From positions 1 to 64,000 of the forward strand of contig JAGBXX010000014.1 in NCBI GenBank assembly GCA_017629035.1: a DNA stretch of 64,000 nucleotides, read 5' to 3'. Of the stretch, positions 1 through 64,000 are shown piece by piece. Position 1 is the stretch's first letter. Every line of letters starts with the position of its first letter. A program made the translations under genes and the position numbers. Origin of the DNA: Alistipes sp. (GTDB taxonomy: Bacteria > Bacteroidota > Bacteroidia > Bacteroidales > Rikenellaceae). The notes below the pieces were generated by a model. It was not told the DNA's origin, searched no databases, and was given only the letters and a program-made list of their open reading frames with translations.

Positions 1-1308
1 ACGCCAAGTGTAGTAGCCATTGATATCGCCAGTTGCAGGAACCAACTCATCACCCTTATAAGTATAAACGCCATCCAATGTTACTGGCTTAGTTGGGTCG
101 AACTGAACAGCCTGTGATACAGCACCTGTGTTAGCAAAGCGTGTATCCATAATCATACCCTTACCGTTAAGGCTAATAGTAAGGTGGTTGTTCAAGAGCT
201 GTGGGTTAAGGTTCACAGACATTGTGTGACGAGACATATTAGATGTCTTCAAAGTACCGTCCTGATTCAAGTAACCATAAGAAACACGGTATGGGAGATT
301 GTTCTTATCACCCATCTTGATGTTACCTGAAAGAGCTACGTTACCCTCGTAAGACTGTGCAAGCTGATAAATCTCGCGCTGCCAGTCAGTGTTGATGTAG
401 TTACCATTAGCATCACGATACTTTGTAGCAGAACGGTAAGCATCAGTATCCTGAGAACCGTAGTACCACTCCAAAGTCTGACGCATCTGGTCACCTGTCA
501 TAACGTCTACATAGCGAGCGTTCTGGCTCAACGATGCTGTGAAGTCTACAGATACGTGTGGAGCACCTGTGTCATACTTCGAACCCTTCTTTGTAGTGAT
601 GATGATGACACCGTTAGACGCACGTGAACCGTAGATAGCAGTTGCAGATGCATCCTTCAATACGGTGAATGACTCGATATCTGATGGGTTGATAGATGCC
701 AAAGCATTTGAAGTACCGCTGATACCTGAGTTTGAGATAGGAAGACCATCAACAACTACCAATGGGTCGTTAGAGGCGTTGAGTGACGAACCACCACGGA
801 TACGAATCTGTGCTGCAGAACCTGGAGCACCATCGCCAGAGGTGATAACAACACCCGCACTCTTACCACGAAGCAAGTCGGTTGGAGATGTTGCAAGACC
901 CTTGTTAGTCTGATCAGCCTTAACGGTTGAGATCGAACCTGTAAGGTCGTTCTTCTTAACAACGCCGTAACCGATAACGACAACGTCGTCGATCATCTCA
1001 GAGTCCTCCTCCAAGACTACGTTGCTAAGTACGCTCGATGAAGCTACGAGCGACTGAGTCTGGTAACCAATGAAGCTGATTACAACAATAGACTCAGAGC
1101 TGTTAACGCGCAGTACATACTGACCGTTAACATCGGTGGTGACACCGTTAGTCGTACCCTGCTCAACAACAGAGGCTCCGATAACCGGTGTTCCGGTAGT
1201 ATCAACTACCACACCTTTAACCTCGTATTTGCTCTGGGCAAACACTTGGGCTGGAATTGCCATTGCAAGAATAGCAAGACCTAAACACATAGTTAAGAAT
1301 TTTCTCAT
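1..1308 (-). CDS. SusC/RagA-family TonB-dependent outer-membrane receptor (N-terminal part)
   Basis: The gene runs off the left edge, so only about 436 N-terminal residues are seen. They show a signal peptide (MRKFLTMCLGLAILAMA, ending near VFAQ), a CarboxypepD_reg-like beta-sandwich (VKGVVVDTTGTPVIGASV), a TonB-box-like stretch (DDVVVIGYG) and the plug domain (IRIRGGSSLNASNDPLVVVD, then SINPSDIESFTVLKDASATA and YGSRASNGVIIITTKKG). These are hallmark SusC plug motifs. The receptor would import oligosaccharides or peptides across the outer membrane, powered by TonB, with a SusD partner expected beyond the window. It lies 79 bases downstream of an SLC45-like sugar transporter on the same strand, so a glucan or maltooligosaccharide substrate is a reasonable inference, not a demonstrated one. 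Confidence 0.95.
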   Translation of the reverse strand, partial: MRKFLTMCLGLAILAMAIPAQVFAQSKYEVKGVVVDTTGTPVIGASVVEQGTTNGVTTDVNGQYVLRVNSSESIVVISFIGYQTQSLVASSSVLSNVVLEEDSEMIDDVVVIGYGVVKKNDLTGSISTVKADQTNKGLATSPTDLLRGKSAGVVITSGDGAPGSAAQIRIRGGSSLNASNDPLVVVDGLPISNSGISGTSNALASINPSDIESFTVLKDASATAIYGSRASNGVIIITTKKGSKYDTGAPHVSVDFTASLSQNARYVDVMTGDQMRQTLEWYYGSQDTDAYRSATKYRDANGNYINTDWQREIYQLAQSYEGNVALSGNIKMGDKNNLPYRVSYGYLNQDGTLKTSNMSRHTMSVNLNPQLLNNHLTISLNGKGMIMDTRFANTGAVSQAVQFDPTKPVTLDGVYTYKGDELVPATGDINGYYTWR

Positions 1309-1387
1309 AGTGTTTTAGTGTTTAGTTAATAAATGTTAATAAAATGTTGTGTATGTAGATTTTCTTTGTTTTCAACAAAACGTATCA

Positions 1388-2713
1388 CTACTCACGCTTA
1401 ACCTTGATGCCGAATACCGCAACAGCACCAAGCAAGAGAGCTACACCAGCAACTACGAGCATTGCAATCTGACCTGTCTGCACGCCATCGACAACATCGC
1501 CACCAACGAGGCCGAGGATAAGACCACCAACCAACGAAGCCACGATCTGAGGCAAGCAGATAGTACAGTTGAACAAGCCAAGGTACGAGCCCATAGCCTT
1601 ACCCGAGAGTGAGTTGGTAAGCATTGCAAATGGCATTGCAAGCATAGCAGCCCAAGCACAACCAATAAGCAGGAATGAGCCGAAGAGCACATACTGATTT
1701 GTGATATACGCAGTAGAGATGAAACCTACGGCACCAAGCACCAAGCTGAGTGAGTAGGCAACCTTTGTCTTCTTGATCATTGGCAACACCATAGCCCAGA
1801 GGATTGAGCCGATAGCCTGAACTGCGAACAACACGCCTGTCCAGTCACCCGCAGCCTGATACTCCTGCGATGCGGTGTCGGTAGTACCCCAAACCTGCTC
1901 GGCGATACCACCAGTGGTGTAGGTCCACATGTAGAGGAATGCAAACCAGCAGAAGAACTGCACGAGGCCAATCTGCCAAAATGCCTTAGGTGCAGATACC
2001 AACAACTGCAACAAGTTCTGCTTAGGCTCGTCATCCTGCTTCTCGATGCCGTTGTATGCAGCATACTCCTCAGGATTCCACTCCTTAACCTTAGCGCCTG
2101 TGTAGAGCACGCAGAGGATGAGGATAATGGCACCGATATAGAACGACCATGTCACAGAGTCTGGAATCTGACCCTCGGGAGCTACACTCTGAACACCAAC
2201 CCATGTGAAGATGTATGGGAAGAGGTAGCCAACCAACGAACCAGCGTTGCAGAGAAGGCTCTGGATAGAGTAAGCCTTGGTCTTCTGCTCCTCGTTGACC
2301 ATATCGCCCACCATCATCTTGAATGGCTGCATAGCCATATTGATCGAGGTATCGAGCAACATAAGCATGATAGCACCAAATGCCAACGCCGCCTTGACAG
2401 TCATATCGAAGCTACCCGAGTTAGGCAGAAGCGCCATGACGATAACTGCCACGATGGCACCTACGTAGAGGTAAGGCTTGCGGCGACCCCACTTACACCA
2501 GGTCTTGTCGCTCATCGAACCTACAATAGGCTGAACGATCATACCCATCAACGGAGGTAACACCCAGAAGAAGCTCAACGAATGGGGATCAGCACCCAAC
2601 GTAGCAAAGATGCGGCTGATGTTGGCACTCTGCAGAGCATAGGCAATCTGCACGCCGAAGAATCCAAAGCTAAGATTCCACATCTGGCCAAAAGATAGGT
2701 TTGGTTTTTGCAT
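1388..2713 (-). CDS. MFS sugar transporter, SLC45-like
   Basis: A 441-residue inner-membrane protein with about twelve hydrophobic segments. The loop between helices 2 and 3 carries SDKTWCKWGRRKPY, the RxGRR(K/R)P motif typical of SLC45-type sucrose/maltose:H+ symporters and their Bacteroidetes relatives placed next to SusCD genes. It would take mono-, di- or short oligosaccharides from periplasm to cytoplasm. It is the first gene of a minus-strand unit whose next gene is the SusC receptor, so outer- and inner-membrane import are probably co-expressed. The start at MQKPNLSFGQMWN gives a normal short N-terminus before helix 1. The substrate is not readable from sequence. Confidence 0.9.
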   Translation of the reverse strand: MQKPNLSFGQMWNLSFGFFGVQIAYALQSANISRIFATLGADPHSLSFFWVLPPLMGMIVQPIVGSMSDKTWCKWGRRKPYLYVGAIVAVIVMALLPNSGSFDMTVKAALAFGAIMLMLLDTSINMAMQPFKMMVGDMVNEEQKTKAYSIQSLLCNAGSLVGYLFPYIFTWVGVQSVAPEGQIPDSVTWSFYIGAIILILCVLYTGAKVKEWNPEEYAAYNGIEKQDDEPKQNLLQLLVSAPKAFWQIGLVQFFCWFAFLYMWTYTTGGIAEQVWGTTDTASQEYQAAGDWTGVLFAVQAIGSILWAMVLPMIKKTKVAYSLSLVLGAVGFISTAYITNQYVLFGSFLLIGCAWAAMLAMPFAMLTNSLSGKAMGSYLGLFNCTICLPQIVASLVGGLILGLVGGDVVDGVQTGQIAMLVVAGVALLLGAVAVFGIKVKRE

Positions 2714-2844
2714 ATTGAAAAAATTGTTTGTTAGTTATTCATGTTTATGCATTGGGTCAAGAGTGGTAGTTGGGGCTTTTATTAAATATTTTAATAACTA
2801 CACAATCATGACATTACAAATTTTGCAAAAAAATTCCAAACATC

Positions 2845-2852
2845 CAAATTTA
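2845..2852 (-). promoter_or_regulatory. Possible -7 element for MFS-SusC operon
   Basis: TAAATTTG on the minus strand fits the Bacteroidetes TAnnTTTG pattern, about 130 bases upstream of the transporter start. No convincing -33 TTTG is seen at the right spacing, so this is weak. Confidence 0.3.
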
Positions 2853-3030
2853 AGATACCCAAAGGGTATATATTTACGACGAGTTGCATATTTTTCTACC
2901 TGAATGGAATATTTTCGACTAAAGCAAGATTGTGCCCCTCGCAACACTTCGAGCCGCAGCGCTACAACATCAAGAGGGGAGAACAGAGTGAGTTGGGCGA
3001 ATAAAATTTTTAGATTCGGCTTTTTATCGC

Positions 3031-3038
3031 TATCTTTG
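3031..3038 (+). promoter_or_regulatory. -7 element of sensor kinase operon
   Basis: TATCTTTG is a perfect TAnnTTTG match ending only 10 bases before the ATG at 3049. Transcription would start a few bases before that codon, giving a nearly leaderless mRNA, or a leader of about 16 bases if the ATG at 3061 is used. No good -33 box is visible. Confidence 0.55.
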
Positions 3039-3048
3039 CACGATGTAA

Positions 3049-4446
3049 ATGTGTCAGGATATGAAGCAACAGCGTATCACAAATATCGCCATCATACTAC
3101 TCTTTGCCCTACTCCACCTTGGCGTAGCGGTGCTGAGCCGTGTAATCAACCTCCACGACGACATCCTACTCACGGTACTCACCATAACCATGGTGATCAT
3201 CGTAGCGCAGCGCAACCATACTCGTGCTGATATCATGGCTATCCTCACGCTTATTGCCACCTTCACAGGCTACATCATAGGCTCGTGGCTATGGCAGCCG
3301 ATGAGTAAGATTACGGGCAACGAAGTCTGGGCGCCAGGCCTATCGACATTCATCATCACCATGGGTCTGGGTATTGCAATCAACGAGCTCACTCTGCGCT
3401 CAAAGCGTCTTCAGGCGCCGAGAAAGACTTGGTCAATGTCGGCACGAAATATCGCTGCGGCGGCTACAACGATCTTGGTGATACGACTTGCATATTTTAC
3501 CATTTTCAGCCCCGAATCGCAATACGAGGGAGCGCTCCTTAACAATGCACTCGAGATCATGAGCAACACATGGGCACTGCTCACGTTGCTTGTAGGTAAC
3601 ATACTTCTTGCAATGCGCATGGCTCTGCCCCTGCCCGAGAGTGGTGACCGCCGCCACCCCATTCTCTCGATAACGCTAATCTCTGCTCTCGTCTTAACAA
3701 GTACTGCTGCGGTGCTGGCGTACTACGATATTCCGGCATTCAACAACGCCGAATTCGAGTTAATCGACTTTCTAATCTACTACTCTGCATCGCTGATTAT
3801 CGACCTGGTAATCATCATATTATGCATCCTTGTAAGGCTATCAACACTCACCAAGCAGGAGCTACGCGAGGAGCGTGAGAAGAAGAATCGCTCGGAGTAC
3901 CGCTACGAACGACTCAAGCAGCAGATAAACCCACACTTCCTGTTCAACTCGCTGGGCATCCTCGACTACCTTGTTCAGGAGCAGGAGACAGAGCGTGCGA
4001 GCAGCTTTATCCACAAGCTTGCAGCCATGTATCGCTATATGCTCAACAACGACCAGAAGCGACTCACAAAACTCGAGGAGGAGGTGGAGTTCACCCAGCG
4101 ATATATCGACCTTATCAAGGAGCGATTTATCGAGGGATTGCAGATAGAGATCGAGATCGAGGAGCGATATTTGGATAAGATGGTGGTGCCGTGTTCTTTA
4201 CAACTTTTGGTTGAAAATGCCACTAAGCATAATATCGTCTCGGCAGAGCAGCCGCTGCGCATATCAATTGCCACACGTGAGGATATGCTCGAGGTGCGAA
4301 ACTCACTCCAACCACGCACCCACGGACAGCCCTCAACACGCCTTGGACTGGAGAATATTAGCCAGCAGTATATCGACATAACAGGACGCAAAATAAACGT
4401 CGAACAGACTGATAATGAATTTATTGTAAAATTACCGATAGTATGA
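3049..4446 (+). CDS. LytS-type sensor histidine kinase
   Basis: A 465-residue inner-membrane sensor kinase. The first ~265 residues hold several hydrophobic helices and no recognisable periplasmic sensor domain; a short charged coiled coil (KQELREEREKKNRSEY) follows. The His_kinase (LytS/YehU) domain begins with QQINPHFLFNSL, where the phosphoacceptor is about His296, followed by the ATPase region with LLVENATKHN as N box and TRLGLENI as G box. It overlaps the response-regulator gene by four bases (ATGA), so the two are translationally coupled and almost surely partners. The signal is unknown. The start could instead be the ATG at 3061 (MKQQRITN). Confidence 0.93.
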   Translation: MCQDMKQQRITNIAIILLFALLHLGVAVLSRVINLHDDILLTVLTITMVIIVAQRNHTRADIMAILTLIATFTGYIIGSWLWQPMSKITGNEVWAPGLSTFIITMGLGIAINELTLRSKRLQAPRKTWSMSARNIAAAATTILVIRLAYFTIFSPESQYEGALLNNALEIMSNTWALLTLLVGNILLAMRMALPLPESGDRRHPILSITLISALVLTSTAAVLAYYDIPAFNNAEFELIDFLIYYSASLIIDLVIIILCILVRLSTLTKQELREEREKKNRSEYRYERLKQQINPHFLFNSLGILDYLVQEQETERASSFIHKLAAMYRYMLNNDQKRLTKLEEEVEFTQRYIDLIKERFIEGLQIEIEIEERYLDKMVVPCSLQLLVENATKHNIVSAEQPLRISIATREDMLEVRNSLQPRTHGQPSTRLGLENISQQYIDITGRKINVEQTDNEFIVKLPIV

Positions 4447-5219
4447 TAAATGTTCTCATCGTAGAGGATGAAATCCCCGCACAGATTAACCTCACAAAAC
4501 TCATCGACAAGTGCTGCCCCAACAGCCGAATTGTGATGACACTCACATCAGTGCGCCAGACCATAAAGTGGCTCGAGGAGAACCCCGAGAGTGCCGACGT
4601 AATTTTTATGGATGTCGAACTTTCGGACGGCATCTGCTTTGAGATTTTCGAGCGTGTGAACATCTCTCAGCACGTCATCATCACCACGGCCTACGACAAC
4701 TATGCCATCAAGGCCTTCAAGGTCAATAGCGTGGACTACCTGCTCAAGCCAATCATCGAGGAGGATATGAAGCGTGCGTGGGCCCGCTGCGTGGAGCGCC
4801 TGGAGAGCCGCACATCGAGCGACATTGAGCGCCTGATGGATATCATGTCTAAGCAGAACATCGCCCCAGGCAAGGAGTACAAGAAGCGCTTTACGGTAAA
4901 GACTGGCGAGAAGATATCTATCATTCCTGTCGACGAGATAGCATACTGCTACTCCAAGGATAAGAGCACATACGCCGTAAATCGCAACGGCAGCCAGCGT
5001 CTGATGGACTACTCGCTCGACATGATGCAGGAGATGCTCGACCCAAAGATATTCTTCCGCATCTCACGCAGCTATATCGTGTCGATAAACTCTATCGAGA
5101 ACATCTCGAAGTATCTCGGCACACGACTCAAACTACAAATTGCCCCCCACACCGACGACGAGGTTGTGGTGAGCCGTAGCCGCACGTCGGACTTTCTCGA
5201 GTGGCTCGACAACAACTAG
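4443..5219 (+). CDS. LytTR-family response regulator
   Basis: 258 residues: an N-terminal receiver domain (acidic pair E8/D9, phosphoacceptor D57 in FMDVELSDG, T81/T82, K102 in LLKPI) and a C-terminal LytTR DNA-binding domain (FTVKTGEKISIIPVDEIAYC through FFRISRSYIVSINSIENI). It is the cognate regulator of the overlapping LytS-like kinase. LytTR regulators in Bacteroidetes often act near their own locus. The adjacent Wza/Wzc export genes have their own promoter and are a possible but unproven target. Confidence 0.95.
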   Translation: MINVLIVEDEIPAQINLTKLIDKCCPNSRIVMTLTSVRQTIKWLEENPESADVIFMDVELSDGICFEIFERVNISQHVIITTAYDNYAIKAFKVNSVDYLLKPIIEEDMKRAWARCVERLESRTSSDIERLMDIMSKQNIAPGKEYKKRFTVKTGEKISIIPVDEIAYCYSKDKSTYAVNRNGSQRLMDYSLDMMQEMLDPKIFFRISRSYIVSINSIENISKYLGTRLKLQIAPHTDDEVVVSRSRTSDFLEWLDNN

Positions 5220-5243
5220 CTGAGCAACATAAACAGAGGGTAT

Positions 5244-5285
5244 AAGGGCTGTCACAACATTAAAGTTGTGAGGCCCTTAAGTTTT
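5244..5285 (+). terminator. Intrinsic terminator after the LytTR gene
   Basis: AAGGGC / GCCCTT (5244-5249 and 5273-5278) encloses a second stem TCACAAC / GTTGTGA, followed by TTAAGTTTTATTT. It ends the kinase-regulator operon 25 bases after the stop codon. Confidence 0.8.
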
Positions 5286-5286
5286 A

Positions 5287-5318
5287 TTTGCTGCTTTGCC
5301 ATATTTTTTATACATTTG
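5287..5318 (+). promoter_or_regulatory. Promoter of the Wza/Wzc operon
   Basis: TTTG (5287-5290), 20 bases, then TACATTTG (5311-5318) match the Bacteroidetes sigma-ABfr consensus. The predicted leader is about 90 bases before the ATG at 5415, and this placement argues against the upstream in-frame ATG at 5268, which lies before the promoter. Confidence 0.7.
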
Positions 5319-5414
5319 CATGATTTGTGCTACTTCGCCCCCATAATCACACGAGGCACAAATCACCCACAATCAATTTTAGAAAACGCAAATATCAAAA
5401 ATAGGGTCCAAAGT

Positions 5415-6215
5415 ATGAACTATTTAAGAGCTATAATCGTATGCCTGGCGCTACTCTTCTGCTCGTGCAATGCTCAGCAGCGTGTGCTATATCTTCAAGA
5501 TATTGAGAGCGGTAGCGAGATTACACTTCCTGACAACTATCAGATACGCCTGAAACCCCTCGACCAGCTCACAGTGGTAGTAAATAGCAAGGATCCAAAA
5601 CTTGCACAGCCATTCAACTCGGCATCGAGCTACAACTCACTCTCGACAACCGGTAGCGTGACAAATGCTACGGAGAATAGCCTTCAGGTATTCACCGTGG
5701 ACAACCGTGGCTACATCACCCTGCCCATCATCGGCCAGGTGAAGTGCGCCGGGCTAACACGCCAGGAGCTTGAAGCAGAGATCGAGAAGCGCATAAAAGA
5801 GAGCAACTACATAGCTGAGCCACAGGTGAATGTGCGCTTTGCCGACCTTGCAATAACAATCATCGGCGAGGTAAACAAACCTGGACGCTACGACATCAAG
5901 CGTGATAATATATCGATATTCGAGGCCCTGGCTCTTGCCGGCGACATGACAATATATGGTAATCGCGAGGATGTGGCCGTAATTCGCCAGATAGATGGCA
6001 AGAGTGTGGTAACAAAGCTCGACATACGCTCAAAGGAGGTATTCGAGTCGCCATGCTACTACCTCGAGCAGAACGACATAGTGATAGTAAGCCCAAACAA
6101 GTATAAGGCAGCAACAGCCGAGATAAACCAGAACCGCACATTCTGGATATCACTCGCCTCGACAGGCATATCGCTCGCAACACTGATTATCACAATAATA
6201 ACAGTGGCCAAGTAA
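5415..6215 (+). CDS. Wza-like polysaccharide export protein
   Basis: About 266 residues from the ATG at 5415, chosen because a signal sequence (MNYLRAIIVCLALLFCSC, probable lipobox cysteine 18) follows at once and because the promoter lies after the other in-frame ATG. The body has the Poly_export domain (YQIRLKPLDQLTVVVNSKDP; VDNRGYITLPIIGQVKCAG) and an SLBB-like domain (VTIIGEVNKPGRYDIK-type sequence, then NISIFEALALAGD). The C-terminus is a single hydrophobic helix (ISLASTGISLATLIITII), as in Bacteroidetes Wza homologues that span the outer membrane. It would form the export channel for capsule or exopolysaccharide with the Wzc-like kinase 34 bases downstream. Confidence 0.9.
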   Translation: MNYLRAIIVCLALLFCSCNAQQRVLYLQDIESGSEITLPDNYQIRLKPLDQLTVVVNSKDPKLAQPFNSASSYNSLSTTGSVTNATENSLQVFTVDNRGYITLPIIGQVKCAGLTRQELEAEIEKRIKESNYIAEPQVNVRFADLAITIIGEVNKPGRYDIKRDNISIFEALALAGDMTIYGNREDVAVIRQIDGKSVVTKLDIRSKEVFESPCYYLEQNDIVIVSPNKYKAATAEINQNRTFWISLASTGISLATLIITIITVAK

Positions 6216-6249
6216 TCATAACCTTAGAGATCCACAAAGAGTTAATAAT

Positions 6250-8634
6250 ATGGTGGAAAACATCGAAAAAGATAACCAATCAAGGGGCGTGCAATTCACC
6301 CCAATGGACATCCTACACCTGATACTATCAAACTGGTACTGGTTTGTTATCTCAGTTGCGCTATGCACACTCGGCGCATGGCTCTACATGCGTCGCACAG
6401 CACCTGTCTATGAGCGCACGGCAACCGTACTTGTCAAGGACTCACGCAAGGGGTCGAGTGCCGAGGTTACGGCATTTAGCGACCTTATGGGAGGCATTGG
6501 CCGCCGCTCGGTAGACAACGAGGTGTATATCTTCGAGTCACGACGCCTCATGGAGCAGGTGGTAACACGCCACAACCTCACCACAACATATCTCACAAAG
6601 GGTCGTATCCGCACCACCGATATGTATGGTCGCACACCAGCACTCGTGAAGTTTATCGACGCCACACCCTATACTCGTGGATCGTTCAAGTTCAAGCTCC
6701 AGGGCAACAACCAGGTGACACTCAGCGAGTTTGACGACAGCGACATAGTGATAACCGCTGCCATTGGCGACACCATAGCCACACCTATTGGCAAGCTCAC
6801 ACTACGCACCACGCCCTATGCCGAGAAGTATGGCGATTTGGAGATTACCGTACTACGCAACACGCTGAACAACACCGTGGAGGCATATCGCAAGGCGCTA
6901 AAGTGCGAGATAACAAACAAGCAGGCCTCGGTAATCACACTTGGCATGTCCGACGTAGTGCCCAAGCGTGCTGAGGATGTAATAAACGGCATTATCGAGG
7001 CATACAACGCCGATGCAATAGAGGACAAACGAGCTATATCGGACCTCACGGAGAGATTTATCGACGAGCGACTCGCCCTTCTTGGCCAGGAGCTCAACAT
7101 TGCAGATAGCGACATAGCCACGTTCAAGAAGGAGAACCAGCTATACAACCTGACAAGTCAGGCAACGCTCGGCGCCGAGGAGATTCAGGAGCTTAAGCGC
7201 CAGGAGCTATCACTCGAGGCAAACCTCGAGATGGCGCAATATATCCTCGACTACACCCTGAGCAGCCCTGAGCAGAGCCTCATACCTGCATCTACAGTGG
7301 CAATGAGTGGTGCTTCGTCGGCACTTGCATCGCAAATAGACCAGTACAACGAGGGTCTGCTCGAGTACAAGCGTCTACTCTCTGCATCGTCGGAGAACAA
7401 CCCCACGATTGGCGAGCTACAGGCCGAGCTAAGCGCCGTGCGAGAGATTATCATCAGCTCCCTCAAGTCGCATATCGATGGACTTAAGCTCCAGATAAAG
7501 GGGGTAAATCGTGAACACAAGATTGCTGAGGCACGACTCGACGAGACTCCAACAAAGGAGAAGGAGCTGCTCTCAAAAACACGCCAGCAGAAGGTCAAGG
7601 AGGAGCTATACATCTATCTGCTCACGAAGCTCGAGGAGAATGCCCTCACGGGAGCTACGGCCGAGAGCAATGCTCGTGTTATCGACCTTGCTTATGGTGC
7701 CGACAAGCCAGTGAGCCCACGTGCGTCGATGATATATCTCTTCGCCGTGATGATGGGTTGCATAATTCCATTCTGCATAATATATCTTGCTCAGATAGTG
7801 AATAATAGCGTGCGCTCACGCCGTGATATTGAGAAGACCATTAGCGCACCATTCCTGGGCGATATACCATACGTGGGTCGCAGCTCGGCAGGCGCTGTGC
7901 AGATTAAGCAGGATAGCCGCGATGTGCTCTCGGAGTCATTTAGAATGTTGCGCACAAACCTCAGCTTCATGGCCGTGAACAACCCCGTGAAGGTGATAAT
8001 GCTAACATCGTCGATACCGCACAGCGGCAAGACGTTTGTATCGACAAACCTCGCTGCAACACTCGCCCTTACGTCGAAACGTGTGCTACTCATCGACCTC
8101 GACCTGCGTCGTCGCACACTCACAAAGATACTCGGGCACCGCAACGACCGCCGAGGACTCACGTCGTACCTTAGTGGCAAGATAAATCTTCTGAACGACA
8201 TAATCTCGGAGTCGAGCATTGCCGAGAATGTTGACATAATCTACTCAGGTCCTCTGCCACCCAACCCTGCCGAGATGCTGATGTCCGAGCAGATGGATAG
8301 TCTCATGCGTGAGCTACGTGGCTTGTACGACTATATCATCATCGACAGCGTACCAGCAATGGCCGTGGCCGATGCTATGATCATAGACCGCCTTGTTGAC
8401 CTAACGATGTATGTTGTTCGCAAGGGCAACCTCGACCGCCGTCAACTTCCTGATATTGAGCGTCTGCATAAGTCTAAGAAGTTCCACAACATGTGCATTG
8501 TGCTCAACGGCGTATCGCAGTCCAAGCACAACTATGGATATGGCTACGGCTATGGATATAACACCGAGGAGGATGCCACACTCTGGCAGCGCCGCTGGAC
8601 AACATTCAAGAGATTATTCAAAAAGCGTGATTAG
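6250..8634 (+). CDS. Wzc-like polysaccharide co-polymerase / BY-kinase
   Basis: 794 residues. The N-terminal Wzz domain starts with a membrane helix (WYWFVISVALCTLGAWLYM). A long periplasmic coiled-coil region (roughly residues 250-460) and a GNVR-type segment follow, then the second helix (MIYLFAVMMGCIIPFCIIYL, near residue 500). The cytoplasmic BY-kinase domain has Walker A SSIPHSGKTFVS (Lys near 594), Walker A' VLLIDLDLRRRT and Walker B IIIDSVPA. The C-terminus carries a tyrosine cluster (HNYGYGYGYGYN), the usual autophosphorylation tail. It controls chain length and export of polysaccharide together with the Wza-like protein. No glycosyltransferases sit nearby, which is unusual for a capsule locus. 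Confidence 0.95.
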   Translation: MVENIEKDNQSRGVQFTPMDILHLILSNWYWFVISVALCTLGAWLYMRRTAPVYERTATVLVKDSRKGSSAEVTAFSDLMGGIGRRSVDNEVYIFESRRLMEQVVTRHNLTTTYLTKGRIRTTDMYGRTPALVKFIDATPYTRGSFKFKLQGNNQVTLSEFDDSDIVITAAIGDTIATPIGKLTLRTTPYAEKYGDLEITVLRNTLNNTVEAYRKALKCEITNKQASVITLGMSDVVPKRAEDVINGIIEAYNADAIEDKRAISDLTERFIDERLALLGQELNIADSDIATFKKENQLYNLTSQATLGAEEIQELKRQELSLEANLEMAQYILDYTLSSPEQSLIPASTVAMSGASSALASQIDQYNEGLLEYKRLLSASSENNPTIGELQAELSAVREIIISSLKSHIDGLKLQIKGVNREHKIAEARLDETPTKEKELLSKTRQQKVKEELYIYLLTKLEENALTGATAESNARVIDLAYGADKPVSPRASMIYLFAVMMGCIIPFCIIYLAQIVNNSVRSRRDIEKTISAPFLGDIPYVGRSSAGAVQIKQDSRDVLSESFRMLRTNLSFMAVNNPVKVIMLTSSIPHSGKTFVSTNLAATLALTSKRVLLIDLDLRRRTLTKILGHRNDRRGLTSYLSGKINLLNDIISESSIAENVDIIYSGPLPPNPAEMLMSEQMDSLMRELRGLYDYIIIDSVPAMAVADAMIIDRLVDLTMYVVRKGNLDRRQLPDIERLHKSKKFHNMCIVLNGVSQSKHNYGYGYGYGYNTEEDATLWQRRWTTFKRLFKKRD

Positions 8635-8636
8635 CC

Positions 8637-9029
8637 GTGAAGCGAGATGATAGCCTAATAATCGCCGTAGACTTCGACGGCACATGCGTGGAGCACGACT
8701 ACCCCAGCGTAGGCATTGAGGTGGAGGGTGCTGTCGACACACTACGCAAGTTGGTGAGCAAGGGGCACAGAATAGCTCTCTACACCATGCGCTCGGGCGA
8801 GCTACTCGAGGCTGCAGTGCGCTGGTTCAAGGAGCGCAAAATAGAACTTTGGTGCGTGAACCACAACGCCAAGCAGAGCGAGTGGACATCGTCGCCAAAG
8901 CTCCATGCCGACATATATATCGACGACTCAGCACTTGGCTGCCCTATTATATATATAGATGGAGTACGTCGTCCGGTGGTCAACTGGGCCAAGGTGCGTG
9001 AGCTGCTCGAGTACAATGGCGTGCTTTAG
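8637..9029 (+). CDS. Small HAD-superfamily hydrolase (BT0820-like)
   Basis: 130 residues starting with GTG two bases after the Wzc stop codon, hence co-translated with it. It has the HAD nucleophile motif AVDFDGTCVEHDYP (D12 and D14), a motif II-like LYTMRSG and a C-terminal acidic motif ADIYIDDSALG; there is no cap domain. Such minimal HAD proteins in Bacteroides (the BT0820 group) are putative phosphatases with unknown substrate. The position suggests a role in sugar-phosphate metabolism for the exported polymer, but this is inference. Confidence 0.8.
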   Translation: MKRDDSLIIAVDFDGTCVEHDYPSVGIEVEGAVDTLRKLVSKGHRIALYTMRSGELLEAAVRWFKERKIELWCVNHNAKQSEWTSSPKLHADIYIDDSALGCPIIYIDGVRRPVVNWAKVRELLEYNGVL

Positions 9030-9045
9030 CCTATATATAAATACA

Positions 9046-9087
9046 AAAAGCCCGAACAAGATACCCTAAGGCATCTGTTCGGGCTTT
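9046..9087. terminator. Bidirectional terminator between HAD gene and transglycosylase gene
   Basis: AAAAGCCCGAACA (9046-9058) pairs with TGTTCGGGCTTT (9076-9087), with T-rich flanks on either strand. It serves the convergent export operon (plus) and the pssA-porin-transglycosylase operon (minus). Confidence 0.88.
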
Positions 9088-9119
9088 ATTGTGCAGTGTG
9101 CACTCGCTTTAGCTATCCA

Positions 9120-9881
9120 CTACCACGCAATCTCGCAGTAGTCTGAATATTTGCTCATAGCGAGCTCTACAAAACCCAATGTCTCACGGCTACCTGAGAA
9201 ACGACCAGCCTTAACCTCTGAACGAGTGTAGTATGCTGGGTCGGCCTTGAGCTTAAGATACTTGCTCACAACGGCCCATGAGTTTGGGTTAGCGCCATCG
9301 GCCTTAGCCAGACGACGTGCATCCTGGACATGTCCCACGCCAGCGTTATAGCTTGCAAGGATAATGCTGAGACGATCGTAGTCAGGTGTAGACTCTGGCA
9401 TACGCAACATTGTCTCAAACTCTGCAAGCAATCTACAAGCAAGACGCACATTGGTCTCAGTGTTGTAGATATGGCTCACGGGAACCTTAAAGTGGCGGGC
9501 AACAATAGGCATAACCTGCATAAGACCTGCTGCACCACGCTTAGATACAAGACCCTCCTTGAAACGTGACTCGCAGTATGCAATTGCGCTCATAAAGCGC
9601 CAATCGTAACCCGACTCCTCGCCGATCCTCTTCATGAGAGTATCGAACTTTGAAATCTGCTGCGGCAGTTTAGCCGTCACGGCAATCTGCTCGCTTTGGT
9701 TTGTAGCTTGGTTGGCCAAAGAGTCAACCTTAACTGTCGCCTCGACATCATCTGCACCCTCGGTGCTTGATGTAGGCTCCTCAACAAATAGTGCGGGTGC
9801 GGCAACAGTGCTACCCAACGATGACTCAAACCCTGCGATAACCACAAGAGAGAGAATCACAAAAAATACTCTTTTTAACAT
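9120..9881 (-). CDS. Lytic transglycosylase, SLT/MltF-like
   Basis: 253 residues with an N-terminal signal sequence (MLKRVFFVILSLVVIAGF), a low-complexity linker, then an SLT domain from about residue 85. The catalytic glutamate is about E104 in IAYCESRF, followed by the family motifs GAAGLMQVMP, NVRLACRLL and ILASYNAGVGHV. The enzyme cleaves peptidoglycan glycan strands to 1,6-anhydromuropeptides in the periplasm. There is no N-terminal solute-binding domain as in full MltF. It is the third gene of a minus-strand unit (porin 44 bases upstream) ending at the terminator at 9046-9087. Confidence 0.92.
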   Translation of the reverse strand: MLKRVFFVILSLVVIAGFESSLGSTVAAPALFVEEPTSSTEGADDVEATVKVDSLANQATNQSEQIAVTAKLPQQISKFDTLMKRIGEESGYDWRFMSAIAYCESRFKEGLVSKRGAAGLMQVMPIVARHFKVPVSHIYNTETNVRLACRLLAEFETMLRMPESTPDYDRLSIILASYNAGVGHVQDARRLAKADGANPNSWAVVSKYLKLKADPAYYTRSEVKAGRFSGSRETLGFVELAMSKYSDYCEIAW

Positions 9882-9925
9882 TGTTTGATGTTTTGTGGGC
9901 TGCTAGCCGAGCACAAAACACGCCA

Positions 9926-12073
9926 TTAGTCGTAGAACGACCACGAGATACCGAGCTTAAACATACGTGGGTTCAGCGGATAGAGAGCTGCTTGGAAGTA
10001 CTCTCCATTGCCAAATAGATCCTGATTCAGATGTTGCAGTTTAAGCAGGATACGCATGCGCTTCCATTTTGCCGAGACAAAGAGGTCGAGATATGGGTAG
10101 TTGCCCACCTTAACCTCACGCTGGTTATAGAATACCGAGAGCGCAGGGTTGTAACCAGGAGCATAGTACGACGTATTGAAACGGCCGTCTATGCCCACTT
10201 GCACTCTGAGCACATCGCGCTTGACCCAAAACTCGTAGAAGTACGATAGGTAGGCGCTGAATGTGGGTACGGGAAGCACACTCTCATTGGACGTGATTTG
10301 CACCAATGCCCTGTGATCCAGATGGAATCCCGCAATGCGGAAATCCTTGCGAGCATACAAACTCGTGAGACTAACGGTTTCCGAACACTGTTGCGGGCGG
10401 CTATCGTCACCATAGAAGATGGTGTTTTTAAGCACACCCTGCCACACACCAACCTCGAGGGCGATGCTCGGAACAGAGAAGTTAACCTCGAAACGAGTTT
10501 CAGACTCCTTATCGAAGGAGTTAAACCAAACATAGTGGTTTGAGAATAGATTCTCCTGCCAATAACCCGGCGTGCGAAGCTCCTGACGGAAGCGTCCACT
10601 GAGAATCAGGGGTCGTTCATTGATGAAGGCTCGAAGGGTGATATTGGCACCCACCGAGAGATCACCACCACGATAGCCCGAGGGGTAGTACTTGGCGTCG
10701 ACACCCCAGTCGGCATATCGTTTAATCATACCGCCCGTCGAGCCATAGATATACCACGACGTGCGTTTATCACGTGTTACACGTCCCGAGAGATAGTCCT
10801 CAAGACGGAGGTAGGAGTAGGTGTGTAGGTCGACGCCCACACCACCATCAATTGTCGAGACAACACCGTAACGATCCCATGGCTGAACCTGAACGTAGAG
10901 TCTATTAGAGAGGATACTCTCCGAGATAGAGTCACGTGTGGTCGTTGGGTTGATAAACCAATCGTCGTAGTAGCTGTGCTCGGTACGAATATAACCACCT
11001 TTGTCATCGTGGTCGCCACGATCATTGGTGTATGTAGCGTTGATATCTGAGTAGACCTTCGACCAGCGATTGTACTCAATCTGATGGCCGATGTAGACTG
11101 CCGAGAGGTCGGCAAGCGAGAAGTCATACTCGGTAACACGCTGCAGAGGTATGGCAATGGCCTGCTTTAGGAAGAAGCCATTGTTGCGATAGGTATTCTC
11201 GGCCTGAGAGCTCGACAGACGCATCGGAACACCCGATGGCATCTCGAACGTGGTATCGGCAATGGCCCACTTGCCCACAACACCACCATTCTCACGTGCC
11301 GATATAAAGTTGTGCATATAGGCCGCATGCACAGAGTAGCGCTTGCCGGTGTGTGCTACGCCGATAGAGAGCGCCTGGTTCTTGGTGCGCTGCCAATCGT
11401 AGCGACCCATGTTGTTACGAGCCTTATACTCGATATTTGCAGAGGTCGATGGTGTGATGTTCTGCGAGTGCACAAGCTCGAAATGCTCCTCACGGTAGCG
11501 CTTCTGTCCCGACTCGAGATACATCGCATTGGTATATGGGCGCTTAGCGTTGTAGAATGGAACATTATCAAGGCGGGCCGTGTAGGCATCGTAGCTGCGG
11601 GCAAACGTGAAGTCCTTATCCTGGCGACGCTCAAACCAGTTGGTTGGCATAGACGACTGTCCAAGGCCACCAAGAGCGATATCACCAACACCCTTGCGGT
11701 AGAAGACGTAGTCTATACGCCAATCCTGAAGCGTAGTGTCAAGAGGCGAGATATTCACTCGGTTGTAGTCACGATCCACACTCCACTTCCAGTTGTAGAG
11801 AGCTCGCACCGTGTCGTTGAAGTAGTATGACTCCAGCGGACGGCGCTCACGACGCTTGCGGGTGTCGGTAGAGTCGACAGGCTCCTCCATACCCTCCTCG
11901 CCCATCATGCCCTCCATGCCAGGGATACCAGTACCCACACCGATATTCTGACCCTCACGCTGGGCACGTGCCATAGCTGCGGCATCGAGCTGCGCATAGG
12001 ACATCTGTGGCAACAAGAGTGCTGCCACAAAGCCGATAAGCATAACTATATACCGCATCTTTGTCATCTTCAA
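9926..12073 (-). CDS. Putative outer-membrane porin (Porin_10-like)
   Basis: 715 residues with a signal peptide (MRYIVMLIGFVAALLLPQMSYAQ). The mature part begins with a Glu/Met/Gly-rich stretch, then a long run of alternating aromatic/polar strands typical of a beta-barrel (LRVQVGIDGRFNTSYYAPGY, VSAKWKRMRILLKLQHLNQ), and ends with an aromatic-rich strand (LGISWSFYD). This matches the 'putative porin' family common in Bacteroidetes. The role is presumably a general or unknown-substrate channel. It lies 24 bases after pssA, so the two are co-transcribed. Either of two close ATGs (12073 or 12067) could be the start. Confidence 0.8.
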   Translation of the reverse strand: MKMTKMRYIVMLIGFVAALLLPQMSYAQLDAAAMARAQREGQNIGVGTGIPGMEGMMGEEGMEEPVDSTDTRKRRERRPLESYYFNDTVRALYNWKWSVDRDYNRVNISPLDTTLQDWRIDYVFYRKGVGDIALGGLGQSSMPTNWFERRQDKDFTFARSYDAYTARLDNVPFYNAKRPYTNAMYLESGQKRYREEHFELVHSQNITPSTSANIEYKARNNMGRYDWQRTKNQALSIGVAHTGKRYSVHAAYMHNFISARENGGVVGKWAIADTTFEMPSGVPMRLSSSQAENTYRNNGFFLKQAIAIPLQRVTEYDFSLADLSAVYIGHQIEYNRWSKVYSDINATYTNDRGDHDDKGGYIRTEHSYYDDWFINPTTTRDSISESILSNRLYVQVQPWDRYGVVSTIDGGVGVDLHTYSYLRLEDYLSGRVTRDKRTSWYIYGSTGGMIKRYADWGVDAKYYPSGYRGGDLSVGANITLRAFINERPLILSGRFRQELRTPGYWQENLFSNHYVWFNSFDKESETRFEVNFSVPSIALEVGVWQGVLKNTIFYGDDSRPQQCSETVSLTSLYARKDFRIAGFHLDHRALVQITSNESVLPVPTFSAYLSYFYEFWVKRDVLRVQVGIDGRFNTSYYAPGYNPALSVFYNQREVKVGNYPYLDLFVSAKWKRMRILLKLQHLNQDLFGNGEYFQAALYPLNPRMFKLGISWSFYD

Positions 12074-12097
12074 CTAAATTTTACAACTGCCTCCGCT

Positions 12098-12823
12098 CTA
12101 CTTTTTGGCAACAAACATCCAACGTAGCGTAGAGACTACGATATAGAGAACGATTATTGCAACAATAGAGTATGCAGTGAAGAAAATAATAAAACTAAGG
12201 GCTGCAAGCAAGAAGCCGTAGCGGAGCTTATTATCAGCCCAGCGGAAGCTCTTGAACTTGAGTGCGAACATACGTATTGGGCTCACAAGAAGCAACGACG
12301 CTGCAACCGAGATAAGCAACACGTGCTCCTGATATAGCTCCACCTGGCCATTTGCGTAGAGCGTAGCGAGCGACATGAGCATCAGAGCATTAGCAGGGGT
12401 TGGAAGGCCCTCGAACTCGGTGCTCTGCGTAGTGTCGATATTGAACTTAGCAAGACGCAGTGCCGAGAAGGCAGCGATGATGAAGACCAGATAGCCGAGT
12501 GGCTGCATGACACCTTGGTCGAGCGAGTAGTACGACGTGGTATTGCAATATACCTCGTACATGACTACGGCAGGGGCAAGGCCAAAGGAGATATCGTCGG
12601 CAAGTGAGTCGAGCTGAACACCGAGCTCAGACTGCTGCTTTAATAGACGTGCTGCGAAGCCATCGAAGAAATCGAATACGGCAGCTGCAATAATCAGCCA
12701 AAACGAAAGCTCGTAGTTGCCCGTCTTGAGCGCAACGACAATCGCTATAGCACCCGCCACAAGATTGGCTAAAGTAAGTGCATTTGGCAACGTAAACAGT
12801 CTGATACTCTTGATTTTATCCAT
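12098..12823 (-). CDS. pssA: CDP-diacylglycerol--serine O-phosphatidyltransferase
   Basis: 241 residues with several membrane helices and the CDP-alcohol phosphotransferase signature DG-xx-AR-x8-G-xxx-D-xxx-D, seen as DGFAARLL ... GVQLDSLADD near residues 52-74. The enzyme transfers phosphatidate to serine in the inner membrane, making phosphatidylserine, the precursor of phosphatidylethanolamine. It is first in an apparent operon with the porin and the lytic transglycosylase. Its promoter overlaps that of the divergent manC-like gene. Confidence 0.92.
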   Translation of the reverse strand: MDKIKSIRLFTLPNALTLANLVAGAIAIVVALKTGNYELSFWLIIAAAVFDFFDGFAARLLKQQSELGVQLDSLADDISFGLAPAVVMYEVYCNTTSYYSLDQGVMQPLGYLVFIIAAFSALRLAKFNIDTTQSTEFEGLPTPANALMLMSLATLYANGQVELYQEHVLLISVAASLLLVSPIRMFALKFKSFRWADNKLRYGFLLAALSFIIFFTAYSIVAIIVLYIVVSTLRWMFVAKK

Positions 12824-12876
12824 AATAAAATTATCTTCAATCAGCTAACTTAAACCCAAAATAAGGTCCCAAATAT

Positions 12877-12907
12877 TTTGCAAAGATACAAAAAAATTTT
12901 ATCTTTG
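12877..12907 (+). promoter_or_regulatory. Promoter of manC-like gene
   Basis: TTTG (12877-12880), 19 bases, TATCTTTG (12900-12907): an exact match to the Bacteroidetes consensus. The predicted leader is about 30 bases. Confidence 0.75.
12881..12888 (-). promoter_or_regulatory. -7 element of pssA operon
   Basis: TATCTTTG on the minus strand, about 58 bases before the pssA start. It is the inverted copy of the manC -7 element at 12900-12907, only 11 bases away, so the two promoters face opposite ways and overlap. Confidence 0.6.
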
Positions 12908-12942
12908 TGTAAATTTATTAAATTTAAGCGGCAAAAAAGGTC

Positions 12943-14016
12943 ATGGATAGCAACAAATTTTGTGTAATCATGGCGGGCGGTGTCGGCACACGCTTCTGGC
13001 CAATGAGTCGACAGGCAAAGCCCAAGCAGTTTTTAGACATACTCGGCACGGGTCGTTCGTTCATCCGACAGACATACGAGCGATTTGCCAAAATTATACC
13101 AACCGAGAACTTCATAATCGTAACGAATAGACGCTACAAGAACCAAGTTCTGGAGCATATTCCCGAGATTAGCGAGGAGCAGATATTGTGCGAGCCTATT
13201 GGTCGCAACACTGCCCCATGTATCGCCTATGCAGCATACACACTAAAGCGCAGAAATCCCGATGCTGTGATGATTGTATCCCCCTCTGATCACCTGATAC
13301 TCAACGAGGAGGAGTTCAGAAATATCGTAAACAACTGCACTGACTTCGTGGAGAACAACGACGCCTTGATGACCATAGGTATCGAGCCAAGTCGTCCCGA
13401 AACAGGCTACGGATATATACAGCGCACGGGCAATGAGATTATCACAAAGGTGAAGTGCTTTACCGAAAAACCAAACATCGAGATGGCACAAGCATTTTTG
13501 GAGTGTGGCGAATTTTTGTGGAATTCGGGAATATTCATCTGGAAGGTGCGTGACATCATCAGAGCACTCGAGCAGCACCTGCCCGCACACAGCGCACTCT
13601 TTGCCGAGGCCGAGCAGATGTTTGGCACTGAGCAGGAGCAGGAGGCTATCGAACATATTTTTGCCGAGTGCAAGCCGATATCTATCGACTATGGCGTGAT
13701 GGAGCGTGCCGACAACGTATATGTTCATCGTGGCGACTTTGGCTGGAGCGATGTGGGAACATGGGGCTCGGCGCATCAGCACTCACGCAAGGATCGCTAT
13801 GCCAATGCCCTAAGTAGCAAAGATATACAGACATACAACACTCGCAACTCGGTGATCTTTGTACCCGAAGACAAGGCGGTCATCGTGAGTGGACTCAAGG
13901 ACTATATCGTGGTCGACACGGACGATGTGCTGATGATATGCCCACGAAGCGAAGAACAGAACATCAAGAGCTTTATCGAGGATATCAAATACACCTCGGG
14001 CGACAAGCACGTGTAA
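12943..14016 (+). CDS. manC: Mannose-1-phosphate guanylyltransferase
   Basis: 357 residues. The nucleotidyltransferase signature VIMAGGVGTRFWPMSRQAKPK is at residues 8-28, with later family motifs (EPIGRNTAPCIAYAA, VSPSDH, FTEKP, WNSGIFIWK, YGVMERADNV, FGWSDVGTW). It makes GDP-mannose from GTP and mannose-1-phosphate, feeding mannose or fucose into surface glycans. It lacks the C-terminal phosphomannose isomerase domain, so it is the monofunctional type. It stands alone between its own promoter and a terminator. The symbol follows the family; orthology to E. coli manC was not tested. Confidence 0.93.
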   Translation: MDSNKFCVIMAGGVGTRFWPMSRQAKPKQFLDILGTGRSFIRQTYERFAKIIPTENFIIVTNRRYKNQVLEHIPEISEEQILCEPIGRNTAPCIAYAAYTLKRRNPDAVMIVSPSDHLILNEEEFRNIVNNCTDFVENNDALMTIGIEPSRPETGYGYIQRTGNEIITKVKCFTEKPNIEMAQAFLECGEFLWNSGIFIWKVRDIIRALEQHLPAHSALFAEAEQMFGTEQEQEAIEHIFAECKPISIDYGVMERADNVYVHRGDFGWSDVGTWGSAHQHSRKDRYANALSSKDIQTYNTRNSVIFVPEDKAVIVSGLKDYIVVDTDDVLMICPRSEEQNIKSFIEDIKYTSGDKHV

Positions 14017-14045
14017 TTCAGGTAATTACAACATACATCATTGAG

Positions 14046-14076
14046 AAAGAGGACCTTTTTTGAGTCCTCTTTTTCT
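14046..14076 (+). terminator. Terminator after manC-like gene
   Basis: AGAGGAC (14048-14054) and GTCCTCT (14064-14070) form a stem followed by TTTTCT, 30 bases after the stop codon. Confidence 0.82.
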
Positions 14077-14187
14077 ATCATTTCAGCAGACCTAGATTAG
14101 GCAAAATTAACCATTTCGGGGGTAGGTTTGTCGATAAAATGTTATTAATCGATTCGTGAGGCACAATTATTTCTAAGAAATAAGCGT

Positions 14188-14195
14188 TAATTTTG
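14188..14195 (+). promoter_or_regulatory. -7 element of lon; decides the lon start
   Basis: TAATTTTG fits TAnnTTTG. It overlaps the in-frame GTG at 14195, so that codon cannot be on the transcript. The ATG at 14219 is therefore the likely lon start, with a leader of about 17 bases. Confidence 0.55.
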
Positions 14196-14218
14196 TGGCA
14201 TTAAAAATTTATGTGACT

Positions 14219-16639
14219 ATGAGTAAGAAAAAAGATATAGAGATTGACGATATGGGTTTGGTGCCCGAGCTCTTCGATGGCAAGCACCAGGTGATACCCA
14301 TTATTTCAGGTGGTGACGACACCATCGAGGAGGTGCAGCTACCCGAGGCACTTCCAATCCTTACGTTGCGTAGCTCGGTGATCTTCCCCGGCTCGGTGAC
14401 ACCTATCACCGTGGGCCGTGCTAAGTCGATTGCCCTGGTGCGTGCCGTGGAGGCTGGCGACGGCCTTCTTGGCGCTGTGTTGCAGATCGACGGCGAGGTC
14501 GAGGACCCCAAGCCCGAGGATATGCACAAGGTGGGTACCGCAGCACGCATCCTCAAAATTTTGGAGATGCCCAATGGCAACCTAACCGTAATTTTGGCTG
14601 GTCTGGAGAAGATCGAGGTTGTGGAGTATATCTCGACAAAGCCATACTTCACCGCTACCGTAACCCCTATTCAGGATAGCACTCCCGACCCTAAGAATGT
14701 GGAGTTTATGGCCCTCGTGGACTCTATTCGCGAGGTGGCACTCAGCATAATCAACATATCGCACTCGATGCCTAAGGAGGCAGCCTTCGCTATCAAGAAC
14801 CTCGACTCGAGCCGAGCTATCGTAAACTTCATCTGCTCGAACATGGAGCTTACGGACGACGATCGTCAGCACCTGCTCGAGGCACCAGGACTCTTGGCAC
14901 GCTCTCGCAGACTTCTGGAGATATTGGTGCGTGAGCAGCAGCTCGCAGAGCTCAAGAACGACATCCAGAACAAGGTGAAGCAGGAGATGGACAAGCAGCA
15001 GCGTGAGTACTACCTCCAGCAGCAGGCACGTGTCATCCAGGATGAGCTTGGCGAGGGTGCCGACGCCGATATCGAGAAGCTACGTGAGGCAGCCAAGGAT
15101 AAGAAGTGGTCGGAGGCTACGGCAAAGATGTTCGAGAAGGAGCTCACACGTCTTGAGCGCCTCAACCCTGCCATTGCCGAGTACTCGGTGCAGATCAACT
15201 ACTTGCAGCTCATGCTCGACCTTCCATGGGACGAGATGACCGAGGATCGTCTTGATCTCAAGGCTGTACGTGAGCAGCTCGACAAGGATCACTTTGGCCT
15301 CGAGGAGGTCAAGGAGCGTCTGTTGGAGCACCTTGCCGTTATCAAGCTCAAGGGCGACCTCAAGTCACCTATCCTCTGCCTCTATGGCCCTCCAGGAGTT
15401 GGTAAGACATCGTTGGGTAAGTCGGTAGCCGAGGCTATGGGTCGTAAGTTTGGCCGTATCTCGCTCGGTGGCTTGCACGACGAGTCGGAGATTCGTGGTC
15501 ACCGCCGCACATATATTGGCGCTATGCCAGGACGTATCATCGAGACTATCAAGCGCTGCGGTGCTTCGAACCCAGTGATCATCCTCGACGAGATCGACAA
15601 GGTATCGAAGTCTAACCATGGCGACCCTTCGAGCGCACTGCTCGAGGTGCTCGATCCTGAGCAGAATACTACGTTCCATGACAACTACCTCGACACAGAG
15701 TATGACCTCTCGAAGGTGTTGTTCATCGCAACGGCAAACAACATAAACAACATATCTACGGCCCTGCGTGACCGTATGGAGATGATCAACATCCCAGGAT
15801 ATATCCTTGAGGATAAGGTGAATATCGCAACAAAGCACCTTGTAAAGAAGCAGCGTGATGCACACGGTATCGACGACGACAAGCTCTCGTTGAGCAACGA
15901 GGCTATCGTGCGCATCATCGAGGACTACACTCGTGAGTCGGGTGTGCGTAGCCTTGATAAGAACATCGCAAAGATTGCCCGCAACCGTGCCAAGTCTATC
16001 GCTCTGGAGGAGGAGTACAAGTCTACGCTCGAGGCTTCGGATATTGAGTCAATCCTTGGCAAGCCTAAGTTCCGCAACGACCGCTACGATATCGAGGGTA
16101 TGCGTGGCGTGGTCACAGGCCTTGCATGGACCGAGGTGGGTGGCGATATTCTCTACATCGAGTCTATTCTCACACCAGGCAAGGGCAAGCTCAACCTTAC
16201 GGGCAACCTTGGCGACGTGATGAAGGAGTCGGCAACGATTGCCTACGAGTGGATCATGGCACACCACGAGCAGCTCGGCATCGACCGCAAGATGTTCGAG
16301 GAGTACGACCTCAACATCCACGTGCCTGAGGGTGCTATTCCTAAGGATGGCCCATCGGCAGGTATCACAATGATCACATCTATCGCCTCGACATATACTG
16401 GCCGTGAGGTTAGAGAGCGCATTGCGATGACTGGCGAGACAACGCTTCGTGGTCGTGTTACTGCGGTGGGTGGTATCAAGGAGAAGATTCTTGCAGCCAA
16501 GCGTGCAGGTATCACCGAGCTTATCCTCTCGGACGAGAACCGCAAGGATATCGAGGAGATCAAACCTGAGTACCTCGAGGGCCTGAAGTTCAACTACGTG
16601 ACAACAAACGACGAGGTTCTTCGCCTCGCACTTAAATAG
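14219..16639 (+). CDS. lon: ATP-dependent Lon protease
   Basis: 806 residues from the ATG at 14219 ([13 protein letters not shown]); an in-frame GTG 24 bases upstream sits inside the promoter. Domains: N-terminal LON substrate-binding domain ([19 protein letters not shown]), coiled coil, AAA+ module with Walker [10 protein letters not shown] (Lys about 396) and Walker [10 protein letters not shown], and C-terminal S16 protease domain with catalytic Ser about 713 in PKDGPSAG and Lys about 756 in GGIKEK. It degrades misfolded and regulatory proteins in the cytosol. All catalytic residues are present and the length is normal. UbiD follows 10 bases later. Confidence 0.98.
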
Positions 16640-16649
16640 TTAGCAGCAA

Positions 16650-18491
16650 ATGACACTCAGAGAGTATATCGCCAAACTTGAGGCCGCAGGTGAGCTTCAG
16701 CGCATCACCACACCCGTAAGCACCCGTTTCGAGATTACCGAGATTACGGATCGAGTATCGAAGAGCCAGGGTGGCGGCAAGGCGCTCTTATTCGAGAATA
16801 CGGGCACGGAGTACCCTGTGCTGATGAATATGATGGGCTCCGATCGACGTATTGCGATGGCTCTCGGTGTCGAGTCGCTCGATGATATTGCACAACGCAT
16901 AAACGACCTGCTCAAGGGTGCCATGTCGCCCAAGAATACTCTCATGGACAAACTTCGCATGCTGCCCCTTTTGAAGGATGTGGCTAAGTGGTTTCCTCGC
17001 AAAGTATCGGGACGTGGCGAGTGTCAGCAGGTGATCATTGAGGGCGACGAGGTGGATCTCACAAAGCTCCCGATACTCACATCGTGGGGTTACGACGGAG
17101 GTCCATTTATAACTCTTCCGATGGTCTGCACCGTAGATCCCGACACGGGTATTCCCAACATAGGAATGTACCGCATGCAGATATTCGACAAGCGCACAAC
17201 AGGCATGCACTGGCATCGTCACAAGACTGGTGCCCGCCACTACGACGCCTATAAACGTCGTGGCGAGCGTATGCCCGTGAGTGTGGCACTGGGTGGCGAC
17301 CCAGCATATATCTACTCGGCAACAGCACCTATGCCCGACAATATGGACGAGATGTTGCTTGCCGGCATGTTGCGCCAGAGGCCAGTCAAGATGGTTAAGT
17401 CTATAACCAACGATATATGGGTGCCTGCCGACTGCGACTTTGTGATTGAGGGCTATGTCGACACATCCGAGGAGTTGGTTGTGGAGGGTCCTTTTGGCGA
17501 CCACACAGGCTTCTACTCTTTGAGCGACCTCTACCCACGCCTCCATGTCACGGCTATCACATCACGTCGTGATGCCATCTACCCTGCTACCATCGTTGGC
17601 GTACCGCCGATGGAGGATGCATATATCGCCAAGGCCACAGAGACAATATTCTTAGCACCGATACGTCTGGCAATACAGCCTGAGGTACGTGATCTGTTCA
17701 TGCCTATCGAGGGCACAGCACACAACCTCGCAATAGTGAGCATCGCCAAGCGCTACCTTGGTCAGCCCCAGAAGGTTGCACAGGGACTATGGGGTGCGGG
17801 ACAGATGATGTTCAACAAATATCTGGTCATCACACCAGAGAGCACCGACATACGCTCACGTGAGCAGATGTTCGCCCTGCTTCGACACTTTGACCCCGAG
17901 CGTCACATGATACCATCCGAGGGTATTCTCGATGTCTTGGACCACAGCTCACCAACAACAGGCTACGGCTCGAAACTGGCAATAGATCTTACCGACATAG
18001 ACCCTCAGAGTGAGCCCAAGGCCCTTAAAAAGCCTCGCACGGCGCAGCCAGCAGGGGGTGTCGAGCTATTCAACACCGAGCTCTTCGACGAGCTGGGACT
18101 CCTGATACTATATGCCGAGCGAGAGTGGAGAGAGAGGATAGATGTCGTGGAGTATCTCGACAAGAATGGTATCGAGGCACGCTTTGTCGCACTATTTGAC
18201 CGTGGCGCTGCTGGCTCGATGAACGTAAACGACCTGCTCTGGATAGCTGCGGCAAATACAGACCCCAAGCGAGATATATCGGTTGTAAACGGCACAATGA
18301 TCATCGACGCCAGATCAAAACGTCCAGGATATGGCACAAACCCCAAGCGCTTCCCTAATGCCGTGACCTCGCTACCCGAGGTTATCCACCATGTCGACGA
18401 GCGCTGGGCAGAGTATGGCCTAGGAGAGCTTATCGAGTCACCATCACGCCGCTACCGCAAGCTATGGCTATCGGACAGCGCAGAGTGGTAA
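16650..18491 (+). CDS. UbiD-family decarboxylase
   Basis: 613 residues matching the UbiD family along its length (GGGKALLFENTGTEYPVLMN, IPNIGMYRMQIFDKRTTGMH, EGPFGDHTGFYSL, PPMEDAYIAKATE). UbiD enzymes use prenylated FMN to decarboxylate aromatic or unsaturated acids. In quinone-making Bacteroidetes the long form is usually assigned to menaquinone biosynthesis, the likely role here. It is longer than E. coli UbiD, as is usual for the Bacteroidetes form. No UbiX-type flavin prenyltransferase is in the window. It is ten bases after lon and 19 before the helix-hairpin-helix gene. Confidence 0.9.
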   Translation: MTLREYIAKLEAAGELQRITTPVSTRFEITEITDRVSKSQGGGKALLFENTGTEYPVLMNMMGSDRRIAMALGVESLDDIAQRINDLLKGAMSPKNTLMDKLRMLPLLKDVAKWFPRKVSGRGECQQVIIEGDEVDLTKLPILTSWGYDGGPFITLPMVCTVDPDTGIPNIGMYRMQIFDKRTTGMHWHRHKTGARHYDAYKRRGERMPVSVALGGDPAYIYSATAPMPDNMDEMLLAGMLRQRPVKMVKSITNDIWVPADCDFVIEGYVDTSEELVVEGPFGDHTGFYSLSDLYPRLHVTAITSRRDAIYPATIVGVPPMEDAYIAKATETIFLAPIRLAIQPEVRDLFMPIEGTAHNLAIVSIAKRYLGQPQKVAQGLWGAGQMMFNKYLVITPESTDIRSREQMFALLRHFDPERHMIPSEGILDVLDHSSPTTGYGSKLAIDLTDIDPQSEPKALKKPRTAQPAGGVELFNTELFDELGLLILYAEREWRERIDVVEYLDKNGIEARFVALFDRGAAGSMNVNDLLWIAAANTDPKRDISVVNGTMIIDARSKRPGYGTNPKRFPNAVTSLPEVIHHVDERWAEYGLGELIESPSRRYRKLWLSDSAEW

Positions 18492-18510
18492 ACAACTAAT
18501 TGATAGAAGA

Positions 18511-19611
18511 ATGGTTAAGAGAGTAAGAGCAACAGACAGGTATCTATCGGCTGTGGCATATATCGTTGTGCTCGGCTCGCTTATATTCAACGTGATATTC
18601 TTCTCACGAGGAGGTTTTAAGGACAAGAGTAGCGACACGCCCACAGAACAAAGAGATAGCACAGAGCTCACCGAGGAGGAGCAGGTAGCCCACACCTTCG
18701 ACCCCAACACTGCAACATATAGAGATATGCGTGATGCGGGTATTCCTAAACGAATAGCCGTGAACATTATGCGCTGGAGGGAGAGTGGCAAGGTATTTCG
18801 CATCAAGGAGGATCTCGCCGTATGCTACGGCATGACCGACTCGCTATACTACGCCATCGAGCCCCTCATTGTAATAGGCAAGGAGTATCAGATAGAGCCC
18901 AAAAACTACCAGGAGAGCACAAAGAGCGAGAAGCCGAACAAGATGCGCCACGAGCTGAGAGTGGAGCTCGAGCCATTCAGCCTCGACACCGTGGGCGAGC
19001 ACTATCTTCAACTCCTGGGCTTTAGCGCCAAGGAGGCGAGCCTTGTGATTCGTTACCGTGATATGATTGGCGGATACCGCACCTTCGAGAAGTTCGACGA
19101 GTGCTACGCAGTGGATAGCATCATGGCAGAGCGCCTAAGACCCTACATTATATTTCCCGCGCAGGAGGAGAAACGAGAGCCTAAGGCCGAGGCAATTAGC
19201 TTTCCGATTGATATAAATAGTGCCGACTCCGTGACCCTTTGTGCCGTGCGTGGCATAGGCCCCAAGAGCGCCCACCAAATACTCCGATACCGAGAATTGC
19301 TCGGTGGATACCACTCTGTGGAGCAAATTTCGGAGCTTTCGGCGGTTACGACTGAAAATTTTGAGCATATTTTGCCACAAATTTGCTGTGATAGTGCTGA
19401 AATTAAAAAAATATGTATTAACTTTGCGGGCCTAAATGAGATGAAGACTCACCCATACTTGTCGAGTCGCATGCTCAAGCAAATTATTAACAAACGTGTA
19501 TTGAAAGGAGGTTGGAGTACCATTCAGGAGATGATTGATGATGACATATTTACATCGGAGGAGGCAATGCGAATTGCACCCTATCTCGATTTTGGTACAG
19601 ACTCTGAGTAG
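18511..19611 (+). CDS. Helix-hairpin-helix protein, ComEA-like
   Basis: 366 residues. One N-terminal membrane helix (YLSAVAYIVVLGSLIFNVIFF, about residues 11-31) is followed by an acidic linker and three or four helix-hairpin-helix modules: FDPNTATYRDMRDAGIPKRI, an LLGFSAKEASLVIRYRD-type module, and the best one, IDINSADSVTLCAVRGIGPK with SAHQILRYRELLGGY. HhH modules bind DNA non-specifically; single-helix forms resemble ComEA. Its specific role is unknown. It contains the sequence AAAGGAGG near 19505, an apparently fortuitous strong anti-SD match, and a possible promoter for rpsU. Confidence 0.8.
   Translation: MVKRVRATDRYLSAVAYIVVLGSLIFNVIFFSRGGFKDKSSDTPTEQRDSTELTEEEQVAHTFDPNTATYRDMRDAGIPKRIAVNIMRWRESGKVFRIKEDLAVCYGMTDSLYYAIEPLIVIGKEYQIEPKNYQESTKSEKPNKMRHELRVELEPFSLDTVGEHYLQLLGFSAKEASLVIRYRDMIGGYRTFEKFDECYAVDSIMAERLRPYIIFPAQEEKREPKAEAISFPIDINSADSVTLCAVRGIGPKSAHQILRYRELLGGYHSVEQISELSAVTTENFEHILPQICCDSAEIKKICINFAGLNEMKTHPYLSSRMLKQIINKRVLKGGWSTIQEMIDDDIFTSEEAMRIAPYLDFGTDSE
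19419..19426 (+). promoter_or_regulatory. Possible rpsU promoter -7 element inside the HhH gene
   Basis: TAACTTTG followed by CGGG matches TAnnTTTG, but no -33 TTTG is found at the right distance, and the leader would be about 320 bases. Weak. Confidence 0.25.
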
Positions 19612-19753
19612 ATACCTTACGAATATCGCCCGAGGTTGCAAGGCAGCTGGAGGCAACAAAAAGTGGGAGGCTCAACCCTAAAGGAGCAAAAGGCAGCTAT
19701 CTGCCACAAACAAAAAAAAACAAAGATTATAAATTTTAAAAAAGTATACTATT
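19612..19753 (+). promoter_or_regulatory. Structured leader upstream of rpsU
   Basis: 142 bases with two small hairpins, GTTGC/GCAAC (19635-19639 and 19653-19657) and GGCAG-CTAT-CTGCC (19692-19705), then an A-rich unstructured stretch up to the start codon. No Shine-Dalgarno sequence precedes the ATG. It could be a regulatory leader for S21; no known riboswitch is recognised. Confidence 0.35.
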
Positions 19754-19945
19754 ATGATTATCATGCCTGTTAAGGAGGGAGAGAACATCGAGCGCGCCCT
19801 CAAGAAGTTTAAGCGTAAGTATGAGCGTACTGGCGTTTTGAAGGAGCTTCGTCGTCGTCAGTACTTCACAAAGCCTTCAATCGCTAAGCGTGAGGCTATG
19901 CAGCACGCTATCTACGTAGAGCACACTTACCGTCAGGAGGAGTAG
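19754..19945 (+). CDS. rpsU: 30S ribosomal protein bS21
   Basis: 63 residues, MIIMPVKEGENIERALKKFK onward, matching Bacteroidetes bS21 in length and sequence. The start at MII is kept because family members begin with M-I-x-x-PVKEGE. The protein sits near the 16S rRNA 3' end and anti-Shine-Dalgarno region in the small subunit. A bidirectional terminator follows 20 bases after the stop. Confidence 0.96.
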   Translation: MIIMPVKEGENIERALKKFKRKYERTGVLKELRRRQYFTKPSIAKREAMQHAIYVEHTYRQEE

Positions 19946-19966
19946 TACTACTACGCTTTAAGAGAA

Positions 19967-19999
19967 AAGGTCATCCAGAGTGGATGACCTTTTTTTTAT
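19967..19999. terminator. Bidirectional terminator between rpsU and msrA
   Basis: AAGGTCATCC-agag-tGGATGACCTT with eight T on the plus side and TTTTCTC on the minus side. It serves rpsU and the convergent acetyltransferase-msrA operon. Confidence 0.92.
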
Positions 20000-20014
20000 T
20001 TATATAAATAGGTA

Positions 20015-20518
20015 CTACGCCTTGCGGGCATACTCGAACAAGAAGGCTGGCAGATGACAATAGCCCGATGGGTTCTTATCCAAGTAGTCCTGATGATACT
20101 CCTCGGCCGAGTAGAAGTTTGCAAGAGGCTCGAGCTCTACCACAATAGGTGCGCCCACCCTACTCTCCACCTCACGATACTTACCCTCGATGGCTGCTCT
20201 ATCGCCCTCGTCGACATAGTATATTCCAGTGCGATAGCGAGTGCCGACGTCATTGCCCTGACGATTGAGCGAGAGTGGGTCGATAGAGTGGAAGAAGATC
20301 TCGACAAGGCGCTCGAGCGAGAGCATCTCAGGGTCGTAGACAACCTTCACACACTCCACAAAGCCCGTAGTATCGGTATATACCTGCTCATACGAGGGGT
20401 TCTCGCCATCACCATTGGCATAGCCCACCTCGGTAGATACAACGCCACGAATCTGCTTGAGATAGTGCTCCGTACCCCAGAAGCAACCACCCGCCATATA
20501 TATCTGCTTTGTTGTCAT
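20015..20518 (-). CDS. msrA: Peptide-methionine (S)-S-oxide reductase
   Basis: 167 residues with the MsrA active site GGCFWGTEHYL (catalytic Cys12) and the family motifs GYANGDGENPSYEQV, FFHSIDP, NDVGTRYRTGIYY and EYHQDYL. It reduces methionine-S-sulfoxide in oxidised proteins. There is no fused MsrB domain and no signal peptide, so it is cytoplasmic. It lies six bases after the CatA-like gene and is co-transcribed with it. Confidence 0.97.
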   Translation of the reverse strand: MTTKQIYMAGGCFWGTEHYLKQIRGVVSTEVGYANGDGENPSYEQVYTDTTGFVECVKVVYDPEMLSLERLVEIFFHSIDPLSLNRQGNDVGTRYRTGIYYVDEGDRAAIEGKYREVESRVGAPIVVELEPLANFYSAEEYHQDYLDKNPSGYCHLPAFLFEYARKA

Positions 20519-20524
20519 AACTTG

Positions 20525-21148
20525 CTAATATTCAATACTATCAAAAATCTGCTGCAATCTATTCAAGAAGCCCGTAGATACTGGTCCATCCATCTGTGTA
20601 TGATGAAACTGGAAGGATATGGGCAACGTAGTGCGGAATAGACCCTTGCGATACTTTCCCCATACAACAAAGGGGTTGTTGTAGAAGCCTGCATAGAGGT
20701 TTACCACCGAGTCGAGCTCGCACTTTGTTAGCGCCGAGGTGCCTATGACCATATAGTCATCGCCAAGATTAAACTCCTCGTTGCTCTGAGCCACCTGGGC
20801 CGTGAGGCGAAGGTAGTCGGCAGCAAAGGTGTGTATATCCTGCGAGAAGGGGATGTCGCAGGTAACAATATCGCCCGAAGGTGTCATAACAATGGTATTC
20901 ACTGCCAGATTATCGAACTGCATAAGTTTGTCGCCCACGGGCAACATATAGAACTCCTCGAAGTCACTTGCCGCACGTACTATGGCGTAGCACATAAGCA
21001 TATTGAGTTTCAGGCCCTTGCGGCGTGCCAGACGTCGAAGATGGGTGATATCGAAGCTCTTGGTCATCGTGACCATAGGCATTGGTGAGCGCATCCAGAG
21101 CTCAAAGGCCTTGGCACGATTAGTATCCTTAGGGTTTACCTCTCTCAT
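20525..21148 (-). CDS. CatA-like O-acetyltransferase
   Basis: 207 residues, the size of a chloramphenicol acetyltransferase subunit. The active-site motif HHxxxDG is present near the C-terminus (FQFHHTQMDG); the N-terminal part has FELWMRSPMPMVTMT and LNMLMCYAIVRA as in 'CatA-like O-acetyltransferase' proteins of Bacteroidetes. Such chromosomal homologues usually act on unknown small molecules; resistance should not be assumed. It shares a promoter and operon with msrA. Confidence 0.82.
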   Translation of the reverse strand: MREVNPKDTNRAKAFELWMRSPMPMVTMTKSFDITHLRRLARRKGLKLNMLMCYAIVRAASDFEEFYMLPVGDKLMQFDNLAVNTIVMTPSGDIVTCDIPFSQDIHTFAADYLRLTAQVAQSNEEFNLGDDYMVIGTSALTKCELDSVVNLYAGFYNNPFVVWGKYRKGLFRTTLPISFQFHHTQMDGPVSTGFLNRLQQIFDSIEY

Positions 21149-21171
21149 AGTTGGAAATATAGGTTATAATG

Positions 21172-21203
21172 CAAAGATAGGAATAATGGCGCAAAAAGGC
21201 AAA
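21172..21203 (-). promoter_or_regulatory. Promoter of the CatA-like / msrA operon
   Basis: On the minus strand TTTG (21203-21200), 20 bases, TATCTTTG (21179-21172). The leader would be about 17 bases. Confidence 0.72.
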
Positions 21204-21235
21204 AAAATAGAGGCCACCACTACTGGTAGCCTCCA
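21201..21235 (-). terminator. Terminator of rpsT
   Basis: GAGGC-t-ACC / GGT-g-GCCTC stem (21210-21233) followed on the minus strand by seven T. Its A/T tract overlaps the -33 region of the msrA operon promoter. Confidence 0.8.
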
Positions 21236-21257
21236 AACTTCTGTCTTACAAGAGAGA

Positions 21258-21509
21258 TTACAATGCGTTAACGTGCAAAGCAAGTGAGCTCTTGAGGTTA
21301 GCAGCCTTGTTCTTGTGGATGATGTTAGTCTTAGCCAACTTGTCCAACATTGAGCTTACCTTTGGAAGCAATGCCTCAGCAGCAGAACGCTCTGTAGTGT
21401 TGCGCAATGCCTTAACAGCGTTACGAGTAGTCTTGTGATAAAGACGGTTGTGAGCACGCTTTGTTGCAGTCTGACGAATTCTCTTCTTTGATGACTTGTG
21501 ATTTGCCAT
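21258..21509 (-). CDS. rpsT: 30S ribosomal protein bS20
   Basis: 83 residues starting [20 protein letters not shown], typical for bS20. An in-frame ATG 75 bases upstream would add a Lys-rich tail not found in the family, so the ATG at 21509 is taken. It is a primary 16S rRNA-binding protein of the 30S body. It lies downstream of tRNA-Glu on the same strand and may be co-transcribed with it. Confidence 0.95.
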
Positions 21510-21697
21510 AGCTTTAAAAAATTTCTTTTTATTTTTTACTTTTAATGTTTCCTTTGTTTTCCCGACTCTTCGCACTGTGTGCACCCTTGTCGGAGGGTAT
21601 AATCAACGGCCGTAGCCGCTTTCGGATAGGCTCGAGGCCCGCTCCTAAAAACTATTCTAACCGCAAGCACCACGCCATCAGCGTGACACTCCAAGTG

Positions 21698-21769
21698 TAG
21701 TCCGTACGAGAGTCGAACTCGTCTTTCAAGAATGAAAATCTTGTGTCCTAACCGATAGACGAACGGACC
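21698..21769 (-). tRNA. tRNA-Glu (UUC)
   Basis: Complete cloverleaf on the minus strand, acceptor GGTCCGT / ACGGACT with a G-U first pair, anticodon stem CAAGA/TCTTG with loop TTTTCAT giving anticodon TTC, and T loop GTTCGACTC. CCA is not encoded. It has its own consensus promoter. Confidence 0.93.
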
Positions 21770-21810
21770 TTACCACTAATCGCCACTTTTCAGTGAGCAA
21801 TTTAGCGGTG

Positions 21811-21841
21811 CAAAAGTACGAAAAAAAAATCTATCTGCAAA
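21811..21841 (-). promoter_or_regulatory. Promoter of tRNA-Glu
   Basis: Minus strand TTTG (21841-21838), 19 bases, TACTTTTG (21818-21811), about 42 bases before the tRNA. Confidence 0.72.
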
Positions 21842-22044
21842 ACATTTATTAAAAAATATATAGCTTTATACGTTTATGTGGTGATTAACACCCATTTAGC
21901 GCCTATTTAGCGCGGTGCTCCAGAGCCTCAAATAAGGTCTAAAAACAGCATTTTCAACCATGCAAAAAAGAAGCCGACTTCTGGAGTGAGTATACCGAAG
22001 ATATCTTAGATGGTGAATTCTAAGAGTGAGGTATATAACAAGAA
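21842..22044. other. Gene-free stretch between tRNA-Glu promoter and ABC operon terminator
   Basis: AT-rich sequence with a short direct repeat (two copies of atttagcgc near 21895-21912). No gene or RNA is recognised. Confidence 0.4.
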
Positions 22045-22088
22045 AAAGAGATGCAAAGAGCAAGACCCTTTGCATCTCTTTTTTTTTG
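22045..22088. terminator. Strong terminator after the ABC importer operon
   Basis: AAAGAGATGCAAAG (22045-22058) and CTTTGCATCTCTTT (22068-22081) form a 14-bp perfect stem with T-rich tails on both strands, just past the stop of the minus-strand ATPase gene. Confidence 0.92.
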
Positions 22089-22095
22089 GCGGCTA

Positions 22096-22854
22096 TCACT
22101 TTCGTAGACGAATGGAGCGTGTTGCAGCGTCGAACGAGATATGCTCGCTATCGAACAGTCGCTCTATATCGCCCGAGGATATCATCTCCTGCGTTGTGCG
22201 GTGCACAAGCTGCGGCGTGTCGACAAGGGCAATAGTATCGGCAAGCGAGAGGGCGATATCGAGCTCGTGTGTAGAGAAGATGATGCACTTATTCTCGTTG
22301 TGCGCAAGCTCGGCAAGCAGACGGCAGAGCTCGTATCTATTCGGAAGGTCGAGGAACGAGGTAGGCTCGTCGAGCAAGATCACGGGGGTATCCTGGGCCA
22401 GAGCACGGGCAATCATAACCCTCTGGCACTCTCCATCCGAGAGTGTGTCGACGCTACGGTCTGCCAGATGCTCAACACCCGCCACCTTGATAGCATGACG
22501 CACCACAGCCTCATCATCAGCACTCAGGCGTCCCATCCAGTCGGTATAGGGCGAGCGGCCGATAGCTACAATATCGTAGACGCTGAGTGCCTCGACATCT
22601 ATGCGCTCGGTATTCACAAAGGCTACCCTACGTGCCAGCTGCTCAGAGCTTAGGCCACGAAGATCCTCGCCACCTATATATATATCGCCACCCTGGGGCT
22701 TGCCAAGCGAGGCGATAGCACGCAGCAGCGTACTCTTACCCGTACCATTGCGGCCAAGAAGAGCCGTAATCCTTCCACGCTCAAAACGTGTGGATGCACT
22801 CTCGATAAGCGTTCGAGAGCCAAAGCCGAGTGTTATGTCACGAAGCTCTATCAT
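22096..22854 (-). CDS. ABC importer ATPase, FecE/BtuD-type
   Basis: 252 residues: Walker A LLGRNGTGKSTLL (near residues 33-45), signature LSDGECQRVMIARAL, Walker B PVILLDEPTSFLD and H-loop FSTHELD. It energises the import of iron-siderophore, heme or cobalamin with the permease and binding protein of the same operon. Two sites differ from textbook ABC proteins: the Q-loop glutamine position reads VAFVNTERI, and the signature is LSDGE rather than LSGGQ. Its start overlaps the permease stop by four bases, so translation is coupled. Confidence 0.93.
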   Translation of the reverse strand: MIELRDITLGFGSRTLIESASTRFERGRITALLGRNGTGKSTLLRAIASLGKPQGGDIYIGGEDLRGLSSEQLARRVAFVNTERIDVEALSVYDIVAIGRSPYTDWMGRLSADDEAVVRHAIKVAGVEHLADRSVDTLSDGECQRVMIARALAQDTPVILLDEPTSFLDLPNRYELCRLLAELAHNENKCIIFSTHELDIALSLADTIALVDTPQLVHRTTQEMISSGDIERLFDSEHISFDAATRSIRLRK

Positions 22855-23873
22855 TGGCGGTTACGGTTACGCAGTACAACAAATATGATGATTGGCACAC
22901 CGAGGAGTGCGGTTATAGTATTCACAGGTAACACCACGCTACTATGTGCCACAAGGTCGGCAACAAAGGAGCAGAGCACCATAGAGAGCGCACCCCACAA
23001 CATCGCCGCAGGCATAAGCACACGGTGGTCTGCCGTGCGGAAGGTTATGCGTGCAAGGTGTGGCATGGCAAGGCCGATAAAGCCGATTGGGCCACAAAAG
23101 GCGGTGACACTACCTGCAAGAAGCGTAGTTGAGAGGAAGATGATGAGTCGTGAGCGGTTGATGTTTAGTCCCATGGTGCGGGCATAATTCTCGCCAAGGA
23201 GCAACATGTTGAGTGGCTTGATAGCAACAACCGAGAGCACAACGCCCACAACAACAGCAGGTAGGAGTATGGCAAGGTCATCGAGCGTGACGGTCGAGAG
23301 CGAGCCCATGGTCCACACAACAAAGGCCTTGAGCGACTCCTCGCTACCCACATATTGCAGCACGCCCACAATGGCCGAAATAGCCGAGCCAAGCATCATG
23401 CCGATAATGAGTATCACGTTGATATTCTTTATCTTGCGTGAGAGCATCATCACAAGCATGAGTATCGCCGCAGAGCCTATCCACGCCATACCCGTGAGGC
23501 CGAGGCGCATGAATAGCGAGCCAGAGATCATGCCCAACATAGGCATAGCAAGTGTAAAGAGCGCCACGCCAAGGCTGGCACCCGAGCTTATGCCGAGGAC
23601 GTATGGTCCTGCAAGGGGGTTGCGGAAGAGTGTCTGCATCTGAAGTCCGCTAACTGAGAGGGCGACACCCGAGAGTATGGCAACGATGATCTTAGGAAGA
23701 CGTAGGTCGCAGATAATCTTTATATAGTTTGCATTTGTCGACTCACCAACGAGCACCGCCCACACCTCGCCAAGAGGTATACGTGTGGTACCCAGCAGCA
23801 GGTCGCCAAAGGCAAAGCCCAGGAGCGCCACCGAGATAAGCACAAAGAGTAATGTATGTAATCTTCGCTGCAT
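22851..23873 (-). CDS. ABC importer permease, FecCD/BtuC-type
   Basis: 340 residues with about ten hydrophobic helices and FecCD family motifs (IRLP-type RLPKIIVAILSGVALSVSG, QTLFRNPLAGPYVLGISSGA, GPIGFIGLAMPHLAR). It forms the inner-membrane channel of a class II importer for iron-siderophore, heme or vitamin B12. It lies seven bases after the binding-protein gene and overlaps the ATPase gene by four bases. Confidence 0.95.
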   Translation of the reverse strand: MQRRLHTLLFVLISVALLGFAFGDLLLGTTRIPLGEVWAVLVGESTNANYIKIICDLRLPKIIVAILSGVALSVSGLQMQTLFRNPLAGPYVLGISSGASLGVALFTLAMPMLGMISGSLFMRLGLTGMAWIGSAAILMLVMMLSRKIKNINVILIIGMMLGSAISAIVGVLQYVGSEESLKAFVVWTMGSLSTVTLDDLAILLPAVVVGVVLSVVAIKPLNMLLLGENYARTMGLNINRSRLIIFLSTTLLAGSVTAFCGPIGFIGLAMPHLARITFRTADHRVLMPAAMLWGALSMVLCSFVADLVAHSSVVLPVNTITALLGVPIIIFVVLRNRNRQ

Positions 23874-23880
23874 CAGCCCA

Positions 23881-25011
23881 TTAGTTTAGTTTACGATGAT
23901 AATAGAGGCTATCGCTCTTGCCACGCATAATATCGGCAATGTCACGTAGCACAACATCGGGGCGCACAATGGCACTCTCCCAGAAGTCGCTGCCACCACC
24001 CTCGCCACGACGGCGGTTGTTGTTATATACCTGGCCACGAACAACGACATCCATCTTGGCAAATAGTGGTGCCGAGCTACGCACCTCATCCAGCGTGATG
24101 CACTGACCCACGTTGAGCCAGATATCAGCCTCGGAAACAAGTGCTACGGCCTCCTCAAGGCTTATGCCCTTGGAGCCCGAGGTTGGGTTCTTGCCAGAGT
24201 ATATATACTCGCCCCCAGCATCGCTTATAAGGCGCACCATGTAGCTATCGTCCGAGGGCATATACCACACATCCTGATACGGAAGGTTGAGCATCACACG
24301 AGGTGGCTCTGCTGCATGCACAACACTCTGACGCACAGCCTCGTATCGCTCCTCAATGCCCGCAAATACCTCCTCGCCACGCTCCCTGCAGCCCATAATC
24401 TCGGCCATGGCAACAACCCACTCAGCCTTACCCAAGGGTGACTGCTCGGTATAATCTCCAAAATAGATATATGGGATATCCAGATCACGCAGCTTGGCCG
24501 TAACGGCGCTATTCTCGGCCGAGACACCATACAAAATCACCAGGTCGGCCTCGAGCAACAACATCTGCTCATAGTCCAGCGAGCTGTCGTAGCCTACATC
24601 CTTTATCTCGGGGTTGTTTCGCACACGCTCGTTCATGACATACTGCTTACCCGAGACACCCACGATTTTGTCGGCAAGATCGAGGATGTCGAGCATGGCA
24701 ATATGGCTCGTAGACATGCAGACCACACGCTCCGCAGCACCGACAATATAGCGACCATTGTAGCCTCGTGCAGCCTCCTCGCTACTGAATATTGCAAGGG
24801 TCTGCTCCTCGAGATTTTCGCCCTGCCAGGGACGTGTCACACGCAGCAGTTTATTACCCTCAAAATCGGCCAAAATTGCGAAACCTGAGGCATGTTTTGG
24901 AGCATATTCCATGGCCGTAAAACGGTCATTTTCGGCACCATTTTTAGCCATGCAACCCACAGATATAGAGGCAATTAATACCACTACACATATATGTATA
25001 AAGTATCTCAT
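23881..25011 (-). CDS. Substrate-binding lipoprotein, FecB/BtuF-type
   Basis: 376 residues with a lipoprotein signal (MRYFIHICVVVLIASISVGC, lipobox cysteine 20) and a type III periplasmic-binding fold: VVCMSTSHIAMLDILDLADKI, then DVGYDSSLDYEQMLLLEADL. It delivers metal chelate or cobalamin to the FecCD permease. The C-terminal region has GKNPTSGSKGISLEEAVALV and a histidine/arginine-rich end. No TonB receptor is adjacent, so the substrate is open. The promoter -7 element ends only four bases before the start codon, so the mRNA may be leaderless. Confidence 0.93.
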   Translation of the reverse strand: MRYFIHICVVVLIASISVGCMAKNGAENDRFTAMEYAPKHASGFAILADFEGNKLLRVTRPWQGENLEEQTLAIFSSEEAARGYNGRYIVGAAERVVCMSTSHIAMLDILDLADKIVGVSGKQYVMNERVRNNPEIKDVGYDSSLDYEQMLLLEADLVILYGVSAENSAVTAKLRDLDIPYIYFGDYTEQSPLGKAEWVVAMAEIMGCRERGEEVFAGIEERYEAVRQSVVHAAEPPRVMLNLPYQDVWYMPSDDSYMVRLISDAGGEYIYSGKNPTSGSKGISLEEAVALVSEADIWLNVGQCITLDEVRSSAPLFAKMDVVVRGQVYNNNRRRGEGGGSDFWESAIVRPDVVLRDIADIMRGKSDSLYYHRKLN

Positions 25012-25015
25012 GATG

Positions 25016-25023
25016 CAAAGTTA
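25016..25023 (-). promoter_or_regulatory. -7 element of the ABC importer operon
   Basis: TAACTTTG on the minus strand, four bases upstream of the ATG at 25011. The -33 box is poor. A promoter here implies a leaderless or near-leaderless transcript. Confidence 0.45.
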
Positions 25024-25041
25024 CATTTTTTTTACATTTAT

Positions 25042-25074
25042 TTTGCACAAATCAAAAAAATATTACTATCTTTG
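25042..25074 (+). promoter_or_regulatory. Promoter of tRNA-Pro
   Basis: TTTG (25042-25045), 21 bases, TATCTTTG (25067-25074), then 18 bases to the tRNA 5' end. Confidence 0.75.
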
Positions 25075-25092
25075 CACCGCAAAAATTTAGCT

Positions 25093-25167
25093 CGGGATGT
25101 AGCTCAGCCCGGTTAGAGTACACGTCTGGGGGGCGTGTTGTCGCAAGTTCGAATCTTGTCATCCCGA
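25093..25167 (+). tRNA. tRNA-Pro (GGG)
   Basis: Cloverleaf with acceptor CGGGATG / CATCCCG, D arm GCTC/GAGT, anticodon stem CACGT/GCGTG with loop CTGGGGG giving anticodon GGG, and T arm GCAAG-TTCGAAT-CTTGT. CCA is not encoded. Its last 16 bases are repeated downstream as part of a tandem array. Confidence 0.94.
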
Positions 25168-25687
25168 CAACGCTGAGTAAGCCAAGATCTCAATCATTGA
25201 TTGGGATCTTTTTTTGTTATCTATACTCACAGTGCTTGCACTAGGGAGGATAGGTGGCAAAAAAGGGACATGTTAATGGACTTGGGTTACTCGGCGTTGT
25301 GCAACCCATAAAGGGGCCCACCAAGATGGGCGTTAAGCGAAGCAGACCACAGTCTGCGGAGTAGCCAATCTTGTCATCCCGACAACGCTGAGTAAGCCAA
25401 GATCTCAATCATTGATTGGGATCTTTTTTTGTTATCTATACTCACGGTGCTTGCACCAGGGAAGATAGGTGGCAAAAAAGGGACATGTCAATGGACTTAG
25501 GTTACTCGGCGTTGTGCAACCCATAAAGGGCCCACCAAGATGGGCGTTAAGCGGAGCAGACCTCAGTCTGCGGAGTAGCCAATCTTGTCATCCCGACAAC
25601 GCTGAGTAAGCCAAGATCTCAATCATCGATTGGGATCTTTTTTTGTTATCTATACTCACGGTGCTTGCACCAGGGAGGATAGGTGGT
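25152..25687. repeat. Tandem repeat array carrying the tRNA-Pro 3' end and terminator (2.5 copies)
   Basis: Three copies begin with the tRNA-Pro 3' end (AATCTTGTCATCCCGA) at 25152, 25367 and 25581; the first two units are 215 and 214 bases and the third stops after about 107. Each carries the Rho-independent hairpin AAGATC..GATCTT plus T7. The two full units also share GCCCA-ccaaga-TGGGC and GCAGAC-nnnn-GTCTGC hairpins. The copies differ by only a few bases, mostly in loops. The second and third copies contain only the 3' remnant of the tRNA. Confidence 0.9.
25184..25215 (+). terminator. Terminator of tRNA-Pro (copy 1)
   Basis: AAGATCTCAATC-att-GATTGGGATCTT stem with one G-U pair, then seven T. 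The same hairpin recurs at about 25399-25430 and 25613-25644 in the repeat copies. Confidence 0.88.
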
Positions 25688-25945
25688 AAAAAAAAATAGA
25701 AAAAAAGAGTAAAACTAATCTATAAGTAGCAGGCCCTCGTATCGAAATTTCAACCTATTTACTCACAATTTAGGGCTGTCGTCATGCTATTATATGGATT
25801 AAAAAGGCTGTAAACTACACTTTTACACCACAGCAAAACATAGCCATCTGAGGGCCATTTGGCATAAAATAGGGTGAATTTGCATGATAAACATGGGGAA
25901 ATTTCGGCTTTTCATTATAAAAATCCAAAAAAATCAATGCTCAAT
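25688..25945. other. Gene-free stretch before the CotH promoter
   Basis: AT-rich non-coding DNA. A 7-bp inverted repeat GGCCCTC (25732) / GAGGGCC (25850) spans it. No gene is seen. Confidence 0.4.
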
Positions 25946-25976
25946 TTTGGAAATTCAGAACAATTTGGTATATTTG
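25946..25976 (+). promoter_or_regulatory. Promoter of the CotH-like gene
   Basis: TTTG (25946-25949), 19 bases, TATATTTG (25969-25976): exact consensus. The gene starts at 26296, so the leader is about 310 bases. Confidence 0.72.
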
Positions 25977-25977
25977 C

Positions 25978-26295
25978 ATTACCGATGAATGGTAATATTT
26001 CGGCGACGAACGGCAAAGATACAAAGACGAGGGTGTGAAATTAATAACACAACAACAGCCGTCATGTTCCGAAATAGACATTTTAATGAAAAAATAGAGT
26101 TCAAACAGAGCTATTACCGAATGGTATTTTTCGCATCCAAAGCGGTGGAAAAATCGCACAAAAATGGATGCGAGATATTTGTTTTTTTAAGCGTAGGGCT
26201 ACGAACGCATAAATGCATATTAATTCATAGAATATACAGAACACACAAATTTATACATTAACCAACTTTATTATTAACCCTTAAACTAGACTATT
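25978..26295 (+). promoter_or_regulatory. Long 5' leader of the CotH-like gene
   Basis: A roughly 310-base untranslated region. Its 5' end can fold as ATTACC / GGTAAT (25979-25996), and a perfect 8-bp stem TCGCATCC (26131-26138) / GGATGCGA (26166-26173) lies in the middle. The 90-codon open frame in it (25989-26261) has no homology I recognise and a basic, unnatural composition, so I treat it as non-coding. Confidence 0.4.
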
Positions 26296-29200
26296 ATGAA
26301 ACGCCTATTATCAATTATTGCTCTACTGCTTGCGGTAGGCTGTAGTAGTCTGCATGAAGACCAGCCTGTTGTAAATCCTCTGGATGAGAATCAGCCGGTT
26401 TTTCATGCAAATGTATCAAATGAATCACTCTCATATCTTGGAGAGGATATCGAATTTAACTGGGCCGCACAGGACCAGGTATCAATCTTCACGGGCAACA
26501 CCTGCAACAAACGCTACGAGTTTGCAGGAGAGACTGGCGACAATGCCGGAGAGCTCAAATTTGCTGATGAGAAGAGCTTCGACCGAGCAGAGGCTCTCAA
26601 CGCAAACTATGCCATCTACCCTTACAGCGAGACTACGACTATCGACGAGAATGGCGTTATTAGCTACATCTGGCCTGCCACACAGAGCTATGTGGAGGGC
26701 GGCATTAGCCATGGCGCAAATGTGATGGTTGCAGCATCATCGACTGTTGATAGCCACGAGCTCGAGTTCAAGAGCGTTGGAGGCTACCTCCGAGTATCGC
26801 TATATGGTGAGATGCAGGGCGTTAGCTCTATCGAGCTTACATCAAAGGCAGGCGAGCCTTTGGCTGGCACATCGCTCATCAGCGCAACTGCACAGGGTAA
26901 TCCTACATGCTCTATGACAGGCAAGGGCACTACCCTAACTCTGGCTTGTGATGATACCGTAGTTGTGGGCACCACAAAGGCACGTGCTACCGATTTCTGG
27001 GTTGCGCTTCCTGCCACAACACTCTCTGAGGGCTTCACCCTAAAGGTTAACGGCCAGGATGACAAGTCGCAGGTGTTTGAGATCAAGGAGGCTGTGGATT
27101 TCAACTCTAAGGCATACAGTCTCGAGCGTCAGCTTACCGATCTAACTATCTCTGCTGAGTATTACGGCACAGACGAGGTTACAGCATCTATTAATGGCGA
27201 GACACGCACATACCTCGATCAGAATGGTACTACTACATTCTGGCTTGCCGGCGACGAGATTGGTATCTTCACCATGGAGGGCAGTGCCAACCTCAAGTTT
27301 ACCACCCCAACGTCGGCTGATGCATGGGCTGGTAAGTTCCGTGGCACGCTCAATGGCGAGGTTCCTTTGTGCGCATACTATCCATATAGCGAGAGCGCAG
27401 GCGAGGATATGAGTGCTTTGAACCTCTACCTCGAGCCTGAGCAGTCTGTGGATAACTTCGGTATGTACGACTTCAAGGCGAGCTTCAGCGCCACACGTGA
27501 GACAGGTAACACCACTATGGACTTCAAGGGTCTTCTCTCGTTGATTACCGTGCGTGTGAATGCTATCGACACAAAGCTTATGAACTACAACCTCAAGAGC
27601 GTAACACTCGAGGTATTGCCACTTACTGAGGGTGGCGAGGCCCCAGCTGTTGCGGGTCAGTTTACACTCGACCTCTCATCGACGATGACCACTACCTTTG
27701 CGGGTGAGACCTTCGACTATGCAAAGGTTGTATGGCCCGAGGCTGTAAACCTCACCACAGGCGTTATCGAGGCTCCACTGCTTATCAACCCTGCTTCGAT
27801 TGTTGCGGGCACCTCGTTCAATATCATTGTTGAGACAGAGGAGGGCCACAAGGCTATCATCAAGCGCAACACAACAAAGTCATTCGTGGCTAACACACGC
27901 TACACCTTGACTCTTAACATGGCGGGATATGGTCCAGAGCAGATTGAGTATATCATGAACGAGCCTGAGCAGCCTGAGATTGAGTATGTTGATGGCAACC
28001 CATTCAGCAGCGTTAAGTTCTTGCAGTCTAACAACCAGGGCAAGCTCATCAAGAGCTCACTCTTCAAGGGCTCAAGCAGCAGCTCTTACTACACTAACGG
28101 CACTACATCGTACGACATCACCTGCGTATACAACTCTAATGAGGGTGTTTGGGAGGGTGTTATCCCCTACCTCTACGACTTTAGCGGCCTTGTAGCAAGC
28201 TTTGCTACTGTTGACCCAGCGGCAACAGTTACTATTGAGGGCGTGGAGCAGATTAGCGGCACTACAGTCAACGACTACAACACCGAGGTTACCTACACCG
28301 TGGCTAATAGCAATGGCACCAACCAGAAGGGTATCGTTCGTCTTAAGAACACAGGCCTTCCTGTTGTGGTGATTACTGGTAACGAGGGCCAGGATCCATA
28401 CTCTAAGGCTACTGATTTCGACAAGATCGAGAACACATTTACCATCGACATCAACGGCACTGTGCTTACAGGTGGCGTGCGCCTGCGCGGTAATACTACA
28501 CAGAGTATGCCTAAGAAGCCATACGCTATCAAGCTCGATGACAAGACAGAGGTTTTGGGCATGCCTAAGCATAAGCGTTGGGTGCTTCTTGCCAACTGGC
28601 TCGACCGCACAATGTTGCGTAACGACCTTGCATTCTACCTTGCTAACCAGACCGACACCTGGGCACCTCACGGCCAGCCTGTGGAGCTTGTTCTCAATGG
28701 TGTTCACGTAGGTAACTACTACCTTGGCGAGCAGATTAAGATGGATAAGAATCGTGTTAATATCGCCGATGTGGGCCTCGACGAGCTTTCGGAGCAGACC
28801 GAGGCAGCTGCAGCTGCAGAGTTGGGCTATCTGCTTGAGTGCGATCAGTCATCAGACGAAACCGAGGTATACTTCAAGGTTAGCTCACCTGTAACATTCT
28901 ATGTATATGTTAAGGATCCAAGCCACAAGGATTACTTGGGTGACAATACAAAAACAAGCAAGCATATTGGTATTACATATATCAAGAACTACTTTAATAG
29001 CGTAGGCACAGCGCTTAAGAATAGCAACTGGACTAAGACTGCTGAGCTCCTCGACTATAAGTCGTTTGCAGACCACTGGATCATGACCGAGATCACCGAG
29101 AACCAGGAGTCTAAGCACCCTAAGAGCTTCTATATGCACAAGGATGCGGGTGGCAAGCTCTGCGCAGGCCCTGCATGGGACTTCGACTGGGGTACATTCA

Positions 29201-29595
29201 TCGACATGAGCTACATTGGCAATAGCCGATATGGCGAGACATCGTCAACAGCGGGTAAGATTCAGGATAAGTTTACCATGCGCTACACAATGTGGTATCA
29301 GTACTTGTTCAACGACCCTGCATTTAAGGCTGTTGTTAAGGAGCGCTGGGCAGTTCTCAAGCCAAAGATGAACACTGCATTGACATATCTCGATGAGCGT
29401 GCTGCCGAGGTTAAGGCCTCTGATGAGTTCAACCACGCAATGTGGCCTATCGAGGGTATGATTGTAGGTAGCTGGTATAGCTACGGCTTCCCTAACCACG
29501 ATGAGAAGTTGAGCTTTGATAATGCAATCGCATCGATGCGTGCAGCTCTCTCAGCTCGTCTTACATGGCTTGACACACAGATTAACAAGCTTTAA
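26296..29595 (+). CDS. CotH-kinase family surface lipoprotein with fimbrillin-like N-terminal domains
   Basis: 1099 residues. The lipobox is AVGC (Cys16), followed by an acidic stretch. Two repeated beta-sandwich modules of fimbrillin/Mfa-like type (each with a 'FxWxxxDxxxIFTG' or 'FWLAGDEIGIFT' strand and a 'YAIYPYS' or 'CAYYPYS' strand) fill about residues 30-270 and 285-545. The C-terminal half is a CotH domain: GVRLRGNTTQSMPKKPYAIK, KHKRWVLLANWLDRTMLRND, GNYYLGEQIKMDKNRVNI and AGPAWDFDWGTF, which holds the metal/ATP-site DFDWG. CotH proteins are atypical kinases known from spore coats; the role of the Bacteroidetes lipoprotein forms is unknown. The gene stands alone between its own promoter and terminator. 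Confidence 0.88.
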   Translation: MKRLLSIIALLLAVGCSSLHEDQPVVNPLDENQPVFHANVSNESLSYLGEDIEFNWAAQDQVSIFTGNTCNKRYEFAGETGDNAGELKFADEKSFDRAEALNANYAIYPYSETTTIDENGVISYIWPATQSYVEGGISHGANVMVAASSTVDSHELEFKSVGGYLRVSLYGEMQGVSSIELTSKAGEPLAGTSLISATAQGNPTCSMTGKGTTLTLACDDTVVVGTTKARATDFWVALPATTLSEGFTLKVNGQDDKSQVFEIKEAVDFNSKAYSLERQLTDLTISAEYYGTDEVTASINGETRTYLDQNGTTTFWLAGDEIGIFTMEGSANLKFTTPTSADAWAGKFRGTLNGEVPLCAYYPYSESAGEDMSALNLYLEPEQSVDNFGMYDFKASFSATRETGNTTMDFKGLLSLITVRVNAIDTKLMNYNLKSVTLEVLPLTEGGEAPAVAGQFTLDLSSTMTTTFAGETFDYAKVVWPEAVNLTTGVIEAPLLINPASIVAGTSFNIIVETEEGHKAIIKRNTTKSFVANTRYTLTLNMAGYGPEQIEYIMNEPEQPEIEYVDGNPFSSVKFLQSNNQGKLIKSSLFKGSSSSSYYTNGTTSYDITCVYNSNEGVWEGVIPYLYDFSGLVASFATVDPAATVTIEGVEQISGTTVNDYNTEVTYTVANSNGTNQKGIVRLKNTGLPVVVITGNEGQDPYSKATDFDKIENTFTIDINGTVLTGGVRLRGNTTQSMPKKPYAIKLDDKTEVLGMPKHKRWVLLANWLDRTMLRNDLAFYLANQTDTWAPHGQPVELVLNGVHVGNYYLGEQIKMDKNRVNIADVGLDELSEQTEAAAAAELGYLLECDQSSDETEVYFKVSSPVTFYVYVKDPSHKDYLGDNTKTSKHIGITYIKNYFNSVGTALKNSNWTKTAELLDYKSFADHWIMTEITENQESKHPKSFYMHKDAGGKLCAGPAWDFDWGTFIDMSYIGNSRYGETSSTAGKIQDKFTMRYTMWYQYLFNDPAFKAVVKERWAVLKPKMNTALTYLDERAAEVKASDEFNHAMWPIEGMIVGSWYSYGFPNHDEKLSFDNAIASMRAALSARLTWLDTQINKL

Positions 29596-29614
29596 TAATA
29601 GAAAGTAATAGGCG

Positions 29615-29649
29615 TGAGTGCCGACCCTCGGGTCGGCACTCATTTTTTT
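29615..29649 (+). terminator. Terminator of the CotH-like gene
   Basis: GAGTGCCGACC-ctcg-GGTCGGCACTC followed by ATTTTTTT, 20 bases after the stop. Confidence 0.93.
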
Positions 29650-29887
29650 GCATATAGATCTCTGCGACTATATGTCATCTTGAGCTATTACGCTCTCTCC
29701 TCTTGAGCAAAACGAGGTATCTGCTGGGGACAACGACATTTAGGTTGGGTAACCACGGGTAGCTGAGCCACACACTATCTACCGCCATCGATAAGAGTGC
29801 TGAATGGGGATAAATCGGGTTGCTGTTGGGGCATATCATGGTCATGAGGTCTAAGTTGTGTGCAGGGTTATATGCACGGGAAGGCAC
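29650..29887. other. Gene-free stretch between convergent CotH gene and fimbrial operon
   Basis: No credible gene, RNA or repeat is seen in these bases. Confidence 0.4.
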
Positions 29888-29921
29888 AAAAAAAGTGGGA
29901 AGCTCACTCGGAACTTCCCAC
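29888..29921 (-). terminator. Terminator of the fimbrial operon
   Basis: GTGGGAAG / CTTCCCAC (29895-29902, 29914-29921) with seven T after it on the minus strand, 19 bases past the last fimbrial gene. Confidence 0.9.
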
Positions 29922-29939
29922 CTAAAATTTTGTGGCTAA

Positions 29940-32900
29940 CTACATCTCGCCACCATCCTCATAGTCGGATGATGAACTATGCTTAGCATTAGGATTATCC
30001 TTAACGCAACGTGTCACCGCAGTATTGGTACTAGAAGCCATATTATTGTTGGTAGTCATGTTAATCTCATCATTTGAATAATTATAATGGAACGTACCAA
30101 ACTTATTAGCCTGCGTAGTAAGACCATTATACATAAGATAACCATTATTATTACTTGTCCAGGATGCTCTTGGAAGCGCCTTAACCATGATAAGCATCTC
30201 ACGCTGAGTTGGAATTCTGTATCCATCTGGACAAACAGGTGTTCCACCAATCTGCTCACCCTGATATGCTGCATACCAGGTTGTTGTATTATTTCGACCA
30301 GTTCCATAGTAGTTTGGCAACACATAGAAGCCGAAATATGGACGGTTATTCTCACCAACCTCATTCATATCTACATAGGGCAAATGGCCAGTTGCAGCGA
30401 TAGTCTGACGCAATGCAGCAATATTCATATATGAAAGGTCGATAGTAACCTCACTATCTGTAGCATTGTTTGGCGTAGAGTCCACTACCTGCAAATAATC
30501 GGTTGGCATCTGAGTACTTGTATAAGGCATACCAAGATTACGCACACAACGAACTGATACTACATGCTGACCTCCTGACTGAGGTGAACCATAACTCGTG
30601 CCCTTACTTGTGTCGAATGCACAGTTTGCACCATACTCCTCAGCCCAATATACATAGAGTTTTTGTGATGTTGCATTATTGGTACTCTTCCAGTATGATG
30701 TGATATAGTGGCGACCCCTTGTATTACCGTTCGCATGATGGTTATATGTACCGTCATAACCAGACTCGTCATCAAGGTGGAACAATCGAGCATAAGATGG
30801 CATACAAGGCTCACCTACCCAAAGGTCACCCATCTGATTCAACGATGTGAGATACCACTGAACCTCCTGCTGGTTAATCTTGCCATCACCATTGAAATCA
30901 CGGTTACGCATAGCACAAGCATAGATTGGGTCGCTACGGTTGGCACCAAAACCATACTGCTGTGTTGAACTGATAACATCCCTCCAGTTTGGAGTGCCGT
31001 TAGATGTCAACTTCTGCGCACGAGTATAGTCATTATCATTTACAGCATTGTTAGGAATAGTTCTGTTGTTTGAAGGGGTCATACGAGGTGTCTCGTTGAT
31101 AGTCTCAGTACCCCAAGCAGATTTGAGCGACTCGGCATTCACGTTGTAGAATGTCTGGATAGAGCGCTGCTTGATAGTAACAACCGAACGAGAGATTGAG
31201 GTCTCATAGTCGTCACTATACTTCATCTCGCCCGCCTTAACGATATGCAACATACGGTCGGGCTGGTTAACGCTCTTCTTCCACAACAACAGACCTGCAG
31301 CATCAGCATCCATCACACCCTTGTAATTGGTGTTTGCGGGGGTCGACATAGGGTCAGCAGTTGGATCGTAGAAGTAGAGATACTCATCGATAAAGACTGT
31401 GATGTAGATCTTACCATCAGCGTTTCTTACATTTTGACGATTCTTATCATTCTTCAAGAAGTTAGAGAGCTGACGGATATCGCGCAACGTAACAGTACGA
31501 TTATAAGCAGTACTCTGCGCTGCAGTACCAGTATCGGTCTTACCACCATCGTAGCACTGATCGCCAGGATATGGTGCGAAGGTGTTGGCAGTCTGATTCT
31601 GGCCTACCTCAGCATTGATAAGGAACTTAACCCACTTATAGTCCTGAACTGAAGAGCTATGTGCAGCATTGAAGCCGTTGGTATCGTAGCCGTTCTCCCA
31701 AGGGGTGTTGATAGCAAAGTGCAACTCCTTAGCCTCGCTATCTGTAAGCTGGATAGTAGCACGGTCGTAGTGACCATCGACATTGATAACTCGCTGTGCA
31801 GACATCACGATCTCGCCCTCAGCACCTGGGCGCTGCTCGTTATCCTCGTCGGCAGTAGTCTCATCGTTATCTCTATCCACCTCGACAATAAGGTCGTTAA
31901 CACCCTTAATAGTGACATTATAGGTGTAGTGGTGGTTGCGCAGTGTGCTATAGTCATCGACATTAGCTACGCCGCTATGGCCAAGGTGCACAACATACTC
32001 AACATCGGCCATCAACCACTTTGTAATCTTGCTCATAGTGCCTGAAAGAGGATCCTCGTAATCCTCCTCGAAGCTATAGCTCAACTCGCCACTGATAACT
32101 ACGTAGGTTGCATAGTCTGGAGCGTAGATATAGTCGATATTGCGACCATCCTCGCCCTTATTCTCCTTCTCACGCAGAGCATAGCCAGCAGAAGTGTTGT
32201 TGTTGATAAGGGACTTTGGCGCCTTGAGGTTCTCGTACATGTAGAATGTGAACGAGCCTGAGTTGTCGCCTACAACCTCGAACTTTGGAGCCTGGCTCTC
32301 AGGGATAGAGTAGAAATCCTTGGTTGGATCGGTTGTAGCATCCATATCCTGAGTAAGAGTAGCACCACCCTCAGAAACACGAGGAAGGATGTAGCTCTTC
32401 AAAGGGGCATTTACAACACGGAATGAGTTAGGAATAAATGTAAAGTCCGCATATTGGCTATTCTCGGCCTTAACATTGAAGGTAATCTTTGAGTCGGCAC
32501 GCTTCAAAGGAATCTGCACAGTGGTAGTCTTGTCTGCCTCGAGGTTAGCAGTAACCTCGCCAGTCATCATAAACGATGCACCACGGTTGATGTTACCCGA
32601 GGTCAAACGGATAGACATCTGCTGCAGCTCAGAGTAGCTAGTAATAGCATCGAGCTTATCCAAATCGACCTGTGTCTCCTCGCCAATATCGGCACGAGTA
32701 ACAGAGGTATTCGAGATATTTACATTGGCAATGGCGCAGACCTTCAAACCAGAACCCGAAAGGGCACCAAAAGTGACTGTACCATGCGACTGGTTGTTAC
32801 CATCTACTACCTTGTTATAGTAGTTTGTAATCTCCGAAGAGTCGAAGAAGCTCTTATCGGGCATTACTCGCTGGTTGCCATTGAACACAAATACATAGAT

Positions 32901-33131
32901 ATTCTGCACGAGGTGCTCATACATCTCATCCTGAGCAGCACGTGTGGTGACCTCGATATTGTCCTCAACTGCGAAAGTGAGCTCTACCTGCGCTGGTTGG
33001 CCCTCGACAAATAGGATGTTGTCGATACCATCATCGGTAATACACGAGGTTAACCCCAGGGCTGTAATTGCTACTGCAACCAACAGATATTTATATATAT
33101 TTCTCATATAACTTAACTCTAAATTTCGCAT
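29940..33131 (-). CDS. Large fimbrial tip/accessory lipoprotein (Mfa-like, DUF4906 type) with an EF-hand
   Basis: 1063 residues, last gene of the fimbrial operon. The lipobox is LTSC. The N-terminal region is fimbrillin-like (VELTFAVEDNIEVTTRA; IYVFVFNGN; KVCAIANVN), the middle is typical of large Bacteroidales fimbrial tip proteins, and the C-terminal ~350 residues include a canonical EF-hand loop DFNGDGKINQQE (bases 30864-30899) next to EVQWYLTSLNQM and a final PVCPDGYRIPTQREML segment. It probably sits at the pilus tip and binds a ligand. The start ATG overlaps the upstream stop (TAATG); an alternative start at 33107 (MRNIYKYLLVAV) gives a cleaner signal peptide. Confidence 0.82.
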   Translation of the reverse strand: MRNLELSYMRNIYKYLLVAVAITALGLTSCITDDGIDNILFVEGQPAQVELTFAVEDNIEVTTRAAQDEMYEHLVQNIYVFVFNGNQRVMPDKSFFDSSEITNYYNKVVDGNNQSHGTVTFGALSGSGLKVCAIANVNISNTSVTRADIGEETQVDLDKLDAITSYSELQQMSIRLTSGNINRGASFMMTGEVTANLEADKTTTVQIPLKRADSKITFNVKAENSQYADFTFIPNSFRVVNAPLKSYILPRVSEGGATLTQDMDATTDPTKDFYSIPESQAPKFEVVGDNSGSFTFYMYENLKAPKSLINNNTSAGYALREKENKGEDGRNIDYIYAPDYATYVVISGELSYSFEEDYEDPLSGTMSKITKWLMADVEYVVHLGHSGVANVDDYSTLRNHHYTYNVTIKGVNDLIVEVDRDNDETTADEDNEQRPGAEGEIVMSAQRVINVDGHYDRATIQLTDSEAKELHFAINTPWENGYDTNGFNAAHSSSVQDYKWVKFLINAEVGQNQTANTFAPYPGDQCYDGGKTDTGTAAQSTAYNRTVTLRDIRQLSNFLKNDKNRQNVRNADGKIYITVFIDEYLYFYDPTADPMSTPANTNYKGVMDADAAGLLLWKKSVNQPDRMLHIVKAGEMKYSDDYETSISRSVVTIKQRSIQTFYNVNAESLKSAWGTETINETPRMTPSNNRTIPNNAVNDNDYTRAQKLTSNGTPNWRDVISSTQQYGFGANRSDPIYACAMRNRDFNGDGKINQQEVQWYLTSLNQMGDLWVGEPCMPSYARLFHLDDESGYDGTYNHHANGNTRGRHYITSYWKSTNNATSQKLYVYWAEEYGANCAFDTSKGTSYGSPQSGGQHVVSVRCVRNLGMPYTSTQMPTDYLQVVDSTPNNATDSEVTIDLSYMNIAALRQTIAATGHLPYVDMNEVGENNRPYFGFYVLPNYYGTGRNNTTTWYAAYQGEQIGGTPVCPDGYRIPTQREMLIMVKALPRASWTSNNNGYLMYNGLTTQANKFGTFHYNYSNDEINMTTNNNMASSTNTAVTRCVKDNPNAKHSSSSDYEDGGEM

Positions 33132-34300
33132 TAGTTGAAATCAGGAACATCAATCGTAGTTGACTCCCACTCTGTGACAATATAATTAATCACAAGTGTA
33201 CCGCTAACTGCCTGCTCGACAGTAGCCTTGATAGTGTAGTCGTGGTTGCGGACAACCTTGCCAAGCGGAGTGTACACCTCGACAGGTGTCTCACCATTCA
33301 CCTGGTACTTTATATACATATTGTAGCCATCGCCCTGCTGCGACGAATAGTCGAAGCCTACGGGCGTAGGTGCGTCGTTGTTGTTCTCAAAGAGGAATGT
33401 CGAAGCAACCCATGTGTACTCCTGCTCCTCGGGCGAAGCGCCTGAGGCAACTGACGCAATATCGTTTACAGCATTAAAGCCGCTGTCGCTATTCTTCATC
33501 TGGTATACCACGCCTGTTGTCGCTGTAGGAACTGCCCACCACCAGTTGGCTGCCGAAGCATCGGGCAGACCTCGCTGTATAGCCTCTGTGTTAGAGCCTA
33601 CAGCTATCTCGGCGTTGCGTGTTAATACCGAGCCATTGCTATATCCACCTCTTGCTACTACCTTGGCATCGAGAATGTCGACATCGAGGTTCTCGTTGCT
33701 CTTGTTAACCAAGAACTGAGCCTTAGCCACCGCACGATATACTGGCAGGTTGAGCCTGTAGCAGTTGTCGGAGTGAGTGTTCGACGATTTAATAGTAAAT
33801 GTTGTCCAGTTTGATACTGGCATAACCTCAGGAGCAAGGTTCTTAGGGTATGTCTGCCAAAAATCTGCGCCGGCACTGAATGTTGCTCTCTTAATCTCGC
33901 CCCATGTGCTCTCGGCCGTAAGGTTCATGCCCGAGAACGTCTTTGTATTGATTATCGCCACGAGGAGATAGTCCTGCTCGCCATTGCATATAGGCAGTGG
34001 AACATGAACGCTGATATTGCCATAGTTGTTGAGTCCGTAGACATATCTACTACCCGCAGCCTTGGCGCTATCCTCGATTGTTGGGGCACCTGTAGTGTCG
34101 TTGATCGAGCACTGGAATGCCCATATCCATGCATCTGTGATTGCATCGCCCTGAACCGTACTCTCAGTACCTGCACGGGTAAGATTTACCGATAGCTCAG
34201 CTGTATCCACAGTGAATGCTTCCTCCTTGATACACGAGCCAAGGAGTAGTACCATGCACATGGCAACATAGCTTAGATATATTAATCGCTTCAGCGTCAT
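33131..34300 (-). CDS. Fimbrial accessory/tip subunit lipoprotein (Mfa3/FimC-like)
   Basis: 389 residues with a signal sequence ending in the lipobox LGSC and then KEEAFTVDTAELSVNLTRAG, the usual N-terminal strand of fimbrillin-fold proteins. It lies between the Mfa2-like anchor (14 bases upstream) and the large tip protein (overlap TAATG), the position held by FimC/D/E or Mfa3-5 accessory subunits in Porphyromonas. It ends LVINYIVTEWESTTIDVPDF, a probable donor strand. Family assignment is by position and general fold pattern. Confidence 0.72.
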   Translation of the reverse strand: MTLKRLIYLSYVAMCMVLLLGSCIKEEAFTVDTAELSVNLTRAGTESTVQGDAITDAWIWAFQCSINDTTGAPTIEDSAKAAGSRYVYGLNNYGNISVHVPLPICNGEQDYLLVAIINTKTFSGMNLTAESTWGEIKRATFSAGADFWQTYPKNLAPEVMPVSNWTTFTIKSSNTHSDNCYRLNLPVYRAVAKAQFLVNKSNENLDVDILDAKVVARGGYSNGSVLTRNAEIAVGSNTEAIQRGLPDASAANWWWAVPTATTGVVYQMKNSDSGFNAVNDIASVASGASPEEQEYTWVASTFLFENNNDAPTPVGFDYSSQQGDGYNMYIKYQVNGETPVEVYTPLGKVVRNHDYTIKATVEQAVSGTLVINYIVTEWESTTIDVPDFN

Positions 34301-34313
34301 ACTCTTATATATA

Positions 34314-35297
34314 TTAGTTTTGACCGTAAATAGGGTTTCGATGCTCGAGCATCCAGCTTGGTATAGTTACAATCACCTCGTCGGCAAACTCGACGATAAG
34401 TGGAATAAGAACCTCCTGCTTGGTGATATCCACCTCATAGAACTCCTCGAGGAACTTCTCGAGTGTTACTGAGCAGAGCACTCGCTCTGTTGAGCGCTCC
34501 ACGATCTCGAACTCGAGTGGGCTTGTTGCGGTGTGGCGCAAGATGTTAAATCTGCTCTCATACCAGCCACTCTCCTTGTCGAGCGTAAGTGTTGGGGTGT
34601 ACTCTACGTACTCTCCCGATGCTAAATTCTGGTCCTCGGCGCTTGTGTTGTCGATATAGAAGTCAAACTCGCTGCTCACATCCTTAAGACGAAGCTCGAG
34701 CTCGCCACCGCTCGCCAAAGCACTCTGACCCATTCCATCCTCAGCGACATAACCCTTAACGGTTACCGACACCTTGTTGTGTGCTGAGTATAGGCGGAGT
34801 TTTGTTGCAAAGTTCACGTCGTCGGGGATCTCCACCAATTTTGAACCCAGGTATAGTGGGTCGTTACCCTCGATCGCTGTAGTTAGGACATTGGGGTGTC
34901 GCACAATGATCTCGGCCATATTGCCACTCTCCACATTGTACACCTCACTCTCCTGCTCAGTATTAGGGTTGCCAAGCGCCACAAAGCGGTATGTGCCGCC
35001 AGTGAGCATAAGTTTCACACCCTGATACTTCTTAAGGTCGTTCTGCTCTAAGATAATAGGGTTACTACCTCCCAATAGATTGGTAGGCACCAGCTGGTCG
35101 TTCTGGTCAAAGACATAAAGACTCACACGTTCGATATACTCATCGAACACGTCGCTATCGCCGTCGGCGAAGTACTCAAACTCGATACAACGCTCACAGC
35201 CGTCGAGATTCTCTCTGATGCAGCCCGTGAGCAGAACGATTTGCACGAGCGACATGCTGAAGAGTAGGATATGTTTAATAGCTCTTTTCATTTTCAT
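34314..35297 (-). CDS. Mfa2/FimB-like fimbrial anchor lipoprotein
   Basis: About 327 residues from the ATG at 35297 (MKMKRAIKHILLFSMSLV), preferred over an upstream in-frame ATG because the signal peptide starts here. The lipobox LTGC is followed by IRENLDGCERC, matching the CIRE-x-L-x-x-C start of the FimB/Mfa2 family. These proteins anchor the fimbrial rod in the outer membrane and limit its length. The last residues, NPIYGQN, are shared with the major fimbrillin encoded just upstream. The gene follows a hairpin (35386-35411) that could limit its expression. Confidence 0.85.
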   Translation of the reverse strand: MKMKRAIKHILLFSMSLVQIVLLTGCIRENLDGCERCIEFEYFADGDSDVFDEYIERVSLYVFDQNDQLVPTNLLGGSNPIILEQNDLKKYQGVKLMLTGGTYRFVALGNPNTEQESEVYNVESGNMAEIIVRHPNVLTTAIEGNDPLYLGSKLVEIPDDVNFATKLRLYSAHNKVSVTVKGYVAEDGMGQSALASGGELELRLKDVSSEFDFYIDNTSAEDQNLASGEYVEYTPTLTLDKESGWYESRFNILRHTATSPLEFEIVERSTERVLCSVTLEKFLEEFYEVDITKQEVLIPLIVEFADEVIVTIPSWMLEHRNPIYGQN

Positions 35298-35385
35298 ATT
35301 GGCGTCTATATGCCTCTTTCGATTATTACTCCACAAGGGAGCTTTGTGTTCTTAACTCTACCAAATAATTATATTTTGAAAAATG

Positions 35386-35411
35386 GCTCCCCTCCCCGTT
35401 GGAAGGGGAGC
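35386..35411 (-). terminator. Hairpin between major fimbrillin and downstream fimbrial genes
   Basis: GCTCCCCT / AGGGGAGC (35386-35393, 35404-35411), followed on the minus strand by CATTTTTC. It looks like a leaky terminator or an mRNA-stabilising hairpin 40 bases after the fimbrillin stop. Confidence 0.65.
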
Positions 35412-35450
35412 AAATCTCGGTTGATTAGCTAAAAGCTAAATCCCATTTAA

Positions 35451-36662
35451 TTAGTTCTGACCGTAGATTGGGTAACGTGGAACAACATTCCATGGGTTAA
35501 CAGTTACAACTACGTCAACGCAGATACCGTCCTTAGTCTTGATATTATCCTGTACGAATACAAGGTCGATGTAGTAGATGTTACCAGCCACGAACGCGTT
35601 GTCCTCGCCTGTAACATTGCCATTATCGTCACGGCTAGTTGCAAGACCTGTAACAACCAATGGGAAGTTACGATCTGACTGATCTGCCTTGTAAGATACC
35701 TGGTAGTCGTAAGCATAACCGTCGATATCTACTGTCAAACCATTGAATGTACCTGGAAGAACATTCCATGACCAAGCGCCATTGGCTGGCTTGTACTCAG
35801 CTACACGCTCACCTTCGCAAGTGTTCTCGTCATACTTATAGTCGAAATCAGCTGCTGGGTTGTATACACCATAGAGTGTTGCGCCGAAGCCTGCAGGAGC
35901 AGTATACTCTACATCTGCGCCCTCAGTTGGCTTATAATTCCAAGTGAGGCTCTTAAGCACGAGCTCATCGAGGTCATAAGTAGCATCGTCGCCATCTGCA
36001 TTCAATGCACCAAGGTCAGTACACTTGATTGAACGAACCTCGAAACGAGCAAATGCTGGAGCAACATTAACCTCTGCCTTCCAAACGTGGAACATAGACT
36101 CGCCAACCATGTGTGTCTCGCCTGTATCCACGAGTGAATCATAGCCACAAAGTACCATCTCCTCAACAGGACGATTTACGTTCTTCTCCATATCTGCAGC
36201 AAGAGCCAAAACATTGTCCTCAAGATCCAAGCCTACACAGCCATTCTCGAAGTCTGTTGCCTCGTAACGAACTACAGCAATCTTCTTGATTGTTGCAGGA
36301 ACGTTGTGCCATCTGCGTACACCACTGTTGTCCTCATACTCTGAGTCCTTAACGTACTCACCATTGATAGCGTTGTGAGTATCGTCAGTCATGTTGCCAT
36401 CATTGTCAGCTACCAAAGTATCCTCATGAGCGATCTTACCACTAGCCTCAACGAAGAGGATCTTGAGCTCACCTAACTCAGCGCAATTTACAGCTGTACC
36501 CTGAGCTGTATCACCACCCTCAATAGCTCTTGACTCAGCAACGAGATTCAAGACATTGATCTCGATAGTCTTGCTGTCAGTCTCCTCGAAAGCGACTGTG
36601 TTCTCCTTCTGGCATGATGCAAGTGCACCAAGAGCCAAAACTGCAACGAATAACTTTTTCAT
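35451..36662 (-). CDS. Major fimbrillin (FimA/Mfa1-like)
   Basis: 403 residues. The lipobox is LASC (Cys17) followed by QKENTV. The body has FimA-type features: TIEINVLNLVAESRAIEGG with an arginine where R-gingipain-type cleavage would release an N-terminal strand, ELKILFVEASG, and a C-terminal strand VCVDVVVTVNPWNVVPRYP ending in IYGQN. Subunits are exported as lipoproteins, trimmed and polymerised by strand exchange at the cell surface. It lies downstream of the DUF3868/OmpA gene and before a hairpin, consistent with it being the most abundant product of the operon. Confidence 0.87.
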   Translation of the reverse strand: MKKLFVAVLALGALASCQKENTVAFEETDSKTIEINVLNLVAESRAIEGGDTAQGTAVNCAELGELKILFVEASGKIAHEDTLVADNDGNMTDDTHNAINGEYVKDSEYEDNSGVRRWHNVPATIKKIAVVRYEATDFENGCVGLDLEDNVLALAADMEKNVNRPVEEMVLCGYDSLVDTGETHMVGESMFHVWKAEVNVAPAFARFEVRSIKCTDLGALNADGDDATYDLDELVLKSLTWNYKPTEGADVEYTAPAGFGATLYGVYNPAADFDYKYDENTCEGERVAEYKPANGAWSWNVLPGTFNGLTVDIDGYAYDYQVSYKADQSDRNFPLVVTGLATSRDDNGNVTGEDNAFVAGNIYYIDLVFVQDNIKTKDGICVDVVVTVNPWNVVPRYPIYGQN

Positions 36663-36723
36663 AATTGATTAAGTTTGAAATTAATAAAATGATAATTATA
36701 ATTATTTGGTTTCTAATTATTTA

Positions 36724-38190
36724 CTATATTGATTCAAGGTATTTCTCGAGCTCCTCGAGGTTATGCTTTGCATCCTCGTTGCCAGCCTTTGAAGCCATGA
36801 CGAGCAACTCATGTGCAGAGTCGTAATCCTCTTTGAGAAGGTAGACATAGCCCTGAGCAGCGATAACACGTGCGTCGCTCTGGTTGCTACTCTTGAGGAT
36901 CTTGAGTGCATCGTCAAGACGACCCTCGCCAATAGCCAGATTTGCGGCATTGACAGCGGCAGCCACCACCTCGGGGTAGTACTCGGCTGCTACAGCCAGC
37001 ACGTGGTTGTACTCCTTCGAGCCACGCTCGTAGCTTCCTGCCACCTTGTACATCTCGTCGACAGAGAGCTTCTTTGGATCTTTATCGATAAGCTCACGTG
37101 CCTCATTGAGGTCGAAGTTACGAACCTCGTAGGTGATCTTATAGTCGTTGCGACGCAACTTAGGATACATCTCGTTCATGAGTCGCTTGTAGATCGTGTT
37201 AGGCTTAAGTCGCGAGAGGAGGAAGTCCTTCTCATCGAGCGTGTAGCGCGAGTCGATGATAGCGTATACCTTATCGCGATAGAGCAAGCCTGGTGTAGCG
37301 TCGACAAGAGCACGCAAACCTGCCCAGTCCTCGCCGCAACCCTTGGCGACGATGTCGCTACGCTTGATACCAGTCTTCTTCGATACGTAGTTAGCAAGCG
37401 ACTTAGCACGATTGTTCGAGAGCACGGCATTGTGCTGCTCAGTAGCCTCGGGCGACGCCCAACCCTCGATGGTTATTGAGGTGATAGTGAGATCCTTGTC
37501 GCTATCTACCTTCTCAATAGACTCCAAGATACCTGCAAGCTCCGTAGCGTTATTCTTGTAGTTCTCCAAGATCTCGTAGCGGTCTACCCAGAAGTTGATA
37601 TATGCCGAGTGTGACTCATTACGCACCTTGATAGGCTCTGGATCTGGCTCGATATATGAGCAGATATAGTTTGGGTTGTAGATCTCCTGACCCACATCGC
37701 CAGCATCGTCGGTGCCAACATACTCAATCCATGGGTCGCAACCGCAAGAGCCCATATTGAGCTGCACCTTAGCGCCACGCATCCACTCAGCAAAGTTTGT
37801 AGTGGTATTATACGACACGCTCTGCTTCAGTCCCGCCTTGCGCTCCGCACGCTTAGCCTTGCGCTGCGAGTAGAATGGGTTATCAGTTACTGAAAGCACA
37901 TCGTTACGCTGGCCATAGAGGTAGGCACGGCGGCCCATAACCTCGATAGCTGGGAGCTTCTCAATGTTGTGGTTGTTGATAATAACGGGAGTGATCACAA
38001 ATGTCTCGTCAGAGCCAATCTTCAACGTTGAGATATCGATATCCATGTCGATGGTAATCTTACCATTGGCACGTGTCACCTCGAAGTTTGAGACACGAGA
38101 GTCCTTGGTTGTCACGACATCCTGTGCCGAAACCGTTGTCACGGCAAGAATTGATGCTACGATGCTATATAGTGCAAAAAATCTCTTCAT
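36724..38190 (-). CDS. DUF3868/OmpA-like protein of the fimbrial operon
   Basis: 488 residues with a signal peptide (MKRFFALYSIVASILAVTTVSAQ). The N-terminal ~150 residues resemble DUF3868 (FEVTRANGKITIDMDIDI; MGRRAYLYGQRN; a GSCGCDP cysteine motif). An OmpA-like peptidoglycan-binding domain follows (SITIEGWASPEATEQHNAVL and NNRAKSLANYV), and the end has TPR-like repeats (EGRLDDALKIL, DYDSAHELLVMASKAG). The DUF3575-DUF3868 pair heads many Bacteroidales fimbrial operons; it probably links the fimbrial assembly to the outer membrane or cell wall. Its exact role is unknown. Confidence 0.83.
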   Translation of the reverse strand: MKRFFALYSIVASILAVTTVSAQDVVTTKDSRVSNFEVTRANGKITIDMDIDISTLKIGSDETFVITPVIINNHNIEKLPAIEVMGRRAYLYGQRNDVLSVTDNPFYSQRKAKRAERKAGLKQSVSYNTTTNFAEWMRGAKVQLNMGSCGCDPWIEYVGTDDAGDVGQEIYNPNYICSYIEPDPEPIKVRNESHSAYINFWVDRYEILENYKNNATELAGILESIEKVDSDKDLTITSITIEGWASPEATEQHNAVLSNNRAKSLANYVSKKTGIKRSDIVAKGCGEDWAGLRALVDATPGLLYRDKVYAIIDSRYTLDEKDFLLSRLKPNTIYKRLMNEMYPKLRRNDYKITYEVRNFDLNEARELIDKDPKKLSVDEMYKVAGSYERGSKEYNHVLAVAAEYYPEVVAAAVNAANLAIGEGRLDDALKILKSSNQSDARVIAAQGYVYLLKEDYDSAHELLVMASKAGNEDAKHNLEELEKYLESI

Positions 38191-38203
38191 ACCACATTAA
38201 GAA

Positions 38204-38794
38204 TTAGAATACGTATACAAGATTTAGGGATATCTTGGTGGGACCCCAATAGATGTGGTCAGCCGAGCCCACCTTCACACCACACTTAGGACAGTAGTAC
38301 TTATCAAACCATGTATAAGCACCACCGATACAGATCTCGGCCTCGAGGTTCCAGTGCTCACCAAGCATGAAGGCATAACCATAACCTACGCCGGCACCAA
38401 CAAAGGCACCCTCGTAGCGATAATCAGCCAACTTAGAGAATGGAGTTCCGAGAAAATCGACCAGACCGTCGACGTTACCTATATTATATTGGCCACCCAA
38501 TGCGTGCATAGCGAGGAAGTGACCACCAAAACGATGGCAGAACCAATAACGAGCCTCGGGCTGTGCAAACCAATTCTTCCACTTCATGTTGGTATCCTTG
38601 TTGATAGTGAAAGGGTTGTAGTTACCCGAGAAGTCGAGAGTCCAATTCTTGGCAACACCCACCTCAAAACCGAGGTTCATAGTGGTGGTTGCATCGTATG
38701 CCAAATTGGTCTTAATTGCCCACTCCTGAGCCGAGAGCTTACCACCTAAACAGGTCGCAACCGTTACATAGAGTAGTAGAAATATTCTTTTCAT
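38204..38794 (-). CDS. DUF3575 outer-membrane protein heading the fimbrial operon
   Basis: 196 residues with a signal peptide cleaved near LSAQEWAIK. The DUF3575 pattern is clear: WAIKTNLAYDATTTMNLGFE, NWTLDFSGNYNPF, WFAQPEARYWFCHRFGGHF and a final beta-strand LNLVYVF, as in small beta-barrels. It is first in the minus-strand fimbrial operon, 13 bases before the DUF3868/OmpA gene. Function is not established; a role in the outer-membrane assembly base of the fimbria is inferred from conserved neighbourhood. Confidence 0.83.
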   Translation of the reverse strand: MKRIFLLLYVTVATCLGGKLSAQEWAIKTNLAYDATTTMNLGFEVGVAKNWTLDFSGNYNPFTINKDTNMKWKNWFAQPEARYWFCHRFGGHFLAMHALGGQYNIGNVDGLVDFLGTPFSKLADYRYEGAFVGAGVGYGYAFMLGEHWNLEAEICIGGAYTWFDKYYCPKCGVKVGSADHIYWGPTKISLNLVYVF

Positions 38795-38974
38795 GCCTCA
38801 ATATGGTTTCCTAAATCGTTGAGTTAATATCCTTTGATACCCCTTTGATGCATGCAATATTACTCTATGATTGACACACCTACGAGATACCTAACTTTTG
38901 TTCTAATTTTCTGGTTATGTTCACACCAATTGCAAACACAAACACTATCTCATCTCATTAACCTTACCTAACTC

Positions 38975-39025
38975 AACCGAACAGTCTAAAATTGCATTGG
39001 GGAGAACTAACGATCCCGTTCGGTT
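38975..39025 (-). promoter_or_regulatory. Inverted repeat at the predicted 5' end of the fimbrial mRNA
   Basis: AACCGAAC and GTTCGGTT, 35 bases apart, with an inner GGGA/TCCC pairing, lie just downstream of the predicted -7 element. They would form a stem-loop at the very start of a leader of about 230 bases. Confidence 0.45.
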
Positions 39026-39028
39026 AAG

Positions 39029-39036
39029 CAAAGTTA
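39029..39036 (-). promoter_or_regulatory. -7 element of the fimbrial operon
   Basis: TAACTTTG followed by C on the minus strand; a -33-like TTGG (39060-39057) lies 20 bases upstream. Transcription would start near 39022. Confidence 0.5.
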
Positions 39037-39690
39037 ACAAAAAAATTTTCAATATTCCAAGCAAATTGTGAATTTTTTCGTATATTTTTTCGAGGGGGGG
39101 GGAACTCGCTGATTATCAAAGAGTTACAAACGTACACAGAGAGCATTACACGGCTACTCGGACTGAGCTAAAAGTCTCATAAAAAATTGCAAACATCGAG
39201 ACTCCACCTACAAGCTCATGGATGACGTAAAATAGCCTACGTCATGCACAATTTTCACTCTAAAATAACTAAAAAAAACACACCATAAAAAACTCACTCG
39301 GAGTTTGTCAATACAAATTTAGTAAAAATTTCCAAAATACAAAACAAAATCGCCTTTTTGCGCTACTTTTTTTTGATATTGGCCTCACAATAGCGTCTGA
39401 TGCGATATATTTTTTTCCTCAAACACCCCACAAGCCACAAACAGCCAAAATTTAGACACCTTTCGCTCCTCCCACCATTTGAATATATTTTTCAACTGTA
39501 GCGGCACATTCAATATGCCAGCGAATGCGTAGTCATCATTACGAGCCGTTCGATACCGACCCCACAAACAACAAAAAGAGGAAACCCTCTCGAATTTCCT
39601 CTATAGTATGACACCCCATCACAATATCGAACCGATTAATAGATAATTACGAGCGTGTTATTAGATTTATGACGTTGGGTATAAAGATAT

Positions 39691-39726
39691 GAAAAAGGCA
39701 ATCGGCAGCGCTAACTACCGATTGCC
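39691..39726 (-). terminator. Terminator of the ECF sigma / anti-sigma cassette
   Basis: GGCAATCGG / CCGATTGCC (39697-39705, 39718-39726), then TTTTTC on the minus strand. Confidence 0.82.
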
Positions 39727-39760
39727 AATAATGAATTAGAGTTTATAAGCGGAAAATTCC
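39692..39760. repeat. Direct repeat, copy A, flanking the ECF cassette
   Basis: Includes the terminator hairpin and the shared segments ATTGCCAATAATGA, TTAGA, ATAAGC and AAAATTCC. The second copy is at 41168-41250. Confidence 0.7.
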
Positions 39761-39796
39761 CAGGGGGGGGTATTGTCATAAAATGATATTTAGTAC

Positions 39797-40546
39797 CTAC
39801 TCAGTGGGTGGCACATCGAAGTCAATACGCTCAACGGTGAGTACCGTTACCTGCTGGCCGTTGTATGGCCCTGAGCACTCGACACCGAGCAGGCGTCCCT
39901 CGCTTTTTGAGAAACGAGCAATAATCCCGACCTTGTCGCCCCTAGTGCTGACTATGACCATATCGCCTTCCTCTCGGAATTTTAGCAGTATACCCGTTAA
40001 CAAAGCGTACTCATTCAATTTATCGATCGTAGAGAACGGAGTTAGGTCGATTCCTCCGTGGGGACGTTCGACTACCAATTGTCCATTCTGGTAGCGTTGA
40101 TAGCTCTCTCCATTATAGAGTTCCATAGAACGAGCCTGGTCCTGCCATTTGATAGCCATTTTGATCTTTGAGTCCTCTTTGCGAATCTCAACGGTACCCT
40201 GCATCGGAGTGCCATCGAAATCAATATCATAGAGTTCTTCCTGTGAACTCTTGTTTGCGGTAACATTTGCGGTAAATCGAACTAGACAGTTATCCGATTC
40301 GATAAGTTGAGTCAATGCTCGCTCGACAACATCGCGGGCAGTGCTGGTCTGCACTCCGCTAATGCCGACGAATACTACCACTGCAACCATAGCCGCAACG
40401 GCTCCAATGCGTGCTACCTGCCACAACGTGCGACGACGCGGTGCGGGAGCTTTGAATTCGAGTGATGTGGTGGGGGTGAAATGCGGAGTGAGAAGATTCA
40501 CAACGCGGTTGTCCGAAAAATTGTCTAAATTGTTGTTAGTTTTCAT
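39797..40546 (-). CDS. Putative anti-sigma factor, single-pass membrane protein
   Basis: 249 residues: a short cytoplasmic N-terminus of about 42 residues, one membrane helix (VARIGAVAAMVAVVVFVGISGV), and a periplasmic domain with an amphipathic beta pattern (LVRFTANVTANKSSQEELYD; RSMELYNGESYQRYQNGQL) reminiscent of LolA-like folds. It lies 22 bases after an ECF sigma gene on the same strand, the place of an anti-sigma factor. It has no FecR signature and I do not recognise the family. The role is inferred from position and topology. Confidence 0.6.
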   Translation of the reverse strand: MKTNNNLDNFSDNRVVNLLTPHFTPTTSLEFKAPAPRRRTLWQVARIGAVAAMVAVVVFVGISGVQTSTARDVVERALTQLIESDNCLVRFTANVTANKSSQEELYDIDFDGTPMQGTVEIRKEDSKIKMAIKWQDQARSMELYNGESYQRYQNGQLVVERPHGGIDLTPFSTIDKLNEYALLTGILLKFREEGDMVIVSTRGDKVGIIARFSKSEGRLLGVECSGPYNGQQVTVLTVERIDFDVPPTE

Positions 40547-40568
40547 AATGTTGCTCTTTTACAGTGAG

Positions 40569-41081
40569 TTAAATCAGCCCGCGTTTTTCAAGGGCTTCAC
40601 GCAACTTGTCAATACCATAGCGAAAACGCGATTTGGCCGTTGTGAGAGGAATGTTGCAAATCGAGGCAATCTCATCAAATTGTCGACAGCCATAGATTCG
40701 CAATCGGATCACCTCGCTCTGCTCATCAGGTAGGAGTGCCATCAGTCGCTCTACCAATCGAAACTCTTGTTCGAAATCTTTCGGAGCGAGGTCATCACTA
40801 CTCAATGTATCGAGAGTTTCGGTGGTCGCAAACTGTCGTCGAGAGCGCAAAGCCGAGGTGCAACTATTTATCAATGAACGATAAACATAGCCTTTCAGGT
40901 CTTCAATCTCGGCTAATCGTGCGCCTTGTTTCCATAGCCGCAGGTAGAGGTCTTGCACCACGTCGTCAGCCTCAGTGGCAGACCCTAACCGATAACAGGC
41001 GTATTGAAACAGATGGTCGCGCTCTAACTGCATTAGCTCAGCGAGGCGTGTGAGTTGTTTGTTTTCGTTTATTAGTTTCAT
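40569..41081 (-). CDS. ECF-type RNA polymerase sigma factor
   Basis: 170 residues with sigma region 2 (LFQYACYRLGSATEADDVVQ, then DLYLRLWK, EDLKGYVYRSLINSCTSAL) and region 4 (LLPDEQSEVIRLRIYGCRQF, DEIASICNIPLTTAKSRFRY). It directs RNA polymerase to a small regulon; the adjacent membrane protein probably holds it inactive. No SusC/FecR neighbour is linked, so it is not obviously a polysaccharide-utilisation regulator. Its upstream region has GGAA-acgcgc-TTCC (41099-41112), a possible autoregulatory site, and no standard TAnnTTTG element. Confidence 0.93.
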   Translation of the reverse strand: MKLINENKQLTRLAELMQLERDHLFQYACYRLGSATEADDVVQDLYLRLWKQGARLAEIEDLKGYVYRSLINSCTSALRSRRQFATTETLDTLSSDDLAPKDFEQEFRLVERLMALLPDEQSEVIRLRIYGCRQFDEIASICNIPLTTAKSRFRYGIDKLREALEKRGLI

Positions 41082-41166
41082 AATTTATTGTCGTTTGTTG
41101 GAAACGCGCTTCCGAATATATAACGCTCAAAGTTCGAAAAAGACTTAACATACTCGTAAAAACACT

Positions 41167-41203
41167 AAAAAAAGACAATCGGCAGAGCTAACCACCAATT
41201 GCC
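41167..41203 (-). terminator. Second copy of the cassette terminator
   Basis: GACAATCGG / CCAATTGCC stem (41174-41182, 41195-41203), weaker than the copy at 39691, followed on the minus strand by seven T. It sits upstream of the sigma gene and has no obvious gene of its own. Confidence 0.6.
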
Positions 41204-41250
41204 AATAATGATTTAGAATAAGTTTCGCGAATTTCATAAGCTAAAATTCC
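41168..41250. repeat. Direct repeat, copy B, flanking the ECF cassette
   Basis: Matches copy A (39692-39760) over most of its length, with about 16 extra bases in the middle and several substitutions. The pair brackets the sigma/anti-sigma genes. Confidence 0.7.
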
Positions 41251-41296
41251 GAAACATCCGCTTTATTAAAGAGCCATGAGGCTCTTTGGCCAAGTT

Positions 41297-41548
41297 CCTC
41301 CTTATCAAAAAAGGATTTGTAGAGGGATTGTAGATATGACTGAGTACCCGAACGGCTATAGCCATTGCGCATAAAAATAAGGAGTCAAGGATAAAATTTT
41401 GTCCTCTTTAGTAGGACACCACATCGAAATTTCTAACCGATTTCTCCTCGACTATGTGGCTGTGTTTCAGATTGCGAAGCAATGCAAGGCAACGCCTTGC
41501 CACAAGCCTCCCTTATCAAAGGGAGGTTTGGAGGGATTGTAGATATGA
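41297..41548. repeat. Two copies of a dispersed short repeat
   Basis: 41297-41339 and 41517-41548 both read roughly CCTCC-TTATCAAA-GG..TTTG.AGGGATTGTAGATATGA. The second copy has a perfect CCTCCC-ttatcaaa-GGGAGG hairpin. A further hairpin GCAAGGC-aac-GCCTTGC lies at 41484-41500. This resembles a REP-like intergenic element. Confidence 0.6.
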
Positions 41549-41580
41549 GCCGTTCGAGGCCGACCCCTGCAAACGAAAAC

Positions 41581-41604
41581 AGGAGAAACATTGCTGTTTC
41601 TCCT
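41581..41604 (-). terminator. Terminator of tRNA-fMet
   Basis: Perfect 10-bp stem AGGAGAAACA-ttgc-TGTTTCTCCT, then GTTTTCGTTT on the minus strand, eight bases past the tRNA. Confidence 0.85.
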
Positions 41605-41611
41605 GTTGTAG

Positions 41612-41684
41612 TAGCGGGGGGAGGACTCGAACCTCCGGCCTCCGGGTTATGAGCCCGACGAGCTGCCAACTGCTCTACCCCGCG
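41612..41684 (-). tRNA. Initiator tRNA-Met (CAU)
   Basis: Acceptor CGCGGGG with an unpaired first position (C1 against U72), anticodon CAT, and the three G-C pairs GGG/CCC next to the anticodon loop (TCGGG-CTCATAA-CCCGG). These are the hallmarks of initiator tRNA. CCA is not encoded. Confidence 0.94.
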
Positions 41685-41729
41685 ATGTATCGTTAATAGT
41701 CTTGCGACGTATTTCCTGAATTGCGAGTG

Positions 41730-41761
41730 CAAAGATAGTACAAATATTTGTTACGTGCAAA
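41730..41761 (-). promoter_or_regulatory. Promoter of tRNA-fMet
   Basis: Minus strand TTTG (41761-41758), 20 bases, TATCTTTG (41737-41730). A perfect palindrome ACAAATATTTGT (41740-41751) lies between the boxes. Confidence 0.75.
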
Positions 41762-42026
41762 TAATTTTTAAAAATATTTATATTCTTTTTCTCACTCAAA
41801 TCGTTAAATATCTATTCTACAACACGTTAACGTAAATAATTTTTAATCACATGCCGTAGCCCTACCCTACGATTTTTTCCAGCCATGGGCTCAAAGACTC
41901 AAGATGCGCAGCTCAAAATGGAGGCAAATGCTCACACGTAACATCACAAAACAAAATAAAGTGACTACAAAACCTTGTATTTATGCAATAGGGCGGAATA
42001 ATTATTCGAATAATTGACTCAAGCAG
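41762..42026. other. Gene-free stretch before the SusCD-protease operon
   Basis: AT-rich, with a palindrome ACGTTAACGT (41824-41833) and a weak hairpin CGTAG / CTACG followed by ATTTTTT (41855-41878). No gene is seen. Confidence 0.4.
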
Positions 42027-42057
42027 TTTGGAAATTATATTTATTTATATATATTTG
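42027..42057 (+). promoter_or_regulatory. Promoter of the SusCD-protease operon
   Basis: TTTG (42027-42030), 19 bases, TATATTTG (42050-42057): exact consensus, about 30 bases before the SusC start. The same -33 / spacing / -7 pattern drives the CotH-like gene. Confidence 0.8.
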
Positions 42058-42087
42058 TGTGCGTAAAATAAGACTAAAGTAATAGTT

Positions 42088-45030
42088 ATGAATAATATAT
42101 CCATAAAAGTTTTATTTCTGTGCACACTGCTCTGCCTAGGCATAAGCACCCTATCGGCACAGAATATGGTAAAGGTTAGTGGACAGGTGACCGACGGCGA
42201 CACCTCGGCACCAGTGCCTGGCACCAGCGTAATATGGGGTCCTACCTCGGGCACAACGACCGACATAGATGGCCGATATTCGGTGTCTGTTGCCCCAGGC
42301 ACAACACTCTCGTTCGTCTACATCGGCTACGAGTCTGAGGAGTGGGTAGTACCCGAGGGCGTTAGCGAGATTACCCACGACGTAGTGCTCAAGGTCGAGT
42401 CACACATATTCGAGGAGGTTGTCGTCGTGGCATACGGAACACGCAAGAAGGGAACAATCGCCGGCTCGGTGTCGACAGTCAAGGCTGACAAGCTCGAGAG
42501 CGTGCCCGCAGCGGGCTTCGACCAGGCGTTGCAGGGTCAGAGCGCAGGACTCATGGTACTCTCGAACTCGGGCGAGCCATCAAAGGCTGCGACATTCCAA
42601 ATTCGAGGCACCAACTCTATCAACTCGGGCACCTCGCCACTCTTCATCCTCGATGGTGTGCCTATCACAAGCGCAGACTTCAACGCCATATCGCCCTCGG
42701 ACATCGAGTCAGTATCGGTGCTCAAGGATGCTTCGTCGTCGTCAATCTACGGTGCACGTGCTGCCAACGGCGTTGTAGTAATCACCACCAAGCGAGGCAC
42801 CTCGATGGGTGAAGCTAAAGTTTCGTTCCGTGCGCAGACAGGTATCTCGCAGCTTGCTCACGGCAACTGGAACCTGATGAACACCTCGGAGCGCATAGAG
42901 TTCGAGAAGATGGTGGGCTTGGATACGGGCAAGAACTACGATATACTGTCTAAGACCGATGTAAACTGGATGGATGTTGTCTTCAACGACGCTGCATGGC
43001 TGCAGAACTACGACCTCTCGGTGAGCAGCGCAACAGAGAAGATGAACTACTACGTATCGGGGTCATTCTTCGATCAGGATGGTATCGCCCAGGGCTCTAT
43101 GTTCCGCCGCTTCAGCATACGTGCCAATGCCGACGTGCGTGCCTCGAAGTGGCTACGTGTGGGCACAAACACCATGGCGGTTTATGAGCAGGTGCAGCAG
43201 GCCGAGGATGGTCAGTATGCACTCTACTCGCCTATCTCGGCGAGCCGCTTCATGCTCCCCTACTGGAATCCATACCGTGAGGATGGCTCGATAGCCTCTG
43301 AGAGCGATGGCTCATGGAAGGGAACAGGCCAGAACCCTCTGGAGTGGATGGAGAACAACCCTCAGACAAACAAGAAGTACAAGCTGCTCACCACGCTCTT
43401 TGCTGAGATCACCCCAATCAAGGATCTCACCATACGCTCGCAGTTTGGTGCCGACTTCACAAACTCCACGACATTCATGCAGTCTATGCCAAGCTATGCG
43501 CCAAACAACGGTATTGGCGTGGCAGGACGTGCGGCATACAACACCCTTAATCTCACAATAACCAACACCATAAACTATCGCCGCAGCGTGGGCGAGGGTC
43601 ACTCGCTTAACTTCATGCTCGGCCACGAGGGTGTGAGCAACCACTACGAGGGCTTCCAGGCTATCGTGCAGGGCCAGAACAACGACTTTCTCACAACACT
43701 CTCCTCAGGCTCGAGAGCTATCTCGTGGGCCGATGTCACAAGCTCGTACGCCTTTCTCTCATTCTTCGCACGTGGAGAGTATGACTACGATAGTCGCTAC
43801 TATGCCGACTTCTCGGTGCGTACCGACGCCTCATCACGCTTTGGCCGTAGCGGCCGCTGGGCAACATTCTGGTCTGTGGGCCTCATGTGGAATGCAGGTC
43901 GTGAGTCGTTCCTTGCCGATGTACACTGGCTCAGCAACGCACAGCTGGCAGTGAGCACAGGTACCTCGGGTAACTCATCGATTCCGAACTACGACCACCT
44001 AGCACTCGTGGGCGGTGGCGCTAACTACAACGACTCGATGGGTATCTACCCTATGCAGAGTGGTAACGAGAATCTCGGCTGGGAGAAGCTTTGGACAACA
44101 AACGTAGCTCTCCACCTCGGTTTCTGGCACAGAGTAAACCTCGACGTGGAGTTCTACAACAAGCTCACCACCGATATGCTCATGTCCGTGCCTGTGTCGT
44201 ATGCCGACAAGGGCGAGGGCTTCCGCTGGGACAATATCGGAGCAATGGTAAACCGTGGTGTGGAGCTTCAGCTCAACGCCAACATTATCGATAGGCCAAA
44301 CTTCATCTGGAGCCTGTCGGCCAACGTGTCGTACAACAAAAACAGAATCACCGAGCTATACAACGGCCTGGACGAGTATGAGCTCTCGTCGACAAGCACA
44401 AAGCTCGTTGTGGGCCACTCCGTGGGCGAGTTCTACGTCAACCGCTATGCTGGCGTGAACCCCGCAAATGGCGATGCACTATGGCTCACGAAGGATGGAG
44501 AGGTGACCACCGAGTTCAACGAGTCGGACAAGGTGATGATTGGCAAGAGCTACATCGCACCATGGCAGGGAGGCTTTGGCACACGTATCAGCTGGCACGG
44601 CTTGTCGCTCTCGGCGCAGTTTGCATGGGTGGCAGATAGGTGGATGTTCAACAACGACCGTTTCTTCGAGGAGAGCAACGGCTTGTACTCTACCTACAAC
44701 CAATCACGCCGCATACTCTACGACGGATGGAAAAAGCCAGGCGATGTCACCGACATTCCTCGTTATGGCGTGACACCACAGATGGACTCTCGCTTCTTGG
44801 AGGATGCATCGTTCCTACGCCTTAAGAATGTGATGCTCAGCTACTCGCTGCCATCACAGCTGCTCCAGCGATCTAAGTTCTTCAGCTCGGCACGCATTTA
44901 TATCCAGGCACAGAATCTATTTACCCTCACAGCCTTCACGGGCATTGACCCCGAGGCTACGGGCAACGTCTATCAGGCACAATACCCCATGTCACGTCAG
45001 TGGTCGTTGGGCGTAGACTTAACATTCTAA
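42088..45030 (+). CDS. SusC/RagA-family TonB-dependent receptor of the protease operon
   Basis: 980 residues with a signal peptide (ending near LSAQN), a CarboxypepD_reg-like domain (VKVSGQVTDGDTSAPVPGTS), a TonB box (EEVVVVAYGT), the SusC plug (FQIRGTNSINSGTSPLFILD; ISPSDIESVSVLKDASSSSI; YGARAANGVVVITTKRG) and a 22-strand-type barrel ending SRQWSLGVDLTF. It imports the substrate captured by the SusD partner encoded 14 bases downstream. The operon has a protease and no glycan-degrading enzyme, so a peptide substrate, as in RagAB of Porphyromonas, is the best inference. Confidence 0.96.
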   Translation: MNNISIKVLFLCTLLCLGISTLSAQNMVKVSGQVTDGDTSAPVPGTSVIWGPTSGTTTDIDGRYSVSVAPGTTLSFVYIGYESEEWVVPEGVSEITHDVVLKVESHIFEEVVVVAYGTRKKGTIAGSVSTVKADKLESVPAAGFDQALQGQSAGLMVLSNSGEPSKAATFQIRGTNSINSGTSPLFILDGVPITSADFNAISPSDIESVSVLKDASSSSIYGARAANGVVVITTKRGTSMGEAKVSFRAQTGISQLAHGNWNLMNTSERIEFEKMVGLDTGKNYDILSKTDVNWMDVVFNDAAWLQNYDLSVSSATEKMNYYVSGSFFDQDGIAQGSMFRRFSIRANADVRASKWLRVGTNTMAVYEQVQQAEDGQYALYSPISASRFMLPYWNPYREDGSIASESDGSWKGTGQNPLEWMENNPQTNKKYKLLTTLFAEITPIKDLTIRSQFGADFTNSTTFMQSMPSYAPNNGIGVAGRAAYNTLNLTITNTINYRRSVGEGHSLNFMLGHEGVSNHYEGFQAIVQGQNNDFLTTLSSGSRAISWADVTSSYAFLSFFARGEYDYDSRYYADFSVRTDASSRFGRSGRWATFWSVGLMWNAGRESFLADVHWLSNAQLAVSTGTSGNSSIPNYDHLALVGGGANYNDSMGIYPMQSGNENLGWEKLWTTNVALHLGFWHRVNLDVEFYNKLTTDMLMSVPVSYADKGEGFRWDNIGAMVNRGVELQLNANIIDRPNFIWSLSANVSYNKNRITELYNGLDEYELSSTSTKLVVGHSVGEFYVNRYAGVNPANGDALWLTKDGEVTTEFNESDKVMIGKSYIAPWQGGFGTRISWHGLSLSAQFAWVADRWMFNNDRFFEESNGLYSTYNQSRRILYDGWKKPGDVTDIPRYGVTPQMDSRFLEDASFLRLKNVMLSYSLPSQLLQRSKFFSSARIYIQAQNLFTLTAFTGIDPEATGNVYQAQYPMSRQWSLGVDLTF

Positions 45031-45043
45031 TTATCTGCACGCT

Positions 45044-46558
45044 ATGAGAAAACTATATAGACTAATACTCGGTATCGTGACCCTGGCAACCATCGCCACA
45101 ACTACCACCTCGTGTTTGGAGAAGTACCCCGAGGATGCTATCCCTGCCGACAAGGCGATCAACACCCTCGAGGAGTTTGACCAGGCAGCTATCGGCCTCT
45201 ACGAGAGCTTCCTCAGCGGTGCTCTATACAGCGGATACCTCACACTCCTACCCGATATTCAGTGCGACATGGTGCACGCTGTGAATGGATATACCAACAC
45301 CTATGGCAACATCTGGCGCTGGGATATTCTGGCAACAAACAGCGAGATAACCGCAGTCTACGCATCGCTCTACCAGACTATTGCTCGTGCTAACTTCATG
45401 CTCGAGTACGCCCCACGTGTCAAGACAACACTTCTTACCGAGGCCGAGCATAAGCACTTCGACCAGATCTCGGGCGAGGCATACTTTGCCCGTGCGATGG
45501 CATACTCCGAGCTTATCAAGCTCTTCTGCAAGAGCTACGAGAGCCCAGAGCAGGCAGACAAGGAGCTTGGCGTGGTCATCGTGACAAAGTACTACAGCGA
45601 CGAGCCTATGGTGCGCTCATCGCTACAAAAGTCCTACGAGCAGGTTATTTCGGACCTCGACACTGCGGCTGAGCTTATGAAGATAAGCGGCGACGTGGCG
45701 CTCTACAGCTCCTCGTATTTCAACGAGTACACAGCCTACGCCCTGCGTGCACGTGTGGCTCTATATATGAAGGATTGGGATGCGGCAATTGAGTACTCAT
45801 CACGAGTTATCGAGAGCGGATACTACCTTCTCTCCTCGGCAACAGCGATGTACACCTCGAACATGAGCTACTTCACCTACATGTGGCAGTACGACGACGC
45901 TACGGAGATAATCTGGAAGGTGGGCTTCACACCTAACTCGTATGGTGGTGCGCTGGGCGAGGTATTCTTCAACTACGACTACTCGTCGATGAAGCCTGAC
46001 TACGTACCTTCGGAGTGGGTGCTCAACCTCTACGATGTCGAGGATCTGCGCTATGGCAACTACTTCTACACCTACACCACAGGACATAGCCACGGCCTCA
46101 CATGGCCTCTCTTGGTCAAATATTTTGGCAACATGAATTTCTACAACCAGCAGATTCTGCACACCTCGATGCCTAAGCCTCTGCGCCTTGCCGAGCAGTA
46201 TCTCATACGTGCCGAGGCATACGCCGCTATGGGCAACTATGCAGCTGCAGGTGCCGATATTGCTACGCTGCGTGCCGCACGCTACACCTCGTATGGTAGC
46301 AGTGTGTCGATGACCGAGAGCTCGGCAATGACAATCATCGAGCAGGAGCGCATCAAGGAGCTATACATGGAGGGTTTCCGACTTATGGACCTCAAGCGCT
46401 GGCATAAGGGCTTTGAGCGTAAGCCACAAACAGAGTCGCTCGAGCATGGATCATCGCTCAAGATCGAGGCCGACGACCCACGCTTTGTATGGCCTATACC
46501 ACAGCACGAGCTCGAGTCACCAGGCTCGATGATCGAACCTAACGAGAGCAACAAATAA
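45044..46558 (+). CDS. SusD/RagB-family substrate-binding lipoprotein
   Basis: 504 residues with lipobox TTSC then LEKYPEDAIP. SusD features: FDQAAIGLYESF, ISGEAYFARAMAYSELIKLF, TPR-like helices, and the C-terminal RLAEQYLIRAEAYAAMGNYA, ERIKELYMEGFRLMDLKRWH and FVWPIPQHEL. It sits on the cell surface as the lid of the SusC transporter. It is coupled to the SusC gene by short spacing. Confidence 0.96.
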   Translation: MRKLYRLILGIVTLATIATTTTSCLEKYPEDAIPADKAINTLEEFDQAAIGLYESFLSGALYSGYLTLLPDIQCDMVHAVNGYTNTYGNIWRWDILATNSEITAVYASLYQTIARANFMLEYAPRVKTTLLTEAEHKHFDQISGEAYFARAMAYSELIKLFCKSYESPEQADKELGVVIVTKYYSDEPMVRSSLQKSYEQVISDLDTAAELMKISGDVALYSSSYFNEYTAYALRARVALYMKDWDAAIEYSSRVIESGYYLLSSATAMYTSNMSYFTYMWQYDDATEIIWKVGFTPNSYGGALGEVFFNYDYSSMKPDYVPSEWVLNLYDVEDLRYGNYFYTYTTGHSHGLTWPLLVKYFGNMNFYNQQILHTSMPKPLRLAEQYLIRAEAYAAMGNYAAAGADIATLRAARYTSYGSSVSMTESSAMTIIEQERIKELYMEGFRLMDLKRWHKGFERKPQTESLEHGSSLKIEADDPRFVWPIPQHELESPGSMIEPNESNK

Positions 46559-46572
46559 CACATCATACAACA

Positions 46573-47460
46573 ATGAGATCTCATATAATTTTACCCTTTA
46601 TTGCACTCTCAGCACTGCTCACTTTAGGCGTAAGCTGCCAGAGCGAGAGACCTACATACACAGGCCCCGACTACATACTCTTCTCGAGCGATAGCCACAC
46701 AATTGGCGTTGTCGACAACGAGGAGTGGTTCGAGATAGCGGTTTCGGCAACACGCACCTCGAGCGAGGATAGATATTTTGGTGTCGAGGTCGTTGCATCG
46801 GAGAGTAGCGCTATCGAGGGTCTACACTACACCCTCGAGTCTAACACTCTGTGTATCAAGGCTGGCGAGCTAACAACAGCCGTGCGCATACAGGGACATG
46901 CCGACAATATCTACATCAACCAGTCACTCGGCATTAAACTCCGCCTGGTGCTCGACGACGAGAAGATATGGGAGGAGTATGGCACCGACACCGAGATTAC
47001 GATGCAGCGCTGCTGCGAGTTCGACATCAACACCTTCACGGGATATGCCGTGCTCACATCGTCGTGGAGCATGCAGTATATGAACGTGGAGTCGAGATTG
47101 GTGCATACGCATCTCGACACTACGCAGGAGAACACCGTGGTTATCGAGGATATGTTCTACGATGGCTACGATATAGGTTTCAGGCTCGATTCTGAGGATC
47201 GTCTTAACCCCATTGTCACCCTCTGTGGCGAGCAGGTACTTGGCTCTACTGGCGAGGCCTTCGGCACTGTATATGGCAATGGCGAGCTGATGATTGGCAA
47301 CACCATGGGCTATGTGTCGTACTTCGGCATGTGCGAGAAGTTTGTTGTCATCTACTCGACAATCTATGTCGAGGAGGTGGGCACCGTGGGCAACTATGTG
47401 AATATCCTGGAGTGGATTAGCGACGAGGAGGCTGAGCGAATAATGCGCGAAGGTCTGTAA
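46573..47460 (+). CDS. Surface lipoprotein of the SusCD operon (DUF4984/DUF4843-like)
   Basis: 295 residues. Lipobox GVSC then QSERPTYTGPDY. The N-terminal ~130 residues form a Calx-beta-like sandwich (YILFSSDSHTIGVVDNEEWF; VEVVASESSAIEGLHYTLES) seen in lipoproteins that follow SusD in many Bacteroidetes loci. Function is unknown; it is likely an accessory binding protein at the cell surface. Exact DUF number is uncertain. Confidence 0.7.
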   Translation: MRSHIILPFIALSALLTLGVSCQSERPTYTGPDYILFSSDSHTIGVVDNEEWFEIAVSATRTSSEDRYFGVEVVASESSAIEGLHYTLESNTLCIKAGELTTAVRIQGHADNIYINQSLGIKLRLVLDDEKIWEEYGTDTEITMQRCCEFDINTFTGYAVLTSSWSMQYMNVESRLVHTHLDTTQENTVVIEDMFYDGYDIGFRLDSEDRLNPIVTLCGEQVLGSTGEAFGTVYGNGELMIGNTMGYVSYFGMCEKFVVIYSTIYVEEVGTVGNYVNILEWISDEEAERIMREGL

Positions 47461-47487
47461 ACAAATGAATAAGAAAAAGATAGAGAT

Positions 47488-49035
47488 ATGAGAAGAGTAT
47501 TTGGACAACTACTTATTTTAGCATCACTGCTACTCTTTGCTTCGTGTGAGCAGCCCGAGCAGCACAAGGCTGAGTTCCCCACACCTACCACCATTGAGTG
47601 CATGGCTGGCGACAAGGTTACGCTCGAGTTTAGCGTCGAGAGCAACTGGCAGCTATCATCCGATGCCACATGGTGCAAATTTATCACCGCTGCTGGCGAG
47701 GTACTCGACACCTCGGGCAAGGCGGGCAGACACACCATGACACTACGCATAGGCAGCGAGGGTCTTAAGGATGAGGTTACCAAGGCCAACATCAGCATGA
47801 AGCTCAACGGCGAGAGCCGCACAATAGCCACAATAGAGCGTGGTGCTAAGGAGCTTACGCTCAAGGTGTATAACAGCGAGGGCAAGAGCACGGAGAGTAT
47901 CGAGATTGGCTACTCAGAGTGGATAACAACATACATCGAGGCCAACTTCCGCTTTGCAGCCACCGACTTCCCCGAGTGGGTGGAGATCGAGGGTGGCTCG
48001 ATAACTGGTACAGCGGATGAGAGAGTCGAGGCACGCCTACGTATCGTGCCCGATGGCGACCGTGAGCGTTTTGCCTTTGACAGCTCCAAGGGTCACACCA
48101 TAACCTTTGCCGACGAGGCGGGCAAGATAAGCTTTGAGTTCGCACTGACATACAAGGGCATGGGCGAGGATAATCTCACCTTCACAGCACCTACGGCCAA
48201 CACCTTTGGCTGGGAGGTATCGCTCGATGGCACCATCTTCCAGCAGATGAACGAGGAGGAGCAGCTGGTAACATTCAACAACTCGCTCGAGTTCTCAATC
48301 ACAGCCCAGGATGACAATTACGCCATTCTCTACCTCGAGCAGGTGGTAGACCGTGGCATACCTTCGTACAACGTTTTTACCGAGGAGCAGGATTGTTGGA
48401 TGCACTTCGACAAGGCAACAATGACCCTCGAGGTGGATAGCACTACGTTGACTCGCTATGGCGTGGTGATGGCACTGCCTATGGGCATATACAACGATAT
48501 TGCGGCCGACATCACGGGCAACATCTTCGAGCTCGACTACACCTCGGGTATCGGTATCGAGACACTCATATACGACATGCTTAGGTATGTTATCATCGAT
48601 TTTGTGCAGCACGACCTCGAAGAGAAGAGCGCCTACGAGGGTATGTATATCTACCACTCGCTGACAACCTGGGAGATCCCTGCTACACGAATTACCAACG
48701 CTGAGCTTACCGAGAAGTATGGCACAACGGAGATCTTCGAGGCTCCATTTGTCAATAGCGTCCAGGGCAAGCGCCCAGGTATCATCATAGACCCACGCAT
48801 CGAGGAGTGGACAACGCTCACTGCCGAGGAGGGACGTGCCACAGCCGAGGTATGGCATGGCGACAGGCAGCTCAAAATCAGCGACAACGAGTACTACATG
48901 GGTGAGAACATGGAGGAGGTTATGTCGCTCCACCTGTGGGGCCCTCAGGCAGAGTTCAGCGAGAATGTCGTGGTGGTATTCAAGCTCGATGGCATGGTGC
49001 GCAAGCTCCTTGTTGTGACACCCCCAGCAAAGTAA
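47488..49035 (+). CDS. Surface lipoprotein of the SusCD operon (BACON-like/DUF5003-like)
   Basis: 515 residues. Lipobox FASC then EQPEQHK. A BACON-like beta-sandwich occupies about residues 25-120 (ECMAGDKVTLEFSVESNWQL, SSDATWCKF), followed by two further beta-rich domains. No catalytic motif is seen. BACON domains occur in many Bacteroidetes surface proteins and are proposed to bind glycans or glycoproteins, or to act as spacers. It lies 27 bases after the preceding lipoprotein gene. Confidence 0.7.
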   Translation: MRRVFGQLLILASLLLFASCEQPEQHKAEFPTPTTIECMAGDKVTLEFSVESNWQLSSDATWCKFITAAGEVLDTSGKAGRHTMTLRIGSEGLKDEVTKANISMKLNGESRTIATIERGAKELTLKVYNSEGKSTESIEIGYSEWITTYIEANFRFAATDFPEWVEIEGGSITGTADERVEARLRIVPDGDRERFAFDSSKGHTITFADEAGKISFEFALTYKGMGEDNLTFTAPTANTFGWEVSLDGTIFQQMNEEEQLVTFNNSLEFSITAQDDNYAILYLEQVVDRGIPSYNVFTEEQDCWMHFDKATMTLEVDSTTLTRYGVVMALPMGIYNDIAADITGNIFELDYTSGIGIETLIYDMLRYVIIDFVQHDLEEKSAYEGMYIYHSLTTWEIPATRITNAELTEKYGTTEIFEAPFVNSVQGKRPGIIIDPRIEEWTTLTAEEGRATAEVWHGDRQLKISDNEYYMGENMEEVMSLHLWGPQAEFSENVVVVFKLDGMVRKLLVVTPPAK

Positions 49036-49056
49036 CACTGCATAAAACAAAAAAGT

Positions 49057-51678
49057 ATGATACAGCGATTTTTCACATATCTTCTTAGCGCCTTTGTAGC
49101 TCTGACACTACTTGCGGGCTGCGCTAAGAGTGACGAGGACATCAATGGGGAGTATGGCTACGTGCAGTTCAAGCTCGTCAAGGCCTCGCAGGCAGAGGAC
49201 TCGTCGACACGTGCCGAGGAGCTCGAATGGCTCTCACAGGCCCATAAGATTACTGTGGTGATGCAGTGTGACGGCTCGACAATCACGCAGACACTACCAC
49301 TCTCGAGCTACGACACAGAGTCGGCCGAGTGGGGTCTATATAGCGAGAAGCTACGTCTGCTCACTGGCCAGTACAACGTCATTGGCTACTACCTCTACGA
49401 CAACCTCGACCAGCAGCTACTAACAGGCGAGGGTGCTGGCACATTTACGGTCACAAACCGAGGCCTTGTGTCCAAGCAGATTGGTGTGGAGTGTGTCGAG
49501 CGAGGCAAGATCTCGTTTGCGCTATTCAAGGCCATAGAGACCCGCTACGAGGCTAAGGGCGACTACCCCTTTGAGAGTGTTAAATCTATCGACGTAACGG
49601 TGCGCAACAAGTTTACAAACGAGATTACCACCTTCACCTCGATGACCACATCCTACTACGAGGCCTTTGTCGAGGGCTCAATGGACAAGGAGCTCTACGA
49701 CTACAACGGCAAAAGCGCCTACATGGTCTGCAGCGGCGAGTACTGGATCAAGGCGGGCAACTACGAGATCACGTCGTACACCACCTACTCAGACGCTAAG
49801 GGCAAAAACCGACTCGAGACAGCTACTATTGCCGACCTCGATGAGTTTGACTTTACCGTTAAGGACAATCAGCGTGGCGAGTTTGTCATCGTGCCAATCA
49901 TACTCTCCAGAACAGCAGAGTATATCAAAGATTACGAGGCACTTAAGGCTATATGGCTCGCTCTCGATGGCCCTAACTGGACATTCCACGGCGAGGAGTA
50001 CAACGCACGCACCAACTGGAACTTCAACAAGGATATAGATATGTGGGGCGACCAGCCAGGTGTTACGCTCGATGGTGATGGCCGTGTTGTTGGCCTCAAT
50101 ATCTCGGGCTTTGGTGCTCGTGGTGTTGTGCCCGAGGAGATTGGTCAGCTCACAAAGCTCAAGACACTATACCTTGGCAACCACAACGAGCTCATTGGCG
50201 GCTACGAGGATCTCTCGGCACGCATCAGCGCCATGGACTACCACGACCGCTACCTTAAGCGTGATACACGTGAGGGACTCACTCCCGAGCTTCGAGATAT
50301 CATAAACCGTGGCGGCGAGCTGCGCCCTATCCTGCAGTCTAAGCCCCAGAAGCGTGACGTGGCATTTGGTAATCTTACCAACGGCATCACGGGTATCTCA
50401 CGTGCCATGATGCGCCTCACTGAGCTTGAGCAGTTCTACATCGCTAACTCACCTATCACCAGCGACACCTTTATCACCGAACTTGCACCAAACTCTAAGT
50501 ATAAGAGCGAGGAGGAGAGCTGGAGCTGGGGTAACTTCACCATGCTTATGGACTTCGAGATATACAACTGCTCGAAGCTCGACAAGCTCCCATGCGAGAT
50601 GCTCGCAGGGCTCCCTGCGCTCCAGTCGGTGAACCTGTCGATGAACCAGGGCATATCTGCCGAGCAGCTCAAGGCGGACTGGGAGGCGATAATCGATGGT
50701 GCATCGGGCGACGACATCCAGATTTTGTACCTCAGTGGAAATAATCTGCGTGAGACACCCTCGCACGACTACCTCAAGCGCATGACAAAGCTCGGTCTGC
50801 TCGACCTCAACTCCAACAAGCTGGAGGTGGTGCACCCATTTGGCAAGGAGATCAACCTCACAACGATATACCTTGACTTCAACAACATCAAGGAGATCAA
50901 GGCTGCCGAGGATGGATACTTCTGCGGCATGAGCCAGCTCGAGACATTCTCATGCTCGAACAACGCCCTCACAGAGCTTCCCGACATCTTCACAGCACGC
51001 TCGGTATACACCATGCTATCGGCCGACTTCTCGTCGAACAAGATATCTAAGCTTGCAGGTGGCGAGTCTTGGCAGGGTATCAACACCTCGACACTCAACC
51101 TTGCAAACAACCGCTTCGAGGAGCTTCCCGCACGCATCATGAAGTCGGGCTCTCGCATCGAGACACTCATGCTCAGCAGCAACGGCATACGCAAGATTGA
51201 GGAGGGAGCACTCACAGGCCCTTATAGCTACTACATCACAACACTCGACCTGAGCTACAACCGTCTTAGCGAGATCCCCTACAACGACTTCAGCGCTACA
51301 AACCTACCATACCTCTATGGTATAGACCTCTCGAACAATGCCCTTAGCGAGTTCCCCTACGCTCCGCTATCTATCAACTCGCTCACGGTAATCAGCGTGC
51401 GCTGCCAGCGTGACGACGAGGGTAATAGAACACTCTCGGAGTGGCCCACAGGCATAGCATCGTGCCCCAAGCTCTCGGCATTCTACATCGGCTCGAACGA
51501 TCTACGCAAGATCGAAGATACCATATCGCCATATATCATGATCTTCGAGATTAAGGATAACCCTAATATCTCGATCGACCTCTCGGAGGTTTGTCCATAT
51601 ATCGAGATGGACTACTACCTTCTAATCTACGACTCAACCCAGGATATACGTGGCTGCGATGCACTTGATCTTGACTAA
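49057..51678 (+). CDS. Leucine-rich-repeat surface lipoprotein (DUF4458-like N-terminus)
   Basis: 873 residues. Lipobox LAGC then AKSDEDINGEYG. The N-terminal ~290 residues are beta-rich (YVQFKLVKASQAED; RGKISFALFKAIETRY), like DUF4458. From about residue 300 an LRR solenoid begins with a plant-type cap (YEALKAIWLALDGPNWTFHG ... NWNFNKDIDMWG) and repeats such as VVGLNISGFGARGVVPEEIG, LGLLDLNSNKLEVVHPF, STLNLANNRFEELPARIM and TLDLSYNRLSEIPYNDF. LRR solenoids bind proteins, so this is a candidate substrate- or host-protein-binding module next to the protease gene. Confidence 0.85.
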   Translation: MIQRFFTYLLSAFVALTLLAGCAKSDEDINGEYGYVQFKLVKASQAEDSSTRAEELEWLSQAHKITVVMQCDGSTITQTLPLSSYDTESAEWGLYSEKLRLLTGQYNVIGYYLYDNLDQQLLTGEGAGTFTVTNRGLVSKQIGVECVERGKISFALFKAIETRYEAKGDYPFESVKSIDVTVRNKFTNEITTFTSMTTSYYEAFVEGSMDKELYDYNGKSAYMVCSGEYWIKAGNYEITSYTTYSDAKGKNRLETATIADLDEFDFTVKDNQRGEFVIVPIILSRTAEYIKDYEALKAIWLALDGPNWTFHGEEYNARTNWNFNKDIDMWGDQPGVTLDGDGRVVGLNISGFGARGVVPEEIGQLTKLKTLYLGNHNELIGGYEDLSARISAMDYHDRYLKRDTREGLTPELRDIINRGGELRPILQSKPQKRDVAFGNLTNGITGISRAMMRLTELEQFYIANSPITSDTFITELAPNSKYKSEEESWSWGNFTMLMDFEIYNCSKLDKLPCEMLAGLPALQSVNLSMNQGISAEQLKADWEAIIDGASGDDIQILYLSGNNLRETPSHDYLKRMTKLGLLDLNSNKLEVVHPFGKEINLTTIYLDFNNIKEIKAAEDGYFCGMSQLETFSCSNNALTELPDIFTARSVYTMLSADFSSNKISKLAGGESWQGINTSTLNLANNRFEELPARIMKSGSRIETLMLSSNGIRKIEEGALTGPYSYYITTLDLSYNRLSEIPYNDFSATNLPYLYGIDLSNNALSEFPYAPLSINSLTVISVRCQRDDEGNRTLSEWPTGIASCPKLSAFYIGSNDLRKIEDTISPYIMIFEIKDNPNISIDLSEVCPYIEMDYYLLIYDSTQDIRGCDALDLD

Positions 51679-51690
51679 AGCTTTTGGAGT

Positions 51691-53358
51691 ATGAAAAAGA
51701 GATTATATATACTTTTTGCCCTCGTGGCCATGGTAACGACATCGTGCCAGAGGGAGATAGAGACAATACATGGTTTCGAGACCGACCTCGCAGCAATCGA
51801 GGCTGAGGCTCATGGTGGTGAGTTCAGAGTCTCGATACGCTCTGAAAAGGAGTGGACTGCCGTAACCGACGTGCCATGGATCATGGTATCACCGGCTAAT
51901 GGCCGTGGTGAGGTGCGCTGCGTGGTGAAGATCGACTCTACACTTATCAACGACAGCCGCTCAACAAGCATACGCTTCTCGTCTGAGGGTCAGGCACTCG
52001 ACATACTCGAGGTGGTGCAGCAGGGCTATGCCAAGATGATCGAGCCAAGCAGCGATGTTGTGACAATCAAGGCCTCGGCACCACGCACAGAGCGTAACTT
52101 CGAGGTGGAGATCAACACCAACGTGGAGTTCGACATCAAGGCCGACTATGGCCAGGATGAGGAGTGGCTCAAGGTCTACGACTACTCGCTCACGCTCGAC
52201 CGTGGAGCACGTCCACGCAAGACTGTGCTGAGCATAGACTGGAAGATGAACTCCGTGCCCGAGGCTCGTGAGGCAACGCTCAGACTATGCACCAAGTCGG
52301 GCGAGGAGTTATCGAAGATATGCGTTCGTCAGGCGGCAGCACCTCTTATCGAGGATAGTCGTGCGGGCGACTCGCTGGCGATTGTGACAATCTACGAGAA
52401 GCTCAACTGCTGGGCCGAGAGCACAATATCGACCACCGAGAGCATGAGCCACTGGGAGGCAATACGTCTATGGGAGGCGTCCGACCGTACACTCCCATGC
52501 AAGGAGGCGATAGGCCGTGTGCGTGACCTCGACTTGAGCTACTTCAACACCGAGGATGATCTTCCTGTGGAGCTCAAATATCTCAAGTATCTCGAGACTC
52601 TATCGCTCTATGGCAATGTAAATACCATGATTAAGGATATTCACATCTGCGAGGAGCTGTGCGATCTGGAGTATTTGAAGGCTCTGCGTATCGGCGCATT
52701 TGGTCTTGTGGAGCTTCCAGAGAGCTTCGTTAAGCTCGGCGACACGCTCGAGACCCTTGATCTTAACTCGAACAACTTTGTCGAGATTCCAGCGATCCTC
52801 ACTCAGGAGAACTTCCCACAGCTCAGATCCCTCGACCTTTCGAGCAACCGTCGACACATCATCGCCGACCTACGCTCTGCTACATCCTTTGACAAGGGTG
52901 TAGGTATGCACGACAAGGGCGAGCGTCTACGCAAACTATTCATGTGGGAGAACCTCGAGGAGCTCCTCCTCTCGTACAACTACCTCGAGGGAGGCATTCC
53001 AGAGTTTGAGCCAGGGGTTGATGGCGTAAGAGCATATAGCGCCGAGGATGTCACAGAGCGTGGCGACTCGATTAACTGGGCTGTGGAGCGAGGCTTGCCC
53101 TACATCCTTCCAAACATGCGTCGCCTGATGATCAACCTCAACTACTTCACAGGCAACATCCCCGACTGGTTACTCTACCACCCACGACTTCTGGAGTGGA
53201 GTCCCGAGAACCTTATCTACGTTCAGCAGGAGAAGGGCGTGGATAGCAACGGCAGAGCAGTGGGATTCTCCAACCAGCCTACATCGCGCGAGTACTATTT
53301 CGAGAAGTATCCGCTGCTTCGTGATCGTTTTGAGTTTAACGACGTAATTGAGGAGTAA
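51691..53358 (+). CDS. BACON plus leucine-rich-repeat surface lipoprotein
   Basis: 555 residues. Lipobox TTSC then QREIETIHG. Two BACON-like domains (EAHGGEFRVSIRSEKEWTAV, TDVPWIMVSP; then ERNFEVEINTNVEFDIK) precede an LRR region (LKYLETLSLYGNVNTM; ETLDLNSNNFVEIPAIL; LRSLDLSSNRRHI; MRRLMINLNYFTGNIPDWL). It is shorter than the preceding LRR protein and of a different domain order, so the two are not a simple tandem duplication. It starts 12 bases after the previous stop, and the protease starts one base after its own stop. Confidence 0.83.
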   Translation: MKKRLYILFALVAMVTTSCQREIETIHGFETDLAAIEAEAHGGEFRVSIRSEKEWTAVTDVPWIMVSPANGRGEVRCVVKIDSTLINDSRSTSIRFSSEGQALDILEVVQQGYAKMIEPSSDVVTIKASAPRTERNFEVEINTNVEFDIKADYGQDEEWLKVYDYSLTLDRGARPRKTVLSIDWKMNSVPEAREATLRLCTKSGEELSKICVRQAAAPLIEDSRAGDSLAIVTIYEKLNCWAESTISTTESMSHWEAIRLWEASDRTLPCKEAIGRVRDLDLSYFNTEDDLPVELKYLKYLETLSLYGNVNTMIKDIHICEELCDLEYLKALRIGAFGLVELPESFVKLGDTLETLDLNSNNFVEIPAILTQENFPQLRSLDLSSNRRHIIADLRSATSFDKGVGMHDKGERLRKLFMWENLEELLLSYNYLEGGIPEFEPGVDGVRAYSAEDVTERGDSINWAVERGLPYILPNMRRLMINLNYFTGNIPDWLLYHPRLLEWSPENLIYVQQEKGVDSNGRAVGFSNQPTSREYYFEKYPLLRDRFEFNDVIEE

Positions 53359-53359
53359 T

Positions 53360-55399
53360 ATGAGAAGATTTATCATACTTTTGGCTCTTGCGGCTATGGG
53401 CACGGCCTGCACCAAAGATTTTGAGCCAACACCCATAGTTGGGGGCGACAACACTCTTAATATACCATTCGACGCTACGCAGGGCGAGATTATCATCAAG
53501 TTCAAGCCAGAGATGGAGTCTATTCTCGACATGACAATGACTCGCTCTGGAGCTGAGGCCACACGTTCGGGCATACCCTCGACCGACGAGGTGCTCGACA
53601 TTCTGGGAGCATACTCCTTTGAGCGAGTATTTCCCGTAGACCCTCGCCACGAGGAGCGCACACGTGAGTCGGGCCTGCACCTATGGTATATCGTGCACTT
53701 TGACCACAACGAGGATATAGCCTCGGCCTACGAGCGCCTATCGCAGCTTGGCGAGGTCGATAAGTTGCAGTGCAACCGCAATATTGAGCGTGCCTACAAC
53801 CCTGCATCTAATCCACGCTTTATCAGCTGCGAGGAGGCTAATGCCTACGCCACAACACGTAGCTCCGAGGGGGCATTCAACGACCCTGAGCTCTATCGTC
53901 AGTGGTGCTACATCAACGATGGCACCGCCCCCTTTGCTCAGGAGTGGGCTGCGGTAATCGAGGGCTGCGACGCTGGCTGCGAGGAGGCCTGGAAGCTATG
54001 CACAGGCGACGAGGATATCATCGTCGCGGTATTCGACGAGGCGGTGATGTGGAACCATCCCGACCTCCAGGATAATATATGGGTAAACCATGCCGAGGAG
54101 CTCCATGCGGGCAAGGATGGTGACGGCAACGGATATATCGATGACCGCTATGGTTATAACTTTGTGCGCAACACAGGTATTACATCCTGGACATCGAACG
54201 GCAGCACAGGCCATGGCACTCACGTTGCTGGCACAGTGGCCGCAGTGAACGACAACGGCATAGGCTGCGCAGGTATCGCTGGTGGTGGCAAGGGCAAGGG
54301 CGGCGTGAAGATCATGACCTGCCAGCTCTTTGACGGCATGAACACCTGCTCACTGGCCATGGAGGCACGTGCGATGAAGTATGCTGCCGACAATGGTGCC
54401 GTTATCATACAGTGTTCATGGGGTTATAACTCCTCGAAGTCAAATGCTATTTTGGGCTACACCCCAGGCCCTGCAACCGAAGAGGAGTGGGCAGCGCTCT
54501 ACCCTCTGGAGAAGGAGGCTATCGACTACTTTGTGCACTGCGCCGGCTCGCCTAATGGTGTCATTGACGGAGGTCTTGCGATATTTGCCTCGGGCAACGA
54601 GTACGCAGCGCAGTCGTCGTTCCCTGCAGCATACTCTAAGTGCATCTCCGTTGCAGCTCTTGCTGCCGACTACACCCCAGCCTCATACTCGAACTATGGT
54701 AGCGAGGTGTTGCTCTCTGCACCAGGTGGCGATATGGAGTACTACGGCACACCAGGCATGAGCGACAACCAGTACAACGATAGCGGCATATTGTGCGAGC
54801 AGGGAGGTATCTTCTCAACGCTTGTCTTGAACGGCGTGGCGGGCTACGGATACTACGAGGGTACGTCGATGGCATGTCCTCATGTAGCGGGTGTTGCAGC
54901 TCTTGGACTATCCTATGCTAAGCAGCTCAAGCGCCACTTCACAGCCGAGGAGTTCCGTAGTCTGATGTATACTTCGGCTCGAGATATAGACAACTACTTC
55001 GTAGGAGAGAAGCTCTACTACCTACACCACGAGTCGGCAGGTGCTACGCCTACGAAGATGAACCTCGAGGAGTATCGTGGCAAGATGGGTCGTCTGACCG
55101 ACGCTGGTGCGCTACTCAAGGCTATCGAGGGCAGCGGTCGAGATATGATACTTCCGAACATCTGCCTTGGCGTGGGTGCTACAACAAAGCTCAACCTCGA
55201 CGACTACTTCACAACAGAGGCAACAGGCGTAGAGGTCGGCAACAGCGCCATAGCGACAGCCAAGCTCGAGGGCAAGATTGTGACAATCGAGGCTATTGCT
55301 GAGGGGCAGACAACACTCACACTCAAGTTCTCGGACGGCACCGAGCAGAGGTCGACAATCACCGTGCGCCGAAGCACAAACGACAAGGGTTGGTTGTAA
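53360..55399 (+). CDS. Subtilisin-family (S8) serine protease, lipoprotein
   Basis: 679 residues from the ATG at 53360, chosen over an upstream in-frame ATG (53348) because it follows GAGGAGTAAT and begins the signal peptide MRRFIILLALAAMGTAC (Cys17 lipobox). A pro-region with a fervidolysin-like pattern (GEIIIKFKPEMESILDM; VDKLQCNRNIERAY) precedes the peptidase domain. The catalytic triad is complete: Asp about 226 in IVAVFDEAV, His about 285 in GHGTHVAG, Ser about 503 in GTSMACPHVAG; the oxyanion Asn is in FASGNEYA. The Asp motif reads FDEAV instead of the common (I/L)DTG. The C-terminal ~100 residues form a BIG2-like beta domain. It would cleave proteins at the cell surface and feed peptides to SusCD. 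Confidence 0.93.
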   Translation: MRRFIILLALAAMGTACTKDFEPTPIVGGDNTLNIPFDATQGEIIIKFKPEMESILDMTMTRSGAEATRSGIPSTDEVLDILGAYSFERVFPVDPRHEERTRESGLHLWYIVHFDHNEDIASAYERLSQLGEVDKLQCNRNIERAYNPASNPRFISCEEANAYATTRSSEGAFNDPELYRQWCYINDGTAPFAQEWAAVIEGCDAGCEEAWKLCTGDEDIIVAVFDEAVMWNHPDLQDNIWVNHAEELHAGKDGDGNGYIDDRYGYNFVRNTGITSWTSNGSTGHGTHVAGTVAAVNDNGIGCAGIAGGGKGKGGVKIMTCQLFDGMNTCSLAMEARAMKYAADNGAVIIQCSWGYNSSKSNAILGYTPGPATEEEWAALYPLEKEAIDYFVHCAGSPNGVIDGGLAIFASGNEYAAQSSFPAAYSKCISVAALAADYTPASYSNYGSEVLLSAPGGDMEYYGTPGMSDNQYNDSGILCEQGGIFSTLVLNGVAGYGYYEGTSMACPHVAGVAALGLSYAKQLKRHFTAEEFRSLMYTSARDIDNYFVGEKLYYLHHESAGATPTKMNLEEYRGKMGRLTDAGALLKAIEGSGRDMILPNICLGVGATTKLNLDDYFTTEATGVEVGNSAIATAKLEGKIVTIEAIAEGQTTLTLKFSDGTEQRSTITVRRSTNDKGWL

Positions 55400-55401
55400 G
55401 G

Positions 55402-56184
55402 ATGCGACTGGTAAGGCATATAGCAGCTATTGTGACTCTTCTGGGCCTTGCTCTCCAGAGCGTAAGCGCACAGAGCGACAGGCTCCCTACACGTGAGGAG
55501 CTTGAGGGCGCTGTGCACCCCAAGCTCTCTATCACCGCTAAGCGAGGTGTTGCGGCCGAGAGTGCCACGATAGATATTGGCACAATAGAGAGCACGACGA
55601 GTGCAACGTGTGAGTTTGTAGTGCGCAACACCACATCGAGCACGGTGGTCATCACCCAGCTACGCTCAACATGCAGCTGCCTCAAACTACTCACACGCCC
55701 CAAGGCACTACGTGCAGGAGAGAGCATGGCAATCGAGGTGGAGTTCAACCCCTCGGGGCGTGAGGGTAAGTTCAGCAAGGAGGTATACATCTACACCTCG
55801 CTCGATGGCAACTACCCCACCGAGAAGCTGACGCTCAAGGGCGAGATATTGTCTAAGGATGAGTGGTCGCACCTACCTGTACGAATGGGTGTTCTGCGCC
55901 TGAGTCGCAAGAGCGTAACCCTTGATAACAAGAGCCGCTCGGCACGCATCGTAGTGGTCAACACCTCGGCAAACCCCATAACTCTAACCTCAAATCCAAC
56001 AACACCAGGTATAGAGTTTCGCACCGAGCCTCGGGTGCTTATGCCCAACGTGGAGTCCGACATTGTGATTAGCTACAAAACCACGAAGGAGATTACCAGC
56101 GAGATAGAGAGCATGTTGATAATCGAGGGGTGCGGCACAGCACGCCCAACAGAACGAATGATAAAGATAAAAATAAGAAGATAG
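55402..56184 (+). CDS. DUF1573 periplasmic/surface protein
   Basis: 260 residues from the ATG at 55402, two bases after the protease stop. It has a signal peptide (cleaved near SVSAQS) but no lipobox. A DUF1573 (Ig/ASH-like) domain is clear: IDIGTIESTTSATCEFVVRN, TCSCLKLLTRP with its CSC pair, and EVEFNPSGREGKFSKEVYIY. A second, weaker copy follows. DUF1573 proteins are common in Bacteroidetes with unknown function. Coupling to the protease suggests a linked role. Confidence 0.82.
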   Translation: MRLVRHIAAIVTLLGLALQSVSAQSDRLPTREELEGAVHPKLSITAKRGVAAESATIDIGTIESTTSATCEFVVRNTTSSTVVITQLRSTCSCLKLLTRPKALRAGESMAIEVEFNPSGREGKFSKEVYIYTSLDGNYPTEKLTLKGEILSKDEWSHLPVRMGVLRLSRKSVTLDNKSRSARIVVVNTSANPITLTSNPTTPGIEFRTEPRVLMPNVESDIVISYKTTKEITSEIESMLIIEGCGTARPTERMIKIKIRR

Positions 56185-56186
56185 AT

Positions 56187-56639
56187 ATGAGATATTTCAA
56201 ACCAATTTGCCTCATTGCGGCACTCTTAAGTCTTGTTGCTATGACAAGCTGCGAGAGGCCTACACCAACACCCCAGAGTGAGAAAATCGCTCTCACGTAC
56301 CAGATAATTGATGGCTGCTGGCAGCTCAGCCACCTGCAGGGCACGCCAATTTCGGAAGATACCTATCTATATATAGAGTTTGACCGCACGCAGCACCGCT
56401 ACACCATGTGGGATAATATGGACTCTATGTATGGCACCAAGACCACAGGCACATTTGCTATCAGCGAGCAGGATGGCACCTACACCCTATCGGGTACATA
56501 CGACTATGGCGTGGGCGTGTGGAACAACAAATATATCGTAGAGCTACCTGATGAGGATAGTATGTTGTGGAGGTCACAGGGCGAAAATTATGAGGTGATG
56601 GAGTTTGTGCGCATTGACAATATTCCCGAGCTGAACTAA
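56187..56639 (+). CDS. Small lipocalin-like lipoprotein
   Basis: 150 residues from the ATG at 56187, two bases after the DUF1573 stop; the longer in-frame ATG lies inside that gene. Lipobox MTSC then ERPTPTP. The body, IIDGCWQLSHLQGTPISEDT through YLYIEFDRTQHRYTMWD and GTFAISEQDGTYTLSG, fits the lipocalin-like barrels (DUF5004-like) of Bacteroidetes. Function is unknown; a small hydrophobic or substrate-binding role is possible. Confidence 0.75.
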   Translation: MRYFKPICLIAALLSLVAMTSCERPTPTPQSEKIALTYQIIDGCWQLSHLQGTPISEDTYLYIEFDRTQHRYTMWDNMDSMYGTKTTGTFAISEQDGTYTLSGTYDYGVGVWNNKYIVELPDEDSMLWRSQGENYEVMEFVRIDNIPELN

Positions 56640-56665
56640 AATAACAACTAATATAAAACTAAACT

Positions 56666-59092
56666 ATGAAGATCAGACAATTTGCAGTCGCTATTATGGC
56701 GGCGGTTGTTGCACTCGCAGGATGGAGTTGCGACAAGGAGCCTACTGAGACTCCCGTGGAGAAGCCAACGATTGGCATCATGGAGCCTGAGTTCAACGCC
56801 GAGACTATGGAGCTCAGCGTGATGATCGCCCCATCGACCGACACCGAGGCGTGGTACTGGATGGTTAAGGGTGGCATCGACACCGATGATGCTATGATGA
56901 CCAAGGAGGAGGGCGCAGCAGCCAAGGAGATTAAGTTCACGGTTAAGTATGGTGTGGAGTACACTATCACTGCCTATGCCGAGAACAAGGCGGGCAAGAG
57001 CGACATCGCAGAGAAGAAGTTCTGCGCTATGCCCGAGGGTGAGGTGGCTCTAACGATTGGCGAGATTACCATCAACGAAGATACATCTATGGCAGAGGCC
57101 ACTATCTACCCATCGAAGGCTACCGAGGTGTGGTACTGGCAGAGCTATGCTACGGATGAGGACAACTCTACATTGGACTGGAACGTCGTGGAGGGCAACA
57201 CAGAGATGGTTATCAGCTTCCCATACACTTGGGGTAAGACTATGGAGCTTCGTGCCTATGCCGAGTGTGGTAACATCACAAGCGATATAGTTACAGCAGA
57301 GTGCTTCTTCGAGCTTGCAGTGCCTACAATCACAGTATCTAAGCCTCACTTCGACGAGGCAACGATGACCGTGAGCTTCGACGTTACACCATCGGAGGAG
57401 ACAGACCACTGGTGCTATGGCATCAAGGGTGGCCAGCAGACAACAATCGAGGGCAACGAGGCCAAGAGTGTAGAGTTCAAGGTTGAGTACGACAAGGAGT
57501 ACGAGTTTATCTTCCGTGCAGAGAATGCTATCAACGAGGGCGAGGAGAAGGTTGTTGACTTCTGCGTTATCTCTCCAGTAGCTGAGGTTACTATCGAAAA
57601 CCTTACAGCCTACACTCTCGACGCTGTTGTAACAAAGAAGGAGCACTGCGTACGCTATGTGGCAGGTATTGTTCACACATCGGCTTACGACCGCAACACC
57701 TTCGTAGAGCAGGCACAGGCCTCGCTCAACCCAGATCCAAGCTACCCATTTGCTGTATTTAACTCAGCAACCGAGAGCCGCACATTCTCTGAGCAGGATC
57801 TCGTGCGCAACTCACGCACAGATAGCAACGAGAATGCTGGTATCATCCTTCTGCCAAATACTTCGTACACAATTGCCATATATGGCGAGAACCAGAAGGG
57901 TAACTACACCGTTACAACCAAGGAGGTAGTTGTCCCCGAGGCAGTGATCAACGGCGATACTGCTATCAGCGTCGAGGTATCTGAGGTAGGACTTACATCG
58001 GCTAAGGCTACGATAACTGCTGAGGCTGGCTGCAAGGTGCTCTCAGGATATATCGACCCAGCACTTGCTAAGGCCGACACTGAGAATCCTTTCGACTTCG
58101 AGGGTAAGAGCGACCAGGAGATCAAGGCCTACATCGCAAGTGCGGTGAAGGGTGTGCCTACAATCTACACCGAGCCATTCACATATACTCTCAGCGATCT
58201 CTTTGCTATCGACACTGAGTATATCGCCTACGCCGTAGCTATCAAGGATGGCAAGATTGGTGAGGTTACATTCGAGCCATTCAAGACCTTGCGTCCTTCG
58301 CTCACGGGCGTAGCAGAGATCACTGCTGCCGAGATCGTGCCACAGACATCTCACGAGACTCTCACCGTAAAGCTCACCGTAGACAGCAATGCCCAGAAGG
58401 TACGTCTTTATGCAGCTCCTGCGTCTGACCACTCAGCCTACGCCGACAACCTTGAGTATGTAATGGATGCTGACGAGTATCAGAACTACCGCGAGGAGTA
58501 CAACATCGAGAATGGCGTGGCTACATGCGTCGTTGACATCTACCACCCTGCTGCTAACTACTACATGTACGCTTCGGCAGTAGATGCTAATGGTCGTGCA
58601 GGTAAGATGGTATGTGTAACTAAGCTCGCTGGCCTCGACACTGAGTACTACACTACGATGGAGGAGGTTATCGAGGAGGGCTCACTCAGCTATAAGGGTA
58701 CTGGCGATGCAACACTCTTAGTCGAGGTTCAGGATGTTGTCGACGACCGTATCAGCGCAGTGCTCACAGCAACACAGTTCAGCGACAATGTTGACAAGGT
58801 ATGGTTCATCCGCTACAACGGTAAGATCTCAGAGGTAGAGAGCCAGGTTAAGGAGGCTCTTGTTGAGTATGTGGAGAAGAACAAGATTATCGGCTCGTAC
58901 AAGATTGCCAAGGAGGATATCGGCGTTAAGTATATCGACGGCGGCAGCTCATGGGATCCTAAGTACGAGGCACTTCAGTCGTACGACGACCAGTGGGGCG
59001 GCGACATAGTCGTGATGGTTATCCTTGATACTGACGGCAAGGTTAAGATTCACAGCTACTATGCTGCGGGCCGTGATGTTACAAAACTCTAA
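56666..59092 (+). CDS. Large repeat lipoprotein with FN3-like modules
   Basis: 808 residues, last gene of the operon. Lipobox GWSC then DKEPTETP. The first ~430 residues hold at least four similar beta-sandwich repeats with a recurring pattern: a TMxLSVMIxPSxDTEAWYWM or TMTVSFDVTPSEETDHWCYG strand and a FTVKYGVEYTITAYAENK or FKVEYDKEYEFIFRAENA strand. The remaining part is also beta-rich without a catalytic motif. It ends before a bidirectional terminator. It is probably an extended surface stalk or binding protein. Confidence 0.75.
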   Translation: MKIRQFAVAIMAAVVALAGWSCDKEPTETPVEKPTIGIMEPEFNAETMELSVMIAPSTDTEAWYWMVKGGIDTDDAMMTKEEGAAAKEIKFTVKYGVEYTITAYAENKAGKSDIAEKKFCAMPEGEVALTIGEITINEDTSMAEATIYPSKATEVWYWQSYATDEDNSTLDWNVVEGNTEMVISFPYTWGKTMELRAYAECGNITSDIVTAECFFELAVPTITVSKPHFDEATMTVSFDVTPSEETDHWCYGIKGGQQTTIEGNEAKSVEFKVEYDKEYEFIFRAENAINEGEEKVVDFCVISPVAEVTIENLTAYTLDAVVTKKEHCVRYVAGIVHTSAYDRNTFVEQAQASLNPDPSYPFAVFNSATESRTFSEQDLVRNSRTDSNENAGIILLPNTSYTIAIYGENQKGNYTVTTKEVVVPEAVINGDTAISVEVSEVGLTSAKATITAEAGCKVLSGYIDPALAKADTENPFDFEGKSDQEIKAYIASAVKGVPTIYTEPFTYTLSDLFAIDTEYIAYAVAIKDGKIGEVTFEPFKTLRPSLTGVAEITAAEIVPQTSHETLTVKLTVDSNAQKVRLYAAPASDHSAYADNLEYVMDADEYQNYREEYNIENGVATCVVDIYHPAANYYMYASAVDANGRAGKMVCVTKLAGLDTEYYTTMEEVIEEGSLSYKGTGDATLLVEVQDVVDDRISAVLTATQFSDNVDKVWFIRYNGKISEVESQVKEALVEYVEKNKIIGSYKIAKEDIGVKYIDGGSSWDPKYEALQSYDDQWGGDIVVMVILDTDGKVKIHSYYAAGRDVTKL

Positions 59093-59111
59093 GCCCTAAG
59101 CCTGAAATAAC

Positions 59112-59147
59112 AAAAGAGGCACTACCCATTGCGGTAGTGCCTCTTTT
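59112..59147. terminator. Bidirectional terminator after the SusCD-protease operon
   Basis: AAAAGAGGCACTACC / GGTAGTGCCTCTTTT, a 15-bp perfect stem with a 6-base loop. It serves the plus-strand operon and the convergent lpxC-lpxA operon. Confidence 0.95.
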
Positions 59148-59167
59148 CGATATTGCCTCATGTATTA

Positions 59168-59953
59168 TTATCGACGTGACATATACTGCTTGATCACACC
59201 ACGCTTAGAGCCACGAATAAACTCGATAAGCTTGTTGCGCTCTGCACTCTCAGGGATCTCTGCCTCGGCCTTATCGCAGCCTGCAAGGTAGTTGAGCTCG
59301 CTCTGGAACAAAACTCGGCAAGTGTTGTGGATAGACTCGATCTGCTCTGAGCTAAAGCCACGGCGTGAAAGACCCACTTTATTGATACCTGCGTAGTGAG
59401 TCTCGCCATTTGTTGCGATGATAAATGGAGGAACATCCTGAGTAACAAGAGCGCCACCCTGAATCATTGCATGGTCACCCACATGAATCCACTGATGGAG
59501 TGCTGCGTGGCCACCGATAACTACCCAGTCGCCAATCTCAACCTCGCCGGCAAGCGACACTCGGTTGGCAATAACACAGTTGCTACCCACAACATCGTCG
59601 TGTGCAACGTGTACATAGGCCATAAGGAGGTTGTTGTTGCCAACAACAGTAGTGCCACGTGATGCAGTACCACGAGCAATGGTCACACACTCACGGATAT
59701 CATTGTTATCGCCGATAACGGCTGTTGTCTGCTCGCCCGCAAACTTAAGATCCTGAGGCAAGCAAGCGATACATGCGCCTGGGTGAACCTTGTTGCCCTT
59801 GCCAAGACGTGCGCCATTGTAGATAATGGCATGAGGGCCAATCCAACAATCATCGCCGATTACTACGTCGCCCTCAACGTAGGCAAAAGGCTCAATGGTT
59901 ACGTTCTTACCGATCTTTGCATCGGGATGTACGTATGCCAAATTACTAATCAT
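59168..59953 (-). CDS. lpxA: UDP-N-acetylglucosamine acyltransferase
   Basis: 261 residues starting MISNLAYVHPDAKIGKNVTI; an in-frame ATG 123 bases upstream lies in the lpxC-fabZ 3' end and is rejected. The left-handed beta-helix hexapeptide repeats (IGKNVTIEPFAYVEGDVVIG) and the family motifs AYVHVAHDDVVGSNC (catalytic His) and GGHAALHQWIHVGD are present. It performs the first acylation of lipid A synthesis. It lies 31 bases after lpxC-fabZ. Confidence 0.97.
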   Translation of the reverse strand: MISNLAYVHPDAKIGKNVTIEPFAYVEGDVVIGDDCWIGPHAIIYNGARLGKGNKVHPGACIACLPQDLKFAGEQTTAVIGDNNDIRECVTIARGTASRGTTVVGNNNLLMAYVHVAHDDVVGSNCVIANRVSLAGEVEIGDWVVIGGHAALHQWIHVGDHAMIQGGALVTQDVPPFIIATNGETHYAGINKVGLSRRGFSSEQIESIHNTCRVLFQSELNYLAGCDKAEAEIPESAERNKLIEFIRGSKRGVIKQYMSRR

Positions 59954-59984
59954 ATAAAAGTTAATTTTGTTTGTGTCCTTACAG

Positions 59985-61370
59985 TTATCTGTTCTTGGCA
60001 ATCTGCGCAGTGAGCACAGCCTCGCAAGCAAGCTGACCACCAACAAAGGCCTTACACTCAGCAGTGCAGATACCACGACGGAAGTCTACGATGTGACACT
60101 CGAGCTGGAGTGTATCGCCAGGAACAACCTTACGCTTCCACTTCACGCCATCGGCCTTGAGGAAGTAGGTTGAGTAGTCCTTAGGATTCTCGACAGTGTT
60201 AAGAATCAAGATACCGCTACACTGAGCAAGCGCCTCGATGATAAGCACACCTGGCATAACAGGCTCCTCGGGGAAGTGACCCACGAAGAATGGCTCATTC
60301 ATAGTTACGTTCTTGATACCACCGATAGCATTCTCCTCCATGTGGAATACACGGTCAACGAGCAAGAATGGAGGACGGTGTGGAAGCAGAGCCTTGATCT
60401 GGTTGATATCCAGGAGTGGCTGCTCCTTAGCGCTATACTTGAACGCTGGCTTCTCGCCACCACGACGGATCGAGCGGCTGAGATCCTTCATGAACTCGGT
60501 GTTGGCAAAGTGGCCTGGACGTGTTGCCCATACACGGCCCTTGATGCGCATACCAAGAAGAGCAAAGTCGCCAAGCAGGTCGAGGAGCTTGTGGCGTGCG
60601 AGCTCGTTGTTTGCACGGAGCTGCTGGTTGTTCAAGTAGCCACCTGTAACCTCGATATCGCTCTTGCCGAAGATCTTCTTGAGATGGTCGAGCTGCTCGT
60701 CAGATACTGGGTTCTCAACAACAACAATAGCGTTGTCAAGGTCACCACCCTTGATAAGGTTCATCTGCATAAGTGGCTCGAGCTCGTGCAAGAATACAAA
60801 CGTACGACACATAGCAATCTTCTCGGCATAGTTATCCGAAGTGTTGTATGTAGAGTACTGATTACCCACCACCTTAGAGTTGTAGTCTACGTGTACCGAT
60901 ACCGAGAACTCGTCGTCGGGATAGATAACAATAGCCACACCCTTCTCTGGGAGTGTATATACCTGCTTCTCGGTCACCTCATAGTATTTGCGCTCTGCCG
61001 ACTGCTCGACAGTGCCCACCTCGAGGATGCGCTGAGCATACTCGCGTGCCGAGCCATCCATGATAGGTGTCTCAGGGGCGTTGATCTCAACCACAGCGTT
61101 ATCAACCTCAAGAGTCCAAAGCGCTGACATGATATGCTCAATGGTGCTCACCTTGGCAGCACCCTTCTCGATTGTAGTACCACGTGAAGTGTCGGTAACA
61201 TATTCGCACAAAGCTGGGACCTCGGGACAACCCTCAAGGTCTACACGACGAAAGACGATACCTGTATTATCCTCTGCGGGACAAACTCGCATATTTACCT
61301 GCAAACCAGTGTGCAGGCCCTTGCCCTCAAACGCAATAGGAGCGGCAAGAGTACGTTGTTTAATAGCCAT
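59985..61370 (-). CDS. Bifunctional LpxC-FabZ (UDP-3-O-acyl-GlcNAc deacetylase / beta-hydroxyacyl-ACP dehydratase)
   Basis: 461 residues. The N-terminal ~300 residues are LpxC with its zinc-site motifs (STIEHIMSALWTLEVDN; IKGGDLDNAIVV; HKLLDLLGDFALLG), the committed step of lipid A synthesis. The C-terminal ~150 residues are FabZ (LLPHRPPFLLVDRVF; FFVGHFPEEPVMPGVLIIEA with catalytic His), which dehydrates 3-hydroxyacyl-ACP. The fusion is normal in Bacteroidetes and joins the branch point between fatty acid and lipid A synthesis. lpxD is not adjacent, unlike in many Bacteroidales. Confidence 0.97.
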   Translation of the reverse strand: MAIKQRTLAAPIAFEGKGLHTGLQVNMRVCPAEDNTGIVFRRVDLEGCPEVPALCEYVTDTSRGTTIEKGAAKVSTIEHIMSALWTLEVDNAVVEINAPETPIMDGSAREYAQRILEVGTVEQSAERKYYEVTEKQVYTLPEKGVAIVIYPDDEFSVSVHVDYNSKVVGNQYSTYNTSDNYAEKIAMCRTFVFLHELEPLMQMNLIKGGDLDNAIVVVENPVSDEQLDHLKKIFGKSDIEVTGGYLNNQQLRANNELARHKLLDLLGDFALLGMRIKGRVWATRPGHFANTEFMKDLSRSIRRGGEKPAFKYSAKEQPLLDINQIKALLPHRPPFLLVDRVFHMEENAIGGIKNVTMNEPFFVGHFPEEPVMPGVLIIEALAQCSGILILNTVENPKDYSTYFLKADGVKWKRKVVPGDTLQLECHIVDFRRGICTAECKAFVGGQLACEAVLTAQIAKNR

Positions 61371-61397
61371 AACGATAATTTTTTGTTATATCACGGG

Positions 61398-61405
61398 CAA
61401 AGATA
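61398..61405 (-). promoter_or_regulatory. -7 element of lpxC-fabZ operon
   Basis: TATCTTTG on the minus strand, about 28 bases before the start. No clear -33 box. Confidence 0.55.
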
Positions 61406-61428
61406 TAAATTTTCTCAAAAAAAATTAC

Positions 61429-61436
61429 TATTTTTG
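61429..61436 (+). promoter_or_regulatory. -7 element of the TonB gene
   Basis: TATTTTTG fits TAnnTTTG, 19 bases before the ATG at 61456. No clear -33 box. It is divergent from the lpxC element 24 bases away. Confidence 0.5.
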
Positions 61437-61455
61437 CTCGGAATATTACTATATC

Positions 61456-62295
61456 ATGAACAACAAAGTTACTAATAATGAAATAAAAAGGCCTCAACGC
61501 CGCCCAGCAGCACCTCGTCGCCATATACGTATCGACCTTGGTGACACCCGTGCTGAGAGTTTTGGCGAGTGGTTATTCAACCACCGTGTAGGCCTTCTCG
61601 TTGTTTTTGCCGTCTTCGTGCTCTCGGGTACGGTGCTTGCTACGGCACGCTACAATGTGGAGCGCATCGATGTTGAGTACCTCATCGAGATTGTCCCCGA
61701 GGAGTTCGAGGAGCAGAAGCAGCCCGACGTCAAGCCTATACCCTCGATCGAGGAGCTTGCGCAGCGTGTGCAGAATGTGCGCAACGTGATCTCGAACGAC
61801 GCAGCCACCGAGGAGTCTTCGGGTAGCAGCGAGGAGTTCGACGAGGATATCGAGAAGCTCATGGAGGAGATTACCGAGGGTATGGATGCCAACCGCTCAG
61901 CATACGAGGAGGGTATGAACTCCGTGAAGGGCTCGGGCAAGAGTGGCAAGGGCGGAGGCGACAACACGGGCGACTCGAAGGATAAGGATAGCGACCAAAA
62001 GGGCAAGTACCAGGGTGCTTGTACCGTGAGCTACTCCTTCACCGAGCCTGTGCGTAGCCACCGTGACCTCTACATCCCTGCATATACGGCCAAGGGTGGT
62101 GGCGTAGTTGTGCTCGAGGTGCTTATCGACCGCAATGGCGCAGTGAAATCGGCACGTGTGGCCCAGTCCACAAACGGTGAGCTTAATCAGGTAGCCCTAA
62201 ATGCGGCACGCAACACCAGAACACGCTTTAATATCGATGGCTCGGCACCATCGCCACATAAAGGAACCATAACCTACACATTTATCGCTCAGTAG
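61456..62295 (+). CDS. TonB-family energy transducer
   Basis: 279 residues from the ATG at 61456; in-frame codons further upstream lie in lpxC on the other strand and before the promoter. A basic cytoplasmic N-terminus (RRPAAPRRHIRID) is followed by one membrane helix (VGLLVVFAVFVLSGTVLATA), an acidic/Gly-Lys-rich periplasmic linker and the TonB C-terminal domain (GGGVVVLEVLIDRNGAVKSA, LNQVALNAARNTRTRF, GTITYTFIAQ). It transmits proton-motive energy to outer-membrane receptors such as the SusC proteins here. No ExbB/ExbD genes are adjacent. Confidence 0.92.
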   Translation: MNNKVTNNEIKRPQRRPAAPRRHIRIDLGDTRAESFGEWLFNHRVGLLVVFAVFVLSGTVLATARYNVERIDVEYLIEIVPEEFEEQKQPDVKPIPSIEELAQRVQNVRNVISNDAATEESSGSSEEFDEDIEKLMEEITEGMDANRSAYEEGMNSVKGSGKSGKGGGDNTGDSKDKDSDQKGKYQGACTVSYSFTEPVRSHRDLYIPAYTAKGGGVVVLEVLIDRNGAVKSARVAQSTNGELNQVALNAARNTRTRFNIDGSAPSPHKGTITYTFIAQ

Positions 62296-62705
62296 TGAAG
62301 AGTTTGTCGTCAACATATCGCCTCATCTTACTCGTGGTCATAAGCATGCTTATGGCGGGCTCCTCGCTGGAGCTTAGCGCCATGCCACGAGATAATGCGG
62401 CCATACTCCTTGATTACGACACCTCAACTTCTCAGCCCGTAACTCCAGAGAGCCATATCGAGAGCCTCAGCCCTAAGCTGGGACTTACTACCGTGACCTA
62501 CACCTCGTGGGCCACTACCCCAAGTGTAAGAACACTACCTCGCACAACACGTCTGCAAACACGCATCGACAGCTACTCGGTGGCAGTGCGCACAATTGAC
62601 TCTACACAGGCAAAATCGAGAGCAGGACTCTTTAACCATAAAGTATTATTCTTCGCTCACCCGCGCTACTACTATCTCAATGGCCTGGTGAGGTTAATTA
62701 TTTAG
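62295..62705 (+). CDS. Small secreted protein of unknown function
   Basis: 136 residues starting with a GTG that overlaps the last base of the TonB stop (TAGTG), so translation is probably coupled. It has a signal-like N-terminus (MKSLSSTYRLILLVVISMLM, then AGSSLELSAM) and a polar Thr/Ser/Arg-rich remainder with an aromatic C-terminal stretch (HPRYYYLNGLVRLII). No family is recognised. The overlap supports it being real. Confidence 0.6.
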   Translation: MKSLSSTYRLILLVVISMLMAGSSLELSAMPRDNAAILLDYDTSTSQPVTPESHIESLSPKLGLTTVTYTSWATTPSVRTLPRTTRLQTRIDSYSVAVRTIDSTQAKSRAGLFNHKVLFFAHPRYYYLNGLVRLII

Positions 62706-62769
62706 CGGATGGGGGCAACTTAAAACCTAACCTACATCCATTTACTAACTAATTAACATATAGAAGATT

Positions 62770-63279
62770 ATGAATACAGATAATATCTGCAAGGCGCTCT
62801 ACGCCTTGCCCGGTGGTGCTATTACACCAAAGTCTGAGAGCATTGCTTCTCAGATGATTATTGCCCTTGTGGGCGTGGCTCTTTTGACTATCAACTCTCT
62901 GTTTGTCGACCCAAGGTTAGACAGCCTCTTCATGGCGCTTCTTACTTGCGGTGTGGCAATGGTACTCTACGGCATTGTAGTAGGTGGCGTAAGGTATGCC
63001 AGAGGGCGTAAAGTACCATACGACAATGAGTTGAGAGAGTACATGAAATATCGTGAGCGCTACTTCGACAGAGAGTTTATCACGCCAATAATGCGAGCTC
63101 TGGAGCGTGGCGACATCGAGGCTCTTGATACTATGCCTACGACCAACATTGCTCAGGTGGTGCTTGTGGAGTATAGCTCGAAGTATCGCAAGGCATACTC
63201 GCTCATGGAGTACCACGACACGGAGTATCGAGTAATAGGCGAGCCCACGATTTTGGATATTAAGCAGAGCCGTACTTAA
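62770..63279 (+). CDS. Two-helix membrane protein of unknown function
   Basis: 169 residues. Two adjacent membrane helices (MIIALVGVALLTINSLFV; LFMALLTCGVAMVLYGIVVG) are followed by a charged, mostly helical cytoplasmic domain (DNELREYMKYRERYFDREFI) with repeated Arg/Glu. I recognise no family. It lies 64 bases after the small secreted protein and 55 before the antiporter gene on the same strand. Confidence 0.75.
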   Translation: MNTDNICKALYALPGGAITPKSESIASQMIIALVGVALLTINSLFVDPRLDSLFMALLTCGVAMVLYGIVVGGVRYARGRKVPYDNELREYMKYRERYFDREFITPIMRALERGDIEALDTMPTTNIAQVVLVEYSSKYRKAYSLMEYHDTEYRVIGEPTILDIKQSRT

Positions 63280-63334
63280 GGCTTAACTACATAAGAGAGA
63301 ATAGAGTATAGTGAGAACATAAAATTTAAGAGAG

Positions 63335-64000
63335 ATGCTATCAGAAAACTTCTTGCTCGTGGGAGCCATGTTGCTCTTTGCGGCCGTGTTTGCTGGCAAG
63401 GCAGCATATAGACTTGGAGCGCCAGCCCTGCTTCTGTTCTTGGGCGTGGGCATACTCTTTGGCTACAACGACTTCATATCCTTCGACTCGGCCGAGTTTG
63501 CACAGTTTGTCGGCATGATAGCTATGTGCATCATCCTCTTCTCGGGAGGTATGGACACCAAATTCTCCGAAATTAAGCCCGTGCTCGGTCCAGGTATCGT
63601 CATGGCCACACTCGGCGTTATGCTCACGGCATTTATCGTCGGAGGCTTCATCTACCTGCTTGCCCCACATCTCGGCATAGAGCTCACGCTCAGCCTCTCG
63701 CTGCTTATTGCCGCCACGATGTCATCAACCGACTCAGCATCGGTATTCTCTATTCTGCGCTCCAAGAAGCAGGGTCTGCAGCAGAACCTTCGCCCACTAC
63801 TCGAGCTAGAGAGTGGTAGTAATGACCCTATGGCCTACATCCTTACGGTCATGCTCGTGGGTATCGTCTCTGACGGTGCTGCAGTAGACTGGTGGGAGGC
63901 AATCAAAACCTTTGTAATACAGATGGTTGTAGGTGCTGCGCTGGGCTACGGATTTGGACGTGTGACGGTGTGGATAATGAACAAAATCAACATCCGCAAC
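63335..64000 (+). CDS. K+/H+ antiporter, NhaP2/CPA1-type (N-terminal part)
   Basis: 222 residues are visible before the window ends. Hydrophobic helices include MLSENFLLVGAMLLFAAVFA and LGAPALLLFLGVGILFGYND. The CPA-family core ATMSSTDSASVFSILRSKKQ and LRPLLELESGSNDPMAYILT is clear; the SGSNDP motif carries the conserved ion-binding aspartate. Family members such as NhaP2/CvrA exchange K+ or Na+ for H+ in the inner membrane; later C-terminal TrkA-type domains would lie beyond the window. Confidence 0.92.
   Translation, partial: MLSENFLLVGAMLLFAAVFAGKAAYRLGAPALLLFLGVGILFGYNDFISFDSAEFAQFVGMIAMCIILFSGGMDTKFSEIKPVLGPGIVMATLGVMLTAFIVGGFIYLLAPHLGIELTLSLSLLIAATMSSTDSASVFSILRSKKQGLQQNLRPLLELESGSNDPMAYILTVMLVGIVSDGAAVDWWEAIKTFVIQMVVGAALGYGFGRVTVWIMNKINIRN

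Follow-up and report, generated by a model that had tools for sequence, protein, structure and literature searches.

What does a Bacteroidales cell use a SusC/SusD transport pair for, when the genes encoded with it offer a protease and leucine-rich-repeat (LRR) lipoproteins? We addressed this question for a locus on a contig of a ruminant-gut Alistipes sp., analysing a stretch of 64,000 nucleotides, hereafter the window. An initial annotation of this DNA had described an operon whose parts point to binding, cutting and importing a protein, and had suggested that its composition might be undescribed.

Organisation of the operon

An open reading frame check placed ten genes on the forward strand between positions 42088 and 59092, in the order SusC, SusD, DUF4984, DUF5003, DUF4458-LRR_10, BACON-LRR, S8 protease, DUF1573, lipocalin-like protein and a tenth gene, g10. 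With ATG starts at 53360, 55402 and 56187 for genes 7, 8 and 9, the distances from each stop codon to the next start are 13, 14, 27, 21, 12, 1, 2, 2 and 26 nt. The spacing is as tight as had been claimed, with a measured range of 1–27 rather than 1–30 nt.

Bacteroidetes promoters have a −33/−7 pattern, with which the sequence at 42027-42057 was compared. It matches on the forward strand as TTTG-N19-TATATTTG, the sole pattern match inside 42–59 kb, and the 64-kb window contains 8 such matches against 0.28 expected. Matches to an E. coli-type sigma-70 promoter in the operon region were at chance level (16, with 17.9 expected). Downstream of g10, between convergent genes, lies a perfect 15-bp inverted repeat with A/T ends (59112-59147, unstranded), which is likely to be a bidirectional terminator. 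Reading frames, promoter and inverted repeat were thus all found where ten genes between a promoter and a terminator had been proposed, and this layout supports the reading of the ten genes as one operon. An ECF sigma-like gene on the minus strand (40569-41081, named by eye) was rejected as a candidate regulator: a tRNA gene intervenes, and the upstream neighbourhood is variable.

The transport pair

The first gene (42088-45030) encodes a SusC/RagA-family TonB-dependent transporter of 980 aa, with Plug, CarbopepD_reg_2 and TIGR04056 domains (TIGR04056, 778 bits). It is followed by a SusD/RagB lipoprotein lid of 504 aa (45044-46558; PF14322 and PF07980), which has solved SusD/RagB relatives, and by domain content the two make up a SusCD pair. 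The solved SusC structure nearest to the operon SusC is RagA of Porphyromonas gingivalis, at 589 bits compared with 407 bits for the next. RagB matches the operon SusD at 63 bits, other SusD structures scoring higher, at 75 bits. The nearness of SusC to RagA is in line with the parallel that had been drawn from the start, and does not fix its substrate.

RagAB is a two-gene locus; unlike the window operon, it has no LRR, DUF or protease genes. Bt2261-64 is a SusCD system with co-encoded lipoproteins and resembles the operon in this respect, although its SusC matches the operon SusC at only 102 bits and it is not known to include protease or LRR genes. Structures of both RagAB and Bt2261-64 contain oligopeptides, according to the available part of PMC7782687. 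A second SusCD locus in the genome analysed here includes two S8 peptidases and one C10 peptidase.

Putative binding lipoproteins

The third gene (46573-47460) encodes a DUF4984 lipoprotein of 295 aa (PF16372, 172 bits) with a weak DUF4843/Calx-beta match in its N-terminal part; a search of the PDB with its profile gave one match, at chance level. The DUF5003 lipoprotein (47488-49035, 515 aa; PF16394, 138 bits) is predicted by AlphaFold2 (pLDDT 92) to consist of all-beta, tandem Ig-like sandwiches. The g10 product (56666-59092, 808 aa) has no convincing Pfam match, and its model (pLDDT 88) is likewise all beta, suggesting a tandem FN3/Ig-like lipoprotein. The Foldseek matches listed for the models have TM-scores of 0.06-0.36 and tell only that they are Ig/FN3-like.

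Both LRR neighbours of the original description were recovered by Pfam. The DUF4458-LRR_10 lipoprotein (49057-51678, 873 aa), which also carries leucine-rich repeats, is a full-length relative (733 bits) of the solved protein 4ECN, which we take to be BT_0210; two structures of this LRR lipoprotein family have been solved, 4ECN and 4ECO. The BACON-LRR lipoprotein (51691-53358, 555 aa) matches PF13004, LRR_4 and LRR_8. In Alistipes the concave face of the LRR equals the structural core in conservation (0.58 and 0.56 bits respectively, with 0.92 for the rest), an equally low value for the face being obtained in 158 of 10000 permutations. A second set of 45 rows combined the window with 44 non-Alistipes-type plus short-flank loci; here conservation was weaker at the face than in the core (1.02 against 0.82 bits, with 1.31 for the rest).

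Lipoboxes were present in most homologs: 72/74 for DUF4984, 75/78 for DUF5003, 78/80 for LRR_10, 75/78 for BACON-LRR, 72/72 for the S8 protease, 60/68 for the lipocalin-like protein and 17/37 for g10. As raw counts with no background set, at least two acidic residues at +2 to +6 from the lipobox Cys were found in 44/72, 57/75, 67/78, 52/75, 54/72, 32/60 and 11/17 of these respectively, and in 0/57 SusD proteins. The acidic residues appear much as in surface export signals.

Sus-like polysaccharide utilisation loci (PULs) also begin with SusC and SusD, continue with lipoproteins and have one promoter, and the SusCD layout and BACON domains often occur in them. This favours a polysaccharide or glycoprotein locus, in which the lipoproteins would bind glycan, the S8 protease would only trim the protein part of a glycoprotein (mucin, for example) and SusCD would import oligosaccharides or glycopeptides that enzymes from outside the operon had released; a GH2 gene lies directly 3′ of the lipocalin-like gene in one relative (L134). 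However, Pfam matched no glycoside hydrolase family and no other glycan enzyme among the ten genes, as the initial annotation had noted, so the operon differs from a PUL, in which SusCD is accompanied by at least one carbohydrate-active enzyme. A hidden glycoside hydrolase was also rejected for the two modelled proteins, DUF5003 and g10, which are predicted tandem beta sandwiches, folds that do not look enzyme-like. As a peptide importer is the nearest solved structure to SusC, and the module survives without SusCD (see below), we consider a glycan locus unlikely.

The protease and its neighbours

Gene 7 (53360-55399) encodes an S8 subtilisin-like protease lipoprotein of 679 aa with a Peptidase_S8_N domain (PF16361, 139 bits; PF00082, 133 bits). 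Its catalytic residues in the window are D226, H285, N413 and S503, and the Asp, His, Asn and Ser are invariant in all 71 S8 rows longer than 600 aa, the window among them. The catalytic site is intact, in agreement with the full triad claimed at the outset, and the presence of triad and oxyanion Asn predicts an active S8 subtilase. The Asp motif reads D-E-[AG] in 69 of the 71 rows, where the usual subtilase motif is D-[TS]-G.

The next gene (55402-56184) encodes a DUF1573 protein of 260 aa (PF07610, 85 bits) with a signal peptide and without a lipobox; only 8 of 66 homologs show the lipobox pattern. It is followed by a small Lipocalin_4-like lipoprotein of 150 aa (56187-56639; PF13648 in 28 of 32 aligned members), whose gene is present in all 86 S8-bearing loci with enough flank. 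KLIKK proteases have small lipoproteins, the potempins, encoded nearby, and the KLIKK protease mirolase of Tannerella forsythia (8ehe) matches the operon S8 over 368 residues at 36.5 bits. The window S8 differs in lacking the KLIKK ending, and a PDB search with the lipocalin-like profile recovered no potempin. Because its matches there were at chance level (best E 0.085), a potempin-like inhibitor role was rejected, and a role of the lipocalin-like protein as a guard against the protease is speculation.

Distribution in Bacteroidales

The order of the operon is conserved in Alistipes, Bacteroides, Phocaeicola, Prevotella/Leyella and one Marinifilaceae MAG. A search for neighbourhoods uniting the protease with both LRR genes, as had been proposed, showed that the gene set is widespread in gut Bacteroidales and not peculiar to the window genome. 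In the named loci with enough flank, DUF4984 was present in 73/73, DUF5003 in 77/77, the S8 protease in 67/67 and the lipocalin-like gene in 67/67; the named loci are the best 80 of 355 LRR_10 matches, which biases these counts upward, and the counts were made on all reading frames, since antisense ORFs can mask genes in high-GC loci. The g10 gene is an addition carried by 31 of the 58 named loci whose flank was long enough (from the best 80 of 355), and was found in Alistipes and a small number of relatives. Three loci of B. faecis and B. finegoldii (L151, L152, L171), both related to B. thetaiotaomicron, have the other nine genes in order and no g10.

Five tabulated genes of the B. thetaiotaomicron locus BT0206-BT0213 match the window operon in the same order: BT0207-08 are listed as RagB/SusD and DUF4984, and BT0211-13 as BACON, S8 peptidase and DUF1573 (table in PMC10434189). 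From the order of these tabulated genes, BT0206, BT0209 and BT0210 would complete the locus. No function assignment for the five was found in the available part of PMC10434189. The fold changes given there are negative with p 0.084-0.57, for which reason iron regulation was rejected and nothing is concluded about it. In one study, EspB cleavage persisted in a mutant of BT_0212, the S8 gene, redundancy being likely; this counts against the protein-utilisation reading favoured below. Literature searches found no functional study of this operon. With the set common in Bacteroidales, five members in the B. thetaiotaomicron table and 4ECN and 4ECO solved, the composition can no longer be called undescribed.

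DUF4984 and full-length LRR_10 (>400 bits) match the same 7 of 393 genomes of the order, weaker LRR-only matches occurring in 94 more. A processing station, in which the S8 protease matures or clears the cell's own surface lipoproteins or outer-membrane proteins while the LRR proteins keep these clients in place, would suit the conserved LRR face of Alistipes, which suggests a conserved partner. The remaining 386 of 393 genomes have no DUF4984 match, however; a module missing from most sampled Bacteroidales is hardly housekeeping, and we regard this role as very improbable.

Loci without SusCD or protease

Of 66 named loci (from the best 80 of 355), 54 carry SusCD, among them every non-Alistipes locus with enough flank; the pair is missing from 13 Alistipes loci belonging to several species. 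Relocation was rejected, as a search found no SusC or SusD ortholog elsewhere in those 13 genomes. The other eight genes are all kept in 12 of the 13; the exception (L114) ends with its contig after the S8 gene. One sister pair of Alistipes loci displays a clean SusCD deletion; the quick LG+G4 tree cannot by itself separate loss from gain. The part comprising putative receptor and protease is thus separable from the pump in several Alistipes lineages. The genes left behind are under purifying selection with similar dN/dS, a ratio that is rough wherever synonymous sites are saturated, and constraint on the conserved LRR face is not markedly relaxed.

In four loci that keep SusCD, a third LRR protein replaces the S8 protease; these loci are not all distant, since L098 belongs to the genus group of the window. 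The DUF5003 gene is missing from one locus (L094). With 13 loci lacking SusCD, four lacking S8 and one lacking DUF5003, neither import nor cutting is universal. The constant core is DUF4984, LRR_10 and BACON-LRR, and binding seems to vary less than cutting or import does. The bind–cut–import interpretation stands as regards layout, protease and LRR parts, and is not supported in making import the essential purpose. What is new here is that SusCD, the presumed heart of such a system, is the part that gets lost.

The strict promoter pattern was found upstream of 2 of the 13 SusCD-less loci and in 4 of 54 SusC upstream regions. When the pattern was relaxed after this low yield, it matched only 20 of the 54 SusC starts when all genera were taken together, and therefore suits mainly Alistipes.

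These losses could also fit a self-sufficient surface receptor machine, rather than an importer with added parts, with DUF4984, LRR_10 and BACON-LRR as its core, in which the pump has been deleted repeatedly in Alistipes, SusCD and even the protease are exchangeable outputs, a promoter now drives the receptor and protease genes directly and cutting is the adaptive function. We hold this possible but doubtful. In such a machine the core is nearly always accompanied by a sandwich lipoprotein such as DUF5003.

Loss of SusCD would be easily tolerated if the LRR receptor and S8 protease served attack or evasion, inactivating a specific host or bacterial protein (an antibody, an antimicrobial or a competitor's surface protein), with nutrients secondary. 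The similar dN/dS of the module after SusCD loss, the unrelaxed LRR face and rarity in the phylum (2 of 395 genomes, that of the window counted) are in line with this. The prevalence of SusCD, however, fits feeding better than attack. The sole PADLOC match was to a generic subtilase model (44 bits), so an anti-phage defence system was rejected, and the lack of any further anti-phage family match also speaks against attack, which we judge quite unlikely.

Discussion

The best explanation, to which we assign a probability of about 0.6, is an outer-membrane operon for utilising protein by capture, cutting and, usually, import through a RagAB-like SusCD. The DUF4984, LRR_10 and BACON-LRR lipoproteins, usually with DUF5003, would form a surface receptor, probably a single complex, that captures one specific protein or glycoprotein; this would then be cleaved by the tethered S8 protease; and the products would normally be imported as peptides by the SusC/SusD pump. 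Where an Alistipes module has no pump of its own, the products would enter otherwise, or the cut itself would be the benefit.

SusCD systems are by default read as glycan importers, and here a protease-bearing SusCD operon is conserved in gut Bacteroidales, with natural deletions that part the pump from the binding and cutting genes. The operon thus makes it possible to test whether gut Bacteroidales use proteins or attack them, and its B. thetaiotaomicron version is genetically tractable.

Organisation and distribution of the operon

The host genome is 1.8 Mb in size and 85% complete, and its closest named relatives are ruminant-gut Alistipes MAGs; its genus is accordingly taken as Alistipes. 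The operon, at 42088-59092, comprises ten genes in the same direction with intergenic gaps of 1-27 nt: SusC, SusD, DUF4984, DUF5003, a DUF4458-LRR_10 lipoprotein (LRR_10), BACON-LRR, an S8 protease, DUF1573, a lipocalin-like protein and a tandem FN3/Ig-like lipoprotein (g10). The Bacteroidetes promoter pattern has eight matches in the window (0.28 expected), only one of which, at 42027-42057, lies within the operon stretch; the operon ends in a perfect 15-bp inverted repeat followed by a convergent gene. The initial annotation had described the operon accurately. Nearby, past a tRNA-Met gene, the minus strand (39797-41081) carries a gene resembling by eye an ECF sigma factor, then a single-helix protein. 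Close to its left end, where the contig begins, the window carries a partial SusC-like frame of 438 aa (208-1275).

Relatives were sought in named genomes with an LRR_10 protein alignment; 355 were found and the best 80 retained. Since these 80 loci are the closest of the 355, the following ratios, for loci with enough flank, are upper figures: DUF4984 73/73, DUF5003 77/77, BACON-LRR 73/73, S8 67/67, DUF1573 65/67, lipocalin 67/67, SusD 57/70, SusC 54/66 and g10 31/58. The protease and LRR genes are conserved neighbours in other genomes. A second sample of 24 further loci, hand-picked from search matches, gave, where flank allowed, DUF4984 23/23, DUF5003 21/23, BACON-LRR 24/24, S8, DUF1573, lipocalin and SusD 19/23 each, SusC 15/18 and g10 9/20. 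Identities between the window and Bacteroides faecis (L152) were 65% for SusC, 60% for SusD, 58% for S8, 49% for LRR_10 and 31% for DUF5003. In the part of a published B. thetaiotaomicron gene table covering BT0207-08 and BT0211-13, the same names appear in the same order (PMC10434189). The DUF4984 model and, at >400 bits, the full-length LRR_10 model selected the identical seven genomes, the host genome included, from an order sample of 393; in a phylum-wide sample DUF4984 was present in 2 of 395 genomes, one being the host genome. The proposal that this operon binds, cuts and imports a protein is partly supported; the idea that its composition is peculiar to this genome is not, the operon being common across the loci compared. 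No functional study of it was found in the open-access literature searched.

Absence of SusCD from Alistipes loci

The best 80 of the 355 relatives include 36 Alistipes/Rikenellaceae loci. SusC and SusD were both present in 19 and both absent from the operon in 13; of the other four, one carries only part of SusD, at the edge of its contig, and three fell below the flank threshold. All eight other genes were present in 12 of the 13 SusCD-less loci, and the remaining one, L114, ends with its contig after S8. Whole-genome searches found no SusC ortholog in any of the 13 genomes (best-scoring match 30-33% identity; short N-terminal pieces up to 45%) and no SusD match at 1e-15. Control searches of seven SusCD-bearing Alistipes gave SusC at 79-90%, and the four also searched for SusD gave 76-80%. 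Stated completeness is 94-98% for four of the 13 genomes, the other nine carrying no figure. The new result is this repeated absence of the operon's importer with the rest retained: the SusCD pump is dispensable to the operon.

A tree was built from LRR_10 plus S8 for 71 of 81 rows, ten being left out because these proteins were short or missing. SusCD presence switches at least six times among its 67 labelled rows; SusCD-less rows all fall within Alistipes loci, and every labelled row elsewhere has SusCD. The SusCD-bearing pair L106 and L108 is nested in an otherwise SusCD-less clade, and regain by transfer is therefore possible there. In the sister species L126 (with SusCD) and L130 (without), the upstream flanks can be aligned (82% over 2,951 columns) as far as 45 nt before the L126 SusC frame, and the alignment picks up again within DUF4984. 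This comparison shows the presence/absence event itself.

A divergent operon, whose first gene encodes a protein of 231 aa (by eye, 4Fe-4S and heterodisulfide-reductase-like), lies upstream of DUF4984 in L101, L109, L111, L123 and L130. It flanks 10/19 SusCD-bearing and, counting the rearranged copy in L167, 6/13 SusCD-less Alistipes loci.

Of the 13 SusCD-less loci, 9 have a relaxed promoter pattern in the 300 nt preceding DUF4984, compared with 0/19 SusCD-bearing Alistipes loci (shuffling expectations 0.30 and 0.08, respectively). In SusCD-bearing Alistipes loci it lies upstream of SusC in 14/18, one of the 19 being omitted for its short flank. Values of dN/dS in five SusCD-less pairs were mostly 0.06-0.30, with one of 0.45 and two undefined through saturation, similar to the 0.05-0.43 of four SusCD-bearing pairs; S8 gave 0.06-0.12 in both groups. 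The remaining module is therefore still under selection in loci without the pump.

Loci without the protease

S8, DUF1573 and lipocalin were all absent from 4/23 hand-picked loci with enough flank, which keep SusCD, DUF4984 and the LRR genes. Three (L087, L088, L089) come from two other families, and L098, a divergent locus, belongs to the same genus group as the window. A third LRR protein occupies the S8 position in all four; in L087 and L088 it has LRR family matches, with DUF4458 below cut-off. The S8 protease is thus also separable from the operon. L094 has SusCD and S8 and lacks a DUF5003 gene, because the DUF4984-LRR_10 gap is too small to hold one; in L089 that position holds a same-sized protein outside the reach of the DUF5003 profile. 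In the loci compared, where flank suffices, DUF4984 and BACON-LRR were never missing beside LRR_10, the search bait, and lipocalin accompanies S8 in 86/86 S8-bearing loci. Local variants include a GH2 glycoside hydrolase gene directly after lipocalin in one relative (L134:9834-12332) and, in SusCD-less loci, two tandem lipocalin genes (L123:17115-18096) and two g10-like ORFs (L109 tail).

Protein features and a probable pathway

Most homologs of SusD, DUF4984, DUF5003, LRR_10, BACON-LRR, S8 and lipocalin have a lipobox; DUF1573 homologs mostly do not. Acidic residues after the lipobox Cys are frequent, except, by the pattern used, in SusD. The S8 protease (53360-55399) has a complete catalytic site, and its Asp motif (residues 226-228) reads D-E-A or D-E-G in 69/71 orthologs; the usual subtilase motif is D-[TS]-G. 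Across 33 Alistipes rows (seven canonical LRR_10 repeats, 28 positions), the concave face and the structural core were equally conserved (0.58 and 0.56 bits; rest 0.92). In a second set of 45 rows the face (1.02) was less conserved than the core (0.82; rest 1.31). SusCD-less loci showed no marked relaxation (concave 0.55, rest 0.85; equal-sized SusCD-bearing draws 0.47 and 0.71). This conservation, persisting when SusCD is absent, suggests that the concave face has a constant ligand other than SusCD.

Among solved SusC structures the operon's SusC is closest to RagA, of the Porphyromonas gingivalis oligopeptide importer. Oligopeptides are described in the RagAB and Bt2261-64 structures (PMC7782687). 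In the probable pathway the lipoproteins would capture a protein, S8 would cleave it and SusCD, where present, would import the resulting peptides. For a BT_0212 mutant, one report describes cleavage of one substrate as not lost (PMC6282197).

The same genome carries a second SusC-SusD locus, L023 (G000:C11, 4465-19618). It encodes two S8_N+S8 proteases, and after each comes a small lipoprotein of ~150 aa; one of these lipoproteins matches Lipocalin_4. A C10 peptidase bearing an I69 inhibitor domain lies beyond these pairs, as does a BACON lipoprotein. This gene content is consistent with a bacterium that lives on proteins.
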